Shown: positions 1 through 64,000 of the stretch, one piece after another | How the letters are laid out: the number at the start of each line of letters is the position of its first letter | How positions within the stretch are numbered: the stretch's first letter is position 1 | NCBI RefSeq assembly: GCF_027579695.1 | Contig: NC_083582.1 | Coordinates: 3,517,378-3,581,377, forward strand | From: Neoarius graeffei | Taxonomy: Eukaryota > Chordata > Actinopteri > Siluriformes > Ariidae | DNA length: 64,000 nucleotides | Reading direction: 5' to 3' | Notes under the pieces: generated by a model | Told to the model about the DNA's origin: nothing | The model's database searches: none | The model's input: the letters and a program-made list of their open reading frames with translations, nothing else | Program-made: the position numbers and the translations under genes

Positions 1-369
1 TGGAAATTACAACCCCGATTCCAAAAAAGTTGGGACAAAGTACAAATTGTAAATAAAAACAGAATGCAATAATTTACAAATCTCAAAAACTGATATTGTA
101 TTCACAATAGAACATAGACAACATATCAAATGTCGAAAGTGAGACATTTTGAAATTTCATGCCAAATATTGGCTCATTTGAAATTTCATGACAGCAACAC
201 ATCTCAAAAAAGTTGGGACAGGGGCAATAAGAGGCTGGAAAAGTTAAAGGTACAAAAAAGGAACAGCTGGAGGAGCAAATTGCAACTCATTAGGTCAATT
301 GGCAATAGGTCATTAACATGACTGGGTATAAAAAGAGCATCTTGGAGTGGCAGCGGCTCTCAGAAGTAA

Positions 370-1449
370 AGATGGGAAGAGAGAGGATCACCAATCCCCC
401 TAATTCTGCGCCGACAAATAGTGGAGCAATATCAGAAAGGAGTTCGACAGTGTAAAATTGCAAAGAGTTTGAACATATCATCATCTACAGTGCATAATAT
501 CATCAAAAGATTCAGAGAATCTGGAAGAATCTCTGTGCGTAAGGGTCAAGGCCGGAAAACCATACTGGGTGCCCGTGATCTTTGGGCCCTTAGACGGCAC
601 TGCATCACATACAGGCATGCTTCTGTATTGGAAATCACAAAATGGGCTCAGGAATATTTCCAGAGAACATTATCTGTGAACACAATTCACCGTGCCATCC
701 GCCGTTGCCAGCTAAAACTCTATAGTTCAAAGAAGAAGCCGTATCTGAACACGATCCAGAAGCGCAGACGTCTTCTCTGGGCCAAGGCTCATTTAAAATG
801 GACTGTGGCAAAGTGGGAAACTGTTCTGTGGTCAGACGAATCAAAATTTGAAGTTCTTTATGGAAATCAGGGACGCCGTGTCATTCGGACTAAAGAGGAG
901 AAGGACGACCCGAGTTGTTATCAGCGTTCAGTTCAGAAGCCTGCATCTCTGATGGTATGGGGTTGCATTAGTGCGTGTGGCATGGGCAGCTTACACATCT
1001 GGAAAGACACCATCAATGCTGAAAGGTATATCCAGGTTCTAGAGCAACATATGCTCCCATCCAGACGACGTCTCTTTCAGGGAAGACCTTGCATTTTCCA
1101 ACATGACAATGCCAAACCACATACTGCATCAATTACAGCATCATGGCTGCGTAGAAGAAGGGTCCGGGTACTGAACTGGCCAGCCTGCAGTCCAGATCTT
1201 TCACCCATAGAAAACATTTGGCGCATCATAAAACGGAAGATACGACAAAAAAGACCTAAGACAGTTGAGCAACTAGAATCCTACATTAGACAAGAATGGG
1301 TTAACATTCCTCTCCCTAAACTTGAGCAACTTGTCTCCTCAGTCCCCAGACGTTTACAGACTGTTGTAAAGAGAAAAGGGGATGTCTCACAGTGGGAAAC
1401 ATGGCCTTGTCCCAACCTTTTTGAGATGTGTTGTTGTCATGAAATTTAA
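370..1449 (+). pseudogene. Tc1-like transposase (DD34E), N-terminus out of frame
   Basis: The open frame from 421 encodes about 342 residues: an N-terminal helix-turn-helix region ([17 protein letters not shown]), a second DNA-binding segment, and a DDE domain. The catalytic residues are visible: first Asp in WSDESKFE, second in FQHDNAKPH, and Glu in SPIENIW exactly 34 residues later, which is the Tc1 DD34E signature. It would cut and rejoin element ends at TA sites in the nucleus. The frame has no ATG at its start (421 is GTG, not a normal eukaryotic start). The only sensible ATG, at 372, is one base out of register, within a GAGAGAG stretch at 379-385. I infer a small indel that broke the N-terminus. 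No stop lies inside the DDE domain, so the copy is fairly young. Confidence 0.88.
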
Positions 1450-1597
1450 AATCACCTAATTTTTCTCTTTAAATGATACATTTTCTCAGTTTAAACATTT
1501 GATATGTCATCTATGTTCTATTCTGAATAAAATATGGAATTTTGAAACTTCCACATCATTGCATTCCATTTTTATTTACAATTTGTACTTTGTCCCA

Positions 1598-1964
1598 GGG
1601 GCGGCACGGTGGTGTAGTGGTTAGCGCTGTCGCCTCACAGCAAGAAGGTCCTGGGTTCGAGCCCCGGGGCCGGCGAGGGCCTTTCTGTGTGGAGTTTGCA
1701 TGTTCTCCCCGTGTCCGCGTGGGTTTCCTCCGGGTGCTCCGGTTTCCCCCACAGTCCAAAGACATGCAGGTTAGGTTAACTGGTGACTCTAAATTGACCG
1801 TAGGTGTGAGTGTGAATGGTTGTCTGTGTCTATGTGTCAGCCCTGTGATGACCTGGCGACTTGTCCAGGGTGTACCCCGCCTTTCGCCCGTAGTCAGCTG
1901 GGATAGGCTCCAGCTTGCCTGCGACCCTGTAGAAGGATAAAGCGGCTACAGATAATGAGATGAG
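1598..1964 (+). mobile_element. tRNA-derived SINE (ATGAG-tail subfamily), full length
   Basis: It begins GGGGCGGCACGGTGGTGTAG and carries a tRNA-like A-box region (GTGGTTAGCGCT) and B box (GGGTTCGAGCCCC), the internal RNA polymerase III promoter. The body includes TCCAAAGACATGCAGGTTAGG and ends in GATAATGAGATGAG. It is flanked by an 11-bp direct repeat ACTTTGTCCCA at 1587-1597 and 1965-1975, so it inserted into the right inverted repeat of the Tc1 element. It resembles the Mermaid-type short repeats known from catfish and other fishes; the name is from memory. Confidence 0.93.
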
Positions 1965-1998
1965 ACTTTGTCCCAACTTTTTTGGAATCGGGGTTGTA

Positions 1999-2388
1999 CG
2001 ATGTGAATGGGTGTTCATGTGCAATTTTGACGTCGGTTTTTGGTATTTACTATAATTACCAGAGGACGTGAAGACACCATTACTGCACACGTCCTCCATC
2101 ACTGAACACACGCTAATCCCGTCTCAGTAGTGGTTACGTCTCTGGTGTTTAACTCTGTGGTTTGTTCACAACACCTGGAGTCAGAACACTGCTGGCTGTT
2201 TATGGGAAGTTAATTGTGGTGATGTGATATTTTCAGTATGTAATGAGAGCTCTTGGATTTATAAATATCCCCTGTGCGCACGCACACACACACACATACA
2301 CACACACACACACGCACGATCAGCTTTGACCTGCAGTTTGGGAATGGACTTCATTTCAGTCATGTATTCTGGAGTTTGAGAAAATCAG

Positions 2389-2434
<46 letters not shown>

Positions 2435-2676
2435 ATTATAGAAAATGAATCATTGCAATACTATCATTCATCAAGATTTGCTAACATTATCTAGCTAACA
2501 CAAGCTCACTGTGTATTCGACTGTGAGTTACTTTTTAAAACCGAATCTAAAAATGTGAATCTGAAAGAGACTCGTTACTCAGAGATTTTTACTTCAATTT
2601 AAAAATATTGAAGGATGAATCGTGTTATGGCTTCACTGTGAAAGGTGCAGCAGCAGTTAGATATTTTTCAACTGTG
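1999..2676. other. Intergenic DNA with two CA microsatellites
   Basis: No coding or transposon signature was seen. CA/CACACAT tracts lie at about 2280-2314 and an AC tract at 2393-2432. The rest is AT-rich single-copy-looking DNA. Confidence 0.6.
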
Positions 2677-2891
2677 CAGTGCCTTGCAAAAGTATTCATC
2701 CCCCTTGGTGTTTGTCCTGTTTTGTCGCATTACAACCTGGAATTAAAAGGGATTTTGGAGGGTTAGCACCACTTGATTTACACAACATGCCGACCACTTT
2801 AAAGGTGCACATTGTTTTTTTTTTTTGACACAAACAGTAATTAAGATGAAAAAACAGAAATCTGGAGTGTGCATAAGTATTCCCCCCCAAG

Positions 2892-3764
2892 TCAATACTT
2901 TGTAGAGCCACCTTTTGCTGCAATTCCAGCTGCAAGTCTCTTTGGGTATGTCTCTATTAGCTTAGCACATCTAGCCACTGGGATTTTTGCCCTTTCCTCA
3001 AGGCAAAACTGTTCCAACTCCTTCAAGTTAGATGGGCTGCGTTGGCGTACAGCAATCTTCAAGTTATGCCACAGATTCTCAATTGGATTGAGGTCTGGGC
3101 TTTGACTCGGCCATTCCAAGACATTTAAATGTTTCCCTTTAAACCACTCCAGTGTAGCTTTAGCAGGATGTTCAGGGTCATTGTCCTGCTGGAATGTGAA
3201 CCTTCATCCCAGTCTCAAACCTCTGGCTGACTCAAACAGGTTTTCCTCCAGAGTTGCCCTGTATTTAGTGCCATCCATCTTTCCTTCAGTCCTGACCAGC
3301 TTTCCTGTCCATACAGATGAAAAATATCCCCACAGCATGATGCTGCCACCACCATGCTTCACTGTAGGAATGGTGTTCTCAGGGTGTTGGGTTTGTGCCA
3401 CACATGGCATTTCTCATGATGGCCAACAAGATCAATTTTAGTCTCATTTGACCAGAGAATCTTCTTCCATGTGTTTGGGGAGTCTGCCACATGCTGTTGG
3501 ACAAACTCCAAATGTGTTTTCTTAAGCAATTACTTTTTTCTGGCCATTCTTCCATAAAGCCCTGCCCACTCTGTGGAGTGTACGGCTTAAAGTGGTCCTA
3601 TGGACAGATACTCCCATCTCCCTTGTGGATCTTTGCAGATCCTTCAGTATTATCTTTGGTGTCTTTGTTGCATCTCTGATTAATGCCCTCCTTGCCCGCT
3701 CTGTGAGTTTTGGTGGGCGGGGCCTTCTCTTGTCAGGTTTATAGTGGTGCCATATTCTTTCCAT
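2892..3764 (-). pseudogene. Decayed Tc1 transposase
   Basis: Minus-strand fragments in order: helix-turn-helix part at 3522-3764 (RARRALIRDATKTPKI), central DDE part at 3204-3410 ([17 protein letters not shown]), and C-terminal part at 2892-3119 with [15 protein letters not shown] containing the catalytic Glu. The parts lie in different frames with intervening stops, so the gene is dead. The order matches a Tc1 transposase read from right to left. Confidence 0.88.
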
Positions 3765-3818
3765 TTTGCTGTAATGGATTTAATGGTGCTCCATGGGATA
3801 TTTAAAGTTTGGGATATT

Positions 3819-3960
3819 TATGTGTCAGCCCTGTGATGACCTGGCGACTTGTCCAGGGTGTACCCTGCCTTTCGCCCGTAGTCAGCTGGGATAGGCTCCA
3901 GCTTGCCTGCGACCCTGTAGAACAGGATAAAGCGGCTAGAGATAATGAGATTAGATGAGA
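3819..3960 (+). mobile_element. 5'-truncated SINE fragment
   Basis: Only the 3' third of the window's common SINE is present, from ATGTGTCAGCCCTGTGATGACC to GATAATGAGATTAGATGAG. The tRNA-like head is missing. Tc1 sequence continues on both sides. A clear target duplication was not found. Confidence 0.8.
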
Positions 3961-4559
3961 ATCCTAATCTATATCATGTGACAGATCATGTGACACTTTG
4001 CACACAGGAGGATCTTAATCAACAAATTATGTGACTTATGAAGTGAATTGGTTGGACCAGCTCTTATTTAGGGGTTTCATATGAAAGGGGTTGAATACCT
4101 ATTTGTGTGTCAGGTCAGTTCAGTGCACCTGATACTGCTACTGGTAAATATGTAAACCAGTACAACCTGTGCATGGTCGGGTCATGAGGAAGGTGACATT
4201 GGACACCCAGCAGAACAAAAAACAAAATATGTTAAAGGTCTATTGGCCAATCCAGTACCAGGTGCTCCGTGGCATCACCTTAATGGGCGGAGATTAACAG
4301 ACCTATATACCAGCCAGCAGCTGCAGTAACAATAGTGCCAGTTTGTTTCAGCTAGTCCTTACCCACTGGACCACACTATTGTCTTACTGAGAGAGTGCTT
4401 CTAGTAATGCAAAATCTAGTAGTACTTTAATCCATTTGCAAGCAGTTTCATGAAGTGGTAAAGAGGTAAATAAAGAACCATACCGACTCGATTGTCGTCC
4501 GGGCAAACAAGCCTCATGCTGGCCACCTCTTGCTCCAGAGGCCAGTGAAAAATTTGTTA

Positions 4560-5293
4560 GGAAGCCATAGAAGACATCTGAACCGAGCAGCATGGAATGT
4601 CAGAACACTTTTAGACCATGATGGCTCAAATATATCAAAATGGCAAACTGCTCTGGTAGCAATGGAATTAAACAGATACAACATTAACATAGCAATTCTG
4701 AGTGAAACCTGACTGACAGAATATGATAGCCTAGTTGACCAAGGTTACACGTTCTTCTGGAGTGGCAGAAGAGCAGATGAATGACAAGAATCAGGAGTTG
4801 GGTTTGCTATAAGAAATAGCATTGCCAGTAATCTGGATCAAAACCTGACACCAATCAGTGACTCACATCGTGACCATGAGGCTTCCATTAAAGAAGGTAT
4901 CCACAACACTAGTCAGCGTTTATGCACCCACCATGACCAACTCAGATGACATGAAGAATGACTTCGATAACACTCTTGGTGACACCTTAAAAAAGGTCCC
5001 TAGAAGCGATAATCTGATTGTTGCTGGAGACTTCAACGCCCGAGTAGGAGTTGATGCAGACAAATGGCCTGGGGTCACTGGGACTCATGGCACCAGCAAG
5101 TGTAACTCAAATGGGGAGCTTCTACTTACCTTTTGTTCGGACAATGAACTTGTCATCACAAACACAATATTTAAGCACAAAGAGCAGCACAAGGTCACAT
5201 GGATGCACCCAAGCTCTAAACACTGGCATCTGTTAGATTATATAATCACCAGACAGAGAGATAGAAATGACATCCTGAATACTAGAGTAGACT
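4560..5293 (+). pseudogene. LINE apurinic-type endonuclease domain
   Basis: The translation contains AWNVRTL near the start, LVSVYAPT, the catalytic-type GDFNARVG, the Asn/Thr-rich VITNTIFKHKEQHKVTW and HLLDYIITRQR. These match the exonuclease-endonuclease-phosphatase fold of APE-type LINEs, which nicks the target. In-frame stops occur after ILSET (about 4710), in the ADE/QES region (about 4780), and at 5293, so it is not functional. Confidence 0.82.
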
Positions 5294-5797
5294 AATGAGA
5301 GGAGCAAATTGCTCCACCAACCACCAAATGTTAAGATTTGCCTTCACTTTTAGGAAGCAACATAATAAAACAGGAGCTCAACATCCAAAGAAATTAACAG
5401 CCAGCAAATTAGTAGACAAGGATATGAGAAAACAACTGGAAACAGAATTGGAGAAAGCTCTTACCAACTGGGAATACCTTGAAAGTGCAGACAACCTAGA
5501 AGACAATTGGTCCAGGTTCTGATCCACTGTATATGGCACTGCAACTAAGATATTAGGAAAGCCAGAACATAAACACCAAGATTGGTTTAATGACAAGGAT
5601 GAGAACTTAAAAAGACTTGTTGAAAAGCGAAATACCACCACAACCAAATTACTGCAACATAGCACTAGAGCCAACAAATCAAGACACCTTGAAGCAAGGA
5701 GGCAATTACAACTGTACACAAGGAAGATGAAATCTGATTGGTGGGAGAAGAAAGCTATGGAGATACAGCAAGCAGCTAATGTCCTATAAAGGAAGAC

Positions 5798-7180
5798 TTG
5801 AATGATCAGCCAGAACTGAAAGAACTTCTTGAGGCTATCAAATCTACTGCAGAAGTAAAGGCTCCAGGAAAGGATGGGATACCATCAGAAATCTGGAAGC
5901 ATGGAGGGATACATCTGGCTAACTGCCTTCACAAACTTATATTACAAACCTGGGTTACAGAAGAGGTCCCACAAGATTGGAAGGATGCTAGCATTGTTCC
6001 AATTTTCAAAAAAGGAAATAGGAAAGACTGGAAATTACAGAGGTATATCCCTCCTTGCTATAGTTGGTAAAATTCTCTCATGCATACTCCTAAACAGGAT
6101 TAATAAGTACCTAGCTCCTGATGTACTACCTGAAACTCAGTTCCACGACATGGGAAAGTTCTGCAGAAATACGGCTGCCCAAACAAGTTTACCAGCATTA
6201 TTTGCGCATTACATACCAACATGCAGGCACATGTATCGATGAGTAACTCTTGATCCTAAGAGTTTGGAGTGACAACTGGAGTGAAACAAGGCTGTGTGTT
6301 GGCTCCAACTCTCTTCTCGCTGTACCTCTCAGCCATACTGGAAGTGGCTTTTGATGAGAGTGTGGTTGAAGGAGTCTACATACAAACACGACACAAGGCA
6401 GATCTCTTCAATGTAGCTTACTTTAAAGCTAGAACCAAAACATCAAAAGTGGTAGTGAGAGAATTGCTCTTTGCAGATGACTGTGCCATAGTAGTGCATA
6501 GTGCGGCCGCTATCCAGAGGCTTGTGGACAAGTTTGCAAGAGCAGCTATTCAGTTCAGCTTGAAAGTCAGCATCAAGAAAACAGAATATCTTTACCAATC
6601 TGTGATAAACAACATCATTGGCACTCTGCTTACAGCAATTAAAACTGATAATGATGACCTTAAGCAATGTAAAAACTTTACATACTTATGAAGCACCATC
6701 TCAGAGTCTGGTAGGCTAGACGAGGAAATCATCTGCAGGTTGGGCAAAGCAAGTGCTGCTTTTAGCAAGCTTCAGGAGCAACTGTGGAAAAATCACAATG
6801 TATCAATTGCAGTGAAATGTAAGGTGTACAGGGCAGTGGTGTTGTCCACCCGAGTCCATGGTGCAGAAACATGGACTATGTATGGCTCACAGGTTAAAAA
6901 ACTCCATGCCTATATGATGAGGCACTTGAGACAGATTATGAATATTACATGGAAGTATAAAATCAGGAATTCAGAGATCCTAAGGCGTGGCCATCTACAG
7001 TTCGTAGAAGAGATCATGATGCAAAAGAATCTTAGATGGCTCGGACATGTTGAAAGGATGGAAGGGACAAGACTACCTAGGCAGCTCCTCTATTCACAAC
7101 TGGATGGTGGCACCAGAAGCAAGGGAAGACCTAGGCTAAGGTTCAAAGACACAGTCAAACAATTTGAAACAACAAGACAT
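5798..7180 (+). pseudogene. LINE reverse transcriptase and C-terminal region
   Basis: RT landmarks in order: APGKDGIPSEIW (5845-5900), GVKQGCVLAPTLFSLY (about 6275-6320), and the catalytic box LLFADDCAIV (about 6460-6490), which holds the metal-binding Asp pair. A frameshift occurs near 6035 and a stop at 6689 where Gly is expected. The C-terminal part reads on from 6692 with RWLGHVERMEGTRLPRQLL and GGTRSKGRPRLRFKDTVK, then is cut by the SINE and resumes at 7569 (IDIKNWQQLAGNKQS). The gene is dead. Confidence 0.85.
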
Positions 7181-7181
7181 T

Positions 7182-7556
7182 CTCATCTCATCTCATTATC
7201 TCTAGCCACTTTATCCTTCTACAGGGTCGCAGGCGAGCTGGAGCCTATCCCAGCTGACTACGGGCGAAAGGCGGGGTACACCCTGGACAAGTCGCCAGGT
7301 CATCACAGGGCTGACACATAGACACAGACAACCATTCACACTCACATTCACACCTACGCTCAATTTAGAGTCACCAGTTAACCTAACCTGCATGTCTTTG
7401 GACTGTGGGGGAAACCGGAGCACCCGGAGGAAACCCACGCGGACACGGGGAGAACATGCAAACTCCACACAGAAAGGCCCTCGCCGGCCCCGGGGCTCGA
7501 ACCCGGACCTTCTTGCTGTGAGGCGACAGTGCTAACCACTACACCACCATGCCGCC
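7182..7556 (-). mobile_element. tRNA-derived SINE (ATGAG-tail), full length, inside the LINE
   Basis: This is a reverse-orientation copy of the SINE at 1598-1964, with the tail (CTCATCTCATCTCATTATC) at the left and the tRNA-like head at the right. A 12-bp target duplication CAACAAGACATT occurs at 7170-7181 and 7557-7568. It interrupts the C-terminal LINE reading frame. Confidence 0.93.
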
Positions 7557-7897
7557 CAACAAGACATTGATATTAAAAATTGGCAACAACTGGCTGGGAA
7601 CAAGCAGAGTTAGCGGGACAAACTTTCCCTCACTAGACCTAAATGAAACAGTCATCGTCGTTTCGACAGACTGCATGATGATGATGATGATGACCTATGC
7701 ACACTCCAGATTTCTGTTTTTTCATCTTAATTATTGTTTGTGACATAATAAAACAACAAATTTGCCCCTTTAAAGTGGTCGGCATGTTGTGTAAATCAAA
7801 TGGTGCTAAGCCCCCCAAAAATCCATTTTAATTCCAGCTTATAATGTGACAAAACAGGACAAACACCAAGGGGGATGAATACTTTTGCAAGACACTG

Positions 7898-8114
7898 TGT
7901 GTGCGCACACAAGAGGTGCTCAAAATTAATATCCATCCAGGTAACATGAAGGAATAAAACACTTTGGGACATGCTGTTACAGTAAACTAATCAACCTGTG
8001 ATGTGTAGCTGCACAGCTGTCAGAGCTGCTGTTATAGAAAATTAATCAGCACCTTCTGACCAATCAGAATGCAGGATTTGACAGCATAACACGTAATAGT
8101 ACTTATATTGGATA

Positions 8115-8163
<49 letters not shown>

Positions 8164-8166
8164 GAA
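7898..8166. other. DUSP upstream region with a MITE-like repeat and TG tract
   Basis: About 7995-8090 (GTAGCTGCACAGCTGTCAGAGCTGCTGTTATAG, opening part) is similar to 9470-9520 and, more weakly, to 39247-39345 and 44114-44170, so it belongs to a dispersed repeat. A TG microsatellite of 42 bases at 8119-8160 ends six bases before the first DUSP ATG. No TATA box was recognised. Confidence 0.6.
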
Positions 8167-9346
8167 ATGCACCGGAGCAGAGTCTCTCTTACTGACCAGG
8201 TAAGAGAAAAGGGCCAGTATGAGACTCCGCCCACCTCCGAGCTCCACAGGTTATTGTGGATCAAACCGGGCACAAGCAGCCATCTTGATGAGGTCAGACC
8301 GGGCATCTACATCGGAGACCTGTAAGAAACCTGAAATACAGAAGCCAATAGGAACTTCAAGCAGGAGAGCCAGAGCCAATAGGAATGCAGCTTTTTAAAG
8401 CAGAGCCAATAGGAATGCAGCTTTATATACAGCAGAGCCAATAGGAATGTTGCTTTAAATTGTATTACAGAATAGTTCATCACTAAGGACTTGCTGCTGC
8501 TGGTGTGTGTGTGTGTGTTTCAGGTATGCAGCGAAAGATAGATCCCTGTTACAGGCGCTGAACATCAGTCATGTTTTGAACGCAGCTCACGGTAAATTCA
8601 ACGTGAACACGGGAGCGAGTTTCTACAGAGGCACCAACATCACGTACCACGGAGTGGAGGCCTTCGACATGCCCACCTTTGACATGAGTCCCTTCTTCTA
8701 CAGCGCTGCCAAATTCATCAAGACCGCAGTGAACAATCCTGGAGGTGAGGAGGGGAAGTGCGTTCAGAGCACGAGTCTAACTGTGACTCTGCATTCACAC
8801 TAGCAAGTGACCACTCGCTCGCTTGGAGTTGGTCTCTTGTGTACAAGTAGCAATCATTATGAGACAGCCCTAGCAGAACCAAAAGTCCAGGGGGTGGAGC
8901 TTGAGCTACTCTAGCTCCTCCTCCTATAACCCTTCCCTGCCTAATGCTGTACAATATACAACACATTTATCCAGCCTCCAGACTTATCCCCTGGACTTGG
9001 CTCGACTCTCAGGTAGAAGGAGTTAGAGCAGGTCTGACTCCACCCCATGGGCTTTTTATTCTGCAGCAAGGAGTATTGTTGTGTAACAGACTGATGAATT
9101 TGTAGTGTGTGTGGTGTGTGATTTGTGTTGTGTTTTATAGGTAAGGTGTTTGTGCACTGTGCGATGGGTCTGAGTCGCTCGGCCACGCTGGTCCTCGCCT
9201 ACCTGATGATCGAGGAGAAGATGACGCTGGTGGAGGCAATTAGTGCTGTAGCTCAAAACAGGAACATCTGCCCCAACACGGGCTTCCTGGAGCAGCTACG
9301 CACACTCGACACACAACTGCAGCGCCGACACAGCACCACCTACTGA
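8167..9346 (+). CDS. dusp13: Dual-specificity protein phosphatase (DUSP13-like), three exons
   Basis: Predicted CDS is join(8167..8321, 8524..8744, 9141..9346), 193 residues. Donors are GT at 8322 and 8745; acceptors are TTTCAG before 8524 and TTATAG before 9141. The protein has an N-terminal substrate-recognition part ([17 protein letters not shown]) then [18 protein letters not shown]. The general acid is probably Asp100 in EAFDMPTF. The active-site loop [11 protein letters not shown] puts nucleophile Cys132 and phosphate-binding Arg138 in the HCx5R motif. All catalytic residues are present, so an active phosphatase acting on phospho-Tyr/Ser/Thr is expected. Length and [12 protein letters not shown] resemble DUSP13B (TMDP), about 198 residues; the neighbouring relative DUSP29 is the main alternative. 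The start is uncertain: ATG8167 follows a TG tract, and an upstream exon is possible because CAGGTAAGAG at 8197 also looks like a donor. Confidence 0.88.
8341..8460 (+). repeat. Short degenerate tandem repeat in DUSP intron 1
   Basis: Four copies of GAGCCAATAGGAA-type sequence occur at about 8343, 8370, 8403 and 8436, the last three spaced about 33 bp apart. The motif resembles the edge of the 30-bp minisatellite at 12408-12420 (GAGCCGATAGGAA). Confidence 0.75.
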
Positions 9347-9570
9347 TATGCTAAAATGTATCATAGTGAGAACTAGAACATTTCTGGAGCGTCGCTTGTA
9401 CAAGTCCCAGTGAATGAGCTGTTACTATGGAAACGGTGACTTTTATTATAATGAAGGCATTAATATAAACCTGTGATATTGCAGCTGCACTACTGTCAGA
9501 GCTGCTGTTATACACTTCCACTGTTACATTCACTCGTCCCACATTATAATGCAACATATGCCAATAGAGA
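9347..9570. other. DUSP 3' flank with dispersed repeat
   Basis: The block GAGCTGTTACTATGGAAAC (9416) with CAGCTGCACTACTGTCAGAGC (opening at 9481) belongs to the same repeat family seen at 7995, 39247 and 44114. No clear poly(A) signal was identified directly after the stop. Confidence 0.55.
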
Positions 9571-12420
9571 GGCAATGTCAGACAGCAGAGCCGATAGAGA
9601 GGCAGTATCAGACAGCAGAGCCGATAGAGAGGCAATGTCAGACAGCAGAGCCGATAGAGAGGCAATGTCAGACAGCAGAGCCGATAGAGAGGCAGTACCA
9701 GACAGCAGAGCCGATAGAGAGGCAGTACCAGACAGCAGAGCCGATAGAGAGGCAGTACCAGACAGCAGAGCCGATAGAGAGGCAGTACCAGACAGCAGAG
9801 CCGATAGAGAGGCAGTGTCAGACAGCAGAGCCGATAGAGAGGCAGTGTCAGACAGCAGAGCCGATAGAGAGGCAGTACCAGACAGCAGAGCCGATAGAGA
9901 GGCAGTATCAGACAGCAGAGCCGATAGAGAGGCAGTATCAGACAGCAGAGCCGATAGAGAGGCAGTATGAGACAGCAGAGCCGATAGAAAGGCAGTATCA
10001 GACAGCAGAGCCGATAGAGAGGCAGTATCAGACAGCAGAGCCGATAGAGAGGCAGTATCAGACAGCAGAGCCGATAGAGAGGCAGTATGAGACAGCAGAG
10101 CCGATAGAGAGGCAGTATCAGACAGCAGAGCCGATAGAGAGGCAGTATCAGACAGCAGAGCCGATAGAGAGGCAGTATCAGACAGCAGAGCCGATAGAGA
10201 GGCAGTATCAGACAGCAGAGCCGATAGAGAGGCAGTATCAGACAGCAGAGCCGATAGAGAGGCAGTATCAGACAGCAGAGCCGATAGAGAGGCAGTATCA
10301 GACAGCAGAGCCGATAGAAAGGCAGTATCAAACAGCAGAGCCGATAGAAAGGCAGTATCAGACACCAGAGCCGATAGAAAGGCAGTATCAAACAGCAGAG
10401 CCGATAGAGAGGCAGTATCAGACAGCAGAGCCGATAGAGAGGCAGTATCAGACAGCAGAGCCGATAGAGAGGCAGTATCAGACAGCAGAGCCGATAGAGA
10501 GGCAGTATCAGACAGCAGAGCCGATAGAGAGGCAGTATCAGACAGCAGAGCCGATAGAAAGGCAGTATCAAACAGCAGAGCCGATAGAAAGGCAGTATCA
10601 GACACCAGAGCCGATAGAAAGGCAGTATCAAACAGCAGAGCCGATAGAGAGGCAGTATCAGACAGCAGAGCCGATAGAGAGGCAGTATCAGACAGCAGAG
10701 CCGATAGAGAGGCAGTATCAGACAGCAGAGCCGATAGAGAGGCAGTATGAGACAGCAGAGCCGATAGAGAGGCAGTATGAGACAGCAGAGCCGATAGAGA
10801 GGCAGTATGAGACAGCAGAGCCGATAGAGAGGCAGTATGAGACAGCAGAGCCGATAGAGAGGCAGTATCAGACAGCAGAGCCGATAGAGAGGCAGTGTCA
10901 GACAGCAGAGCCGATAGAGAGGCAGTATCAGACAGCAGAGCCGATAGAGAGGCAGTATCAGACAGCAGAGCCGATAGAGAGGCAGTATCAGACAGCAGAG
11001 CCGATAGAGAGGCAGTATCAGACAGCAGAGCCGATAGAGAGGCAGTATCAGACAGCAGAGCCGATAGAGAGGCAGTATCAGACAGCAGAGCCGATAGAGA
11101 GGCAGTATCAGACAGCAGAGCCGATAGAGAGGCAGTATCAGACAGCAGAGCCGATAGAGAGGCAGTATCAGACAGCAGAGCCGATAGAGAGGCAGTATCA
11201 GACAGCAGAGCCGATAGAGAGGCAGTATCAGACAGCAGAGCCGATAGAGAGGCAGTATCAGACAGCAGAGCCGATAGAGAGGCAGTATCAAACAGCAGAG
11301 CCGATAGAAAGGCAGTATCAAACAGCAGAGCCGATAGAAAGGCAGTATCAAACAGCAGAGCCGATAGAAAGGCAGTATCAAACAGCAGAGCCGATAGAAA
11401 GGCAGTATCAGACACCAGAGCCGATAGAAAGGCAGTATCAAACAGCAGAGCCGATAGAAAGGCAGTATCAGACAGCAGAGCCGATAGAAAGGCAGCATCA
11501 AACAGCAGAGCCGATAGAGAGGCAGTATCAGACAGCAGAGCCGATAGAAAGGCAGTATCAGACAGCAGAGCCGATAGAAAGGCAGTATCAGACAGCAGAG
11601 CCGATAGAAAGGCAGTATCAAACAGCAGAGCCGATAGAAAGGCAGTATCAGACACCAGAGCCGATAGAAAGGCAGTATCAAACAGCAGAGCCGATAGAAA
11701 GGCAGTATCAGACAGCAGAGCCGATAGAAAGGCAGTATCAAACAGCAGAGCCGATAGAAAGGCAGTATCAGACACCAGAGCCGATAGAGAGGCAGTATCA
11801 AACAGCAGAGCCGATAGAAAGGCAGTATCAGACAGCAGAGCTGATAGAAAGGCAGTATCAAACAGCAGAGCAGATAGAAAGGCAGTATCAGACACCAGAG
11901 CCGATAGAGAGGCAGTATCAAACAGCAGAGCCGATAGAAAGGCAATATCAGACAGCAGAGCCGATAGAAAGGCAGTATCAGACAGCAGAGCCGATAGAAA
12001 GGCAGTATCAGACAGCAGAGCCGATAGAAAGGCAGTATCAAACAGCAGAGCCGATAGAAAGGCAGTATCAAACAGCAGAGCCGATAGAAAGGCAGTATCA
12101 GACACCAGAGCCGATAGAAAGGCAGTATCAAACAGCAGAGCCGATAGAAAGGCAGTATCAGACAGCAGAGCTGATAGAAAGGCAGTATCAAACAGCAGAG
12201 CCGATAGAGAGGCAGTATCAGACACCAGAGCCGATAGAGAGGCAGTATCAAACAGCAGAGCCGATAGAAAGGCAGTATCAGACAGCAGAGCCGATAGAAA
12301 GGCAGTATCAGACAGCAGAGCCGATAGAAAGGCAGTATCAGACAGCAGAGCCGATAGAAAGGCAGTATCAGACACCAGAGCCGATAGAAAGGCAGTATCA
12401 AACAGCAGAGCCGATAGGAA
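9571..12420 (+). repeat. 30-bp minisatellite, 95 units without indels
   Basis: The unit is GGCAGTATCAGACAGCAGAG plus CCGATAGAGA, repeated in strict 30-bp register over 2,850 bp. Variation is by substitution only: TATCA/TGTCA/TACCA/TATGA, GACAGC/AACAGC/GACACC, GAGA/GAAA. The 5' two-thirds is mostly GATAGAGA and the 3' third mostly GATAGAAA. A block around 10,301-10,400 recurs at 10,541-10,640 (240 bp, eight units), showing higher-order copying. Each unit keeps one CpG (CCGATAG) except three seen at about 11,840, 11,869 and 12,170. Because 30 is divisible by three, two forward and two reverse frames stay open for about 500-1050 codons. None has a start context, domain or splice context, so I do not call them genes. 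Confidence 0.97.
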
Positions 12421-13235
12421 CACAGATTGAAAGAGTCGGTTTGATACGAATATAGCAGTGCCACTAGGAATTCAGTCACTCTGACATTTACTCCTCCCAT
12501 TCTGATATCTCCTCCCCCTTTTAATCATAACTTCTTCAGCTGTATTTTTTGCCTCCTGACATTCGTAACTCCTGCCACTTTATTTTGCTCCTCCTATTCT
12601 GAATGCAATCCCGCCCACTCTGAAGAAAACTGTCGCTGTTTGCTCCTCCCATTTTGAACACAAAGCCCACCCACGCTGAGTGTTTAATTGAGTCCACCAC
12701 TAGAAGTTTCACCTTTCCCAACTCTGGAACACTCTCCTCGCAATCAGATATTAGCCCCGCCCACGCGGGTATTCATTACTCCACTGGGAAACTGAGCGAC
12801 GTGTAGCACACCAGTGACAGGTGATGCATTAAAAACATTTAGTGAGGAGCTTCGACACTTTGACACTCAGTGGTCGTAACCTGCTCTGTGTAGCAGAAGG
12901 GGCGGGGCCAACAGGCAGTGACGCATTTTGGAGAAAAAATGAAAAGGTAAATGTTTAAAGGTGATATTTAGTAGTTCAGTAAGATGAGGCAGGGGACTGC
13001 AAAACATCATTACAGTTGATCCTTCTGCTCTGTGTTTAGCTCCTCCCACTCTCACTTCACTGGCTGAGCTTGAGCTTTAAATATATCTTGCTGACAGAAA
13101 CAAGCTTGAAATCGTGTCGGTGCAACACACACACACACACACACACACACACCAGCTGGTTGTGAATGAGTGAAGGGTTCAACTAAAAGTGAACTAATGG
13201 ATGGAGGCCCAGCGAATGAAAAAGCAGAGTCTGGG
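12421..13235. other. Intergenic region between the two DUSP copies
   Basis: 12,490-12,690 holds three or four degenerate copies of a CTCCTCCCATTCTGAA-type motif. A CA microsatellite lies at 13,124-13,153. No gene was seen. Confidence 0.6.
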
Positions 13236-14061
13236 TATGAGACTCCAGCCACATGTATCCTACTGGACCTCTTGCTGAAAAGCCGCCGCCCTTTGGGCTC
13301 GTTTAACAAAGTATAGCCCAACATCATCTCTGATTCATAGGTAAAAAGCACTTATTAAACAAATGAAGCCAATTAACCACTCAAACGATGAGGCTAATGT
13401 TACTAACAAGTAGCTTTGACGCTAATGGCTCACAGTTTAGCATGATGCACTAAATAATTTTGTGTTCGTCAGACGTACAGAAACCGATCTAGCGCTGCTG
13501 AAGACTCGGAGAGTGGCTCATGTAGTGAATGCTGCACATGGCCCCATCTACATCAACACAAGCTCTGCCTTTTACTCCGACACTCACATCCAGTATCATG
13601 GTGTCGAGGCTCCAGACAGCAGAACCTTTGAGTTGTCAGTTTTCTTCCACACTACAGCTGACTTCATGTAAACGTCTCTCAGCCGGGACTGTAAGAACAC
13701 CTCGTCAAGTGTGTGCTGATAAATCAGCCGGACCACACATGACAGTGTTGAATATTTACTGAAGTTAGCTTTAGAAAAAAAATGTGTGTTCGTTTATACA
13801 CCGTGTCTTTAACATGTGTATATGTGATCTTCAGCAAGTAAGTGCTCAGGGAGTTAGCCACTCAGCTACGCTAATGTTAGCATACCTTATGCTGTACAAG
13901 CGACTCATGGTTGCCGAGGCAATCGAGGCTGTGCGAGGTTACCGGACCGTTCTGCCCAATGTTGGATTTCTGGAACAACTACAAGACCTGGATGCTAGAT
14001 TTACTCTGCAGAGAAAAGACATAAAGACAGACAATGTTTTGTCTAAATTCACCTCTAAGTA
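13236..14061 (+). pseudogene. Decayed tandem DUSP paralogue (DUSP13A/DUSP29-like)
   Basis: All three exons of the neighbouring phosphatase can be traced. Exon 1 remnant 13236-13340 reads YETPATCILLDLLL and SFNKV-stop-PNII, with a TAG at the conserved Trp/Arg position and a second TAG just before GTAAAA. Exon 2 starts at 13473 after TTCGTCAG and reads RTETDLALL, HVVNAAHGP and QYHGVEA; it hits TAA after TADFM (13669), and shifting one base restores KRLSAG and a donor ACT/GTAAGA at 13690. Exon 3 follows CTTCAG at about 13834 with QGVSHSATLMLAYLML and LPNVGFLEQLQDLD, stop at 14060. At the active site the Cys is Ser and the Arg is His, so even a spliced product would lack phosphatase chemistry. 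Order and spacing fit an ancestral tandem DUSP cluster. Confidence 0.82.
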
Positions 14062-15023
14062 GAGCTGTAATTAGAAGGTTTGTAGAGCTGCTCATACGGT
14101 TTGAACTGCTCAACATCAAACCCAGATTCTTGTTTCTATTTCTAGTCAGTCCCTTAAAGGTCCTGAGTGTTGGTGATCTACGCAATTTGAGATTTCTCCA
14201 ACAGGAAGTTGGTTAATTTGAATATGACCACAAACTGTTAAACAGTTTGCTTCTTCGCCAACAAATTTTGTTGAATTACCATGAAATTTGGAAGAGAGCA
14301 TCAGGAGATCAACCCCAGCAAAATGTTTCTCAGATTTATTATTATTTTTTTAAATATGATGGACAAATTGTCAATAACGCAACATGCAAGTGAACTTGAC
14401 GGTTGCCAAACAGGAAGTGAAGGGATGTCTCGGCAATGCTGTAATAGATTTTGACAAAACGTTCTAGATGAGTAGATCACCTTATCTGAAGGGACTCGTC
14501 TAAACACCCTGTAGGGGGCGCTAAATGAATCAAACTGCTGATCATTTTTGTTCATGATTCTTCTATCTTTTGATTTCTCAGAAGGTGACAAGACTTTCGA
14601 CACTTCAGAATAACGTATACAAACAAACGACATCATGATAAATCTTCCACATCAGGTATAACTTACAGAGTTCACCTGCAAATATATATATCTTGGAAAT
14701 ATTCTCACAGCAATCAGACCCTTACAGCAAAAACATCTAAACCATGACTTCAACTCATATTTCAACAAATAATCTCCATCACCAAATTACAGAAACATGC
14801 ACTAACCCTAACACAACCTCTCCTTCAATGTAGAACCCAAACGATCACATCAACACAACACATTTCAACACAAACTCCAAAAACAACATCGTTTCTATAG
14901 TAACAGCGCATTCACAGGGATCGCCTCGTCATAAACGGATTAAAATAACGTGATGATAACTGCTGATTTTAGATTTGGGTCATATTATAATTTTAAAATC
15001 AAAATGAACAGATTTTGTTGTAC
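14062..15023. other. Intergenic; copy of an AACAGGAAGTG dispersed repeat
   Basis: 14,255-14,525 (CCAAACAGGAAGTGAAGG, then TAGATGAGTAGATCACC) is clearly related to 20,535-20,760 and more loosely to 20,990-21,130, 21,625-21,900 and 29,225-29,620. The class is unknown. 14,640-15,020 looks single-copy and AT-rich; nothing was recognised. Confidence 0.6.
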
Positions 15024-15427
15024 ACTCCCCGGCCACTTTAATAGGAACGTGTTGTTGGTTCTAAGATCCCTGTTCTTGGCTGCAGGAGTGGAACCCAGTG
15101 TGTTCTTCTGTTCTGCTGTTGCATGCTGAGATGCTTTTCTGCTCACCACGGTTGTAAAGAGTGATTATATGAGTTACTGTATCCTTCCTGGAAAAAAAAA
15201 ATCTTGGACCAATCTGTCCATGTTCCTCTGACCCTGTCTTATCAACAAGGCGTTTGTTTCCACCCACAGAACTGTCGCTCACTCACTCAGTGTTTTTTGT
15301 TTTCCGCACCATTCTGTGTAAACTCTAGAGACTGTTGTGTGTGAAAACCCCAGGAGGAGATCAGCAGTTTCTGAAATACTCAAACCTCATACTCATCTGG
15401 CTCGAACCAACACCCATACCACAGTGA

Positions 15428-15482
<55 letters not shown>

Positions 15483-15610
15483 TCACACTTCACTGTGAGA
15501 TCACAGTTTTTCCCATTCGGATGTTTGAACATTGTGAACATTAACTGAAGCTCCTGATTTGTATCTGCGGGATTTGATGCATTGTGCTGGTGAGTGTATA
15601 TTAAAATACT
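15024..15610 (-). mobile_element. Relic of a Tc1-type fish transposon with GAAA microsatellite
   Basis: On the minus strand, TATTAAAGTGGCCGGGGAGTG marks an end and internal phrases such as CAACAGTCTCTAGAGTTTAC and GTTCTGTGGGTGGAAAC match, from memory, a widespread fish Tc1-like repeat. No usable transposase frame remains. A GAAA tract lies at 15,426-15,482. Confidence 0.6.
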
Positions 15611-15717
15611 GTAAAGTAAATTATGAGCCACATATCTGGAAGGAGTCTCCAGTGTCACTGCTTTGTATCGCATATAAATAAAGCTGTTTCAGTCTTCAGG
15701 ACTCCAGACCTCTTTAA

Positions 15718-16620
15718 GGGTGTATTCAGACCAGGATAGTTCGATAGTTCACTTGCTTTGGTCCGAACCAAATGTTTTTTTTATTTTTTCATTTTGGTGC
15801 GGTTCGCTTTCACACTGTACATTTTAGTAAGCGGACCAAAATCTGTCAACAAAGCCACGCGCCCTGAGGTCGTTCAGCTATTGGTCAGAGACGACACGCA
15901 CACAAAGCGTTAAGTTCAAAAGTAGTCACGGAGGATAGCGCTGATGAGCGCACATCATGTTGTGACAGTTCTGGCTCTTCACGCAAGTCGCTAGTACCGC
16001 CACTTTTTGAAAGAATGTCCCTGATTTTAATGTAGGTCTGACGGAGTTTCTTCACTTTTAGCCGACATTGTTCTGGGGAGCGCGTGAACCCCTTCTCCTT
16101 CATTTTCTCACTGAATACAGCAAACACGTTGGCATTTTTGTGTGTTCTCTCCAAAAGCTCAGATATGTGGACATCTGCCCATATATCCACAAGGGTGCGC
16201 GTTTCTTCCTCGGCCCACGTTTGCCCCCTACTCATTTTTTGTACTCTGTAGTCTAGCCTGAATGACTGAACGACTGTTGTAAGGTTCCCTTGACAACCGA
16301 AACAGTGTTTGCACTTTGCGGTGGAGTGTCAAGACTCTGTTTCCCATAATGCTCGACAAACGACGGAAGCTCCCGAGGTACAAAAAAAGCAAAATTGTCG
16401 GATTAGGTCCGGTCTGCTTTCACACCTCCAAAAGGTCCGCACCAGGGTTCCTTTGGTCCGGACCGAGTCCGACCTTGCAGCTCGGTCTCGGTCCGCTTGT
16501 TTGGTCCGGACCAGAGTTCGGTGGTTTGTATTCAGACCAACCCAAAAGGTCCGGACCAAGGGAAATTTGGTTCGTTTGGTCGTTTGGTCCGGACCAAACA
16601 ACGTAGGTGTGAATACGCCC
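15718..16620 (-). mobile_element. PIF/Harbinger element keeping only a Myb-like gene
   Basis: The termini GGGTGTATTCAGACC at the left and GGTGTGAATACGCCC at the right are inverted repeats, flanked by TAA (15715-15717 and 16621-16623), the 3-bp TWA duplication of PIF/Harbinger. Sub-terminal TTGGTCCGGACC repeats occur near both ends. The 903-bp element lacks the DDE transposase and is presumably moved in trans. Confidence 0.88.
15885..16235 (-). CDS. Myb/SANT-like Harbinger DNA-binding protein
   Basis: A 116-residue open frame starts MSRGQTWAEEETRTLVDIWA, with a trihelix/Myb-like fold of spaced Trp and hydrophobics, then SPEQCRLKVKKLRQTYIKIRD, typical of the accessory Myb-like protein of Harbinger elements, which binds the subterminal repeats and helps the transposase enter the nucleus. 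The last third (after DILSKSGG) does not resemble the family and may be a frameshifted or truncated tail. It is the only gene in its element, so expression is uncertain. Confidence 0.72.
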   Translation of the reverse strand: MSRGQTWAEEETRTLVDIWADVHISELLERTHKNANVFAVFSEKMKEKGFTRSPEQCRLKVKKLRQTYIKIRDILSKSGGTSDLREEPELSQHDVRSSALSSVTTFELNALCACRL

Positions 16621-16623
16621 TAA

Positions 16624-17123
16624 GACATGCTGATATAGAAAAATAATCGACTTTAATGTCGAAGTTCCTTGAGTTCTTCACATGACATCACAATATTGTT
16701 GATTATTTTCCTATTACAGCAGCTTTATTATTTATTTTTAAATATAGGAATGCATTTTTGATCGTTATTTTGCCACTGCTATAGCAAGTTCTGAGTGTTT
16801 GAAATATGCTCTGTAATATATCAGTCCATATGTCAAAGCAATGGCCGTAAACAAGATTCACTGAGACCTGTGCGAGACATCGTAGGACGGAAGTAAAACA
16901 TACAGCGGAAATCAAAGTGACCAACATCTGCCAACGTTGTCAAAAGACGCGCACGCCCTCTTTCGAACGCTGACGTAATCCAGCCGGAAGTTTTCCCTGT
17001 GTCCGAAATCGCTCCCTACTCACTATATAGGGCACGATATAGTGGGGACGCCATGTTGTAGTGCGGTCCGAAACCTCAGTGAGGATTATGTGGGAAATGC
17101 GCTCAGTATAATATGTATTTATC
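16624..17123. other. Intergenic, repeat-derived
   Basis: 16,985-17,085 (GTGTCCGAAATCGCTCCCTA, CACTATATAGGGC) looks like a fragment of a dispersed fish repeat. No gene was seen. Confidence 0.45.
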
Positions 17124-17135
17124 ACAAAAATACAT

Positions 17136-17513
17136 CTCATCTCATCTCATTATCTGTAGCCGCTTTATCCTGTTCTACAGGGTCGCAGGCGAGCTGGAGC
17201 CTATCCCAGCTGACTACGGGCGAAAGGCGGGGTTCACCCTGGACAAGTCACCAGGTCATCACAGGGCTGACACATAGACACAGACAACCATTCACACTCA
17301 CATTCACACCTACGGTCAATTTATAGTCACCAGTTAACCTAACCTGCATGTCTTTGGACTGTGGGGGAAACCGGAGCACCCGGAGGAAACCCACGCAGAC
17401 ACGGGGAGAACATGCAAACTCTGCACAGAAAGGCCCTCGCCGGCCCCGGGGCTCGAACCCGGACCTTCTTGCTGTGAGGCGACAGCGCTAACCACTACAC
17501 CACCGTGCCGCCT
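17136..17513 (-). mobile_element. tRNA-derived SINE (ATGAG-tail), full length
   Basis: Reverse copy with tail CTCATCTCATCTCATTATC at the left and head at the right. The 12-bp target duplication ACAAAAATACAT is at 17124-17135 and 17514-17525. Confidence 0.93.
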
Positions 17514-17525
17514 ACAAAAATACAT

Positions 17526-19204
17526 GCCTATATTTATTATTTTGAAAACCCACCAGCCGCCTGATCTGGCACGTTTTAATTGTGAGACAGTAATGAAGTA
17601 AATACCAGCGTGACGACTCGTCCTTATCCTGTCGTCTTTCCAACTCTTCTCTGCTCCACGTTGGTTTGAAGTCATATGGAATAATCTCCATCACTGATGA
17701 AGCTGGCAAATCTCAAAATTAATCTGAATCGGAATGATATGGCGATCTGGCCGCTGTGTAAACAGTTTTCAAAATGGCGGTGCTGACACTTCACGTTTGA
17801 AGTCTTGCACAAGTCTTGTGAAGATCGCGCGGATAAGTGACGCCTGCCGTGGATGAGTCACGATATAAGGTTAATAAAACGTAATTGAATAACACATTAA
17901 TTAAGAAATAAAGCAAGTTTAAAAATGACTTCAGTTCCCCTTTAATCACAGACCATAACATACGGTATACCACTCCTTTATTTCTGTTCTTTCCTGTTTA
18001 AGTTCCTTCTGAGTGCCTGTTGGCTTCACCGTGGCTTCCCTCACTGGCCTCCGTCATGTTTTTGTGCTGAGTTTTGCCAGAGGTCCTGGTCTACGTCACT
18101 GTCATGGAGGTTCCACTTCCTCATTATTGATCCAGCAGTGCTTCCTGGGAGGTCTAACCTCCTGGATATAGTGTAGGTTTACAACCTAGTCCTTCTTTCG
18201 TTATCTTTAATTGCTCTTTACTCTTCATTTCAGACTGACTGTCTCTTCGATGATGTTTCCACTGAGGTGGATTTTTTTTGTCCAGAAAATGCAGAATATT
18301 TTCTTTGAAATTCTTCCCTAACAATAATTGATTTTGACTTTGAAGATGTACTGTAAGAGAATACGAGCTTGTGATAAAAATATTGACAGGAAGAATACGT
18401 GTATTTATCATTTATTGTTCAGACAAATCTTCCAGGGGAGGGGGTGAATACTTTTGAATACTCTTCTGACTGCATCAGTTGTATCAATCAGCCCATAATA
18501 TGGCAAGGTTGAAGAGTGCAGCATTATTTTGGACTAATTTTCACAAAAAACTTCGATGTAGTCATCTGAGATTGACTATAATATATGTGTTTGTGTTTGT
18601 GGAAGCACTGCCTGATAAAAGTGTCTTTACTTTTCCTTTTGGCTCCAGAACCTCCATCACTGCACCTTGTGTCTGTCAGATTGTTGTAAAGTGTGTACAT
18701 GTCCTTGCGTGTACTTTTACGGTTATTTGGGTCGACTCTCAGGAGAACCACTGAAGGATCTCAGTAAATGTGTTGAAAGAGTTCCAAGTAAAACCTCTTC
18801 AACTCGGAACCATGAACTACACAGTGAATTCTTAGAGGAACCTTTTCTTCTGAGGTTTAACCAGTCAATCCTCACTAAGTGTCTGTTTATTCACCAAGGT
18901 TATTCACAGTAAACCTCACTGAGGCACATCGTTAAGGCATTACACTTCCACAGGGGAGTTTTTCGCTGCCCATAGAACACTTCATCAAATACTTTTCATG
19001 ATATTTGGGACAGTGATAGAGGACGGTCTCTGCTGCCTTCACAGAAATTTTCGTCTGTACTACTCAGGCTGTTGGTCTAGCGCCACCAGTAGGGGAAATG
19101 TGGGCATAGATTTATAGTAATAAGTCCACAACACAGTGTCATAGAAACGTGACTCCACTTTCTTCTGATTATTTGGATCAAGTCGAGTTCAACAGACACC
19201 ACAA
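17526..19204. other. Intergenic, no gene recognised
   Basis: 18,420-18,480 (GGGGGTGAATACTTTTGAATA) resembles a Tc1 terminus and may be a relic. The remaining open frames are short and without recognisable domains. Confidence 0.5.
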
Positions 19205-19207
19205 TAT

Positions 19208-20509
19208 AAAGCCCTGGTCACACTACAGCTCACGATGGAACTGCAAATACTTGGCGATGAAAAAATGGTAGCATCGCCACCAATCATGTGATGCACAGTG
19301 AATGTTCTCCAAGCTTCGCAAGTTGTTTTTAGTCGTGTCTCCACGTCGTGAGTGGCCAAAAACGTTGCAAAAATTTTCAGTACATGCATTGAAATTTGGT
19401 GGTGATGTTTTCTTTGGCAAACTAAGCGGTGAATAATCGCAGATGGGTTTGGGAAGACTTCCTGAAGCTCAGGGAAGCATCACCACTAAATGTCTCTGTG
19501 GCAGCGGGGTGTGGTCAAGCATTGGCTCTGAACGGCAAGGAGTCAGGTTGAACCAGTAGGTAAAATGTGACGAATTACTGGCTGTCTATTAACCTGTGTC
19601 TCAGTGTGTCTTTCAGACAGCCAGGAATGAGAGAGACCTGTGACACCCCGTCACATGTGTGTGTGATGTGGTCATGTTTCGATTAATAGTCACTGAAAAG
19701 TGTGAACAATAAAAAGAACACACCTGTTCTGAAGCCTACTCCCAGTTCCTCTGTTTCCCAACAAAAGAGAGCTGTAACACTGGTGCCGAAACCCAGGACT
19801 GAGGAACGAATGCAGCCATGTAGTCCAAACCAGTCAGAGAGCTCCTCCAGAAACTCGCCAGTGACCTCCAGCACCAGCATCACACCCTTGTTGTACTGTC
19901 AGTGGATCAGATGTGGCGCTTCCAGGCTCTACTCGAAGCCCAGGCAGAAGACCGGCAGGTGATCCGGAGCTGGGTCCAGTCAACGGGTGCTCCAGCGGTC
20001 ATCCCTCTGAAGCCTTCCTCGAGCATGTCGCAGAGGCGAGCTCGTGGCCAAGCTCACAGTGGGTGACTTGCCTATTGCCGCTCCTGTTGAAGGAAGCCCA
20101 GCTCCCAGCCTCCAGCATGCTGGAGTACCCCAACCTGAAGCAGGCCATCCAACAGCAGATCAGCCACAGCCCGGAAGAGCAGCACCAGCACTTCCACTCG
20201 CTGGCATATGGTGAAGTGAGCCAGCCATTAATGTTCGCGCAACAGCTCCGGGACGCTTGCAGACAGTGGCTGCTGGCAGGTGAATGCGACATTGAGACCA
20301 TCCTCGAGTGAGTGAGTTGTTTTTTTGGTGTGTCTCTGCCTCGTGAGTGGCCAAAAACATCACAAAAAGTTTCAATGCACGCATTGACAAAGCAGCGAAT
20401 CCTCGCAGATGGGTTTGGGAATACTTCCTAAAGCTCAAGCAAGCATCACCACCAAACACCTCACTTTCATCAGCAACTCATCGCAAGCTGTAGTGTGACT
20501 ATAGCCTTA
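19208..20509. mobile_element. Composite repeat: DNA-transposon-like ends around a Gypsy gag fragment
   Basis: The ends are inverted: AAGCCCTGGTCACACTACAG at the left and CTGTAGTGTGACTATAGCCTT at the right. About 140-180 bp of the body (GAGTGGCCAAAAAC, CAGATGGGTTTGGGAA) occurs twice, at 19,318-19,500 and 20,316-20,460, on either side of an LTR-element fragment. The fragment appears to have been inserted with, or to have caused, the flanking duplication. Confidence 0.65.
19700..20311 (+). pseudogene. Gypsy-type LTR retrotransposon fragment (primer-binding site and gag)
   Basis: CTGTAACACTGGTGCCGAAACC at 19,770-19,791 looks like an LTR end followed by a tRNA primer-binding site. Downstream is a gag/SCAN-like sequence in two frames: LLQKLASDLQHQH and MWRFQALLEAQAEDRQ, then WPSSQWVTCLLPLLLKEAQ, MLEYPNLKQAI and FAQQLRDACRQWLLAGECD. 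This order matches the gag of fish Gypsy (Gmr1-like) elements. There are frameshifts and no pol or 3' LTR, so it is a dead fragment. Confidence 0.7.
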
Positions 20510-21992
20510 ATTTCCACCATATTGATTTTTTTCAAAAACAAGATTTTTCACTTCTTCTACAACTTGCTTCCGATCATCACCACATTTAGCATGCAGCATT
20601 GTGAGACCGCCCAAAAAAAGGCTGTTTCTCTGATTTTTTCATCCTCAGACAAAGTGATGGTGAAGCTGCCAAACAGGAAGTGAGGGCATAGCTCAGCAAA
20701 CTTGTGATGTATTTTGACCAAACTTGGTAGATGAGTGAAGGACCTCATTCAAACAGTATCCAAGATGTTTTATCTCATTTCTAATAATTTCAGTATGAGG
20801 TTAAATAAATGAACCTCTTCCGAATGGTATCCAAGATGTTTTGTCTAAATCCCATCTCAGTGGTGCTATAAATTACAAATTAGTAAAACTGTTCATAATT
20901 TCTGAACCACTAAACCTGCACTCATGGTGTGCCTTAATTCCTGAATCTGTCTCTTGATTCCTTGGAATGTGCTGAGAGATGGATGTGTAAGGAAGCTGTG
21001 ATCTGCTCAGCAGGAAGTTGGTCATGATGAAATTTGAAATTCAATAAAAAGTGAGGGTTTTTTTTTGTTGCTTCACTTGCAAATTTTGCCTAATCATCAC
21101 AAAATTTGGATCATAGCATCGGGTGATTGTAATATCTGTGATGTTTCATCCTGTGGTGGAAATTCACCTGAATAATCCTCAAGCAAATATTTATTTGTTC
21201 AGAGTAAAATCCCAAGCTCGGGTCGTCACCAGAGGACATCTCAGTTAGTACGTCAGTAATGCATACAGAGTTAAACAAAGCATGAGATATGTGACTGATT
21301 AGCATAGGTCCTCCCATAGCTACGTCTAAATATGGTCAGCTTCCTGTATTACACAAGATATTCTTCACTGTCGTGGAATATAATAGTTTGTTTCTCACCT
21401 GCAGCTAAGAAAAGCTCATATTAATTTAACCTCGAGAGCCACAATAACACAGGAGCTTCTTCTTACAGACATGGAGAACTTATTCACTCGCTCTCGTAGC
21501 TCGTTCAGGATAAACAGAGAAGCATGACACAAAAGCAGGATTTGAAGAGATCTTTTTCACAATAGTTAATTCTAAAGAAGTTAATATAAAACTCATGACC
21601 ACAATCCATAACCTGAAAATGACTTTGATGGCCAAGTTGCCAAACAGGAAGTGAGGGCAATACTTAGCAACACTTGTTTCTCGACATTAAACTTGTGTCA
21701 TACTGTACGTTTAGCAACATGAGATAAAGTTACAAAACAATTTTGGCATCATTTGTAACTTGGATTGGAAGAGCGACAGAAACAGTTAGTGAGGCAATGT
21801 CTCAGTTTGACCTTTCACCTTCAAATTTAACAGATCTCATTTAGAGCAAGCGCTGATGGCTTCTGGGTTTCCTCCATTGCCAAGGGGTGGGGACAGAAAA
21901 TGCTTGGCCCCCAGGAATCGGTGCTTGTGGCAATATTTGTGTTCAAAGTTTGTTCTGTAGAGAATAGATGACTGGTCAGTCTCTTATTTAGT
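20510..21992. other. Intergenic with several AACAGGAAGTG-family repeats
   Basis: Related repeats lie at about 20,535-20,760, 20,990-21,130 and 21,625-21,920 (CCAAACAGGAAGTGAGGGC). 21,340-21,600 looks single-copy. No gene was seen. Confidence 0.55.
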
Positions 21993-22102
21993 ACTCTCAC
22001 TTAGCCTAGTAAACTAGACCCACCCGCCTAGCAGCCAAAAATATTTTTGCCTACGAGTAGGTCTAGCCTCGGACCATATCAACACACCCTGGGCATCAAA
22101 TC

Positions 22103-22312
22103 GTGCCCGCCAATCACAACGCAAGGTTTTTGTTAGGATTCTTTGGGCGGGCTTTTGCAGGAGTGACGACAAGGCTGCGTGACGCTGGAGACAGCGCTAG
22201 TGAACAGCGCTCGTTTGACTCCGCTTTGGAATCAGTTTTAGAAGAATTAGACTTGGAGTTTTCGTTGAAACATGAGCAGGAAGAGGCTCTCCGCTCATTC
22301 CATGATCACTGA
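22103..22312 (+). pseudogene. RecQ-helicase-like N-terminal fragment inside the element
   Basis: The frame ends in SALESVLEELDLEFSLKHEQ followed by EEALRSF, resembling the segment just before motif I of RecQ-type helicases (Leu-Lys-x-x-Gln then Ala-Leu). It stops at TGA 22310 before any Walker A motif. There is no ATG at the start of the frame. Captured host sequence or a remnant of a larger helicase-bearing element are both possible. Confidence 0.5.
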
Positions 22313-22373
22313 ATCTTTACCAAAACACTCGACGCTCCAATGGTGTCTCTCTCCACATGCTGTTTGTTTACCC

Positions 22374-23330
22374 CATAGACATATAAACATAGACGCCGCA
22401 TTGAGCTGGTGGCCCGTTGCTGGGATACGTCAGAGTGTCCGCCATATTTGATGTGGCAAATCTTCCCCATAAACCAATGCAAGTAAATGGACTGAACTTC
22501 ATAAAGCCCCTTTCTACAATAATATTTAACTCAATGCCTTTTATTCACCCATTAAGACACACACGTATATATTTGGGAAACAAACAGGCATCAAAACAAC
22601 ACATATAACTTTTAATGTGATGGTTATAAATAGTGTGCGAAATACCCTGTACACTGCAAACTAGCGACAGATCCGCGATAGATAGCTCAGGTAAGCTAAT
22701 CAGTCAGCATACCGTAGCAAGCTACCAAAACCTGAGGCCACAATAACCAACCTACAAGACTGAATATGATAAATGATGGAAATAGTGGAAAAACTGGAAA
22801 TAGTGAATGAAAATAAAAATGTACTGTTTTATTTATTGAGTCACCACACAGACCTGCTCTCGCTGAATAAAGTGAGCTGAATGAGCGCCAAACTGAGTTC
22901 GGCCAGGTTCGAACGTCATACCAAAACAAAATACATCACTGATTCCTTCACATTCAGAAAGGTTAAAAACATTCATCATACGTTCAAAAACGCTCATCAT
23001 AGTGTGGCACTGTATTCTCTAATTCTCACTGCTTATAACTCTACACCCCCCGGTGGAGATGAGCTGGGAAACTGAAGACTGAAGGAACAGTATTGAAAAG
23101 TATTTTTCCAGTCTCACCTGTGAAAAGTAATCCCATGTGATCTCGTTTGGACGGTAAACCTGTTGGTACAGTTAAACGCAGCACATGAATGAGGCATCTT
23201 TATTCTCGGCTACTGTCTAGACGCTATACCAGAGACGGTTGAAGAATCTCCACTTTGCCACATCCAATATGGCGGCGAGGATGACGTATGATTCTACGCA
23301 GAATGCGGCGTCTATGTTTATATGTCTATG
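22374..23330. mobile_element. Nested element with 29-bp perfect TIRs and 8-bp TSD (hAT-like)
   Basis: The ends CATAGACATATAAACATAGA and its complement continue identically over 29 bp (to GCCGCATT). They are flanked by GTTTACCC at 22366-22373 and 23331-23338. No transposase was seen. Its right part (23,085-23,320) is related to the tandem block at 57,460-57,830. Confidence 0.88.
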
Positions 23331-23513
23331 GTTTACCCTCCCCCACTGCTTTCTGTCACTCTGACTACGTCACAGTCACTGTTGCGCTGATTGGTCAGAG
23401 TGTTGGCCTATACGCACAGAGACAGTTTGAAAGACAACGGGTTGTTCCTACCCACACCCTTCGGAAATGTCTACGACCGAGACCAGACTAAATATTGCCA
23501 GGCTAACTCTCAC

Positions 23514-24057
23514 TGTCATTCTCCTCTGAAAACTCCTCCAAATCATTAGTTTCACACTCATCTAGAACTCCTTTCAATCCATGATCGCACCCCAGTCCAC
23601 CAAACGCCAGTTGCACTGAATCTGGCGGCTCTTCCGCATTCCCAGAAGCACTCATCGCACCCCCTCTCCTCTCAATCCTTCTCCCCCTGGCAAAGTCTTC
23701 TTCTTCTTCTTCTTCTTCAGTCAGGTTTATGTGGCGGTTGGCAAACGCAGTGCATTACCGCCATCTACAGGACTGGGGTGTGTACACTTGAATTAATTAC
23801 TTGCACTATTCATAATGTGCTATGAAAGAGGGCAAAGTCTTCTTCTGAGAACGGCCTTTTTATGCAGAGCAGAACAACCAGGAAGTGAATGCCGGCAGGA
23901 TGGAAGTCCTGTCCCGGATCCGGATTAGCGCTGAACTAGGAGATAATAAATCTCCGGAGTGGAAGTCCGGGGCAGAGCATGACATTTTGTTTGCTTGTTT
24001 TTTGCATCTGCATTTCGTCTGCATTTATTGCCTGCTCGTCTTTAAGTTTATGTTCTC
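23514..24057. other. Intergenic with CTT microsatellite and a short minus-strand ORF
   Basis: On the minus strand an ATG at 23,653-23,655 opens an acidic frame (MSASGNAEEPP, then DECETNDLEEFSEENDSE) that runs into the target duplication of the element at 22,001; it could be a first exon of an unknown transposon protein. A CTT tract lies at 23,697-23,718. 23,720-23,790 (GTGGCGGTTGGCAAACGC) is a dispersed repeat. Confidence 0.45.
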
Positions 24058-24345
24058 TTGAATGAGATAATGAAACGAAGTTCCGTTGGTGGAAATGGCG
24101 AAAGCCAAACTATGAAGAAAAAATATTACTGTACATGGCAGAGGGAATGGTTCCTTTCAGGTCGGTTCGCTAGGCTTCATGGGGTTGAGGGACCAGAGGG
24201 TGACCGGTCTCGTGTAGATTGCACATACTGCAATCTATCGGTTTCTGTGAAACACGGGGGAATCAACGACCTCAAGAAACATGTCGCCTCAGAAAATCAC
24301 CAAGATAAAGTTCGGCTCGCCTGTCGCGATGGTCGCCAGGGATGA
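24058..24345 (+). pseudogene. BED-type zinc-finger fragment (hAT-like transposase N-terminus)
   Basis: A 95-residue frame reads WQREWFLSGRFARL, then a finger DCTYCNLSVSVKHGG with INDLKKHVASENH: Cys-x2-Cys, about 18 residues, His, five residues, His. This is the usual BED-like layout of hAT transposases. It ends soon after at TGA, with no catalytic domain. The alternative is a host ZBED-like exon, but no splice donor or further exon was seen. Confidence 0.6.
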
Positions 24346-24385
24346 ATGGCGGACGATTTTGGACGGCAGCAAGACGACCCTATAT

Positions 24386-25833
24386 CTACAGTGGTGCTTG
24401 AAAGTTTGTGAACCCTTTAGAATTTTCTATATTTCTGCATAAATATGACCTAAAACATCATCAGATTTTCACACAAGTCCTAAAAGTAGATAAAGAGAAC
24501 CCAGTTAAACAAATGAGACAAAACTATTATACTTGGTCATTTATTTATTGAGGAAAATGATCCAATAGTACATATCTGTGAGTGGCAAAAGTATGTGAAC
24601 CTTTGCTTTCAGTATCTGGTGTGACCCCCTTGTGCAGCAATAACTGCAACTAAACGTTTGCGGTAACTGTTGATCAGTCCTGCACACCGGCTTGGAGGAA
24701 TTTTAGCCCGTTCCTCCGTACAGAACAGCTTCAACTCTGGGATGTTGGTGGGTTTCCTCACATGAACTGCTCGCTTCAGGTCCTTCCACAACATTTCCAT
24801 TGGATTAAGGTCAGGACTTTGACTTGGCCATTCCAAAACATTCACTTTATTCTTCTTTAACCATTCTTTGGTAGAACGACTTGTGTGCTTAGGGTCGTTG
24901 TCTTGCTGCATGACCCACCTTCTCTTGACATTAGGTTCATGGACAGATGTCCTGACATTTTCCTTTAGAATTTGCTGGTATAATTCAGAATTCGTTGGTC
25001 CATCAATGATGGCAAGCCGTCCTGGCCCAGATGCAGCAAAACAGGCCCAAACCATGATACTACCACCACCATGTTTCACAGATGGGATAAGGTTCTTATG
25101 CTGGAATGCAGTGTTTTCCTTTCTCCAAACATAACACTTCTCATTTAAACCAAAAAGTTCTATTTTGGTCTCATCCATCTACAAAACATTTTTCCAGTAG
25201 CCTTCTGGCTTGTCCACATGATCTTCAGCAAACTGCAGACGAGCAGCAATGTTCTTTTTGGAGAGCAGTGGCTTTCTCCTTGCGACCCTGCCATGCACAC
25301 CATTGTTGTTCAGTGTTCTCCTGATGGTGGACTCATGAACATGAATATTAGCCAATGTGAGAGAGGCCTTCAGTTGCTTAGAAGTTACCCTGGGGTCCTT
25401 TGTGACCTCGCTGACTATTACACGCCTTGCTCTTGGAGTGATCTTAGTTGATCGACCACCCCTGGGGAGGGTAACAATGGTCTTGAATTTCCTCCATTTG
25501 TACACAATCTGTCTGACTGTGGATTGGTGGAGTCCAAACTCTTTAGAGATGGTTTTGTAACCTTTTCCAGCCTGATGAGCATCAACAACGCTTTTTCTGA
25601 GGTCCTCAGAAATCTCCTTTGTTTGTGCCATGATACACTTCCACAAACGTGTTGTGAAGCTCAGACTTTGATAGATCCCTGTTCTTTAAATAAAACAGGG
25701 TGCCCACTCACACCTGATTGTCATCCCATTGATTGAAAACACCTGACTCTAATTTCACCTTCAAATTAACTGCTAATCCTAGAGGTTCACATACTTTTGC
25801 CACTCACAGTTATGTAATATTGGATCATTTTCC
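24386..25833 (-). mobile_element. Tc1-like transposon, right TIR cut off at the duplication junction
   Basis: The left inverted repeat (CAGTGGTGCTTGAAAGTTTG) is complete, including TGTGAGTGGCAAAAGTATGTG. At the right only the inner part remains (CACATACTTTTGCCACTCAC to GGATCATTTTCC). The sequence then changes at about 25,830 to that of the inverted-duplication arm. The expected outer right repeat is missing. Confidence 0.88.
24609..25634 (-). pseudogene. Tc1 transposase with one internal stop
   Basis: The minus-strand frame starts at the ATG of MAQTKEISEDLRKSVVDAHQ (25,632 region) with helix-turn-helix segments GYKTISKEFGLHQSTVRQIV and KITPRARR. It reaches GYWKNVL then TAG at 25,179-25,181, and continues in the same frame with MDETKIELFG to GGHTRY. 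The stop sits where Trp is expected (TGG to TAG). The catalytic Asp residues (MDETK, QQDNDPKH) and Glu (LNPMEMLW, 34 residues on) are intact. Apart from this stop the coding region of about 340 residues looks complete. The element cannot move itself because of the stop and the missing right end. Confidence 0.88.
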
Positions 25834-26910
25834 AAAGCACCAATACCATGACAGGCATAGTATGGTCACCATAAGGATGTTGCGTAATGCCCTTCAAGGT
25901 TGCATTGTATTACAAGGTTGGCATGATGCTTTTTCTTTTAGGCACCAAACTAGTGGCCACATCCTTGTCCTGAGACTTGTTCAAAGCAAGTAACAAGTTT
26001 TATTGTGACATAAATTTTTGGACTCAGAAACAAAAACAGACTCAAAGCACATTGAGTTCCATCCGCTTGCAATGTTTTAGTAATTAGGATGACACACTGT
26101 GTTGTATAGGAGGACCTGCAAAAAAGTAGAGAGTCACCACCACTGGATCAGTGGAAGGGTCAGTCCTGATTGTACGAGCCCCAGCAAGCAAGTCTACTGA
26201 ACAAGAAAACTGAGCAAGGCACCCACAACAACTTGGTACTTTTTCATCTCTCAGCAACATGACATTTGAGGACATCCCTATTGGTCAAGGCTACAAACCT
26301 TGTTTTTTTTTTACCAGCCTGTGTCAAATTACCACAAAGATGTGCCTCATAGCTCCACGGTACCTGGTTCGCCCCTCCCAAAAACATGCTGCAAGATGGA
26401 TTGATGACTGTAAATTTCCCCCAGGCATGAAAGCATGTGTGCATGGTGTCCTGAAATGGACTGGTGTCATGCCCAGTGTTCCTGGGACAGGCTTGGGTGT
26501 CATGTAAAACATGCAGTGATATTACCAGTGTCGGTATGTATAACATTACTAATTATCCTCATAATTTAATTGGCAATGCTGTGAACGCACTGCTTCTTTG
26601 GCATAACTGAGTATCCCAAGTTCCTCGACCCCTCTTTCCCTTCAAAGCATCTGTGTTTATTACCTTGGAGTGTGTCAGCCTATATTATGGGCTTGAAAGT
26701 ACAATGTTCATCAGGGGGATGTTTTGGTGTCCTTCAGACAGCTGTCCAAGTCTGACTTGCCACCTTGAATGCATTTCATGTCCCATTCTCAACGATTGCT
26801 CTGAACAATTTGTGACCTAAATGGCACCATAGTCCGTAATCGAGTATAAAGGCCAGGCAGGAGGTGAGAGATGAGATGGTATGAGCCACTTTGAATTATT
26901 TTACAGAAGT
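25834..26910. other. Outer left arm, no gene recognised
   Basis: Paired with about 61,000-62,058. Open frames (for example 26,244-26,546 on the minus strand) recur in the other arm with substitutions but show no recognised domain; they look repeat-derived. Confidence 0.55.
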
Positions 26911-26924
26911 AAGATATATTTCTG

Positions 26925-27300
26925 GGCGGCACGGTGGTGTAGTGGTTAGCGCTGTCGCCTCACAGCAAGAAGGTCCTGGGTTCGAGCCCCGTGGCCGGCG
27001 AGGGCCTTTCTGTGTGGAGTTTGCATGTTCTCCCCGTGTCCGCGTGGGTTTCCTCCGGGTGCTCCGGTTTCCCCCACAGTCCAAAGACATGCAGGTTAGG
27101 TTAACTGGTGACTCTAAATTGAGCGTAGGTGTGAATGTGAGTGTGAATGGTTGTCTGTGTCTATGTGTCAGCCCTGTGATGACCTGGCGACTTGTCCAGG
27201 GTGTACCCCGCCTTTCGCCCGTAGTCAGCTGGGATAGGATCCAGCTTGCCTGCAACCCTGTAGAAGGATAAAGTGGCTAGAGATAATGAGATGAGATGAG
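26925..27300 (+). mobile_element. tRNA-derived SINE (ATGAG-tail), left arm only
   Basis: Full-length copy with 14-bp target duplication AAGATATATTTCTG at 26911-26924 and 27301-27314. The right arm has the empty site at about 60,972-60,990 (CAGAAATATATCTTACTTCT). Confidence 0.95.
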
Positions 27301-27314
27301 AAGATATATTTCTG

Positions 27315-27580
27315 CAAAACACTTATAGGGATTTGTAATAGACTTCAATTGCACAGGTTACAAGGGTTTTCAGCAGAGTTTAAGTAGGAAAAGATAACAC
27401 AGCCTTACCTGCCTTTAGTGAACTACTGTATTTACCAGTATTTTATGCAGTGAAACAAAAATAGAAATAAGAAAAACAAGAAATGCTAAATGTCTAAAAG
27501 GAAAGTATAAATCATGTAGTGTGTCTTCTACATACATGCTTTAGCATTACTTGGAACAAGCATGTAGATCATGATGTTTT
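27315..27580. other. Left arm, unique-looking AT-rich DNA
   Basis: Paired with about 60,708-60,970. No gene was seen. Confidence 0.55.
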
Positions 27581-27581
27581 G

Positions 27582-27867
27582 ACAGCGTTGAAGTGGTTAG
27601 CACTGTCACCTCACAGCAAGAAGGTTTCAGGTTCAGGCCCTGCAGCTGATCTTTCTGTGTGGAGTTTGCAAGCTGTGTGTGGAATAAGTCAACTGGCTAC
27701 TCTAAATTACCCATGAGTGTGAATGGTTGGTTGTCTCTGTGTTAGCCCTGTCATAGATTGGTGCCCTGCTCAGGGTGCCCCACCTCTTACCTGAAGTTAG
27801 CTGGGATTGGCTCCAGCTTGCCCACAACCCTGCACAGGATAAGCGGTTATGGATAATGGATGGATAT
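27582..27867 (+). mobile_element. Older degenerate SINE (GGAT-tail subfamily), copy 1
   Basis: GTGGTTAGCACTGTCACCTC, a diverged body (GGATTGGCTCCAGCTTGCCC) and the tail GGATAATGGATGGAT. The same copy exists in the right arm at about 60,421-60,707, so it predates the duplication. Confidence 0.8.
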
Positions 27868-27907
27868 TCACAATGAATATAAGGTTTGGTTTTGTTCTGT
27901 TTAATGC

Positions 27908-28220
27908 TGGGCAGCACGGTGGTGCAGTGGTCACCAAGAAGGTTCTGGGTTTGAACCATGCAGCCAGCTGGAGCCTTTCTATGTGGAGTTTGCATATTCT
28001 CCCTGTGACTGCGTGGGTTTCCTCCAGGTGCTCTGGTTCCCTCCTACAGTCCAAAGACATGCAGATGAAGTCGACTGAGTGTGAATGGTTGTTAGTGTCT
28101 GTGTAAGCCATGTGATAGATTGGTGACCTGCCCAGACTGTACCCCACCTCTCACCCGAAGTCAGCCATGTCCAGCTTCCCTGTGACCCTGAAGAATTCAT
28201 ATGATGGATGGATGGATGTT
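27908..28220 (+). mobile_element. Older degenerate SINE (GGAT-tail subfamily), copy 2
   Basis: GGGCAGCACGGTGGTGCAGT at the head, TCCAAAGACATGCAGATGAA in the body, and the tail GATGGATGGATGGATG. It is shared with the right arm, where it is split by the element at 59,231-60,210. Confidence 0.82.
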
Positions 28221-28698
28221 TAGTGCCTTTTGAGAATCCTATTCGTAGGCTGAAGGTGAGAATGTGCTAATTTGTTGATCATTAACAAAAATACTGTAAA
28301 GAAAATCTATAATGCAACTGTGGTCTTGTTTCAGAAGCAATCAGTATTGCATATTTTTGTAAACACCTCCAATGACTTCGCCCATCTTTTACTCATCAAA
28401 AAAACAGTTTTTACTGTTGCTAATTATATTCAGTCCAGTCAATTAACCTGCTTTTCTTATAAGGTCATAGTCATTTCTAACTCAAGAAAAAAAAGTGATT
28501 TACTTTTTTCACAGCAATTCTTTTAATTTTTTCCCCTTCGTATGCTTCCCCATTCGTAGCAATCCAATTAACAATTGCACTTGGAGCATTGGAAGAAGAC
28601 ACTCTTAAGCTTATCATTCAGCATATAGTGTCGTGGCTGATGGGATTACATCCGAGCACTGTATTTAAACTCAGACAAAACCATCCAGAAAGAAGTGA
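28221..28698. other. Left arm; includes direct-repeat block A
   Basis: Paired with about 58,609-59,087. The block 28,575-28,698 (CACTTGGAGCATTGGAAGAA to CCAGAAAGAAGT) is repeated at 31,127-31,250. No gene was recognised. Confidence 0.6.
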
Positions 28699-28969
28699 TT
28701 GCAAATTACAACACGGTACATCCAAATTACCTTGTTAAAATATGCGAAGTATATTGGAATGCAATATGCTGCACTTGCCTCTCTGATCAGTGGAGGGAGC
28801 TGTTGTCATTTCATAAAACACTGTCGAAGGAAACAGCTTGGGGGGAAACCAGAGTCTCGAATCATAAACATTACGTTATGATATATTCGTATAGATTAGG
28901 AATAGTGGATGCAACCCAGCTCTTCAAATTCCATTTAGCATTTGACTTAAGTAATATAGATGTCTTCTG

Positions 28970-29003
<34 letters not shown>

Positions 29004-31126
29004 CACACTTGGCCATTTTTGAGGTGGTTCTCATGGGTGAAAACTGGTAGACACATCAGTCCTGGCCATCACTACTCAGGGATCGAGGTGTGGCCCTGGG
29101 CATGTCGGGGGCACTCCAAAGTGCCTCAACATGTCATTGAGACTTTTGCTTGGTATATAGTTTCACCTATCCGTGTCAAATTTGATACGTGTGTAGGGTG
29201 CTCCAAGATGAACAAAACTGTGGTGTACATTGTATTAGCCATACTCAACAGGAAGTGAATTATTTTTGATTTTGTGCATTTTGACACACATTACATTTTG
29301 ATGTTCTCCTCCTAGGCAGTTTGTTGGAATCATGCCACATTTGGTATACATGATGCCAAGATGCTGCTGATTTTGAATTGCAAAGGGATTTGCGATATCT
29401 TGAAAGATGTTGAAAAGGTGAAACAATAAATTAAGCCATGCAAACAGGAAATGTGTGCCTAAAAACTCATCACTAGTGATGCTCATAACAGATACCCACC
29501 CAGACTTTTGTCGCACATCTCAGATGCATGTGCATTGTATGATGACCACATGTGACGGGTCGCGGAACCAGAGGTGCTCGGGCCCTTCATCGCCGCTTGC
29601 AGCTATATTGGTATTTGTGGCACAAATAGCTAGAGAGACGGAGTAACCCTTTACATAAGAACAGTATTCATAGGGCTACATAACACTAACATAAGCCTGT
29701 TAACTGACATAAAATGGTGGTGTCGTGGTTAGCACTGTCGCCTCACAGCAAGAAGGTTCTGGGTTCGAGCCCAGTGACTGACAGGAGCCTTTCTGTGTGG
29801 AGTTTGCATGTTCTCCCCGTGTCCGCGTGGGTTTCCTCCGGGTGCTCCGGTTTCCCCCACAGTCCAAAGACATGCAGGTTAGGTTAACTGGTGACTCTAA
29901 ATTGAGCGTAGGTGTGAATGTGAGTGTGAATGGTTGTGTGTCTCTGTGTGTTGCCCTGTGATGACCTGGTGACTTGTCCAGGGTGTACCCCGCCTCTTGC
30001 CCAGAGTCAGCTGGGATAGGATCCAGCTTGCCTGCAACCCTGTACAGGATAAGCGGTTACAGATGATGGATGGATTCAGAAAAAGGCTTAAAATCAGCTA
30101 TCATAAAAACGGATTGTCAATTCTGATACTGAAGTGACATACTGTATTTTTTTCTTTTCTCCATAAAATTCTGTTATAACACTTTACAGGATAGTGGTCA
30201 TGTGGCTAATGTACATACTGTCTAAAACCTACATAATCCCATCCTTACCACTAACATAACTTTAAAAAAATTTATATATATATATGCCTATAAAAAAATA
30301 TAAATGCCTATTCCAACAGGCATCAGCTGTCATGATGACATGATCTGAAGTTGACATAATAACACCTGAATTAAATGGCAAATTCATTTTGACTTGACAC
30401 TTTCCATACTGATTTACTTTAGAGCTGACTTTGGCGCTCACTTTTGCTATATTAGATTCGTGTAATGGTGATAAGACAGCACATCAAACTTCAAAATCCA
30501 CCCAATTTATGGTCAAAGAAAATATGCATAACTGTCATAAGTGTCATAAATCTTACAGCACTATAATTCATAGCCAGACAAAATATGCAAAATGGTGCTT
30601 ATAATATATATCTTTGTCATTTGGTAATGATGCCCTGTAAGCATTTTGTAAGCATAAAATATACGGTATATCTACTCATTATAATAACATGTAGCATACT
30701 GCAAAGCCTGTCTAATTATTAAGGATTTGTGAACAATTATAAAGAGCAATATCGGTCATCACGATAATAAACACATCGGTTTATTACTGAAGTATTAAGT
30801 TTCTTAAATCTGACACTTGTTGGAATGAGCCTTTATTAATGTTTATGGAGATTTAAGTCATGAAGGGTTTATGTAGGTGCCATGTAAAACTATTAACACC
30901 ACCCTGAAGTCAAGTTTCATGAGTTAACATAAAACAGATAACATGGTAATTCGGTTTACACTTTATTTGAATTATGAACATTGGGCCTTCATGATACATC
31001 CATAAACACAGCATAAATCTTATATTGTGAAGGATTTATGTCAAATTTGTGAACTGATGTGAAAGGTATAATGTAGTACACCTTTGTTATTAGATGAAGT
31101 CTTGGACTTTGTTTTTTCCAAGTCCA
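28699..31126. other. Left-arm-specific segment of 2.4 kb between two copies of block A
   Basis: It is absent from the right arm, where block A is followed directly by the Penelope-like 3' end and an inserted element. Contents: an ATT tract at 28,972-29,001, a dispersed AACAGGAAGTG-type repeat at about 29,225-29,620, a SINE at 29,714-30,075, AT-rich DNA at 30,100-31,040, and at 31,050-31,117 a copy of the block also found at 32,812-32,882. No gene was seen. Confidence 0.7.
29714..30075 (+). mobile_element. tRNA-derived SINE, GGAT-tail subfamily, well preserved
   Basis: Head GGTGGTGTCGTGGTTAGCAC, B box GGGTTCGAGCCC, body as in the other copies, tail GATGATGGATGGATT. A target duplication was not resolved. 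Confidence 0.88.
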
Positions 31127-31250
31127 ATGCACTTGGAGCATTGGAAGAAGACACGGTTAAGCTTATCATTCAGCATATAGTGTCGTGGCTGATGGGATTA
31201 CATCCGAGCACTGTATTTAAACTCAGACAAAACCATCCAGAAAGAAGTCT

Positions 31251-32811
31251 GTGAAGATTCTCAGTCATCCAGGTCATAGTAAACTGTGGGTGGTAAAAGA
31301 GAGCAGCTGGACTTGCTTGAAGATTCTTGAAGACGTTTCACCTCTCATCCGAAAGGATTCTTCAGTTCTGTCTGACTAATAAGGAGTATCAGGTATTTAT
31401 CCTCTCATGGATGAAAAGCTCATCTAAGGTGTCATTGCGTCATCCTGTTGGTGTGGGTCAACTGGGGGCTGGTTGTGAATGGCCTCGAGAGTCGTTAGGA
31501 TGATCAATGGATTGCCCGTTAGGGTGATCAATGGAATGCTGATTCTCTCTGTCCTCCTGTGAGCCACTGAAAACAGCTGGGTTTTGGTGTGCATTCAGTT
31601 GTCTGGGAAGTGTGCCAAAGACTGCATTGTAGGTGGTGATGTCTTAGACCCCCACCTCTGTTCAGTGATGGCCGTTCCAGGTTGACAAAAATGGCTTCTT
31701 TAACTCCTCGCTCATACCAACGATCCTCTCTGGCTAAAATGCGTATGTTACAATCCTGAAATGAGTGTCCTTTGTTGTTAAGATGAATGTAGACAGCAGA
31801 GTCCTGGCCTGAGGAACCGGCTCTCCTGTGTTGAGCCATGCGCCTGTGAAGCGATTGCTTTGTCTCCCCAATATACGAGTCCGTGCATTCCTCACTGCAC
31901 TGAATGGCATACACTACGTTGTCCTGTTTGTGTCTGGGTATTCTGTCCTTAGGGTGGACCAGTTTCTGCTTCAGGGTGTTACTGGGTCTGAAATGTACGG
32001 GAATGTTGTGTTTGTAGAAGATCCTCCTGAGTTTTTCAGATAGACCAGAAATGTAGGGAATGACAATGTTCTTGCGTATGTTCCTGTTATCCTCCTTGTC
32101 CATTCTGTTCCTTTTTCTGCTCTTGAGGAAAGACCAGTTGGGATACCCGCAGTTCTGAAGTGCTTTCTTGATGTGATTCCGCTCCTTCTCTTTTCCCTCT
32201 ATCGTTGTAGGGATATTCTGAGCCCTGTGTTGCAAGGTCCTAATGACCTCCAATTTGTGTTCCAGTGGGTGGTGAGAGTCAAAGAGTAGGTACTGGTTTG
32301 TGTGTGTGGGTTTCCGGTAGACCTCGATGCTCAGGCTTCTGTCTTGTCTAATGTGTACATCACAATCCAAGAAGGCTAGATTATTCCCACTGATGTCCTC
32401 CCGAGTGAAGTTGATGTTAATATCCACTGCATTGATGTGCTTAGAGAAGGCTTCCACCTCATGGGTTTTGATTTTAACCCAGGTGTCATCCACATATCTG
32501 AACCAGTGGCTGGGAGCAACTCCTGAAAAAGTGGTCAAAGCTTTATGTTCCACTCCCTCCATGTAAAGATTGGCCACGATAGGGGACACCGGTGATCCCA
32601 TGGCGCATCCATGCTTCTGTCTGTAGAAACTTTCATTAAACTGGAAATAAGTGGTAGTCAGGCTGAGGTCAAGCAGGGTGCAAATCTGGTCCGTGGTGAG
32701 GGTCGTTCCATCCAATAAGGTGCTGTCTCGAAGGAGTCATTTTCTAACAGATTCAACTGCTTCTGTGGTGGGAATGTAGATGAACAGAGAAGTGACATCG
32801 TAGGAAACCAT
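31251..32811 (-). mobile_element. Penelope-like retroelement, left arm
   Basis: Antisense. The flank CTGTGAAGATTCTCAGTCAT and GAAGACGTTTCACCTCTCAT mark the 3' terminal region shared by all four Penelope-like copies in the window. The element is 5'-truncated in the RT at about 32,810. It is paired with 56,145-57,158 on the right arm, which has an internal deletion. 68-71 bp direct repeats (block B) occur at 31,050-31,117 and 32,812-32,882. Confidence 0.85.
31528..32715 (-). pseudogene. Penelope-like RT plus GIY-YIG endonuclease, N-terminally truncated
   Basis: 395 residues open. The RT palm contains GCAMGSPVSPIVANLYME and the catalytic WFRYVDDTWVK (YVDD). After it come FLDCDVH and VYRKPTHTNQYL, then a linker, then the GIY-YIG nuclease NVVYAIQCSEECTDSYIGET followed by KQSLHRRMAQHR. 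RT plus C-terminal GIY-YIG is diagnostic of Penelope-like elements. The RT fingers are missing, and an in-frame stop lies just upstream (32,716). The last residues after GGGLRHH are shifted relative to the copy at 47,361-48,404. Confidence 0.88.
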
Positions 32812-32882
32812 TTGTGAACTGATGTGAAAGGTATAATGTAGTACACCTTTGTTATTAGATGAAGTCTTGGACTTTGTTTTTC

Positions 32883-33118
32883 ACCTGGTGCAGTTTATCC
32901 TAATGATGTCGTCTACTCTTTGCCTTTCTCCGTTGGCTTTTAAGTCTGGATTTAGTGTTTGGTGAACAAAAATAAGACAAATACAGGATCCTTGTGCTGG
33001 GTCTTTGTATTTTCTGCCCTCTAGTGCTGATGTGAGGTCTATCATTCTCTACTAAACGCACCAGATGTGAACGACAGCAATGCTTATGAAAGTGGTGTTC
33101 AAAGCTGCCTTGGACACA
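32883..33118. other. Left arm, unique-looking
   Basis: Paired with 55,837-56,088. No gene was seen. Confidence 0.55.
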
Positions 33119-33122
33119 TTAA

Positions 33123-33578
33123 AGGCATCATTGCATCGTTTTTTCATTAATTGTGCGGTGGTCTCTAGTATGAATGAATGCCCTGTGAGCCGGTTTTGGT
33201 GAAAAAAATGCTGTGGTGTTCCTGTTTCAGGCTGTTCTAGTTTGGTGGAGGAGTGGGTGGGGAGAGAACGACAGGATTTCAGCTCTTACTCATTAATATT
33301 CATGACATGTAAACATATCGCTTCTGATTGGCTAACAGCACTGTGACGCTCCCTCCAGTGGGTTATGGGCGAGGCCATGACTACTAATTTTTGAAGTGAC
33401 GTAAGTTCGTAGGGCTTTTTCTGATTCGCTCATTTTTCCGTCTATTTTCTTTCGTAGGCTGATACAGGGAATGGGGGTAGAAGAACATTTTCTCGTGCAG
33501 CATGCATACGCAACTCGGAGTGACCTATGGGATTTCAAAAAGAGCCAGTATTAAACGGTTTGTCGTGGAATGACACCT
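33123..33578. mobile_element. TTAA-flanked MITE (left arm)
   Basis: The ends AGGCATCATTGCATCG and GTCGTGGAATGACACCT are imperfect inverted repeats flanked by TTAA at 33,119-33,122 and 33,579-33,582. A TTAA target indicates piggyBac or Kolobok. No transposase is present. The same element is at 55,377-55,832, so it predates the duplication. Confidence 0.78.
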
Positions 33579-33582
33579 TTAA

Positions 33583-34117
33583 AGTGAATTCACATCTAGC
33601 AGCAAGCCTGGAGTGTTTTATGAAAGCACCTTTTGATATTGCAAGTTTTACAAGGCATCTATATTCTCAAACAATAATTATCAGATAAGTCTTGAATGAT
33701 TTATGCAGGAATTATGTGTGAAACATCTGTGATGGAGGAGGAGGAAAGTAAACAAGAGTTGCCTCAGGAGAAAAGTGGATAACAGGCGGTAGCATAATAA
33801 TAGGAATTTAAAAAAAGTACACAGTAATGTTGTGAATATAGAGAATGTTTTAGTTCCAAGATTTGCAAAGCATTTGATTCAGTAATTAGTATAAATTCTA
33901 AACGACAGTGTACATATTAGTAAAATGTATGGGAAGTGTGTATGGAATAAAGAGTGCATGTCTGGACCAACTGAAAACTCCTGAGAGTTTAAGGTGCTAA
34001 ACTTTAGGCTTAAGGGTTGAAAAAAAAAAGTGAAGGAGTGTTAATGATATTGGTTATTTATGTAGTAGCCTGGGCAAATTTACCTGGGCATAACAAAACA
34101 TAATCTGACCTCCACTT

Positions 34118-34187
<70 letters not shown>

Positions 34188-34269
34188 TAACTAACATGTG
34201 AAAGTTTGTGAACCTTTTACAAAGTTAGTGAGACCAAAATGTTATCATTGGTCATTAATTTATTCAGGG

Positions 34270-34309
<40 letters not shown>

Positions 34310-34442
34310 TAAACCAAAGGATGATAAGAAACCACAATTACTTCTCGTAATGATTTATTATAGAGATCAAAGTTCACACACTGTAATGACTCCAATTCCA
34401 ACCTGCTCTGTCTTAAAAGCGAAAGTGTCCCAAACATGAGAA

Positions 34443-34521
<79 letters not shown>

Positions 34522-34585
34522 CCTTAAGTGCAGTTTTGTGATGGTCATTATTAATTCCTTATAAAATCTGCACATTTATAAAATG

Positions 34586-34617
<32 letters not shown>

Positions 34618-34736
34618 CGTGTGTGTGTGTGTGTGTGCGTCTTGTTGGCGTATCTGTAGCTGTCTTCCTATTGGTGGAATTCACATTTTAATTACACATT
34701 TCTCACACATGCACACGGACACAGCTCATCATGACT
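33583..34736. other. Left arm with four CA/TG microsatellites
   Basis: CA at about 34,121-34,182, TG at 34,271-34,305, CA at 34,444-34,520, TG at 34,584-34,638. Paired with 52,430-55,372. No gene was seen. Confidence 0.65.
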
Positions 34737-34739
34737 GAG

Positions 34740-37700
34740 GGAACGTTCACGATTCATCTTTATATTAATGACAGAACGTTCACGATTCATCTTTATATTA
34801 ATGACAGAACGTTCACGATTCATCTTTATATTAATTGTCTTGGCCAGGCCTAAGGGTCCCATCTGCATCTCATCATTGCTGAGGAGTGTGCTCCCATCAC
34901 CCAATCAAGCATCCAGCCAGAGCAGGTCATGATATATTTTACCATATTAACATGCCATTGTGTGTTATGCCTGATGTAAAGACTCTCGTCTCTGCGAGCC
35001 TACCACACAGGTTTAATACTTGTCATTTTTAGGGCATACCTAATAACGTGTTTTCTTTCTCTCTCTCTCTCTCTCTCTCTCCCCCCCCCCCATCTGTCCC
35101 TCTGAGTTACATGTTGATCCTGGGATTGAGATGCTGGCCTCTTCTGCCCCTCGGACCTGCTTGATCCATCCTGGTGCCCTGTGTCTGGTCGGAGTTTTAT
35201 CGCCCCACTCCTGTGAAGGACGGCCCCATGAGGACAGTTGAGGGTTATACCTGTTAAAACTGTTAATATTATAGTCAGGCTGTCTGTTGTTGCCCAAATG
35301 AGGATGGGTTCCCTTTTGAGTCTGGTTCCTCTCGAGGTTTCTTCCTCATGTCGTCTGAGGGAGTTTTTCCTTGCCACCGTCGCCACAGGCTTGCTCATTG
35401 GGGATAGATTAGGGATAAAATTAGCTCATGTTTTAAGTCGTTCAAATTCTGTAAAGCTGCTTTGCGACAATGTTTATTGTTAAAAGCGCGATACAAATAA
35501 ACTTGATTTGATTTGATTTGGTATTAATAACAGAACCCTCACGATTCACCTTTATATTAATTATAGAATGTTCACGATTCATCTTAATATTAATTACAGA
35601 ACGTTCACGATTCATCTTAATATTAATTACAGAACGTTCACGATTCACCTTTATATTAATTACAGAACGTTCACGATTCATCTTTATATTAATTACAGAA
35701 CGTTCACGATTCATCTTTATATTAATTACAGAACGCTCACGATTCATCTTTATATTAATTACAGAACGTTCACGATTCACCTTTATATTAATTACAAAAC
35801 GCTCACGATTCATCTTAATATTAATTACAGAACGTTCACGATTCATCTTTATATTAATTACAGAACGTTCACGATTCATCTTTATATTAATTACAGAACA
35901 TTCACGATTCATCTTTATATTAATTACAGAACGCTCACGATTCATCTTTATATTAATGACAGAACGTTCATGATTCATCTTTATATTAATTACAGAACGT
36001 TCACGATTCATCTTTATATTAATTACAGAACGCTCACGATTCATCTTTATATTAATGACAGAACGTTCACGATTCATCTTTATATTAATTACAGAACGTT
36101 CACGATTCATCTTTATATTAATTACAGAACGCTCACGATTCATCTTTATATTAATGACAGAACGTTCACGATTCATCTTTATATTAATTACAGAACGCTC
36201 ACGATTCATCTTTATATTAATTACAGAACGTTCACGATTCATCTTTTTTATTAATTACAGAACGTTCACGATTCATCTTTATATTAATTACAGAACGCTC
36301 ACGATTCATCTTTATATTAATTACAGAACGCTCACGATTCATCTTTTTTATTAATTACAGAACGTTCACGATTCATCTTTATATTAATTACAGAACGCTC
36401 ACGATTCATCTTTATATTAATTACAGAATGTTCACGATTCATCTTTATATTAATTACAGAATGTTCACGATTCATCTTTATATTAATTACAGAACGCTCA
36501 CGATTCATCTTTATATTAATTACAGAACGTTCACGATTCATCTTTATATTAATTACAGAATGTTCACGATTCATCTTTATATTAATTACAGAACGTTCAC
36601 GATTCACCTTTATATTAATTACAGAACGTTCACGATTCATCTTTATATTAATTACAGAATGTTCACGATTCATCTTTATATTAATGACAGAACGCTCACG
36701 ATTCATCTTTATATTAATTACAGAACGTTCACGATTCATCTTTATATTAATTACAGAATGCTCACGATTCATCTTTATATTAATTACAGAACGCTCACGA
36801 TTCATCTTTATATTAATTACAGAACGCTCACGATTCATCTTTATATTAATTACAGAATGTTCACGATTCATCTTTATATTAATTACAGAACGCTCACGAT
36901 TCACCTTTATATTAATTACAGAACGCTCACGATTCATCTTTATATTAATTACAGAATGTTCACGATTCATCTTTATATTAATTACAGAACGCTCACGATT
37001 CATCTTTTTTATTAATTACAGAACGCTCACGATTCATCTTTATATTAATTACAGAATGTTCACGATTCATCTTTATATTAATTACAGAACGCTCACGATT
37101 CATCTTTTTTATTAATTACAGAACGCTCACGATTCATCTTTATATTAATGACAGAACGTTCACGATTCATCTTTATATTAATGACAGAACGTTCACGATC
37201 ATCTTTATATTAATGACAGAACGCTCACGATTCATCTTTATATTAATTACAGAACGCTCACGATTCATCTTTTTTATTAATTACAGAACGCTCACGATTC
37301 ATCTTTATATTAATTACAGAACGTTCACGATTCATCTTTATATTAATGACAGAACGTTCACGATCATCTTTATATTAATGACAGAACGCTCACGATTCAT
37401 CTTTATATTAATGACAGAACGTTCACGATCATCTTTATATTAATTACAGAATGTTCACGATTCATCTTTATATTAATTACAGAACGCTCACGATTCATCT
37501 TTATCTTAATTACAGAACGCTCACGATTCATCTTTATATTAATGACAGAACGCTCACGATTCATCTTTATATTAATTACAGAACGTTCACGATTCACCTT
37601 TATATTAATTACAGAACGTTCACGATTCATCTTTATATTAATGACAGAACGTTCACGATTCATCTTTATATTAATTACAGAACGCTCACGATTCATCTTT

Positions 37701-38943
37701 ATATTAATGACAGAACGTTCACGATTCATCTTTATATTAATTACAGAACGCTCACGATTCATCTTTATATTAATGACAGAACGTTCACGATTCATCTTTA
37801 TATTAATTACAGAACGCTCACGATTCATCTTTATATTAATTACAGAACGTTCACGATTCATCTTTATATTAATGACAGAACGTTCACGATCATCTTTATA
37901 TTAATGACAGAATGCTCACGATTCATCTTTATATTAATTACAGAACGCTCATGATTCATCTTTATATTAATTACAGAACGCTCACGATTCATCTTTATAT
38001 TAATTACAGAACGCTCACGATTCATCTTTATATTAATTACAGAACGTTCACGATTCATCTTTATATTAATGACAGAACGTTCACGATCATCTTTATATTA
38101 ATGACAGAATGCTCACGATTCATCTTTATATTAATTACAGAACGCTCACGATTCATCTTTATATTAATTACAGAACGCTCACGATTCATCTTTATATTAA
38201 TTACAGAACGCTCACGATTCATCTTTATATTAATTACAGAACGTTCACGATTCATCTTTATATTAATTACAGAACGCTCACGATTCATCTTTATATTAAT
38301 TACAGAACGCTCACGATTCATCTTTATATTAATTACAGAATGCTCACGATTCATCTTTATATTAATTACAGAACGCTCACGATTCATCTTTATATTAATT
38401 ACAGAACATTCACGATTCATCTTTATATTAATTACAGAACGCTCACGATTCATCTTTATATTAATTACAGAACGTTCACGATTCATCTTTATATTAATTA
38501 CAGAACGTTCACGATTCATCTTTATATTAATTACAGAACGTTCACGATTCATCTTTATATTAATTACAGAACGCTCACGATTCATCTTTATATTAATTAC
38601 AGAACGTTCACGATTCATCTTTATATTAATTACAGAACGCTCACGATTCATCTTTATATTAATTACAGAACGTTCACGATTCATCTTTATATTAATTACA
38701 GAACGCTCACGATTCATCTTTATATTAATTACAGAACGTTCACGATTCATCTTTATATTAATTACAGAATGCTCACGATTCATCTTTATATTAATTACAG
38801 AACATTCACGATTCACCTTTATATTAATTACAGAACGTTCACGATTCATCTTTATATTAATTACAGAACGCTCACGATTCATCTTTATATTAATTACAGA
38901 ACGCTCACGATTTATCTTTATATTAATTGCAATACGCTCGTGA
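34740..38943 (-). repeat. 33-bp satellite, left arm (about 106 units), split by a LINE-type tail
   Basis: The unit is CACGATTCATCTTTATATTA plus ATTACAGAACGTT. About three units lie at 34,740-34,835 and about 104 at 35,521-38,943. Main variants: AACGTTC/AACGCTC/AATGTTC, ATTACAG/ATGACAG, ATCTTTTTTATT, and 32-bp units (CACGATCATC) at about 37,196, 37,351, 37,427, 37,886 and 38,090. The 11-codon period keeps long frames open in both directions; they are not genes. The reverse-complement array at 51,086-52,414 has only about 40 units. Confidence 0.97.
34836..35520 (+). mobile_element. LINE/SINE 3'-end insertion with (TTGAT)n tail
   Basis: It ends with AAAGCTGCTTTGCGACAATG, AAGCGCGATACAAATAAAC and a TTGATTTGATTTGATTTG tail, the familiar 3' end of a fish non-LTR family. 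It is flanked by TATTAAT (34,829-34,835 and 35,522-35,528). It contains GGTTTCTTCCTCATGTCGTC and a CT tract at 35,058-35,078. It is absent from the right arm. Confidence 0.75.
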
Positions 38944-39673
38944 GACTTGAACTTCCTCCTACAGAGCAGTCGAAGCTCACTGGTTTCTCAGTAACATGAT
39001 AAACTGCATTGTTTGTCTCGTGAGTTATCGGTGAGAGAATAAAGGGATGGAGGTGAGCGAATGGCGTTTATTGCTGCTACACCATCATCACCAACAGGAG
39101 CTGAGCTCCATATCACCAAACTCACACTGGAGACTCCTTCCACAAATATTCATAAACTAACAGAAATCCTCATATCGACGCTGATTACACCCTTTCCTTT
39201 ATTAAACCACACATTTAATTAGTTTATTATTAGACTCAGATTATGTTAATGAGCTGTTACTATAGAAACAGTAAGGTTAGAACAAGCTCATTATTATACA
39301 CTGGTGATTTATGTTAATTATAGAAAATTAATCAACCGCTTCTGATTTGATATATTCTACAGCGTGGGTAAATTATCAGTGTAATCAGCACACACTCCCT
39401 GTTCACTGAGTAATGATTAGACAGTAAGATGGGTTTGATGGCAGAACCCACACCACATGTACATGGGTTCATATTCCAGCACTCCTGATATACAGTCTTC
39501 CTGCATTTCTGATCACAGTGCCATTAAATCAGATGTGTTCTGAGTTCAAAGCCCACAGATCGCAGCTCACGCCCCAACAATCATTTCACTGTGTGAGATT
39601 TTCAGCTGAAACCTGCAGAGTTTCATAAAAAATACATTCATTCGCTGAGTTCCAACATGACATCAGATCAGAC

Positions 39674-39710
<37 letters not shown>

Positions 39711-40050
39711 TTAATCTGAGTTGTTCAGGTTCTTTGGTTCTGTGTTTTTGCTCCTTAATGAGTGATGGTGTCGAGTTTTAGTGTAGAATTAGAAAATACA
39801 ACAAATGTTGTGAAATATCATTTCTGCTGATGGCACAAGGACATGAAGGACATTCTAACAACATATTTATTTATTTATTAACAGTCTCCCATAAAACGAT
39901 AATTTGGGTAACAGGTTGTACGTTTGAAGTCCCACTGACAGTCAGAATCACACAATTACTGAAAATAATGAAAAGTGAATTTCTAAGAGCTTATGTTTCT
40001 TCTTCTTCATAAAATCTTCAGGAAATTTGGATGATCAAAATATTCCATGC
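38944..40050. other. Left arm between satellite and SINE
   Basis: 39,495-40,050 pairs with 50,510-51,060. About 38,966-39,490 has no counterpart in the right arm, which joins CTCCTATAGAGC directly to TTCTGATCACAGTGCC. 39,247-39,345 is the GAGCTGTTACTATRGAAAC repeat. A TG tract lies at 39,677-39,708. No gene was seen. Confidence 0.6.
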
Positions 40051-40063
40051 GATTTGTGGAATG

Positions 40064-40441
40064 GGGCGGCACGGTGGTGTAGTGGTTAGCGCTGTCGCCT
40101 CACAGCAAGAAGGTCCTGGGTTCGAGCCCCGGGGCCAGCGAGGGCCTTTCTGTGTGGAGTTTGCATGTTCTCCCCGTGTCTGCGTGGGTTTCCTCTGGGT
40201 GCTCCGGTTTCCCCCACAGTCCAAAGACATGCAGGTTAGGTTAACTGGTGACTCTAAATTGAGCGTAGGTGTGAATGTGAGTGTGAATGGTTGTCTGTGT
40301 CTATGTGTCAGCCCTGTGATGACCTGGCGACTTGTCCAGGGTGAACCCCGCCTTTCGCCTGTAGTCAGCTGGGATAGGATCCAGCTCGCCTGCGACCCTG
40401 TAGAACAGGATAAAGCGGCTACAGATAATGAGATGAGATGA
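40064..40441 (+). mobile_element. tRNA-derived SINE (ATGAG-tail), left arm only
   Basis: Full length, with 13-bp target duplication GATTTGTGGAATG at 40,051-40,063 and 40,442-40,454. The right arm has the uninterrupted site at about 50,500-50,525. Confidence 0.95.
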
Positions 40442-40624
40442 GATTTGTGGAATGTTCTGGATATTTCACAGGGCTGAATGAGATAACAGAGTGGATTGAA
40501 TATGGATTTTTCATGCCCTGTAATGGAGGACTCATGGAAAAGGATGTTTCATGAGCACGAGATGTGAAATGGATTTACATATTCTGGAAATAAATAATAC
40601 GATTCCAATCTGCACTAGTTTACT

Positions 40625-41142
40625 GAGGTTTAGGGTTAGGGTTGCAATGAGGTGAGGTTTCATGGGCTGGGACAGGGTTTAGGGTTAGGATTTATGGTTA
40701 GGGTTTAGGGTTAGAGTTTAGGGTTGCAGTGAGGTGAGGTTTCGTAGGTTGGGAGAGGCTTTAGAGTTAGAGTTTAGGGTTATGGTTTAGGGTTTATGTT
40801 AGGATTTAGGGTTTAGGGTTGCGATGAGGTGAGGTTTCATGGCTGGGACAAGGTTTTTGGTTTGGGTTTAGGGTTAGGATTTAGGGTTAGGGTTTATGGT
40901 TAGGGTTTATGGTTAGGGTTTAGGGTTAGGCTTTAGGGTTTATGGTTTAGGGTTGCAGTGAGGTGAGGTTTTGCAGGCTGGGGCAGGGTTTAGGGTTAGG
41001 TTTAGGGTTAGGGTTTAGGGTTGCAGTGAGGTGAGGTTTTGCAGGCTGGGACAGGGTTTAGAGTTAGGGTTTATGGTTTAGGGTTAGGGTTTAGGGTTAG
41101 GGTTTAGGGTTGCGCTGAGGTGAGGTTTCATGGCTGGGACAG
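40625..41142 (+). repeat. Telomere-like TTAGGG/TTTAGGG minisatellite, inner tip of left arm
   Basis: Runs of GGGTTAGGGTTTAGGG alternate with six copies of GTTGCARTGAGGTGAGGTTT followed by a GGCTGGGACAGGG-type end, spaced about 70-135 bp. The same tract ends the right arm (reverse complement, CCCTAA). Interspersed non-telomeric blocks and strong degeneration make it an interstitial minisatellite. Confidence 0.9.
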
Positions 41143-41147
41143 ATAAG

Positions 41148-41706
41148 AAATATATCTGTGAAAAATCTCAGTCATCCAGGTGCATAGTAATCTGTGGTTG
41201 GTAGAAGAGAGCAACTGGACTTGCTTGAAGATTCTTGAAGACGTTTCACCTCTTATCCGAAAGGCTTCCTCAGTTCTGTCTGACTAATAGGGAGTATCAA
41301 GTATCAAGGGAGTATCAAGACTGAGTATCTTCACAGATATGTTTCTACACACTTTGGGATGAGATCCCTTCGACTGGTGCAGGAGTATGAGAGGACTTCC
41401 TGAAAACTGGCAGACATCTTAGCCAGAGAGGATCGTTCATTTTTGTCAACCTGGAACAACCATCACTGAACAGAGTTGGGTGTCATCAGCCACCTACAAT
41501 GCAGCCATCAGCATTCTGATTCGGATTCTATGATGATCCATGAGAGGATAAATACTGGATACTCCCTATTAGTCAGACAGAACTGAGGAAGCCTTTCAAA
41601 TGAGAGGTGAAACATTTTCAAGAATCTTCAAGCAAGTCCAGTTGCTCTCTTCTACCAACCACAGATTACTATGTACCTGGATGACTGAGAATCTTCACAG
41701 ATATAT
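41148..41706. mobile_element. Short Penelope-derived element with inverted ends
   Basis: The left half (CTGTGAAAAATCTCAGTCAT to CTTGAAGACGTTTCACCTC) is the inverse of the right half (to TGACTGAGAATCTTCACAG), so the sequence could form a long hairpin. The centre keeps scraps of the Penelope 3' coding region (GCCAGAGAGGATCGTTCATT, GGAACAACCATCACTGAAC). It abuts the inner tip of the left arm. Confidence 0.75.
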
Positions 41707-42660
41707 TTGAGATCATTTATGAGTTTTAAAGGCATAAGCTCTCTTACTGTCTGTTGGAACTAGGTCACCTTCTTTTCTAATCCAAAATAACCTAGGCCTA
41801 ATACATGCAAGGTCATTTCCACATTCCTGATGTGAAAGAAAATGACCAAGGACAGCCTATTATTAATATAAAAAAAATTGTAACCTCTACAGCAAAATCT
41901 TAAATTTCACATAGTAAAAAGTTCGGCCACCTAGCCAGCCCACTACTCCTTTCACTGCAGAGCAGTCTTAATGATGGAAATCACATTAGGCTACCTACCC
42001 GAAATTATTAGCCTATGTTTACACACTGCTGAATGTTGTAACGAAGGCTTTATGTAACAATATTAATGTAGATTAACAATTACACAAGATGCAGATGTTG
42101 TAGATGTTGACTAATTTTTATCAACAGACTGTATGGGGACATTAGAGGAAGCAGAGTCTCTCTTGTTGTCTTACACACAAGCACTAAAATAACCTCCCTA
42201 TGTAGCCTAATATATAATTCAAGTAATATTCAACTCGACACGACACTGAGTGCCCTAATCAAGACAACTACCAAGTGTGGAGCTCAGACGAACAACTAAA
42301 TGTATTCTGCCCCTGCTCTTGTGTGTGTGTGGCTACAAGCTCGGCAGATAGATAACGTTTCCCAAGAAAAGCAGGACGCTGAAATTCTCTTCAAAGCTTT
42401 ACTTAAGACTCACTGTAAAACTGTAAAGCAGACATACAAAATATATCTTGGTATTCGTTTCCTGAGTGCATTTACGAGACACTGTACATTAAAAATGAAT
42501 AGAAACTGATTGGTTAGCTTAAAGCTAACGTCTATGGAGAAATCCATATAGATGCTAACAGTTAGCATTCACAAACGAACTAACTGAGTAGCTAAATGGG
42601 CACTTGACGTTAAACATTCAACACTTCACACTGATAAAATAGAATGTCCCTGACACCATC
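41707..42660. other. Spacer, no gene recognised
   Basis: AT-rich DNA without recognised repeats. The short frame at 42,300-42,509 has no known domain. Confidence 0.5.
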
Positions 42661-42663
42661 TAA

Positions 42664-43259
42664 GGGCCCGTCCACACAAGTACATTTTTGTCGAATCCGC
42701 ATAAATACTTTATCGTTTCAGCCTCACGTCCAGACGGATCTGGCTTTTTCAAGGTGTGAAACCAGTATTTTTTGAAAACGGGTCCCAGAGTGGGAAAATC
42801 CTAAAACGCCGGATAGCCCGGAGTCATCTGGACAGCGAATGCGGATTTTTTCAGAACTGATGACGTATAAGCCCCGCCTCTCCAACCTTTAACCTCAGCC
42901 GCCGCCGCTAGACAACAATGGCGGACTACAGGCTTGTGCTCGTACTGCAGAAACAACTCAGTCTATTACGGCTGCTACAACAAAACCTTCTGCTTTTATA
43001 TTACTGTGAGGAGCAACAAAAGAACATGGAGAACAACATTGTTTGTAAACAGCGCGTGACCTTTATACGCATGCTACGCATGGGTGTGGCGGCGTCACAG
43101 CGCCACATACTGGCCTGGCATATGTACTACAGAGTTTTGGGTCGTTTCCAGTGAATCCGTGTGGACGCACATATTTCTGGAAATGACGCCGTGTTTACGG
43201 AGATTTTTTTCAAAACGACAGTGTATTGGGTGAGGCCGCGTACTCGTGTGGACGGGCCC
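42664..43259 (+). mobile_element. PIF/Harbinger-type element with transposase N-terminal remnant
   Basis: The ends GGGCCCGTCCACAC and GTGTGGACGGGCCC are perfect inverted repeats flanked by TAA (42,661-42,663 and 43,260-43,262). Inside, ATGGCGGACTACAGGCTTGT starts a 78-residue frame (42,918-43,154; LQKQLSLLRLLQQNLLLLYY) that looks like the beginning of a Harbinger transposase; the rest is deleted. Confidence 0.85.
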
Positions 43260-43605
43260 TAAGAGAAATTTGTTTATGGTATTCTCCTGCTTAAGCCTTT
43301 CCCCTAACTGACTAATGTGTTAATGAGACAACTTACAGTTCACATCTCTGCTCTCAGGTTGGACTATTTGGTCAAGTAGATAGCTATGATAGCTCTGGGC
43401 GGCAGAAAAAGACACCAGTGGTGGGTGGCTCATGGCTTGTTTTTTGTTTTAGCAACTCAGAATACCATCTATTCTATGCCATTATAATGTAAAACTAAAA
43501 CTAACGGCTTTATGTCAAACACACTTTCTACTCAGGCAAGGTTAGGTGAAGCACGAATATGTTAGCGAGCATAGCATAGCTCAACAAATGCATTACTGCA
43601 CTCAC

Positions 43606-43778
43606 CTGTCTGGATTTCTTCTAACGTGGCGATGGAAGTTAGAAGTTGTGCCATAGGTTTCAGTTATCGATGTGTTGCAGAATTTGCAACGCGCAGTGTG
43701 CTTTTTCTTCAAATCTTTTCCGGTAAACGTTTTATGGTTCTGAAAGGCGAATTTGATGATGGCAGACTCGTTGCTCAT
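43606..43778 (-). pseudogene. BED zinc-finger exon of a hAT-type transposase
   Basis: The minus-strand ATG at 43,776-43,778 opens a frame of 57 residues with the finger ARCKFCNTSITETYGTTSN then FHRHVRRNP (Cys-x2-Cys, then His-x-His) and a donor GACAG/GTGAGT at its end. This is a typical 5' exon of hAT transposases. A terminal-looking sequence GTACTCGAGTCCGGTCTCGA (minus strand, 44,085-44,105), as in hAT ends, lies just upstream. No catalytic part was found. Confidence 0.65.
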
Positions 43779-44836
43779 CTTGCTGCCGCTCTGTGATCAC
43801 ACCAGGCAGCAACTGAAGTGAAGTCACTGACACTGACCTACTGACACTCACCGGCAGAATCTTTGCATTGCACCATGGGATGTCATTTTCAAATAATGCC
43901 CATCAACATTGCATTTTATTATTATTGTTGTTATATGTTGTGTGTTTTTTTATATGAACATTAAAAATGTGTTGGTCTCGAAGACCCGGTCTGAAATTAC
44001 GAGTCCTTCTCCTCCCACTGTGGTCCGAGCCCAAGTCAAGACCGAGTCTTTGAAGGAATAAATCCGAGAAAGCAGAAATCGGTCTCGAGACCGGACTCGA
44101 GTACTACATCACTAGCTGTTACTATGGAAACGATCATGTATAAGAACAAGTGCGATCATATAAACTTACAGGTTCAGCTGTGAGTGTCCGAGCCGCGCTG
44201 TCACTCAGAACCAAACAATCCCATTCAAGAAGATTTGATAAATAAATATCAATATAATATCAATAATTTTAATATCCATGATACAGTTCCATTATAAATA
44301 TCAGCTTAATGAATTATATACAGATCTGAGTGAATCTTATGGATGATTAATACATGATTGTTTTTATAACATCCCTCTTTCTTTAATCCACTGAAACAGT
44401 TTACAGTAAAACACAAGAACAGCAGCTCATGATCGTTCAGAGTTCAGCAGCTCATGATCGTTCAGAGTTCAGCAGCTCATGATCGTTCAGAATTCAGCCG
44501 CATGGCGTTGGAGTGAAATGTGGCCAAAGTCCTCATTTGTGACGTCACATGCAAGTTGTGTGTGAGAGACCTGAGCACGTGCAGCCCGGTGTTGGAGTTT
44601 TACCTTCTTGTCTCGGACTCATCCGGAAACTCCACCATTTTAACGGGAAGCAGTAAAGTCTTGTGCTCTTCAGCCGGAGCCGCTCGCACTCACCATTCAT
44701 CCCAGAGGATACGAGCCACAGCAGCGTGTGCTCTCCAGGAACGGCTCGCTTTAATCACCTGTCTGTCTGTCTGTCTGTCTGTCTGTATTCTTTAATGAAT
44801 GAGTGTGTGATCGCGCTGCCGTGATTTCCAGTAAAG
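43779..44836. promoter_or_regulatory. Upstream region of the SH3 exon
   Basis: Contains the likely hAT terminus (to 44,114), the dispersed GCTGTTACTATGGAAAC repeat, three 25-bp repeats AGCAGCTCATGATCGTTCAG at 44,421, 44,446 and 44,471, and a CTGT microsatellite at 44,758-44,787 in the presumed 5' UTR. CpG density rises from about 44,560 into the exon, suggesting a CpG-rich promoter. No TATA box was recognised. Confidence 0.45.
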
Positions 44837-45198
44837 ATGTCAGCCCAGCTGAGGGAGCTGATGGAGCGGATAGTCGCGTGCTGCCTGAGGACGTGTCCGT
44901 GGTTCCAGGAGAAGCCCGAACCGGTCCGGGATGTGCAGGTGATCGGAACCCAGCAGAGTGTTCCGGTGAGTCCGGTGTCACCCCCTCCGCCCACTGCGCG
45001 CCTCTACACGGCTGTGAGGGATTACACTGCGCGCACCGCCGAGCACCTGAGCTTCCGCGCGGGGGACCAGCTGCAGGTTCTGGACCAGAGCAGTCCGGAC
45101 TGGTGGATTGCGCGATTGCTGACCGGAACTTCCACCCACAGTCAGGGCTACATACCATCCAGTAGCGTGGTTCCGCTTGAGAGCCTGCACGAGGAGAG
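44837..45198 (+). CDS. frk: First coding exon of a Src-family kinase (FRK-like): N-terminus and SH3
   Basis: ATG at 44,837 opens 120 codons to a donor AG/GTATTA at 45,199. The N-terminus (MSAQLRELMERIVACCLRTC) has no Gly2, so no N-myristoylation is expected. A Pro-rich linker (SPVSPPPP, residues 44-51) leads to an SH3 domain at about residues 54-115: ALYDY-equivalent VRDYTARTAEHLSFRAGDQL, the WW pair in DWWIARLL, and the GYIPSS end motif. SH3 domains bind Pro-rich ligands and in this family restrain the kinase. ARTAE-LSFRAGD-LQVLD is close to FRK; PTK6 and SRMS are alternatives. SH2 and kinase exons should follow but none was seen to 64,000. Reading on past the donor gives a Tyr run from an ATT microsatellite and a stop, so splicing is the sensible reading. 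Confidence 0.75.
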
Positions 45199-45232
<34 letters not shown>

Positions 45233-45600
45233 CAAGCAGAAGGCTGAAATTCTGTAAAGTTCTCTGTGATGATGTTCTTCTCAGTACTGTAATGGTCACA
45301 ACCCAGGAATGTATCAGTGAGCTGTAATGGGTTCTACACCGTGATGCTGTGCCCTAGAACATGTTCTTCACTCCACAAACTCTCAGAAATAAAGGGACCA
45401 AACTGTCCCTGAGGTGGAACTGTGATGGGGATGTGCTGGAATTAGTTTAAACATCATTTAATGTTCAGAACCTGAACGCTGACCAATCCAACTTCGAGCT
45501 TCTGTCAGAAATCTGAAGCACATTTTAAACACAAACAGCCAGTTTATTTCACATAAATAACTTAAAACACGACATTGATCTAAATCATCATTATTGAGAC
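45199..45600. other. Start of intron 1: ATT microsatellite at the donor, then unique DNA
   Basis: The TAT/ATT tract at 45,200-45,231 begins within the donor itself (GTATTATTATT). The remainder to the right-arm boundary has no recognised feature. Confidence 0.6.
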
Positions 45601-45899
45601 CTGTCCCAGCCTGCGAAACCTCACCTCACAGTAACCCTAAACCTTAAACGCTAACCCTAAACCCTGTCCCAGCCTGTGAAACCTCAACTCACTGCAACCC
45701 TAAACTCTAACCCTAAACCCTAACCATAAACCATAACATGTCTGTGAAGATTCTCAGTCATCCAGGTCATGGTAAACTGTGGGTGGTAAAAGAGAGCAAC
45801 TGGACTTGCTTGAAGATTCTTGAAGACGTTTCACCTCTCATCCGAAAGGCTTCTTCAGTTCTGTCTGACTGGTAGGGAGCATCAGGTATTTATCCTCTC

Positions 45900-46660
45900 A
45901 TGGATGAAAAGCTCATCTAAGGTGTCATTGAGTCATCCTGTTGGTGTGGGTCACTGGGGGCTGGTTGTGAATGGCCTCGAGAGTTGTTAGGATGATCAAT
46001 GGATTGCCCATTAGGATGATCAATGGAATGCTGATTCTCTCTGTCCTCCTATGAGCCACTGAAAACAGCTGGGTTTTGGTGTGCATTCAGTTGTCTGGGA
46101 AGTGTGCCAAAGACTGCATTGTAGGTGGCTGATAAATGATGTCTTAGACCCCCACCTCTGTTCAGTGATGGCCGTTCCAGGTTGACAAAAATGGCTTCTT
46201 TAACTCCTCGCTCATACCAACAATCCTCTCTGGCTAAAATTCGTACGTTGCAATCCTGAAATGAGTGTCCTTTGTTGTTAAGATGAAGATAGACAGCAGA
46301 GTCCTGGCCTGAGGAACTGGCTCTCCTGTGTTGAGCCATGCGCCTGTGAAGCGGTTGCTTTGTCTCCCCAATATATGAGTCCGTGCATTCCTCACTGCAC
46401 TGAATGGCATACACTACGTTGTCCTGTTTGTGTCTGGGCATTTTGTCCTTAGGGTGGACCAGTTTCTGCTTCAGAGTGTTACTGGGTCTGAAATGTATCG
46501 GAATGTTTGTAGAAGATCCTCCTGAGTTTCTCAGATAGACTACAAATCTAGGGAATGACAATGTTCTTGCATTTGTTCCTGTTATCCTCCTTGTCCGTTC
46601 TGTTCCTTTTTCTGCTCTTGAGGAAAGACCAGTTGGGATACCCGCAGTTGGGATACCCGC
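45900..46660 (-). pseudogene. Penelope-like GIY-YIG domain fragment
   Basis: The minus-strand frame includes RPSNTLKQKLVHPKDKMPRH, then NVVYAIQCSEECTDSYIGET and RRMAQHRRASSSGQDSAVYL: the GIY-YIG nuclease end of the element. The RT is absent. Upstream it is joined to the inverted partner. Confidence 0.85.
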
Positions 46661-46669
46661 AGTTCTGAA

Positions 46670-48404
46670 GATATCAGCTGCTCTGTCCAGTGCGAAAGCA
46701 CCCCCCTCCAACCTCACCATCCAAGAAAGGAGGGCTCTTACATTGCTTCAAAGAGACCAGAACATCACAACAACTAGAAAAGGACCAAGCCATCAACCGA
46801 TCTCTGTACTACAGATTGTACCCTGGGGAAGCCGTTCTCTCATATACGGACTTCCCAAGATTCACAAGGAATGAGCTCCCCTCAGACCTATCATCAGCAG
46901 TATAAACTCTGTTACTTACAACATTGCCAAACACCTGGCCACCATCCTGGCTCCTCTCGTTGGGAATACACCACATCACGTCAGAAACTCCCAAGATTTT
47001 GCTACTAAAGTTGCAGACCTCAAACTAGACACAGATGAAACCATGGTTTCCTACGACGTTACTTCTCTGTTCACCTGCATTCCCACCACAGAAGCAGTTG
47101 AACCTGTTAGAAAACGACTCCTTCGAGACAGCACCTTATTGGATAGAACGAACCTCACCACGGACCAGATCTGCACCCTGCTTGACCTCTGCCTGACTAC
47201 CACTTATTTCCAGTTTAATGAAAGTTTCTACAGACAGAAGCATGGATGCACCATGGGATCACCAGTATCCCCTATTGTGGCCAATCTTTACATGGAGGAA
47301 GTGGAACATAAAGCTTTGACCACTTTTTCAGGAGTTGCTCCCAGCCACTGGTTCTGATACGTGGATGACACCTGGGTTAAAATCAAAACCCATGAGGTGG
47401 AAGCCTTCTCTAAGCACATCAATGCAGTGGATATCAACATCAGCTTCACTCGGGAGGACATCAGTGGGAATAATCTAGCCTTCTTGGATTGTGATGTACA
47501 CATTAGACAAGACAGAAGCCTGAGCATCGAGGTCTACCGGAAACCCACACACACAGATCAGTACCTACTCTTTGACTCTCACCACCCACTGGAACACAAA
47601 TTGGGGGTCATTAGGACCTTGCAACACAGGGCTCAGAATATCCCTACAACGATAGAGGGAAAAGAGAAGGAGCAGAATCATATCAAGAAAGCACTTCAGA
47701 ACTGCAGGTATCCCAACTGGTCTTTCCTCAAGAGGAGAAAAAGGAACAGAACAGACAAGGAGGATAACAGGAACAAATGCAAGAACATTGTCATTCCCTA
47801 CATTTCTAGTCTATCTGAGAAACTCAGGAGGATCTTCTACAAACACAACATTTCGGTACATTTCAGACCCAGTAACACTCTGAAGCAGAAAATGGTCCAC
47901 CCTAAGGACAAAATACCCAGACACAAACAGGACAACGTAGTGTATGCCATTCAGTGCAGTGAGGAATGCACGGACTCATATATTGGGGAGACAAAGCAAT
48001 CGCTTCACAGGTGCATGGCTCAACACAGGAGAGCCAGTTCCTCAGGCCAGGACTCTGCTGTCTACATTCATCTTAACAACAAAGGACACTCATTTCAGGA
48101 TTGCAATGTACGAATTTTAGCCAGAGAGGATTGTTGGTATGAGCGAGGAGTTAAAGAAGCCATTTTTGTCAACCTGGAACGGCCATCACTGAACAGAGGT
48201 GGGGGTCTAAGACATCATTTATCAGCCACCTACAATGCAGTTCATGGCACACTTCCCAGACAACTGAATGCACACCAAAACCCAGCTGTTTTCAGTGACT
48301 CACAGGAGGACAGAGAGAATCAGCATTCCATTGATCATCCTAATGGGCAATCCATTGATCATCCTAACGACTCTCGAGGCCGGTCACAACCAGCCCCCAG
48401 TTGA
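46670..48404 (+). pseudogene. Penelope-like RT and GIY-YIG, most complete copy
   Basis: Pieces in order: N-terminal ALTLLQRDQN/SLIYGLPKIHKE region (46,720-46,870, with a stop after HKE), INSVTYNIAKHLATILAPLV, MVSYDVTSLFTCIPTTEA (47,043), GCTMGSPVSPIVANLYMEE, a TGA at 47,356 replacing Arg before YVDDTW, then an open frame 47,361-48,404 with FLDCDVH, VYRKPTHT and the GIY-YIG nuclease CTDSYIGETKQSLHR. The CGA-to-TGA change fits CpG decay. It is nearly full length but inactive because of the stops. Confidence 0.88.
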
Positions 48405-49024
48405 CCCACACCAACAGGATGACTCAATGACACCTTAGATGAGCTTTTCATCCATGAGAGGATAAATACCTGATACTCCCTACTAGACAGACAGAACTGA
48501 AGAAGCCTTTCGGATGAGAGGTGAAACGTCTTCAAGAATCTTCAAGCAAGTCCAGTTGCTCTCTTTTACCACCCACATAAACCATAACCATAAACCATAA
48601 CCATGAACCCTAAACCCTAACCATAAACCCTAACCATAAACCCTGTCCCAGCCATGAAACCTCACCTCACCGCAACCCTAAACCCTAAATCCTAACCCTA
48701 AATCATATCCCTAAATCCTAACCCTAAGCCATAAACCCTAAAGCCTAACCCTAAACCCTCTCCCAACCTGTGAAACCTCACCTCACTGCAACCCTAAACC
48801 ATAAACCCTAAACCCTAACCATAAACCCTAACCATAAACCCTGTCCCAGCCCACGAAACCTCACCTCACCGCAACCCTAAACCCTAAATCCTAACCCTAA
48901 ATCCTATCCCTAAATCCTAACCCTAAGCCATAAACCCTAACCCTAAACCCTGTCCCAGCCCACGAAACCTCACCTCACCGCAACCCTAAACCATTAACCC
49001 TAACCCTAAACCCTAATCCTCAGT

Positions 49025-49188
49025 AAATTAGTGCAGATTGGAATCGTATTATTTATTTCCAGAATATGAAAATCTACTTCACAACTCATGCTCATGAAAC
49101 ATCCTTTTCCATGAGTCCTTCATTACAGGGCATGAAAAATCCACATTCAATCCACTCTGTTATCTCATTCAGCCCTGTGAAATATCCA
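49025..49188. other. Right arm, pair of 40,455-40,620
   Basis: No gene. It ends at the target duplication AATATCCA (49,181-49,188) of the next element. Confidence 0.7.
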
Positions 49189-50488
49189 CAGTGGCACAAA
49201 AACGGGGTATGCTCTATATGCGGTGCATATGGGCGCTCAGCCGGGGGGGGGGGGCCAAAACAAGGGAGGGACAAAAAATTATCATGCTATGTTTTAAAAC
49301 TACTCTTGTGCTTTTAACTCTTGGCTATGCTCAAAATATTCTGCTTAAAATAGTAAAGAAACGTCCAATGTCCCTTTACTTTCCACAACTTAGGCTACTC
49401 ACCAAAGAATAAGGGGGGGAGGAGGAGAGGAGGGGGGTGCTGCTGAGCACTCCATACAGTAGCTGTCGCCCATAGACCGGGTGATTGTTTAAGGCAGGAT
49501 GGAGAAAGCAAAAAGTTATCAGGTGCCCAAGTTAGGAAGAGAAAGAAAGAAAAGGAGAAGGCATGTGAGGGGATGCGCCAAAAAATGTTGACGTGGATGA
49601 AAGACAGTAGCGGGTATGGACTGTGATGGAAACAGATCTTGTGTTCAGGGTCAGGGATTAGGCTATGAAGTTCACAGAAGACTAGATAGTGCTGCGCTGG
49701 CCTGGCTAGCTGAAATTGTATAGCGATTTAGCATATTGCATAGCTGAGCCGGATGCACACAGACTATGGGCAAGGATTTAGTACCCGTTTGTCAAACTGA
49801 TTGAAATGTGGTGCCTGCGTGAATGCAACGATCGTTAATGTCAGTCGGACAAGCACCTGATTATGCAATCACCATTCATGATGGATAGCTAGCTAACTCT
49901 GGCTTGTGTAACAGAAAGTCAGATTAGTTCTTTCCATAATAAATTCAGATATGATAAATAGCATTTCTATCTTGGATTCACGAGTCCGACACCGTTGCAA
50001 GGTCATACTATTTTCACGCATTTGTGAATTCGGTGGACGTTTCTGTATCCACATAAGGTCATACAGTAGCCTGGCTTCTGTAGAAGTCAGTGCTCCCTCT
50101 GCAGGGATATTGAGGACTGTTCTAAACACACATCTGAATCTCTGCGAGTTTTTATCTTAGATACATATAACTGACACCATTAGAAACCTTGAAGCTTGCA
50201 TTGCAAATATGTTTTCAAATATAGCCTGTATTAAAAAAGATGGCCCTTTGTAAATAACAGATTTCTTATGATTAGGCTACTAATGGTAAGACTGCATCAG
50301 AAATGTGTAATTCATATGTCTGCAAGGAAACTAAGGCTGGTTGTTTGACATGGGCTAGGGGACAAGAACAGAGACAAGACAGAGTAGTGGAGGAAGAGAG
50401 AGAGGATACAGAGGAGACTGAGATGAACATGGAGATACCAACTGATGGAGAGGAGGAGAGCCATGATGACATCAGGTAGGCCTAATAA
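49189..50488 (+). mobile_element. hAT-like element with 5' coding exon, atypical 3' end
   Basis: It is flanked by AATATCCA (49,181-49,188 and 50,489-50,496); the left arm has the empty site. The left end CAGTGGC and a G run (49,240-49,252) resemble fish hAT elements. The right end (GTAGGCCTAATAA) is not its inverse. Inside, a lysine-rich frame (LSGAQVRKRKKEKEKACEGM, about 49,514-49,600) and an acidic frame (EERGYRGD/EEEREDTEETEMNMEIPTD, 50,385-50,476) resemble 5' exons of ZMYM1-like hAT transposases. No catalytic domain is present. Confidence 0.68.
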
Positions 50489-50496
50489 AATATCCA

Positions 50497-50852
50497 GAAC
50501 ATTCCACAAATCACATGGAATATTTTGATCATCCAAATTTCCTGAAGATTTTATGAAGAAGAAAAAATGTAAGCTCTTAGAAATTCACTTTTCATTATTT
50601 TCAGTAATTGTGTGATTCTGACTGTCAGTGGGACTTCAAATGTACAATCTGTTACCCAAATTATAGCTTTACGGGAGACTGTTAATAAATAAATAAATAA
50701 GTTGTTAGAATGTCCTTCATGTCCTTGTGCTATCAGCAGAAATGATATTTAACAACATTTGTTGTATTTTCTAATTCTACACTAAAACTCTACACCATCA
50801 CTCATTAAGGAGCAAAAACACAGAACCAAAGAACCTGAACAACTCAGATTAA

Positions 50853-50893
<41 letters not shown>

Positions 50894-51085
50894 CTGATCT
50901 GATGTCATGTTGGAACTCAGCGAATGAATGTATTTTTTATGAAACTCTGCAGTTTTCAGCTGAAAATCTCACACAGTGAAATGATTGTTGGGGCGTGAGC
51001 TGCGATCTGTGGGCTTTGAACTCAGAACACATCTGATTTAATGGCACTGTGATCAGAAGCTCTATAGGAGGAAGTTCAAGTCTCA
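50497..51085. other. Right arm, pair of 39,495-40,050
   Basis: CA tract at 50,856-50,890. Lacks the SINE and the 520-bp segment of the left arm. No gene. Confidence 0.65.
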
Positions 51086-52414
51086 CGAGCGTTCTGTCAT
51101 TAATATAAAGATAAATCGTGAACGTTCTGTCATTAATATAAAGATGAATCGTGAATGTTCTGTCATTAATATAAAGATGAATCGTGAGCGTTCTGTAATT
51201 AATATAAAGATGAATCGTGAGCGTTCTGTAATTAATATAAAGATAAATCGTGAGCGTTCTGTAATTAATATAAAGATGAATCGTGAGCGTTCTGTAATTA
51301 ATATAAAGATGAATCGTGAGCGTTCTGTCATTAATATAAAGATGAATCGTGAATGTTCTGTAATTAATATAAAGATGAATCGTGAGCGTTCTGTAATTAA
51401 TATAAAGATGAATCGTGAGCGTTCTGTAATTAATATAAAGATGAATCGTGAGCGTTCTGTAATTAATATAAAGATGAATCGTGAGCGTTCTGTCATTAAT
51501 ATAAAGATGAATCGTGAGCGTTCTGTAATTAATATAAAGATGAATCGTGAGCGTTCTGTAATTAATATAAAGATGAATCGTGAGCGTTCTGTAATTAATA
51601 TAAAGATGAATCGTGAGCGTTCTGTCATTAATATAAAGATGAATCGTGAATGTTCTGTAATTAATATAAAGATGAATCGTGAGCGTTCTGTAATTAATAT
51701 AAAGATGAATCGTGAGCGTTCTGTAATTAATATAAAGATGAATCGTGAGCGTTCTGTCATTAATATAAAGATGAATCGTGAGCGTTCTGTAATTAATATA
51801 AAGGTGAATCGTGAGCGTTCTGTAATTAATATAAAGATGAATCGTGAGCGTTCTGTAATTAATATAAAGATGAATCGTGAGCGTTCTGTCATTAATATAA
51901 AGATGAATCGTGAGCGTTCTGTAATTAATATAAAGGTGAATCTTGAGCGTTCTGTAATTAATATAAAGATGAATCGTGAGCGTTCTGTAATTAATATAAA
52001 GATAAATCGTGAACGTTCTGTAATTAATATAAAGATGAATCGTGAGCGTTCTGTAATTAATATAAAGATGAATCGTGAACGTTCTGTAATTAATATAAAG
52101 ATGAATCGTGAGCGTTCTGTAATTAATATAAAGATAAATCGTGAACGTTCTGTAATTAATATAAAGATGAATCGTGAGCGTTCTGTAATTAATATAAAGA
52201 TAAATCGTGAACGTTCTGTAATTAATATAAAGATGAATCGTGAGCGTTCTGTAATTAATATAAAGATGAATCGTGAACGTTCTGTAATTAATATAAAGAT
52301 GAATCGTGAGCGTTCTGTAATTAATATAAAGATGAATCGTGAACGTTCTGTAATTAATATAAAGATGAATCGTGAACGTTCTGTAATTAATATAAAGATG
52401 AATCGTGAACGTTC
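51086..52414 (+). repeat. 33-bp satellite, right arm (about 40 units)
   Basis: Reverse complement of the left-arm unit: AACGTTCTGTAATTAATATA plus AAGATGAATCGTG. It is uninterrupted, with register kept throughout, giving open frames of about 270-495 codons that are not genes. GAGCG dominates over GAACG, unlike the mixed left arm. Confidence 0.97.
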
Positions 52415-52515
52415 CCTCAGTCATGATGAGCTGTGTCCGTGTGCACGTGTGAGAAATGTGTGATTAAAATGTGAATTCCACCAATAGGAGGACAGCTACA
52501 GATATGCCAACAAGA

Positions 52516-52567
<52 letters not shown>

Positions 52568-52637
52568 GACACACACTTTATAAATGTGCAGATTTTATAA
52601 GGAATTAATAATGACCATCACAAAACTGCACTTAAGG

Positions 52638-52678
<41 letters not shown>

Positions 52679-52814
52679 TTCTCATGTTTGGGACACTTTC
52701 GGTTTTAAGACAGAGCAGGTTGGAATTGGAGTCATTACAGTGTGTGAACTTTGATCTCTATAATAAATCATTACAAGAAGTAATTGTGGTTTCTTATCAT
52801 CCTTTGGTTTATCG

Positions 52815-52872
<58 letters not shown>
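52415..52872. other. Right arm with CA/TG microsatellites
   Basis: CA at 52,516-52,562, TG at 52,640-52,676, CA at 52,818-52,872. Paired with the left arm at 34,306-34,739. Confidence 0.7.
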
Positions 52873-52876
<4 letters not shown>

Positions 52877-53123
52877 GCCGTTGACAGCATTGGCTGGGCC
52901 CGGGACAAAATAATCTGAGCGCCCCCCCCCCCCCCCCACACACACACACGCGCGCACGCACATCGCCACACAGCAACCACCCACACCCAACCCCTCTTTT
53001 CACAGTCTCCATTCACTCCAACCCTTAAATAACAGGTATTCCAAGCCCATTATAACAGTCAACCATTTTATTTCAACATTTCAACATATTTACAGTTTGA
53101 ACATTTCCTTAGTCTGCAACTAT

Positions 53124-53280
53124 TCAGGTGCGAAATGCAATGCGCCGGACTTTTGCTGTGGCAAAGTCGTCAATAAGGTCATTGAAGTCCAGCTTCTTTG
53201 CAAGTTCGCGCTCTGTAGAGAGCATAGCCAGCCCATTGAGCCTCTCCTGTGACATGTTTGAGCGCAGGTAGTTGATAAAC
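53124..53280 (-). pseudogene. hAT C-terminal dimerisation region (ZMYM1-like)
   Basis: Minus strand: FINYLRSNMSQERLNGLAML, STERELAKKLDFND and FATAKVRRIAFRT then stop. This is the hAT dimerisation tail as found in transposon-derived ZMYM1-like proteins. Sequence upstream is not in frame with it. Confidence 0.78.
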
Positions 53281-54164
53281 CAAAATGATTGTTTACGGGA
53301 TGGAACTGGGCCTCAATGAGAACGGAGTTATGGCTTTCCCAAAATCTGAACATAGAAGCATCACCACTAGTGATGTGTACAGTGAGTTTTTCAGTGTATT
53401 TTTTTGTCTTGTTTTTCATAAACGTCCTTTCCGTATTCGATTTAGAATGTTACAAAAAAAATTGACACCCTCCCAACCACGTAACATTAGCCTATCTGAC
53501 CTGGGGGCTGACACGTTTATTACGGATAAACCAAAAGGATTACAACGTTCCCTGGATATAGAACTGGACCGAGAAGATTTCAAAATCTTAACGTGTAAGC
53601 AACAACAATAAAACAGAGGTTGTTTTATTCATTTAGGGCTTATTAGGCTACTTTCATTAATTGCGCTTTTCATACAGGCCTATCATTTTTCACTTGAGCA
53701 AGGGAATTGTTTGAAGAGTATCCAGTCTAAGCGAAAGTTTAATGTTTTGCAACAGACTAACCTCAAAACACCCCATTTATAGCCCATTCGTTACATTAAA
53801 CTCTATCTAGCTGGCAATTTCACATGCCGTCGTATCTACACGGGATGATTTCCAACAAAATAAGGTTTAATTAACAAGAGGCAGCGTTCCACGGGCTTTC
53901 AGCTAACCGGAGTCCAGCTCAGCGCAGCTCAGCAAGCGTGCCTAAAACATTTGGATATGATTGCGGGCCAATGTGCTATTCTTTGCTTCATTGAGATATA
54001 TGCAACACAGTGTTATTAAACCGATATGTTTATGAAATAATTCAATGCCCTGTGCATTTCAGTGTTCACTCAGTGTACCCTGCTATCCCCTACTTTATAA
54101 TTATGAATGGCGCGTCGCGCGTGCTGGGGTTACATTACGGGGCTGGAAAAAAGTTATCTGTGTC

Positions 54165-54304
54165 TTACCTGGCTCAGCTGCCCCACTGCCTTCACCACCT
54201 GCTGCATCATCTGAATCTTTTCTAAAATATCTATGCAGTGAGCCCCTGAGGCTCTTGGCTTCTTCATCTCTTTTTCTCTTTTCTTTGCTCCTGACTTGTG
54301 CATG
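54165..54304 (-). pseudogene. hAT transposase first exon, frameshifted
   Basis: Minus strand from ATG at about 54,302: MHKSGAKK, then after a one-base shift KRDEEAKSLRGSLHRYFRKD and SDDAAGGEGSGAAEP, ending at a donor-like CCAG/GTAAGA. It matches the usual basic-then-acidic start of ZMYM1-like hAT transposases. Confidence 0.65.
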
Positions 54305-54626
54305 TTGGCAAACGGGCTCGCACGCTTATTGTCGAAGCGTTATGATGGAATAGTGCCATGTTATTTGGCGCCTTAATCAAAGACCAAACCATTTCTGCAT
54401 TAGGGGTGGTAGGTGGGTTCTTGAATCTATTTTCGAAGACAATAAAGGCAAAAGAACCAGAAATCATTCATTGAATGCAAATATAGCACATTTTTCTCCC
54501 CCAAATCAACACATTTTGAAATGAAACAGAATGATTAATGATATCTTCATGAGGGACCAGTTCTGGGCCCCCCCTCATGCCTGGGCCTGGGACAAAATAC
54601 CCGGTTGTCCCCCCCTGTCGACGGCC

Positions 54627-54629
<3 letters not shown>

Positions 54630-54694
<65 letters not shown>

Positions 54695-54776
54695 CCCTGA
54701 ATAAATTAATGACCAATGATAACATTTTGGTCTCACTAACTTTGTAAAAGGTTCACAAACTTTCACATGTTAGTTA

Positions 54777-54836
<60 letters not shown>

Positions 54837-55372
54837 AAGTGGAGGTCAGATTATGTTTTGTTAAGCCCAGGTAAATTTGCCCAGGTTACTACATAAATAA
54901 CCAATATCATTAACACTCCTTCACTTTTTTTTCAACCCTTAAGCCTAAAGTTTAGCACCTTAAACTCTCAGGAGTTTTCAGTTGGTCCAGACATGCACTC
55001 TTTATTCCATACACACTTCCCACATCCATTTTACTAATATGTACACTGTCGTTTAGAATTCATCCTAATTACTGAATCAAATGCTTTGCAAATCTTGGAA
55101 CTAAAACATTCTCTATATTCACAACATTACTGTGTACTTTTTTAAAAATTCCTATTATTATGCTACCGCCTGTTATCCACTTTTCTCCTGAGGCAACTCT
55201 TGTTTACTTTCCTCCTCCTCCATCACAGATGTTTCACACATAATTCCTGCATAAATCATTCAAGACTTATCTGATAATTATTGTTTGAGAATATAGATGC
55301 CTTGTAAAACTTGCAATATCAAAAGGTGCTTTCATAAAACACTCCAGGCTTGCTGCTAGATGTGAATTCACT
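54630..55372. other. Right arm, pair of 33,583-34,271
   Basis: CA at 54,630-54,692 and TG at 54,784-54,834. No gene. Confidence 0.65.
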
Positions 55373-55376
55373 TTAA

Positions 55377-55832
55377 AGGTGTCATTCCACGACAAACCGT
55401 TTAATACTGGCTCTTTTTGAAATCCCATAGGTCACTCTGAGTTGCGTATGCATGCTGCACGAGAAAATGTTCTTCTACCCCCATTCCCTGTATCAGCCTA
55501 CGAAAGAAAATAGACGGAAAAATGAGTGAATCAGAAAAAGCCCTACGAACTTACGTCACTTCAAAAATTAGTAGTCATGGCCTCGCCCATAACCCACTGG
55601 AGGGAGCGTCACAGTGCTGTTAGCCAATCAGAAACGATATGTTTACATGTCATGAATATTAATGAGTAAGAGCTGAAATCCTGTCATTCTCTCCCCACCC
55701 ACTCCTCCACCAAACTAGAACAGCCTGAAACAGGAACACCACAGCATTTTTTTCACCAAAACCGGCTCACAGGGCATTCATTCATACTAGAGACCACCGC
55801 ACAATTAATGAAAAAATGATGCAATGATGCCT
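55377..55832. mobile_element. TTAA-flanked MITE (right arm copy)
   Basis: Reverse complement of 33,123-33,578, with TTAA at 55,373-55,376 and 55,833-55,836. Confidence 0.78.
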
Positions 55833-56144
55833 TTAATATGTCCAAGGCAGCTTTGAACACCACTTTCATAAGCATTGCTGTCGTTCACATCTGGTGCGTT
55901 TAGTAGAGAATGATAGACCTCACATCAGCACTAGAGGGCAGAAGATACAAAGACCCAGCACAAGGATCCTGTATTTGTCTTATTTTTGTTCACCAAACAC
56001 TAAATCCAGACTTAAAAGCCAACGGAGAAAGGCAAAGAGTAGACGACATCATTAGGATAAACTGCACCGGGTGAAAAACAAAGTCCAAGACTTCATCTAA
56101 TAACAAAGGTGTACTACATTATACCTTTCACGTCAGTTCACAAA

Positions 56145-57158
56145 TGGTTTCCTACGACGTCACTTCTCTGTTCACCTGCATTACCACCACAGAACCAGTT
56201 GAATCTGTTAGAAAATGACTCCTTCGAGACAGCACCTTATTGGATGGAACGACCCTCACCACGGACCAGATTTGCACCCTGCTTGACCTCAGCCTGACTA
56301 CCACTTATTTCCAGTTTAATGAAAGTTTCTACAGACAGAAGCATGGATGCGCCATGGGATCACCGGTGTCCCCTATTGTGGCCAATCTTTACATGGAGGG
56401 AGTGGAACATAAAGCTTTGACCACTTTTTCAGGAGTTGCTCCCAGCCACTGGTTCAGATATGTGGATGACACCTGGGTTAAAATCAAAACCCATGAGGTG
56501 GAAGCCTTCTCTAAGCACATCACTGCAGTGGATATCAACATCAACTTCACTTGGGAGGATGTCAGTGGGAATAATCTAGCCTTCTTGGATTGTGATGTAC
56601 ACAATCCAAGCCAGTTCCTCAGGCCAGGACTCTGCTGTCTACATTCATCTTAACAACAAAGGACACTCATTTCAGGATTGTAACATACGCATTTTAGCCA
56701 GAGAGGATTGTTGGTATGAGCGAGGAGTTAAAGAAGCCATTTTTGTCAACCTGGAACGGCCATCACTGAACAGAGGTGGGGGTCTAAGACATCACCACCT
56801 ACAATGCAGTCTTTGGCACACTTCCCAGACAACTGAATGCACACCAAAACCCAGCTGTTTTCAGTGGCTCACAGGAGGACAGAGAGAATCAGCATTCCAT
56901 TGATCACCCTAACGGGCAATCCATTGATCATCCTAACGACTCTCGAGGCCATTCACAACCAGCCCCCAGGTGACCCACACCAACAGGATGACTCAACGAC
57001 ACCTTAGATGAGCTTTTCATCCATGAGAGGATAAATACCTGATACTCCCTACTAGTCAGACAGAACTGAAGAAGCCTTTCGGATGAGAGGTGAAACGTCT
57101 TCAAGAATGTCCAGCTGCTCTCTTTTACCACCCACAGTTTACTATGACCTGGATGACT
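56145..57158 (+). mobile_element. Penelope-like element, right arm, internally deleted
   Basis: RT part 56,147-56,610 (YDVTSLFTCITTTE, stop at 56,216, then MGSPVSPIVANLYMEG and RYVDDTW) jumps after FLDCDVH directly to SSGQDSAVYIHLNNKGHSFQ (56,610), losing about 0.6 kb including the core of the GIY-YIG domain that the left-arm copy keeps. The 3' terminal region follows to 57,158. Confidence 0.85.
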
Positions 57159-58594
57159 GCTACATCCACACGACAACGGCAACGAGATGTTATTTAAAAA
57201 TATATCGCGTCCAAATGGGCAACAATCAGTAAAATATCAGGTCCATATGGCAACGCAACGCTTGCTGAAAACAATGCAATACACATGCCACACCTCTAGG
57301 GGCGCTGTAAGACGGTCCCTTCTGAGACACGAGAACAATAGAAGAAGTAAGGACGCATGCGCATAAACTATTATGCGCGAGACTTCATATTAGCCACAAA
57401 GGTAGGAAAATCTGTTCGTAAAATTACATTATAATGACCAAATACAATGAAAAGTATTTTTCCAGTCTCACCTGTGAAAGGTAATCCCATGTGATCTCAT
57501 TTGGACGGCAAACCTGTTGGTACAGTTAAACGCAGCTAATCTTTATTCTCCGCTTTGACCTTTCCAATATGGCGGCGAGGATGACCTATGATTCTACGCG
57601 GAAGGCGGCGTCTTTAATGGTCCGGAATAAATTGAATACTACACGTTGATGGAATAATTTGTTGTTTCTCACCTGTGAAAGGTAATCCTATGTGATCTCG
57701 TTTGGACGGTAAACCTGTTGGTACAGTTAAACGCAGCTAATCTTTATTCTCCGCTTTGACCTATCCAATATGGCGGCGAGGATGACGCATGATTCTACGC
57801 GGAAGGCGGCGTCTTTAATGGTCCTGAATAAATTGAATGCTCTGTTGATGGATTAATTTGCTCCTCTACGCCCTTTTTGAGGAATGTATTGTCGGACTTA
57901 AACCATAATCTGAAGAGGTGAGATCGCTCCTTTTTTTCGCTATTTTTGCTGGCGGGATTGACTCTGCCCTACGGGCTATTCTCTCTCTCTCTCTCTCTCT
58001 CTCACTTTGCACCATTACACAATAAATATTCACAGTGAAAATATTTTGTAAGCGCGTTTCATGAACCAAGTTATAGGATTTGTTGACAACTCGCATCGCA
58101 ATGAGAAGATCATTGGCACTACTGGTGTTAAGAATCAGACCATTTCATAAATGAATATTTTGCTGTAGAGCTACAGTGTTTGTACAATTGCATGTTTTTG
58201 CTTCACTATTACTGTCACTATTCTGCTTCTTGCATTACTACTGTGAACTAACACTGAACATAATAATAATAATAATAATATCCAAGCTCGTGTTTCACTC
58301 TCACTAGTGCTCTGTAAGGCTTTTTCCTGGTGATATCCTGGTGATATTCGTTACACTTCTACCTGGCATGAAGCACTCACAGTCATGTGGTTGTGACGTC
58401 ATCGTAAACAAATCCGTTCTACTCATCCAGACGACTTCACAATGGCAACGTTGCCAGATCTTTCCACTCTGGAACCCGTTCTCAAAAAGATTGTGTTTTG
58501 GGCACCCAAAACGCCGGTGCCGTGTGGACGCCAGGCCTAAACGATAAGCAATTGTATCGGAGTCACCTGAATCCATTGCCGTGTGGACAGGGCA
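57159..58594. mobile_element. Harbinger-like non-autonomous element with internal tandem block
   Basis: The ends CTACATCCACACGACAACGG and CCATTGCCGTGTGGACAGGG are inverted-repeat-like and match the element at 59,231-60,210 in the opposite orientation. It splits the Penelope-derived GGATGACTGAGAATCTTCAC. 57,460-57,610 and 57,665-57,830 are tandem copies (GGTACAGTTAAACGCAGC, AATATGGCGGCGAGGATGAC) related to 23,085-23,320. CT tract at 57,978-58,002 and AAT tract at 58,260-58,281. No transposase. Confidence 0.7.
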
Positions 58595-59230
58595 TGAGAA
58601 TCTTCACAGACTTCTTTCTGGATGGTTTTGTCTGAGTTTAAATACAGTGCTCAGATGTAATCCCATCAGCCACGACACTATATGCTGAATGATAAGCTTA
58701 AGAGTGTCTTCTTCCAATGCTCCAAGTGCAATTGTTAATTGGATTGCTACGAATGGGGAAGCATGCGAAGGGGAAAAAATTAAAAGAATTGCTGTGAAAA
58801 AAGTAAATCACTTTTTTTTCTTGAGTTAGAAACGACTATGACCTTATAAGAAGAGCAGGTTAATTGACTGGACTGAATATAATTAGCAACAGTAAAAACT
58901 GTTTTTTTGATGAGTAAAAGATGGGCGAAGTCATTGGAGGTGTTTACAAAAATATGCAATATTGATTGCTTCTGAAACAAGACCACAGTTGCATTATAGA
59001 TTTTCTTTACAGTATTTTTGTTAATGATCAACAAATTAGCACATTCTCACCTTCAGCCTACGAATAGGATTCTCAAAAGGCACTAAACATCCATTCATCC
59101 ATCATATAAATTCTTCAGGGTCACAGGGAAGCTGGACATGGCTGACTTCAGGTGAGAGGTGGGGTACAGTCTGGGCAGGTCACCAATCTATCACATGGCT
59201 TACACAGACACTAACAACCATTCACACTCA
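58595..59230. other. Right arm, pair of 28,080-28,698
   Basis: Includes block A (58,609-58,737) and the tail of the second old SINE (59,088-59,230, minus). No gene. Confidence 0.65.
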
Positions 59231-60210
59231 GGCCCTGTCCACACGGCAACGGATTCAGATGAATCTGATAAAATTGTTTAGCGTTTCGGTCTGGCGTCCA
59301 CACAGCACCAGCGTTTTGGGTGCCCCAAAACTAAATCTTTTGAGAACGGGTTCCAGAGTGGAAAGATCTGGCAACGGTGCCGTTGTGAAGTCGTCTGGAT
59401 GAGTAGAACGGATTTGTTTACGATGACGTCACAACCACATGACTGTGAGTGCTTCACGCCGGGTAGAAGTGTAACGAACTCGATGTGAGTTGTCAACAAA
59501 TAAAAAGGAAAAAAAAGGAGCGATCTCACCTCTTCAGATGTTGGTCACGTGACTGCAAGATCTCTATACATTCCTCAAAAAGGGCGTAGAAGAACAAAGT
59601 AATCCATCAACGTGTAGCATTCAATTTATTCCGGACCATTAAAGAATTCTGGAGAATATCAGAATGTTGGCGGCTTCCATCTATCCCCATTCATTCCTCT
59701 CTCTCTCCATCTACCCCCATTCATTCCTCTTTCCGCGTCTCCATTCAAAAAACGAGCAGAAGGTGTGTGCGTATGACAGTGACAGGATGAGTGACACGGA
59801 AGAAGCTAGGCTCATGCTCGCCCTGAATTTCTCTTAAAGTGAAGGCAGAAGAACGTTCAGCGCCTGGCCAGGCTTTCTATGTATTAATTTACATAGACGT
59901 TTTAATATGAAATATAAATAAGTGTCTTAGACAATAGATACTATTTTACGCTACTGATTAATAATCAAAACTTTATGTGGCTGATGCTACAGAAGAAGGG
60001 GTTTATGCGCATGCGTAAAACCTTCTTCTATTGTTCTGGTGTCTCCGACGGGACCATCTTACGGCGCACCTAGAGGTGTGGCATGTGTATTTCATCGTTT
60101 TCAGCAAGCGTTGCGTTGCCATATGTACCTGAAATTTTACTGATCCGTTGCCCATGTGGACGCGATATTTAAAAAAAAAATCTTGTTGCCATTGTCGTGT
60201 GGATGTAGCC
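59231..60210. mobile_element. Harbinger-like non-autonomous element inside an old SINE
   Basis: The ends GGCCCTGTCCACACGGCAAC and TTGTCGTGTGGATGTAGCC are inverted-repeat-like, flanked by TCA (59,228-59,230 and 60,211-60,213). The left arm has the empty site in its SINE copy (28,070-28,085). No transposase was seen. Confidence 0.78.
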
Positions 60211-60707
60211 TCAGTCGACTTCATCTGCATGTCTTTGGACTGTAGGAGGGAACCAGAGCACCTGGAGGAAACCCACGCAGTCACAGGGAGAACATGCAAA
60301 CTCCAAATAGAAAGGCTCCAGCTGGCTGCATGGTTCAAACCCAGAGCCTTCTTGGTGACCACTGCACCACTGTGCTGCCCAGCATTAAACAGAACAAAAC
60401 CAAACCTTATATTCATTGAGAATATCCATCCATTATCCATAACCGCTTATCCTGTGCAGGGTTGTGGGCAAGCTGGAGCCAATCCCAGCTAACTTCAGGT
60501 AAGAGGTGGGGCACCCTGAGCAGGGCACCAATCTATGACAGGGCTAACACAGAGACAACCAACCATTCACACTCATGGGTAATTTAGAGTAGCCAGTTGA
60601 CTTATTCCACACACAGCTTGCAAACTCCACACAGAAAGATCAGCTGCAGGGCCTGAACCTGAAACCTTCTTGCTGTGAGGTGACAGTGCTAACCACTTCA
60701 CCGCTGT
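60211..60707 (-). mobile_element. Old GGAT-tail SINEs, right-arm copies
   Basis: Reverse complements of 27,582-27,867 (60,421-60,707) and of the head of 27,908-28,220 (60,211-60,378). The rest of the second lies at 59,088-59,230, beyond the inserted element. Confidence 0.8.
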
Positions 60708-62061
60708 CAAAACATCATGATCTACATGCTTGTTCCAAGTAATGCTAAAGCATATATGTAGAAGACACACTACATGATTTATACTTTCCTTTTAGACATT
60801 TAGCATTTCTTATTTTTCTTATTTCTATTTTTGTTTCACTGCATAAAATACTGGTAAATACAGTAGTTCACTAAAGGCAGGTAAGGCTGTGTTATCTTTT
60901 CCTACTTAAACTCTGCTGAAACCCCTTGTAACCTGTGCAATTGAAGTCTATTACAAATCCCTATAAGTGTTTTGCAGAAATATATCTTACTTCTGTAAAA
61001 TAATTCACAGTGGCTCATACTGTCTCATCTCTCACCTCCTGCCTGACCTTTATACTCGATTACGGACTATGGTGCCATTTAGGTCACAAATTGTTCAGAG
61101 CAATCGTTGAGAATGGGACATGAAACGCATTCAAGGTGGCAAGTCAGACTGGTGTCTGAAGGACACCAAAACATCCCCCAGATGAACACAGTGTACTTTC
61201 AAGCCCATAATATAGGCTGACACACTCCAAGATAATAAACACAGATGCTTTGAAGGGAAAGAGGGGTTGAGGAACTTGGGATACTCAGTTATGCCAAAGA
61301 AGCAGTGCGTTCACAGCATTGCCAATTAAATTATGAGGATAATTAGTAATGTTATGCATACAGACACTGGTAATATCACTACATGTTTTACATGACACCC
61401 AAGCCTGTCCCAGGAACACTGGGCATGACACCAGTCCATTTCAGGACACCATGCACACATGCTTTCATGCCTGGGGGAAATTTACAGTCATCAATCCATC
61501 TTGCAGCATGTTTTTGGGAGGGGTCGAACCAGGTACCGTGGAGCTATGAGGCACATCTTTGTAGTAATTTGACACAGACTGGTAAATGAAACAAGGTTTA
61601 TAGCCTTGACCAATAGGGATGTCCTCAAATATCATGTTGCTGAGAGATGAAAAAGTACCAAGTTGTTGTGGGTGCCTTGCTCAGTTTTCTTGTTCAGTAG
61701 ACTTGCTTGCTGGGGCTCGTACAATCAGGACTGACCCTTCCACTGATCCAGTGGTGGTGACTCTCTACTTTTTTGCAGGTCCTCCTATACAACACAGTGT
61801 GTCATCCTAATTACTAAAACATTGCGAGCGGATGGAACTCAATGTGCTTTGAGTCTGTTTTTGTTTCTGAGTCCAAAAGTTTGTCACAATAAAACTTGTT
61901 ACTTGCTTTGAACAAGTCTCAGGACAAGGATGTGGCCACTAGTTTGGTGCCTAAAAGAAAAAGCATCATGCCAACCTTGTAATGCAATGCAACCTTGAAG
62001 GGCATTACGCAACATCCTTATGGTGACCATACTATGCCTGTCATGGTATTGGTGCTTTGGA
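60708..62061. other. Outer right arm, no gene recognised
   Basis: Paired with 25,833-27,580 minus the SINE. Short frames at 61,349-61,810 mirror those of the left arm and show no known domain. Confidence 0.6.
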
Positions 62062-62600
62062 AGTAGTGTTTCTCCTTCAAGCATCTATTCCTTGTAATCA
62101 GGGAAGAAAATCTGCATCATGACTATGTCAAAAGAGTTACAAATTCACACTGCTTTGAATGGAGAGCTATGATGGCCCCCTGGTGTTCCCCACTGCTGTA
62201 ACTTTCCCCTGTGCGCCAATATCTGATGGAAAGTCCTGATCTGCTACAGTATGTAGTATTTTTAGGGCTGTCATTCCCTGGATGTGCCAGAGCTATACAC
62301 CCCAGCCCAGGGCATAGAGGATATATAATAGCCAGTCTCAAGGAGGTGGGAGCTAAATGGTCAACTTATTGACAAATAAGACCAACAGACACCTAAGTAC
62401 ACCATCAAAGAAAAGGATGGCCCACCAGGTAAGAACTTAATCTCCTGTGTAAAGCAAGACATGGAATTATACAGGTGGCACAACTGAGTCAGGCATTTCC
62501 ACTGCTTTGCCTCTAGCTCTTTGGCTGCATTTTTAATGCTGAGAGAAATACTAAACATGTGCTGGCTTTCTTTTTTGCCTTAACTTGTCAGCCTTGAGTG
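62062..62600. other. Flank beyond the right arm
   Basis: Unique-looking DNA with no counterpart at the left. No gene was recognised. Confidence 0.5.
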
Positions 62601-62639
62601 TTCCAGACATTTTCAAAACCAAGTCTCTCTTCTCGTCTT

Positions 62640-62932
62640 CTTCCGCTTTATCTGGATCCGGGTCGCGGAGGCAGCAGTCTAAGCATGGAAGCCCAAACTT
62701 CCCTTTCCCCAGACACCTCGGCCAGCTCCTCGGGAAGAACACCGAGGTGTTCCCAGGTCAGCCGAGAGACATAGTCCCTCCAGCGTGTCCTGGGTCTTCC
62801 CCGGGGCCTCCTCCCAGGGGGACATGCCTGGAAAACCTCCCCAGGGAGGCGTCCAGGAGGCATCCGAAAAAGATGCCTGAGCCACCTCAGCTGATTCTTC
62901 TCGATGTGGAGGAGCAGCGGCTCTACTCCGAG
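62640..62932 (-). pseudogene. LINE reverse-transcriptase C-terminal fragment
   Basis: The minus-strand frame reads LLLHIEKNQLRWLRHLFRMP, then PGRLPGEVFQACPPGRRPRG and RTRWRDYVSRLTWEHLG, ending at LLRLLPPRPGSR and a stop at about 62,648. RWxRH-x-RM followed by GRRPRGRPRTRW is the usual C-terminus of a fish non-LTR element. 5'-truncated and without other domains. Confidence 0.78.
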
Positions 62933-63045
62933 TAACCAAGTAATTCAAAGAATTAAATTAGTCTTAAAATGTGTTTTGAAGGATGTTAGACAACTATGTC
63001 TGCTTCTTAAATAATAATAATAATAATAATAATAATAATTCACAG

Positions 63046-63450
63046 GGGGGCGGCACGGTGGTGTAGTGGTTAGCGCTGTTGCCTCACAGCAAGAAGGTCC
63101 GGGTTCGAGCCCCGTGGCCAGCGAGGGCCCTTCTGTGCGGAGTTTGCATGTTCTCCCTGTGTCTGCGTGGGTTTCCTCTGGGTGCTCCGGTTTCCCCCAC
63201 AGTCCAAAGACATGCAGGTTAGGTTAACTGGTGACTCTAAATTGACCGTAGGTGTGAATGTGAGTGTGAATGGTTGTCTGTGTCTATGTGTCAGCCCTGT
63301 GATGACCTGGCGACTTGTCCAGGGTGTACCCCGCCTTTCGCCCGTAGTCAGCTGGGATAGGCTCCAGCTTGCCTGCGACCCTGTAGAACAGGATAAAGCG
63401 GCTAGAGATAATGAGATGAGATGAGATGAGATGAGATGAGATGAGATGAT
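63046..63450 (+). mobile_element. tRNA-derived SINE with expanded ATGAG tail
   Basis: Full-length body with a tail of about eight ATGAG units (63,413-63,450). Target duplication TTCACAG at 63,039-63,045 and 63,453-63,459. An AAT tract (63,010-63,038) precedes it. Confidence 0.92.
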
Positions 63451-63459
63451 GCTTCACAG

Positions 63460-64000
63460 ATGGAATAAATGTAGAAATATAGGATAAGTGCTTTTTTGGT
63501 CAATTTTTGGCCAAGGACCTTTACCCATCTGGCTCCTGGTAAATACCTTATTTAGCACTAATTGAAATAAAATTACCCACATTCTCATGTGTAAAACCAT
63601 AATGGGCCAGTACTGAGAAAGTAATATGAGTGTAATTGGTAAAAATGTTGGATCGAGGCTGTATATGCACTCATTTTTTTCAGGCTTCTCAATTGAAGCA
63701 CAGCCAGAAAATTAATGGCACATTTGAAAAATGATCTTCTGTGAATGTTGTCGAGCTTTAAGACTCTTATGCTAATTAAACTTATACCTGAAATTTTTAA
63801 ATACTTGATTACAATTGGCTGTCAGGTGTGTGCATTAATTCATTTCCATGTGCATTCATTTCTTAAAACACCATTAGTGTAGATCCAGTTCAAAAAATAA
63901 AAATCACAGGAATAAAACAACACACTTCATCCTATATAAGAAAAACTGGAATGTTTATATGCCAGTGATCATAAATAGGTTGAAGTTTGAGTTTGGTTAC
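63460..64000. other. Right end of window, nothing recognised
   Basis: AT-rich DNA without recognised repeats or coding signal. Confidence 0.5.

Follow-up and report, generated by a model that had tools for sequence, protein, structure and literature searches.

Self-BLAST of the 64,000-nt Neoarius graeffei window (the whole stretch of DNA analysed here), located on the chromosome-scale contig C14, identified a single collinear anti-diagonal chain going inward from 25830 and 62062, and ending in a telomere-like minisatellite, which the left arm reaches at 41,142 and the right arm at 45,600. This confirmed the palindrome proposed in the first-pass annotation, with arms at 25,830-41,142 and 45,601-62,062 and a spacer of ~4.5 kb, together with its mirrored landmarks (SINE, Penelope element, a TTAA element with TTAA present at both ends, CA/TG tracts, 33-bp satellite and telomere-like tract). 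The arms, spacer, repeats and kinase exon are:

25830..41142, minus strand: left arm, an inverted copy derived from the right arm (anti-diagonal match; polarity from the C2 outgroups)
34120-34305: left-arm counterpart of the CA/TG junction region
35522..38928: 33-bp satellite, left arm, ~103 copies
40627..41142, plus strand: telomere-like minisatellite, left arm
41143..45599: single-copy spacer, ~4.5 kb, with Penelope remnant, truncated transposon and kinase exon 1
44837..45199, plus strand: first exon, with SH3 domain, of an FRK/PTK6-like tyrosine kinase, apparently orphan
about 45600..62062, plus strand: right arm, the native copy, running on into the right flank (C2:93.1 Mb homology)
45600..45737, minus strand: telomere-like minisatellite, right arm, spacer-side piece
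45738..48577: Penelope-like element within the right-arm minisatellite, 2.8 kb, named by eye
48577..49019, minus strand: outer piece of the right-arm telomere-like minisatellite, separated by the Penelope insertion from the spacer-side piece
51087..52414: 33-bp satellite, right arm, ~40 copies
54630..54834: CA/TG tract region, meeting point of two source segments in the right arm

The identities of the chain blocks were 96.8%, 98.8%, 98.7%, 96.8%, 97.9%, 90.5% and 97.0%, the 90.5% block being the one through the CA tracts. When five left arms, shuffled in non-overlapping base pairs, were compared with the right arm as a control, the first-listed match measured only 14–18 bp (E 0.74–2.6). The anti-diagonal had been expected to be continuous; it is single and collinear, but broken by arm-specific insertions and deletions, with near-collinear matches covering 10,041 bases of the left arm (15,313 in total) and 7,288 bases of the right arm (16,461 in total), and the rest consisting of insertions in one arm, deletions in the other and the difference in satellite length. 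Substitutions separate the arms at 102 of 5,897 sites (1.73%) in 14 alignable non-satellite blocks, and with the differences in copy number and insertions this bears out the earlier description of an aged large inverted duplication. The extra Penelope copy at 45738-48577 lies outside the mirrored landmark set, was not seen in the minisatellite of the related kinase gene on C2, and its 348-aa frame had no Pfam match. A search of Rfam gave no match at gathering scores.

Source loci on C2 and polarity of the arms

By sequence comparison the region is a mosaic of segmental duplications, with relatives at C2:93.1 Mb and C2:0.31 Mb that match over at least 1 kb at no less than 90% identity and beyond dispersed repeats; in most blocks the C14 segments are ~4–8% diverged from them. 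The C2:93.1 Mb locus matches the outer arm and then extends past the right edge to at least window coordinate 95.8 kb, with 60210-62624 forming a single match without a break across 62062, whereas left-arm homology to this locus stops at 25830. As homology crosses the right edge and stops at the left, these alignments identify the right arm as the native one, from which the left arm was later copied backwards. The same evidence bears on the idea that the palindrome is a giant mobile element, or a virus-like unit, bounded by long terminal inverted repeats, to which we give next to no credence: its layout would resemble the symmetric arms flanking a coding spacer, but such a unit should have a target duplication and sharp ends at both outer edges, whereas the right outer edge is no boundary, since C2 homology crosses it, no target duplication is visible by eye at the outer palindrome ends, and the spacer contains a gene fragment.

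That fragment, the kinase exon 1, occurs once on C14, and its protein is 81% identical to C2:308654-309034. The locus at C2:0.31 Mb is an FRK/PTK6-like kinase gene with SH3, SH2 and kinase exons, and the C14 SH3 exon looks like an orphan duplicate of a kinase gene of which this is the fuller copy. The suggested link of the palindrome to a working kinase was accordingly left without support, the SH2 and kinase exons sitting at C2:0.31 Mb; dN/dS of the orphan exon was ambiguous (0.75 by NG86, 0.40 by YN00). Both the telomere-like minisatellite and the 33-bp satellite recur in intron 1 of the C2 gene, and homology to this intron ends on C14 at about 54.8 kb. A telomeric meaning of the TTAGGG-like tract is thus unsupported, and telomere fusion as the origin of the palindrome was rejected, because the C2 gene has this tract too, as a minisatellite within an intron. 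It is extremely doubtful that the exon 1 promoter transcribes through the right arm and that both arms yield a long hairpin RNA of kinase intron 1 sequence, as a source of small RNAs against the C2 FRK/PTK6-like gene.

Searches with the outer arm returned the left arm, the right arm and C2:93.1 Mb (40 of 1,082 candidates scored), and the unique inner-arm sequence, with 40 of its 118 candidates scored, gave three long matches, namely the two arms and the C2 kinase gene. An ODIRA-like (origin-dependent) inverted triplication, which would have made palindromic junctions before one copy was lost, appears unlikely, with only one inverted copy seen among these scored candidates and no further arm copy of at least 400 bp in the 154 kb examined around the window.

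The left arm differs from C2:93.1 Mb at 146 of 3,173 sites (4.6%) in five aligned blocks, and the right inner arm from the C2 kinase locus at 52 of 969 (5.4%). Because the arms are only 1.73% apart, the palindrome is, on these divergences, younger than both source splits. In the innermost 169-bp block the left arm differs from the C2 kinase locus at 2/137 sites and from the right arm at 8/169, so that it is nearer to the former, a result not expected from a single simple copying event with even rates. The whole spacer differed from the C2 gene at 155 of 1,403 sites, as compared with 52 of 969 for the inner arm (p = 9e-7; without CpG sites p = 0.0005). Three of ten spacer windows (44.4–44.9 kb) contain short tandem repeats, for which the alignment was judged unreliable, and were dropped post hoc; faster spacer divergence was then no longer upheld (75/1,018, p = 0.08; also without CpG sites, p = 0.35).

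Divergence of the arms after duplication

Sequences present in one arm only are listed below.

26924..27300: left-arm SINE with a 14-bp target duplication; the site is empty in the right arm and at C2:93.1 Mb
28697..31247: 2.55-kb left-arm segment whose right-arm counterpart was lost between direct repeats of 120 bp
31823..32338: 516-bp portion of the shared Penelope, which the left arm and another Penelope copy retain and the right arm has lost by deletion
34837..35521: insertion within the satellite, left arm only
38967..39506: 540-bp left-arm segment that the kinase locus also has and the right arm has lost by deletion
40064..40443: left-arm SINE with ATTTGTGGAATG as target duplication; the site is empty in the right arm and the kinase locus
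49189..50487: right-arm element of 1.3 kb with GGATATTT as target duplication; the site is empty in the left arm and the kinase locus
52875..54629: right-arm element of 1.8 kb whose inverted ends read CAGGGCCGT
57160..58598: right-arm element of 1.44 kb lying within the Penelope end; the site is empty in the left arm
59231..60209: right-arm element of 979 bp; the site is empty in the left arm and at C2:93.1 Mb

Three left-only and four right-only insertions are clear, several of them with target duplications and empty sites, and three deletions affect the right arm. Most of the 2.55-kb segment (to about 31109) is also found at C2:93.1 Mb, and these C2 copies ruled out insertion of the 2.55-kb and 540-bp segments in the left arm; the 540-bp segment is wholly ancestral and the 2.55-kb one largely so, and both are therefore losses from the right arm. 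Seven to nine arm-specific insertions at 1.7% divergence seem many, a weak lead that is given no weight here.

Gene conversion between the arms, raised in the first-pass annotation, found no support, as the longest identical run was 291 bp against 294 bp in simulations, and over-dispersion of divergence in 200-bp windows was not significant (p = 0.07). Relative to C2:93.1 Mb, 120 changes in the five blocks were common to both arms, with 23 and 22 private, and private changes were similar in number on the two arms; the inner-arm count leaves out one mostly dinucleotide-repeat block (0 left, 1 right). A functional palindrome of the kind found on mammalian sex chromosomes, in which gene conversion maintains the similarity of the arms, would be consistent with the heterogeneous divergence between blocks (chi-square p = 0.0099): 75/5,010 sites differ in the outer arm, and a higher proportion, 27/887, near the spacer (p = 0.003, groups formed post hoc). 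We nevertheless regard it as very unlikely, given the lack of long identical tracts, the nearly equal private changes per arm, a substitution identity of about 98%, and arms in which no host gene was noticed when open frames were read by eye. Since divergence varies by block and is higher near the spacer, the outer arm may have undergone limited conversion. Hairpin extrusion would be unlikely because of the 4.5-kb spacer and the many interruptions.

Junctions and proposed origin of the palindrome

Three elements lie at the junctions of the left arm:

24384..25833, minus strand: Tc1-like transposon with DDE_3 domain, cut off by the outer left junction 170 bp short of its end
41146..41707: short Penelope-like remnant at the inner junction; read by eye, ATATA may be its target duplication
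41701..44114: transposon with a nested element at 42665-43258, itself cut off by the inner left junction

At the outer left junction, the broken Tc1-like element is joined, with loss of DNA, to the right-arm end sequence at a 4-bp microhomology (TTCC, by eye), as expected of a fold-back; with equal base frequencies, at least 4 bp are shared by chance in about 1.6% of random joins, and the microhomology is therefore no more than suggestive. A search with the left flank (22400-24384) gave repeat-element matches besides the window itself (40 of 6,627 candidates scored). The two other copies compared with the transposon at 41701 share >0.9 kb more upstream, and this missing 5′ part was not found in the 154 kb around the window; the extra sequence is putatively transposon, and may instead reflect a larger duplication that the two loci share. 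Seven bases (ATAAGAA) and the Penelope remnant, between the minisatellite and the truncated transposon, obscure the inner junction, so that the inverted homology required for a fold-back is not demonstrated there.

Palindromes created by a missed adapter are expected to have near-identical arms. Heterozygous haplotypes can be falsely duplicated; insertion of an alternative haplotype or fold-back read in inverted orientation is still quite unlikely as an assembly artefact, with arms 1.73% apart that carry the seven clear insertions, both junctions at truncated transposons, one of them with microhomology, and no N bases in the window.

We consider it likely that the palindrome arose by repair of an interstitial double-strand break through backward copying of adjacent DNA, and infer the break, the repair pathway and its direction from the features described above. 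Exon 1 and part of intron 1 of an FRK/PTK6-like gene are joined at a CA/TG tract to a C2:93.1 Mb-type segment, and this mosaic would later have been hit by the break, with one broken end in the Tc1-like element and the other in the transposon just upstream of exon 1. The gap would have been filled by a backward copy of the adjacent stretch from 62,062 to 45,600, either because the right-hand end folded back and the exon 1 segment formed the loop, or by template switching from the Tc1 end, primed by the microhomology. The product would be a palindrome whose spacer is single-copy, with deletion of whatever had separated the two broken transposons, after which the arms would have diverged largely independently through substitution, transposon insertion, satellite length change and deletion.

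To our knowledge, germline fold-back duplications have mostly been described from patients and tumours, where they are recent. With both junctions, two truncated transposons and two outgroup copies, the event on C14 can be polarised, dated relative to the source duplications and followed through its later decay. In the portions of published work on fish or catfish palindromes that were available, nothing was recognised as this locus.

Like the mammalian X and Y palindromes (PMC8981503, PMC3723533), the C14 palindrome has large inverted arms flanking a spacer. Those palindromes have arm identities of >99% (X) and >99.9% (Y), whereas the C14 arms, with 1.73% substitutions and large indels, are ~98% identical, showed no conversion tracts in the run-length and window comparisons, contain no noticed host gene and are not known as sex-chromosomal. 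It resembles mosaic segmental duplications (duplicons) in that pieces of two loci are joined at a short repeat tract, and differs from them in having then undergone local inverted duplication. In PMC3907307, 21 sequenced human fold-back junctions have spacers of 0.77–70 kb (median 3.4 kb), a range that includes the 4.5-kb spacer found here, and 13/21 have 2–8 bp of inverted homology. The human fold-back inverted duplications reported there, which have a disomic spacer, share with C14 an inverted copy separated from its source by a single-copy spacer of a few kb, short junction homology and loss of adjacent DNA. They are large and lie beside terminal deletions, translocations or rings, whereas the C14 palindrome is interstitial, about 16 kb and part of an assembled genome, with inner homology not demonstrated. 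The C14 palindrome represents no new mechanism or system, and is a useful natural example of a known rearrangement.

Structure and divergence of the palindrome arms

The large inverted duplication proposed by the first-pass annotation was recovered as a collinear anti-diagonal running from 25830/62062 inward to a telomere-like minisatellite at 41,142/45,600, while the first-listed matches in shuffled controls (n=5) measured only 14–18 bp. The arms are interrupted, with near-collinear matches covering 10,041/15,313 left bases and 7,288/16,461 right bases. They also differ by substitutions and insertions, as the same annotation had stated: across 14 alignable non-satellite blocks (5,897 sites) we counted 102 substitutions along with 20 small indels, and each arm carries private insertions. 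No conversion tracts between the arms were seen among the mismatches, but divergence differed from block to block (chi-square p 0.0099) and was higher near the spacer (27/887 versus 75/5,010, p 0.003, for groups set post hoc after the data were seen). The palindrome is ordinary in kind and unusually well resolved. The window occupies C14:3,517,378–3,581,377 of the genome examined, which comprised 2,341,909,251 bases in 38 contigs; PMC11579386 describes the Neoarius graeffei reference as 2.34 Gbp in 38 scaffolds with 28 chromosomes, built from HiFi, Bionano and Hi-C data.

Related loci on C2 and the mosaic right side

Among the best 40 of 1,082 candidates scored with an outer-arm query, three matches spanned the outer arm (left, right and 93.14 Mb on C2, another contig) and the remaining 37 covered the Tc1-like flank alone; additional copies may have escaped, as happened to the one at C2:93.1 Mb in a separate search whose query contained a transposon that displaced it. 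With an inner-arm query, the sole long matches among the best 40 of 118 candidates scored were left, right and C2:0.31 Mb. The C2:0.31 Mb locus has an exon with a protein 81% identical to that of the apparently orphan exon, an SH3-domain first exon with an open reading frame in the spacer (44837–45199, + strand), followed by the telomere-like minisatellite, inner-arm sequence and the 33-bp satellite; beyond these lie SH2 and tyrosine-kinase exons on the same strand. The dN/dS of the spacer exon is ambiguous (0.75 by NG86, 0.40 by YN00). The best solved relative of the SH3 exon is fyn-related kinase; for one of the kinase exons at the C2 locus, PTK6 ranks first, followed by Src among others, and hence we label the gene FRK/PTK6-like. 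The 30,000-base C2 stretch consists of N from base 26,348 onward, so that the 3′ end of the gene falls outside the readable sequence. A motif scan of the window with 40 kb of left and 50 kb of right flank gave no additional kinase exon, but could overlook exons, since at the C2 locus, the positive case, only 2/4 kinase motifs matched their exons; the remaining two gave no such match, nor did the SH2 motifs, although SH2 exons are present.

Homology with C2:93.1 Mb begins at a CA tract (54.8 kb), passes with gaps through the right arm, crosses 62,062 and reaches at least window coordinate 95.8 kb, ~32 kb past the window. The two right-side pieces of C14, the contig carrying the window, are ~4–8% diverged from their C2 relatives in most blocks. 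The C14 right side is thus a mosaic of the two pieces, joined within the CA/TG tract; as the junction is common to both arms, the mosaic predates the palindrome. Gaps included, the C14/C2 segmental duplication extends over 41 kb or more of C14, a lower bound because its far end was not reached, and takes in long open frames right of the window (window coordinates ~77–96 kb; C2:93.116–93.132 Mb).

Private substitutions are balanced against C2:93.1 Mb (23 left, 22 right, five blocks), and number 15 left and 14 right against the kinase locus in four inner blocks, a count omitting a fifth, mostly dinucleotide block (0 left, 1 right). In the innermost 169-bp block (40458–40626/49020–49188), the right arm carries 5/7 polarised changes; the left arm shows differences at 2/137 sites when set against the C2 gene and at 8/169 when set against the right arm. 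The left arm is thus nearer to the kinase locus than to the right arm here, for which we offer no explanation.

Elsewhere in the window, a 30-bp minisatellite (9560–12417, ~95 copies, 96% matches) is partly open in a + frame as a repeated peptide. Open frames at 8459–8800 and ~8–11 kb left of the window on C14 resemble, by eye, dual-specificity phosphatase exons.

Insertions and losses after duplication

Clear one-arm insertions and the two inner Penelope sequences are as follows.

26924, SINE, left only
34837, element, left only
40064, SINE, left only
49189–50487, right only
52875–54629, right only
57160–58598, right only
59231–60209, right only
41146–41707, Penelope remnant abutting the left-arm inner telomere-like minisatellite (40627–41707 region)
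45738–48577, 2.8-kb Penelope-like element inside the right-arm telomere-like minisatellite (45600–49019 region)

The last two are ~90% alike where they match, and we take them as putatively separate insertions. Losses confined to the right arm comprise 540 bp, 516 bp in an older Penelope, and a 2.55-kb stretch bounded by 120-bp direct repeats, the surviving repeat resembling, by eye, the first at its start and the second at its end. The Penelope insertion common to both arms (left-arm coordinates 31045–31247 and 32739–32811) has a repeated 72-bp piece on its flanks and includes 120 bp copied from a site 2.5 kb upstream, perhaps by a template jump at insertion.

Junctions and possible routes of duplication

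In C2 the right-arm sequence carries on into its flank, whereas the left arm lacks such continuity; the right arm is therefore the native one and the left arm the copy. The left outer edge sits in a Tc1-like element (24384–25833) ending 170 bp short, which has TTCC in common with the end of the right arm. Next to the inner edge lies a transposon of which two other copies share >0.9 kb of extra upstream sequence, and this missing part was not found in the 154 kb examined. We read the two broken elements as the sides of a gap that was filled with an inverted copy of the adjacent 16 kb. Template switching from the Tc1 end could have produced this copy, and the sequence permits it as much as fold-back. 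By the fold-back route, the single-copy spacer would have formed the loop, and the loop of the fold-back duplications described in PMC3907307 fits the single-copy spacer seen here.
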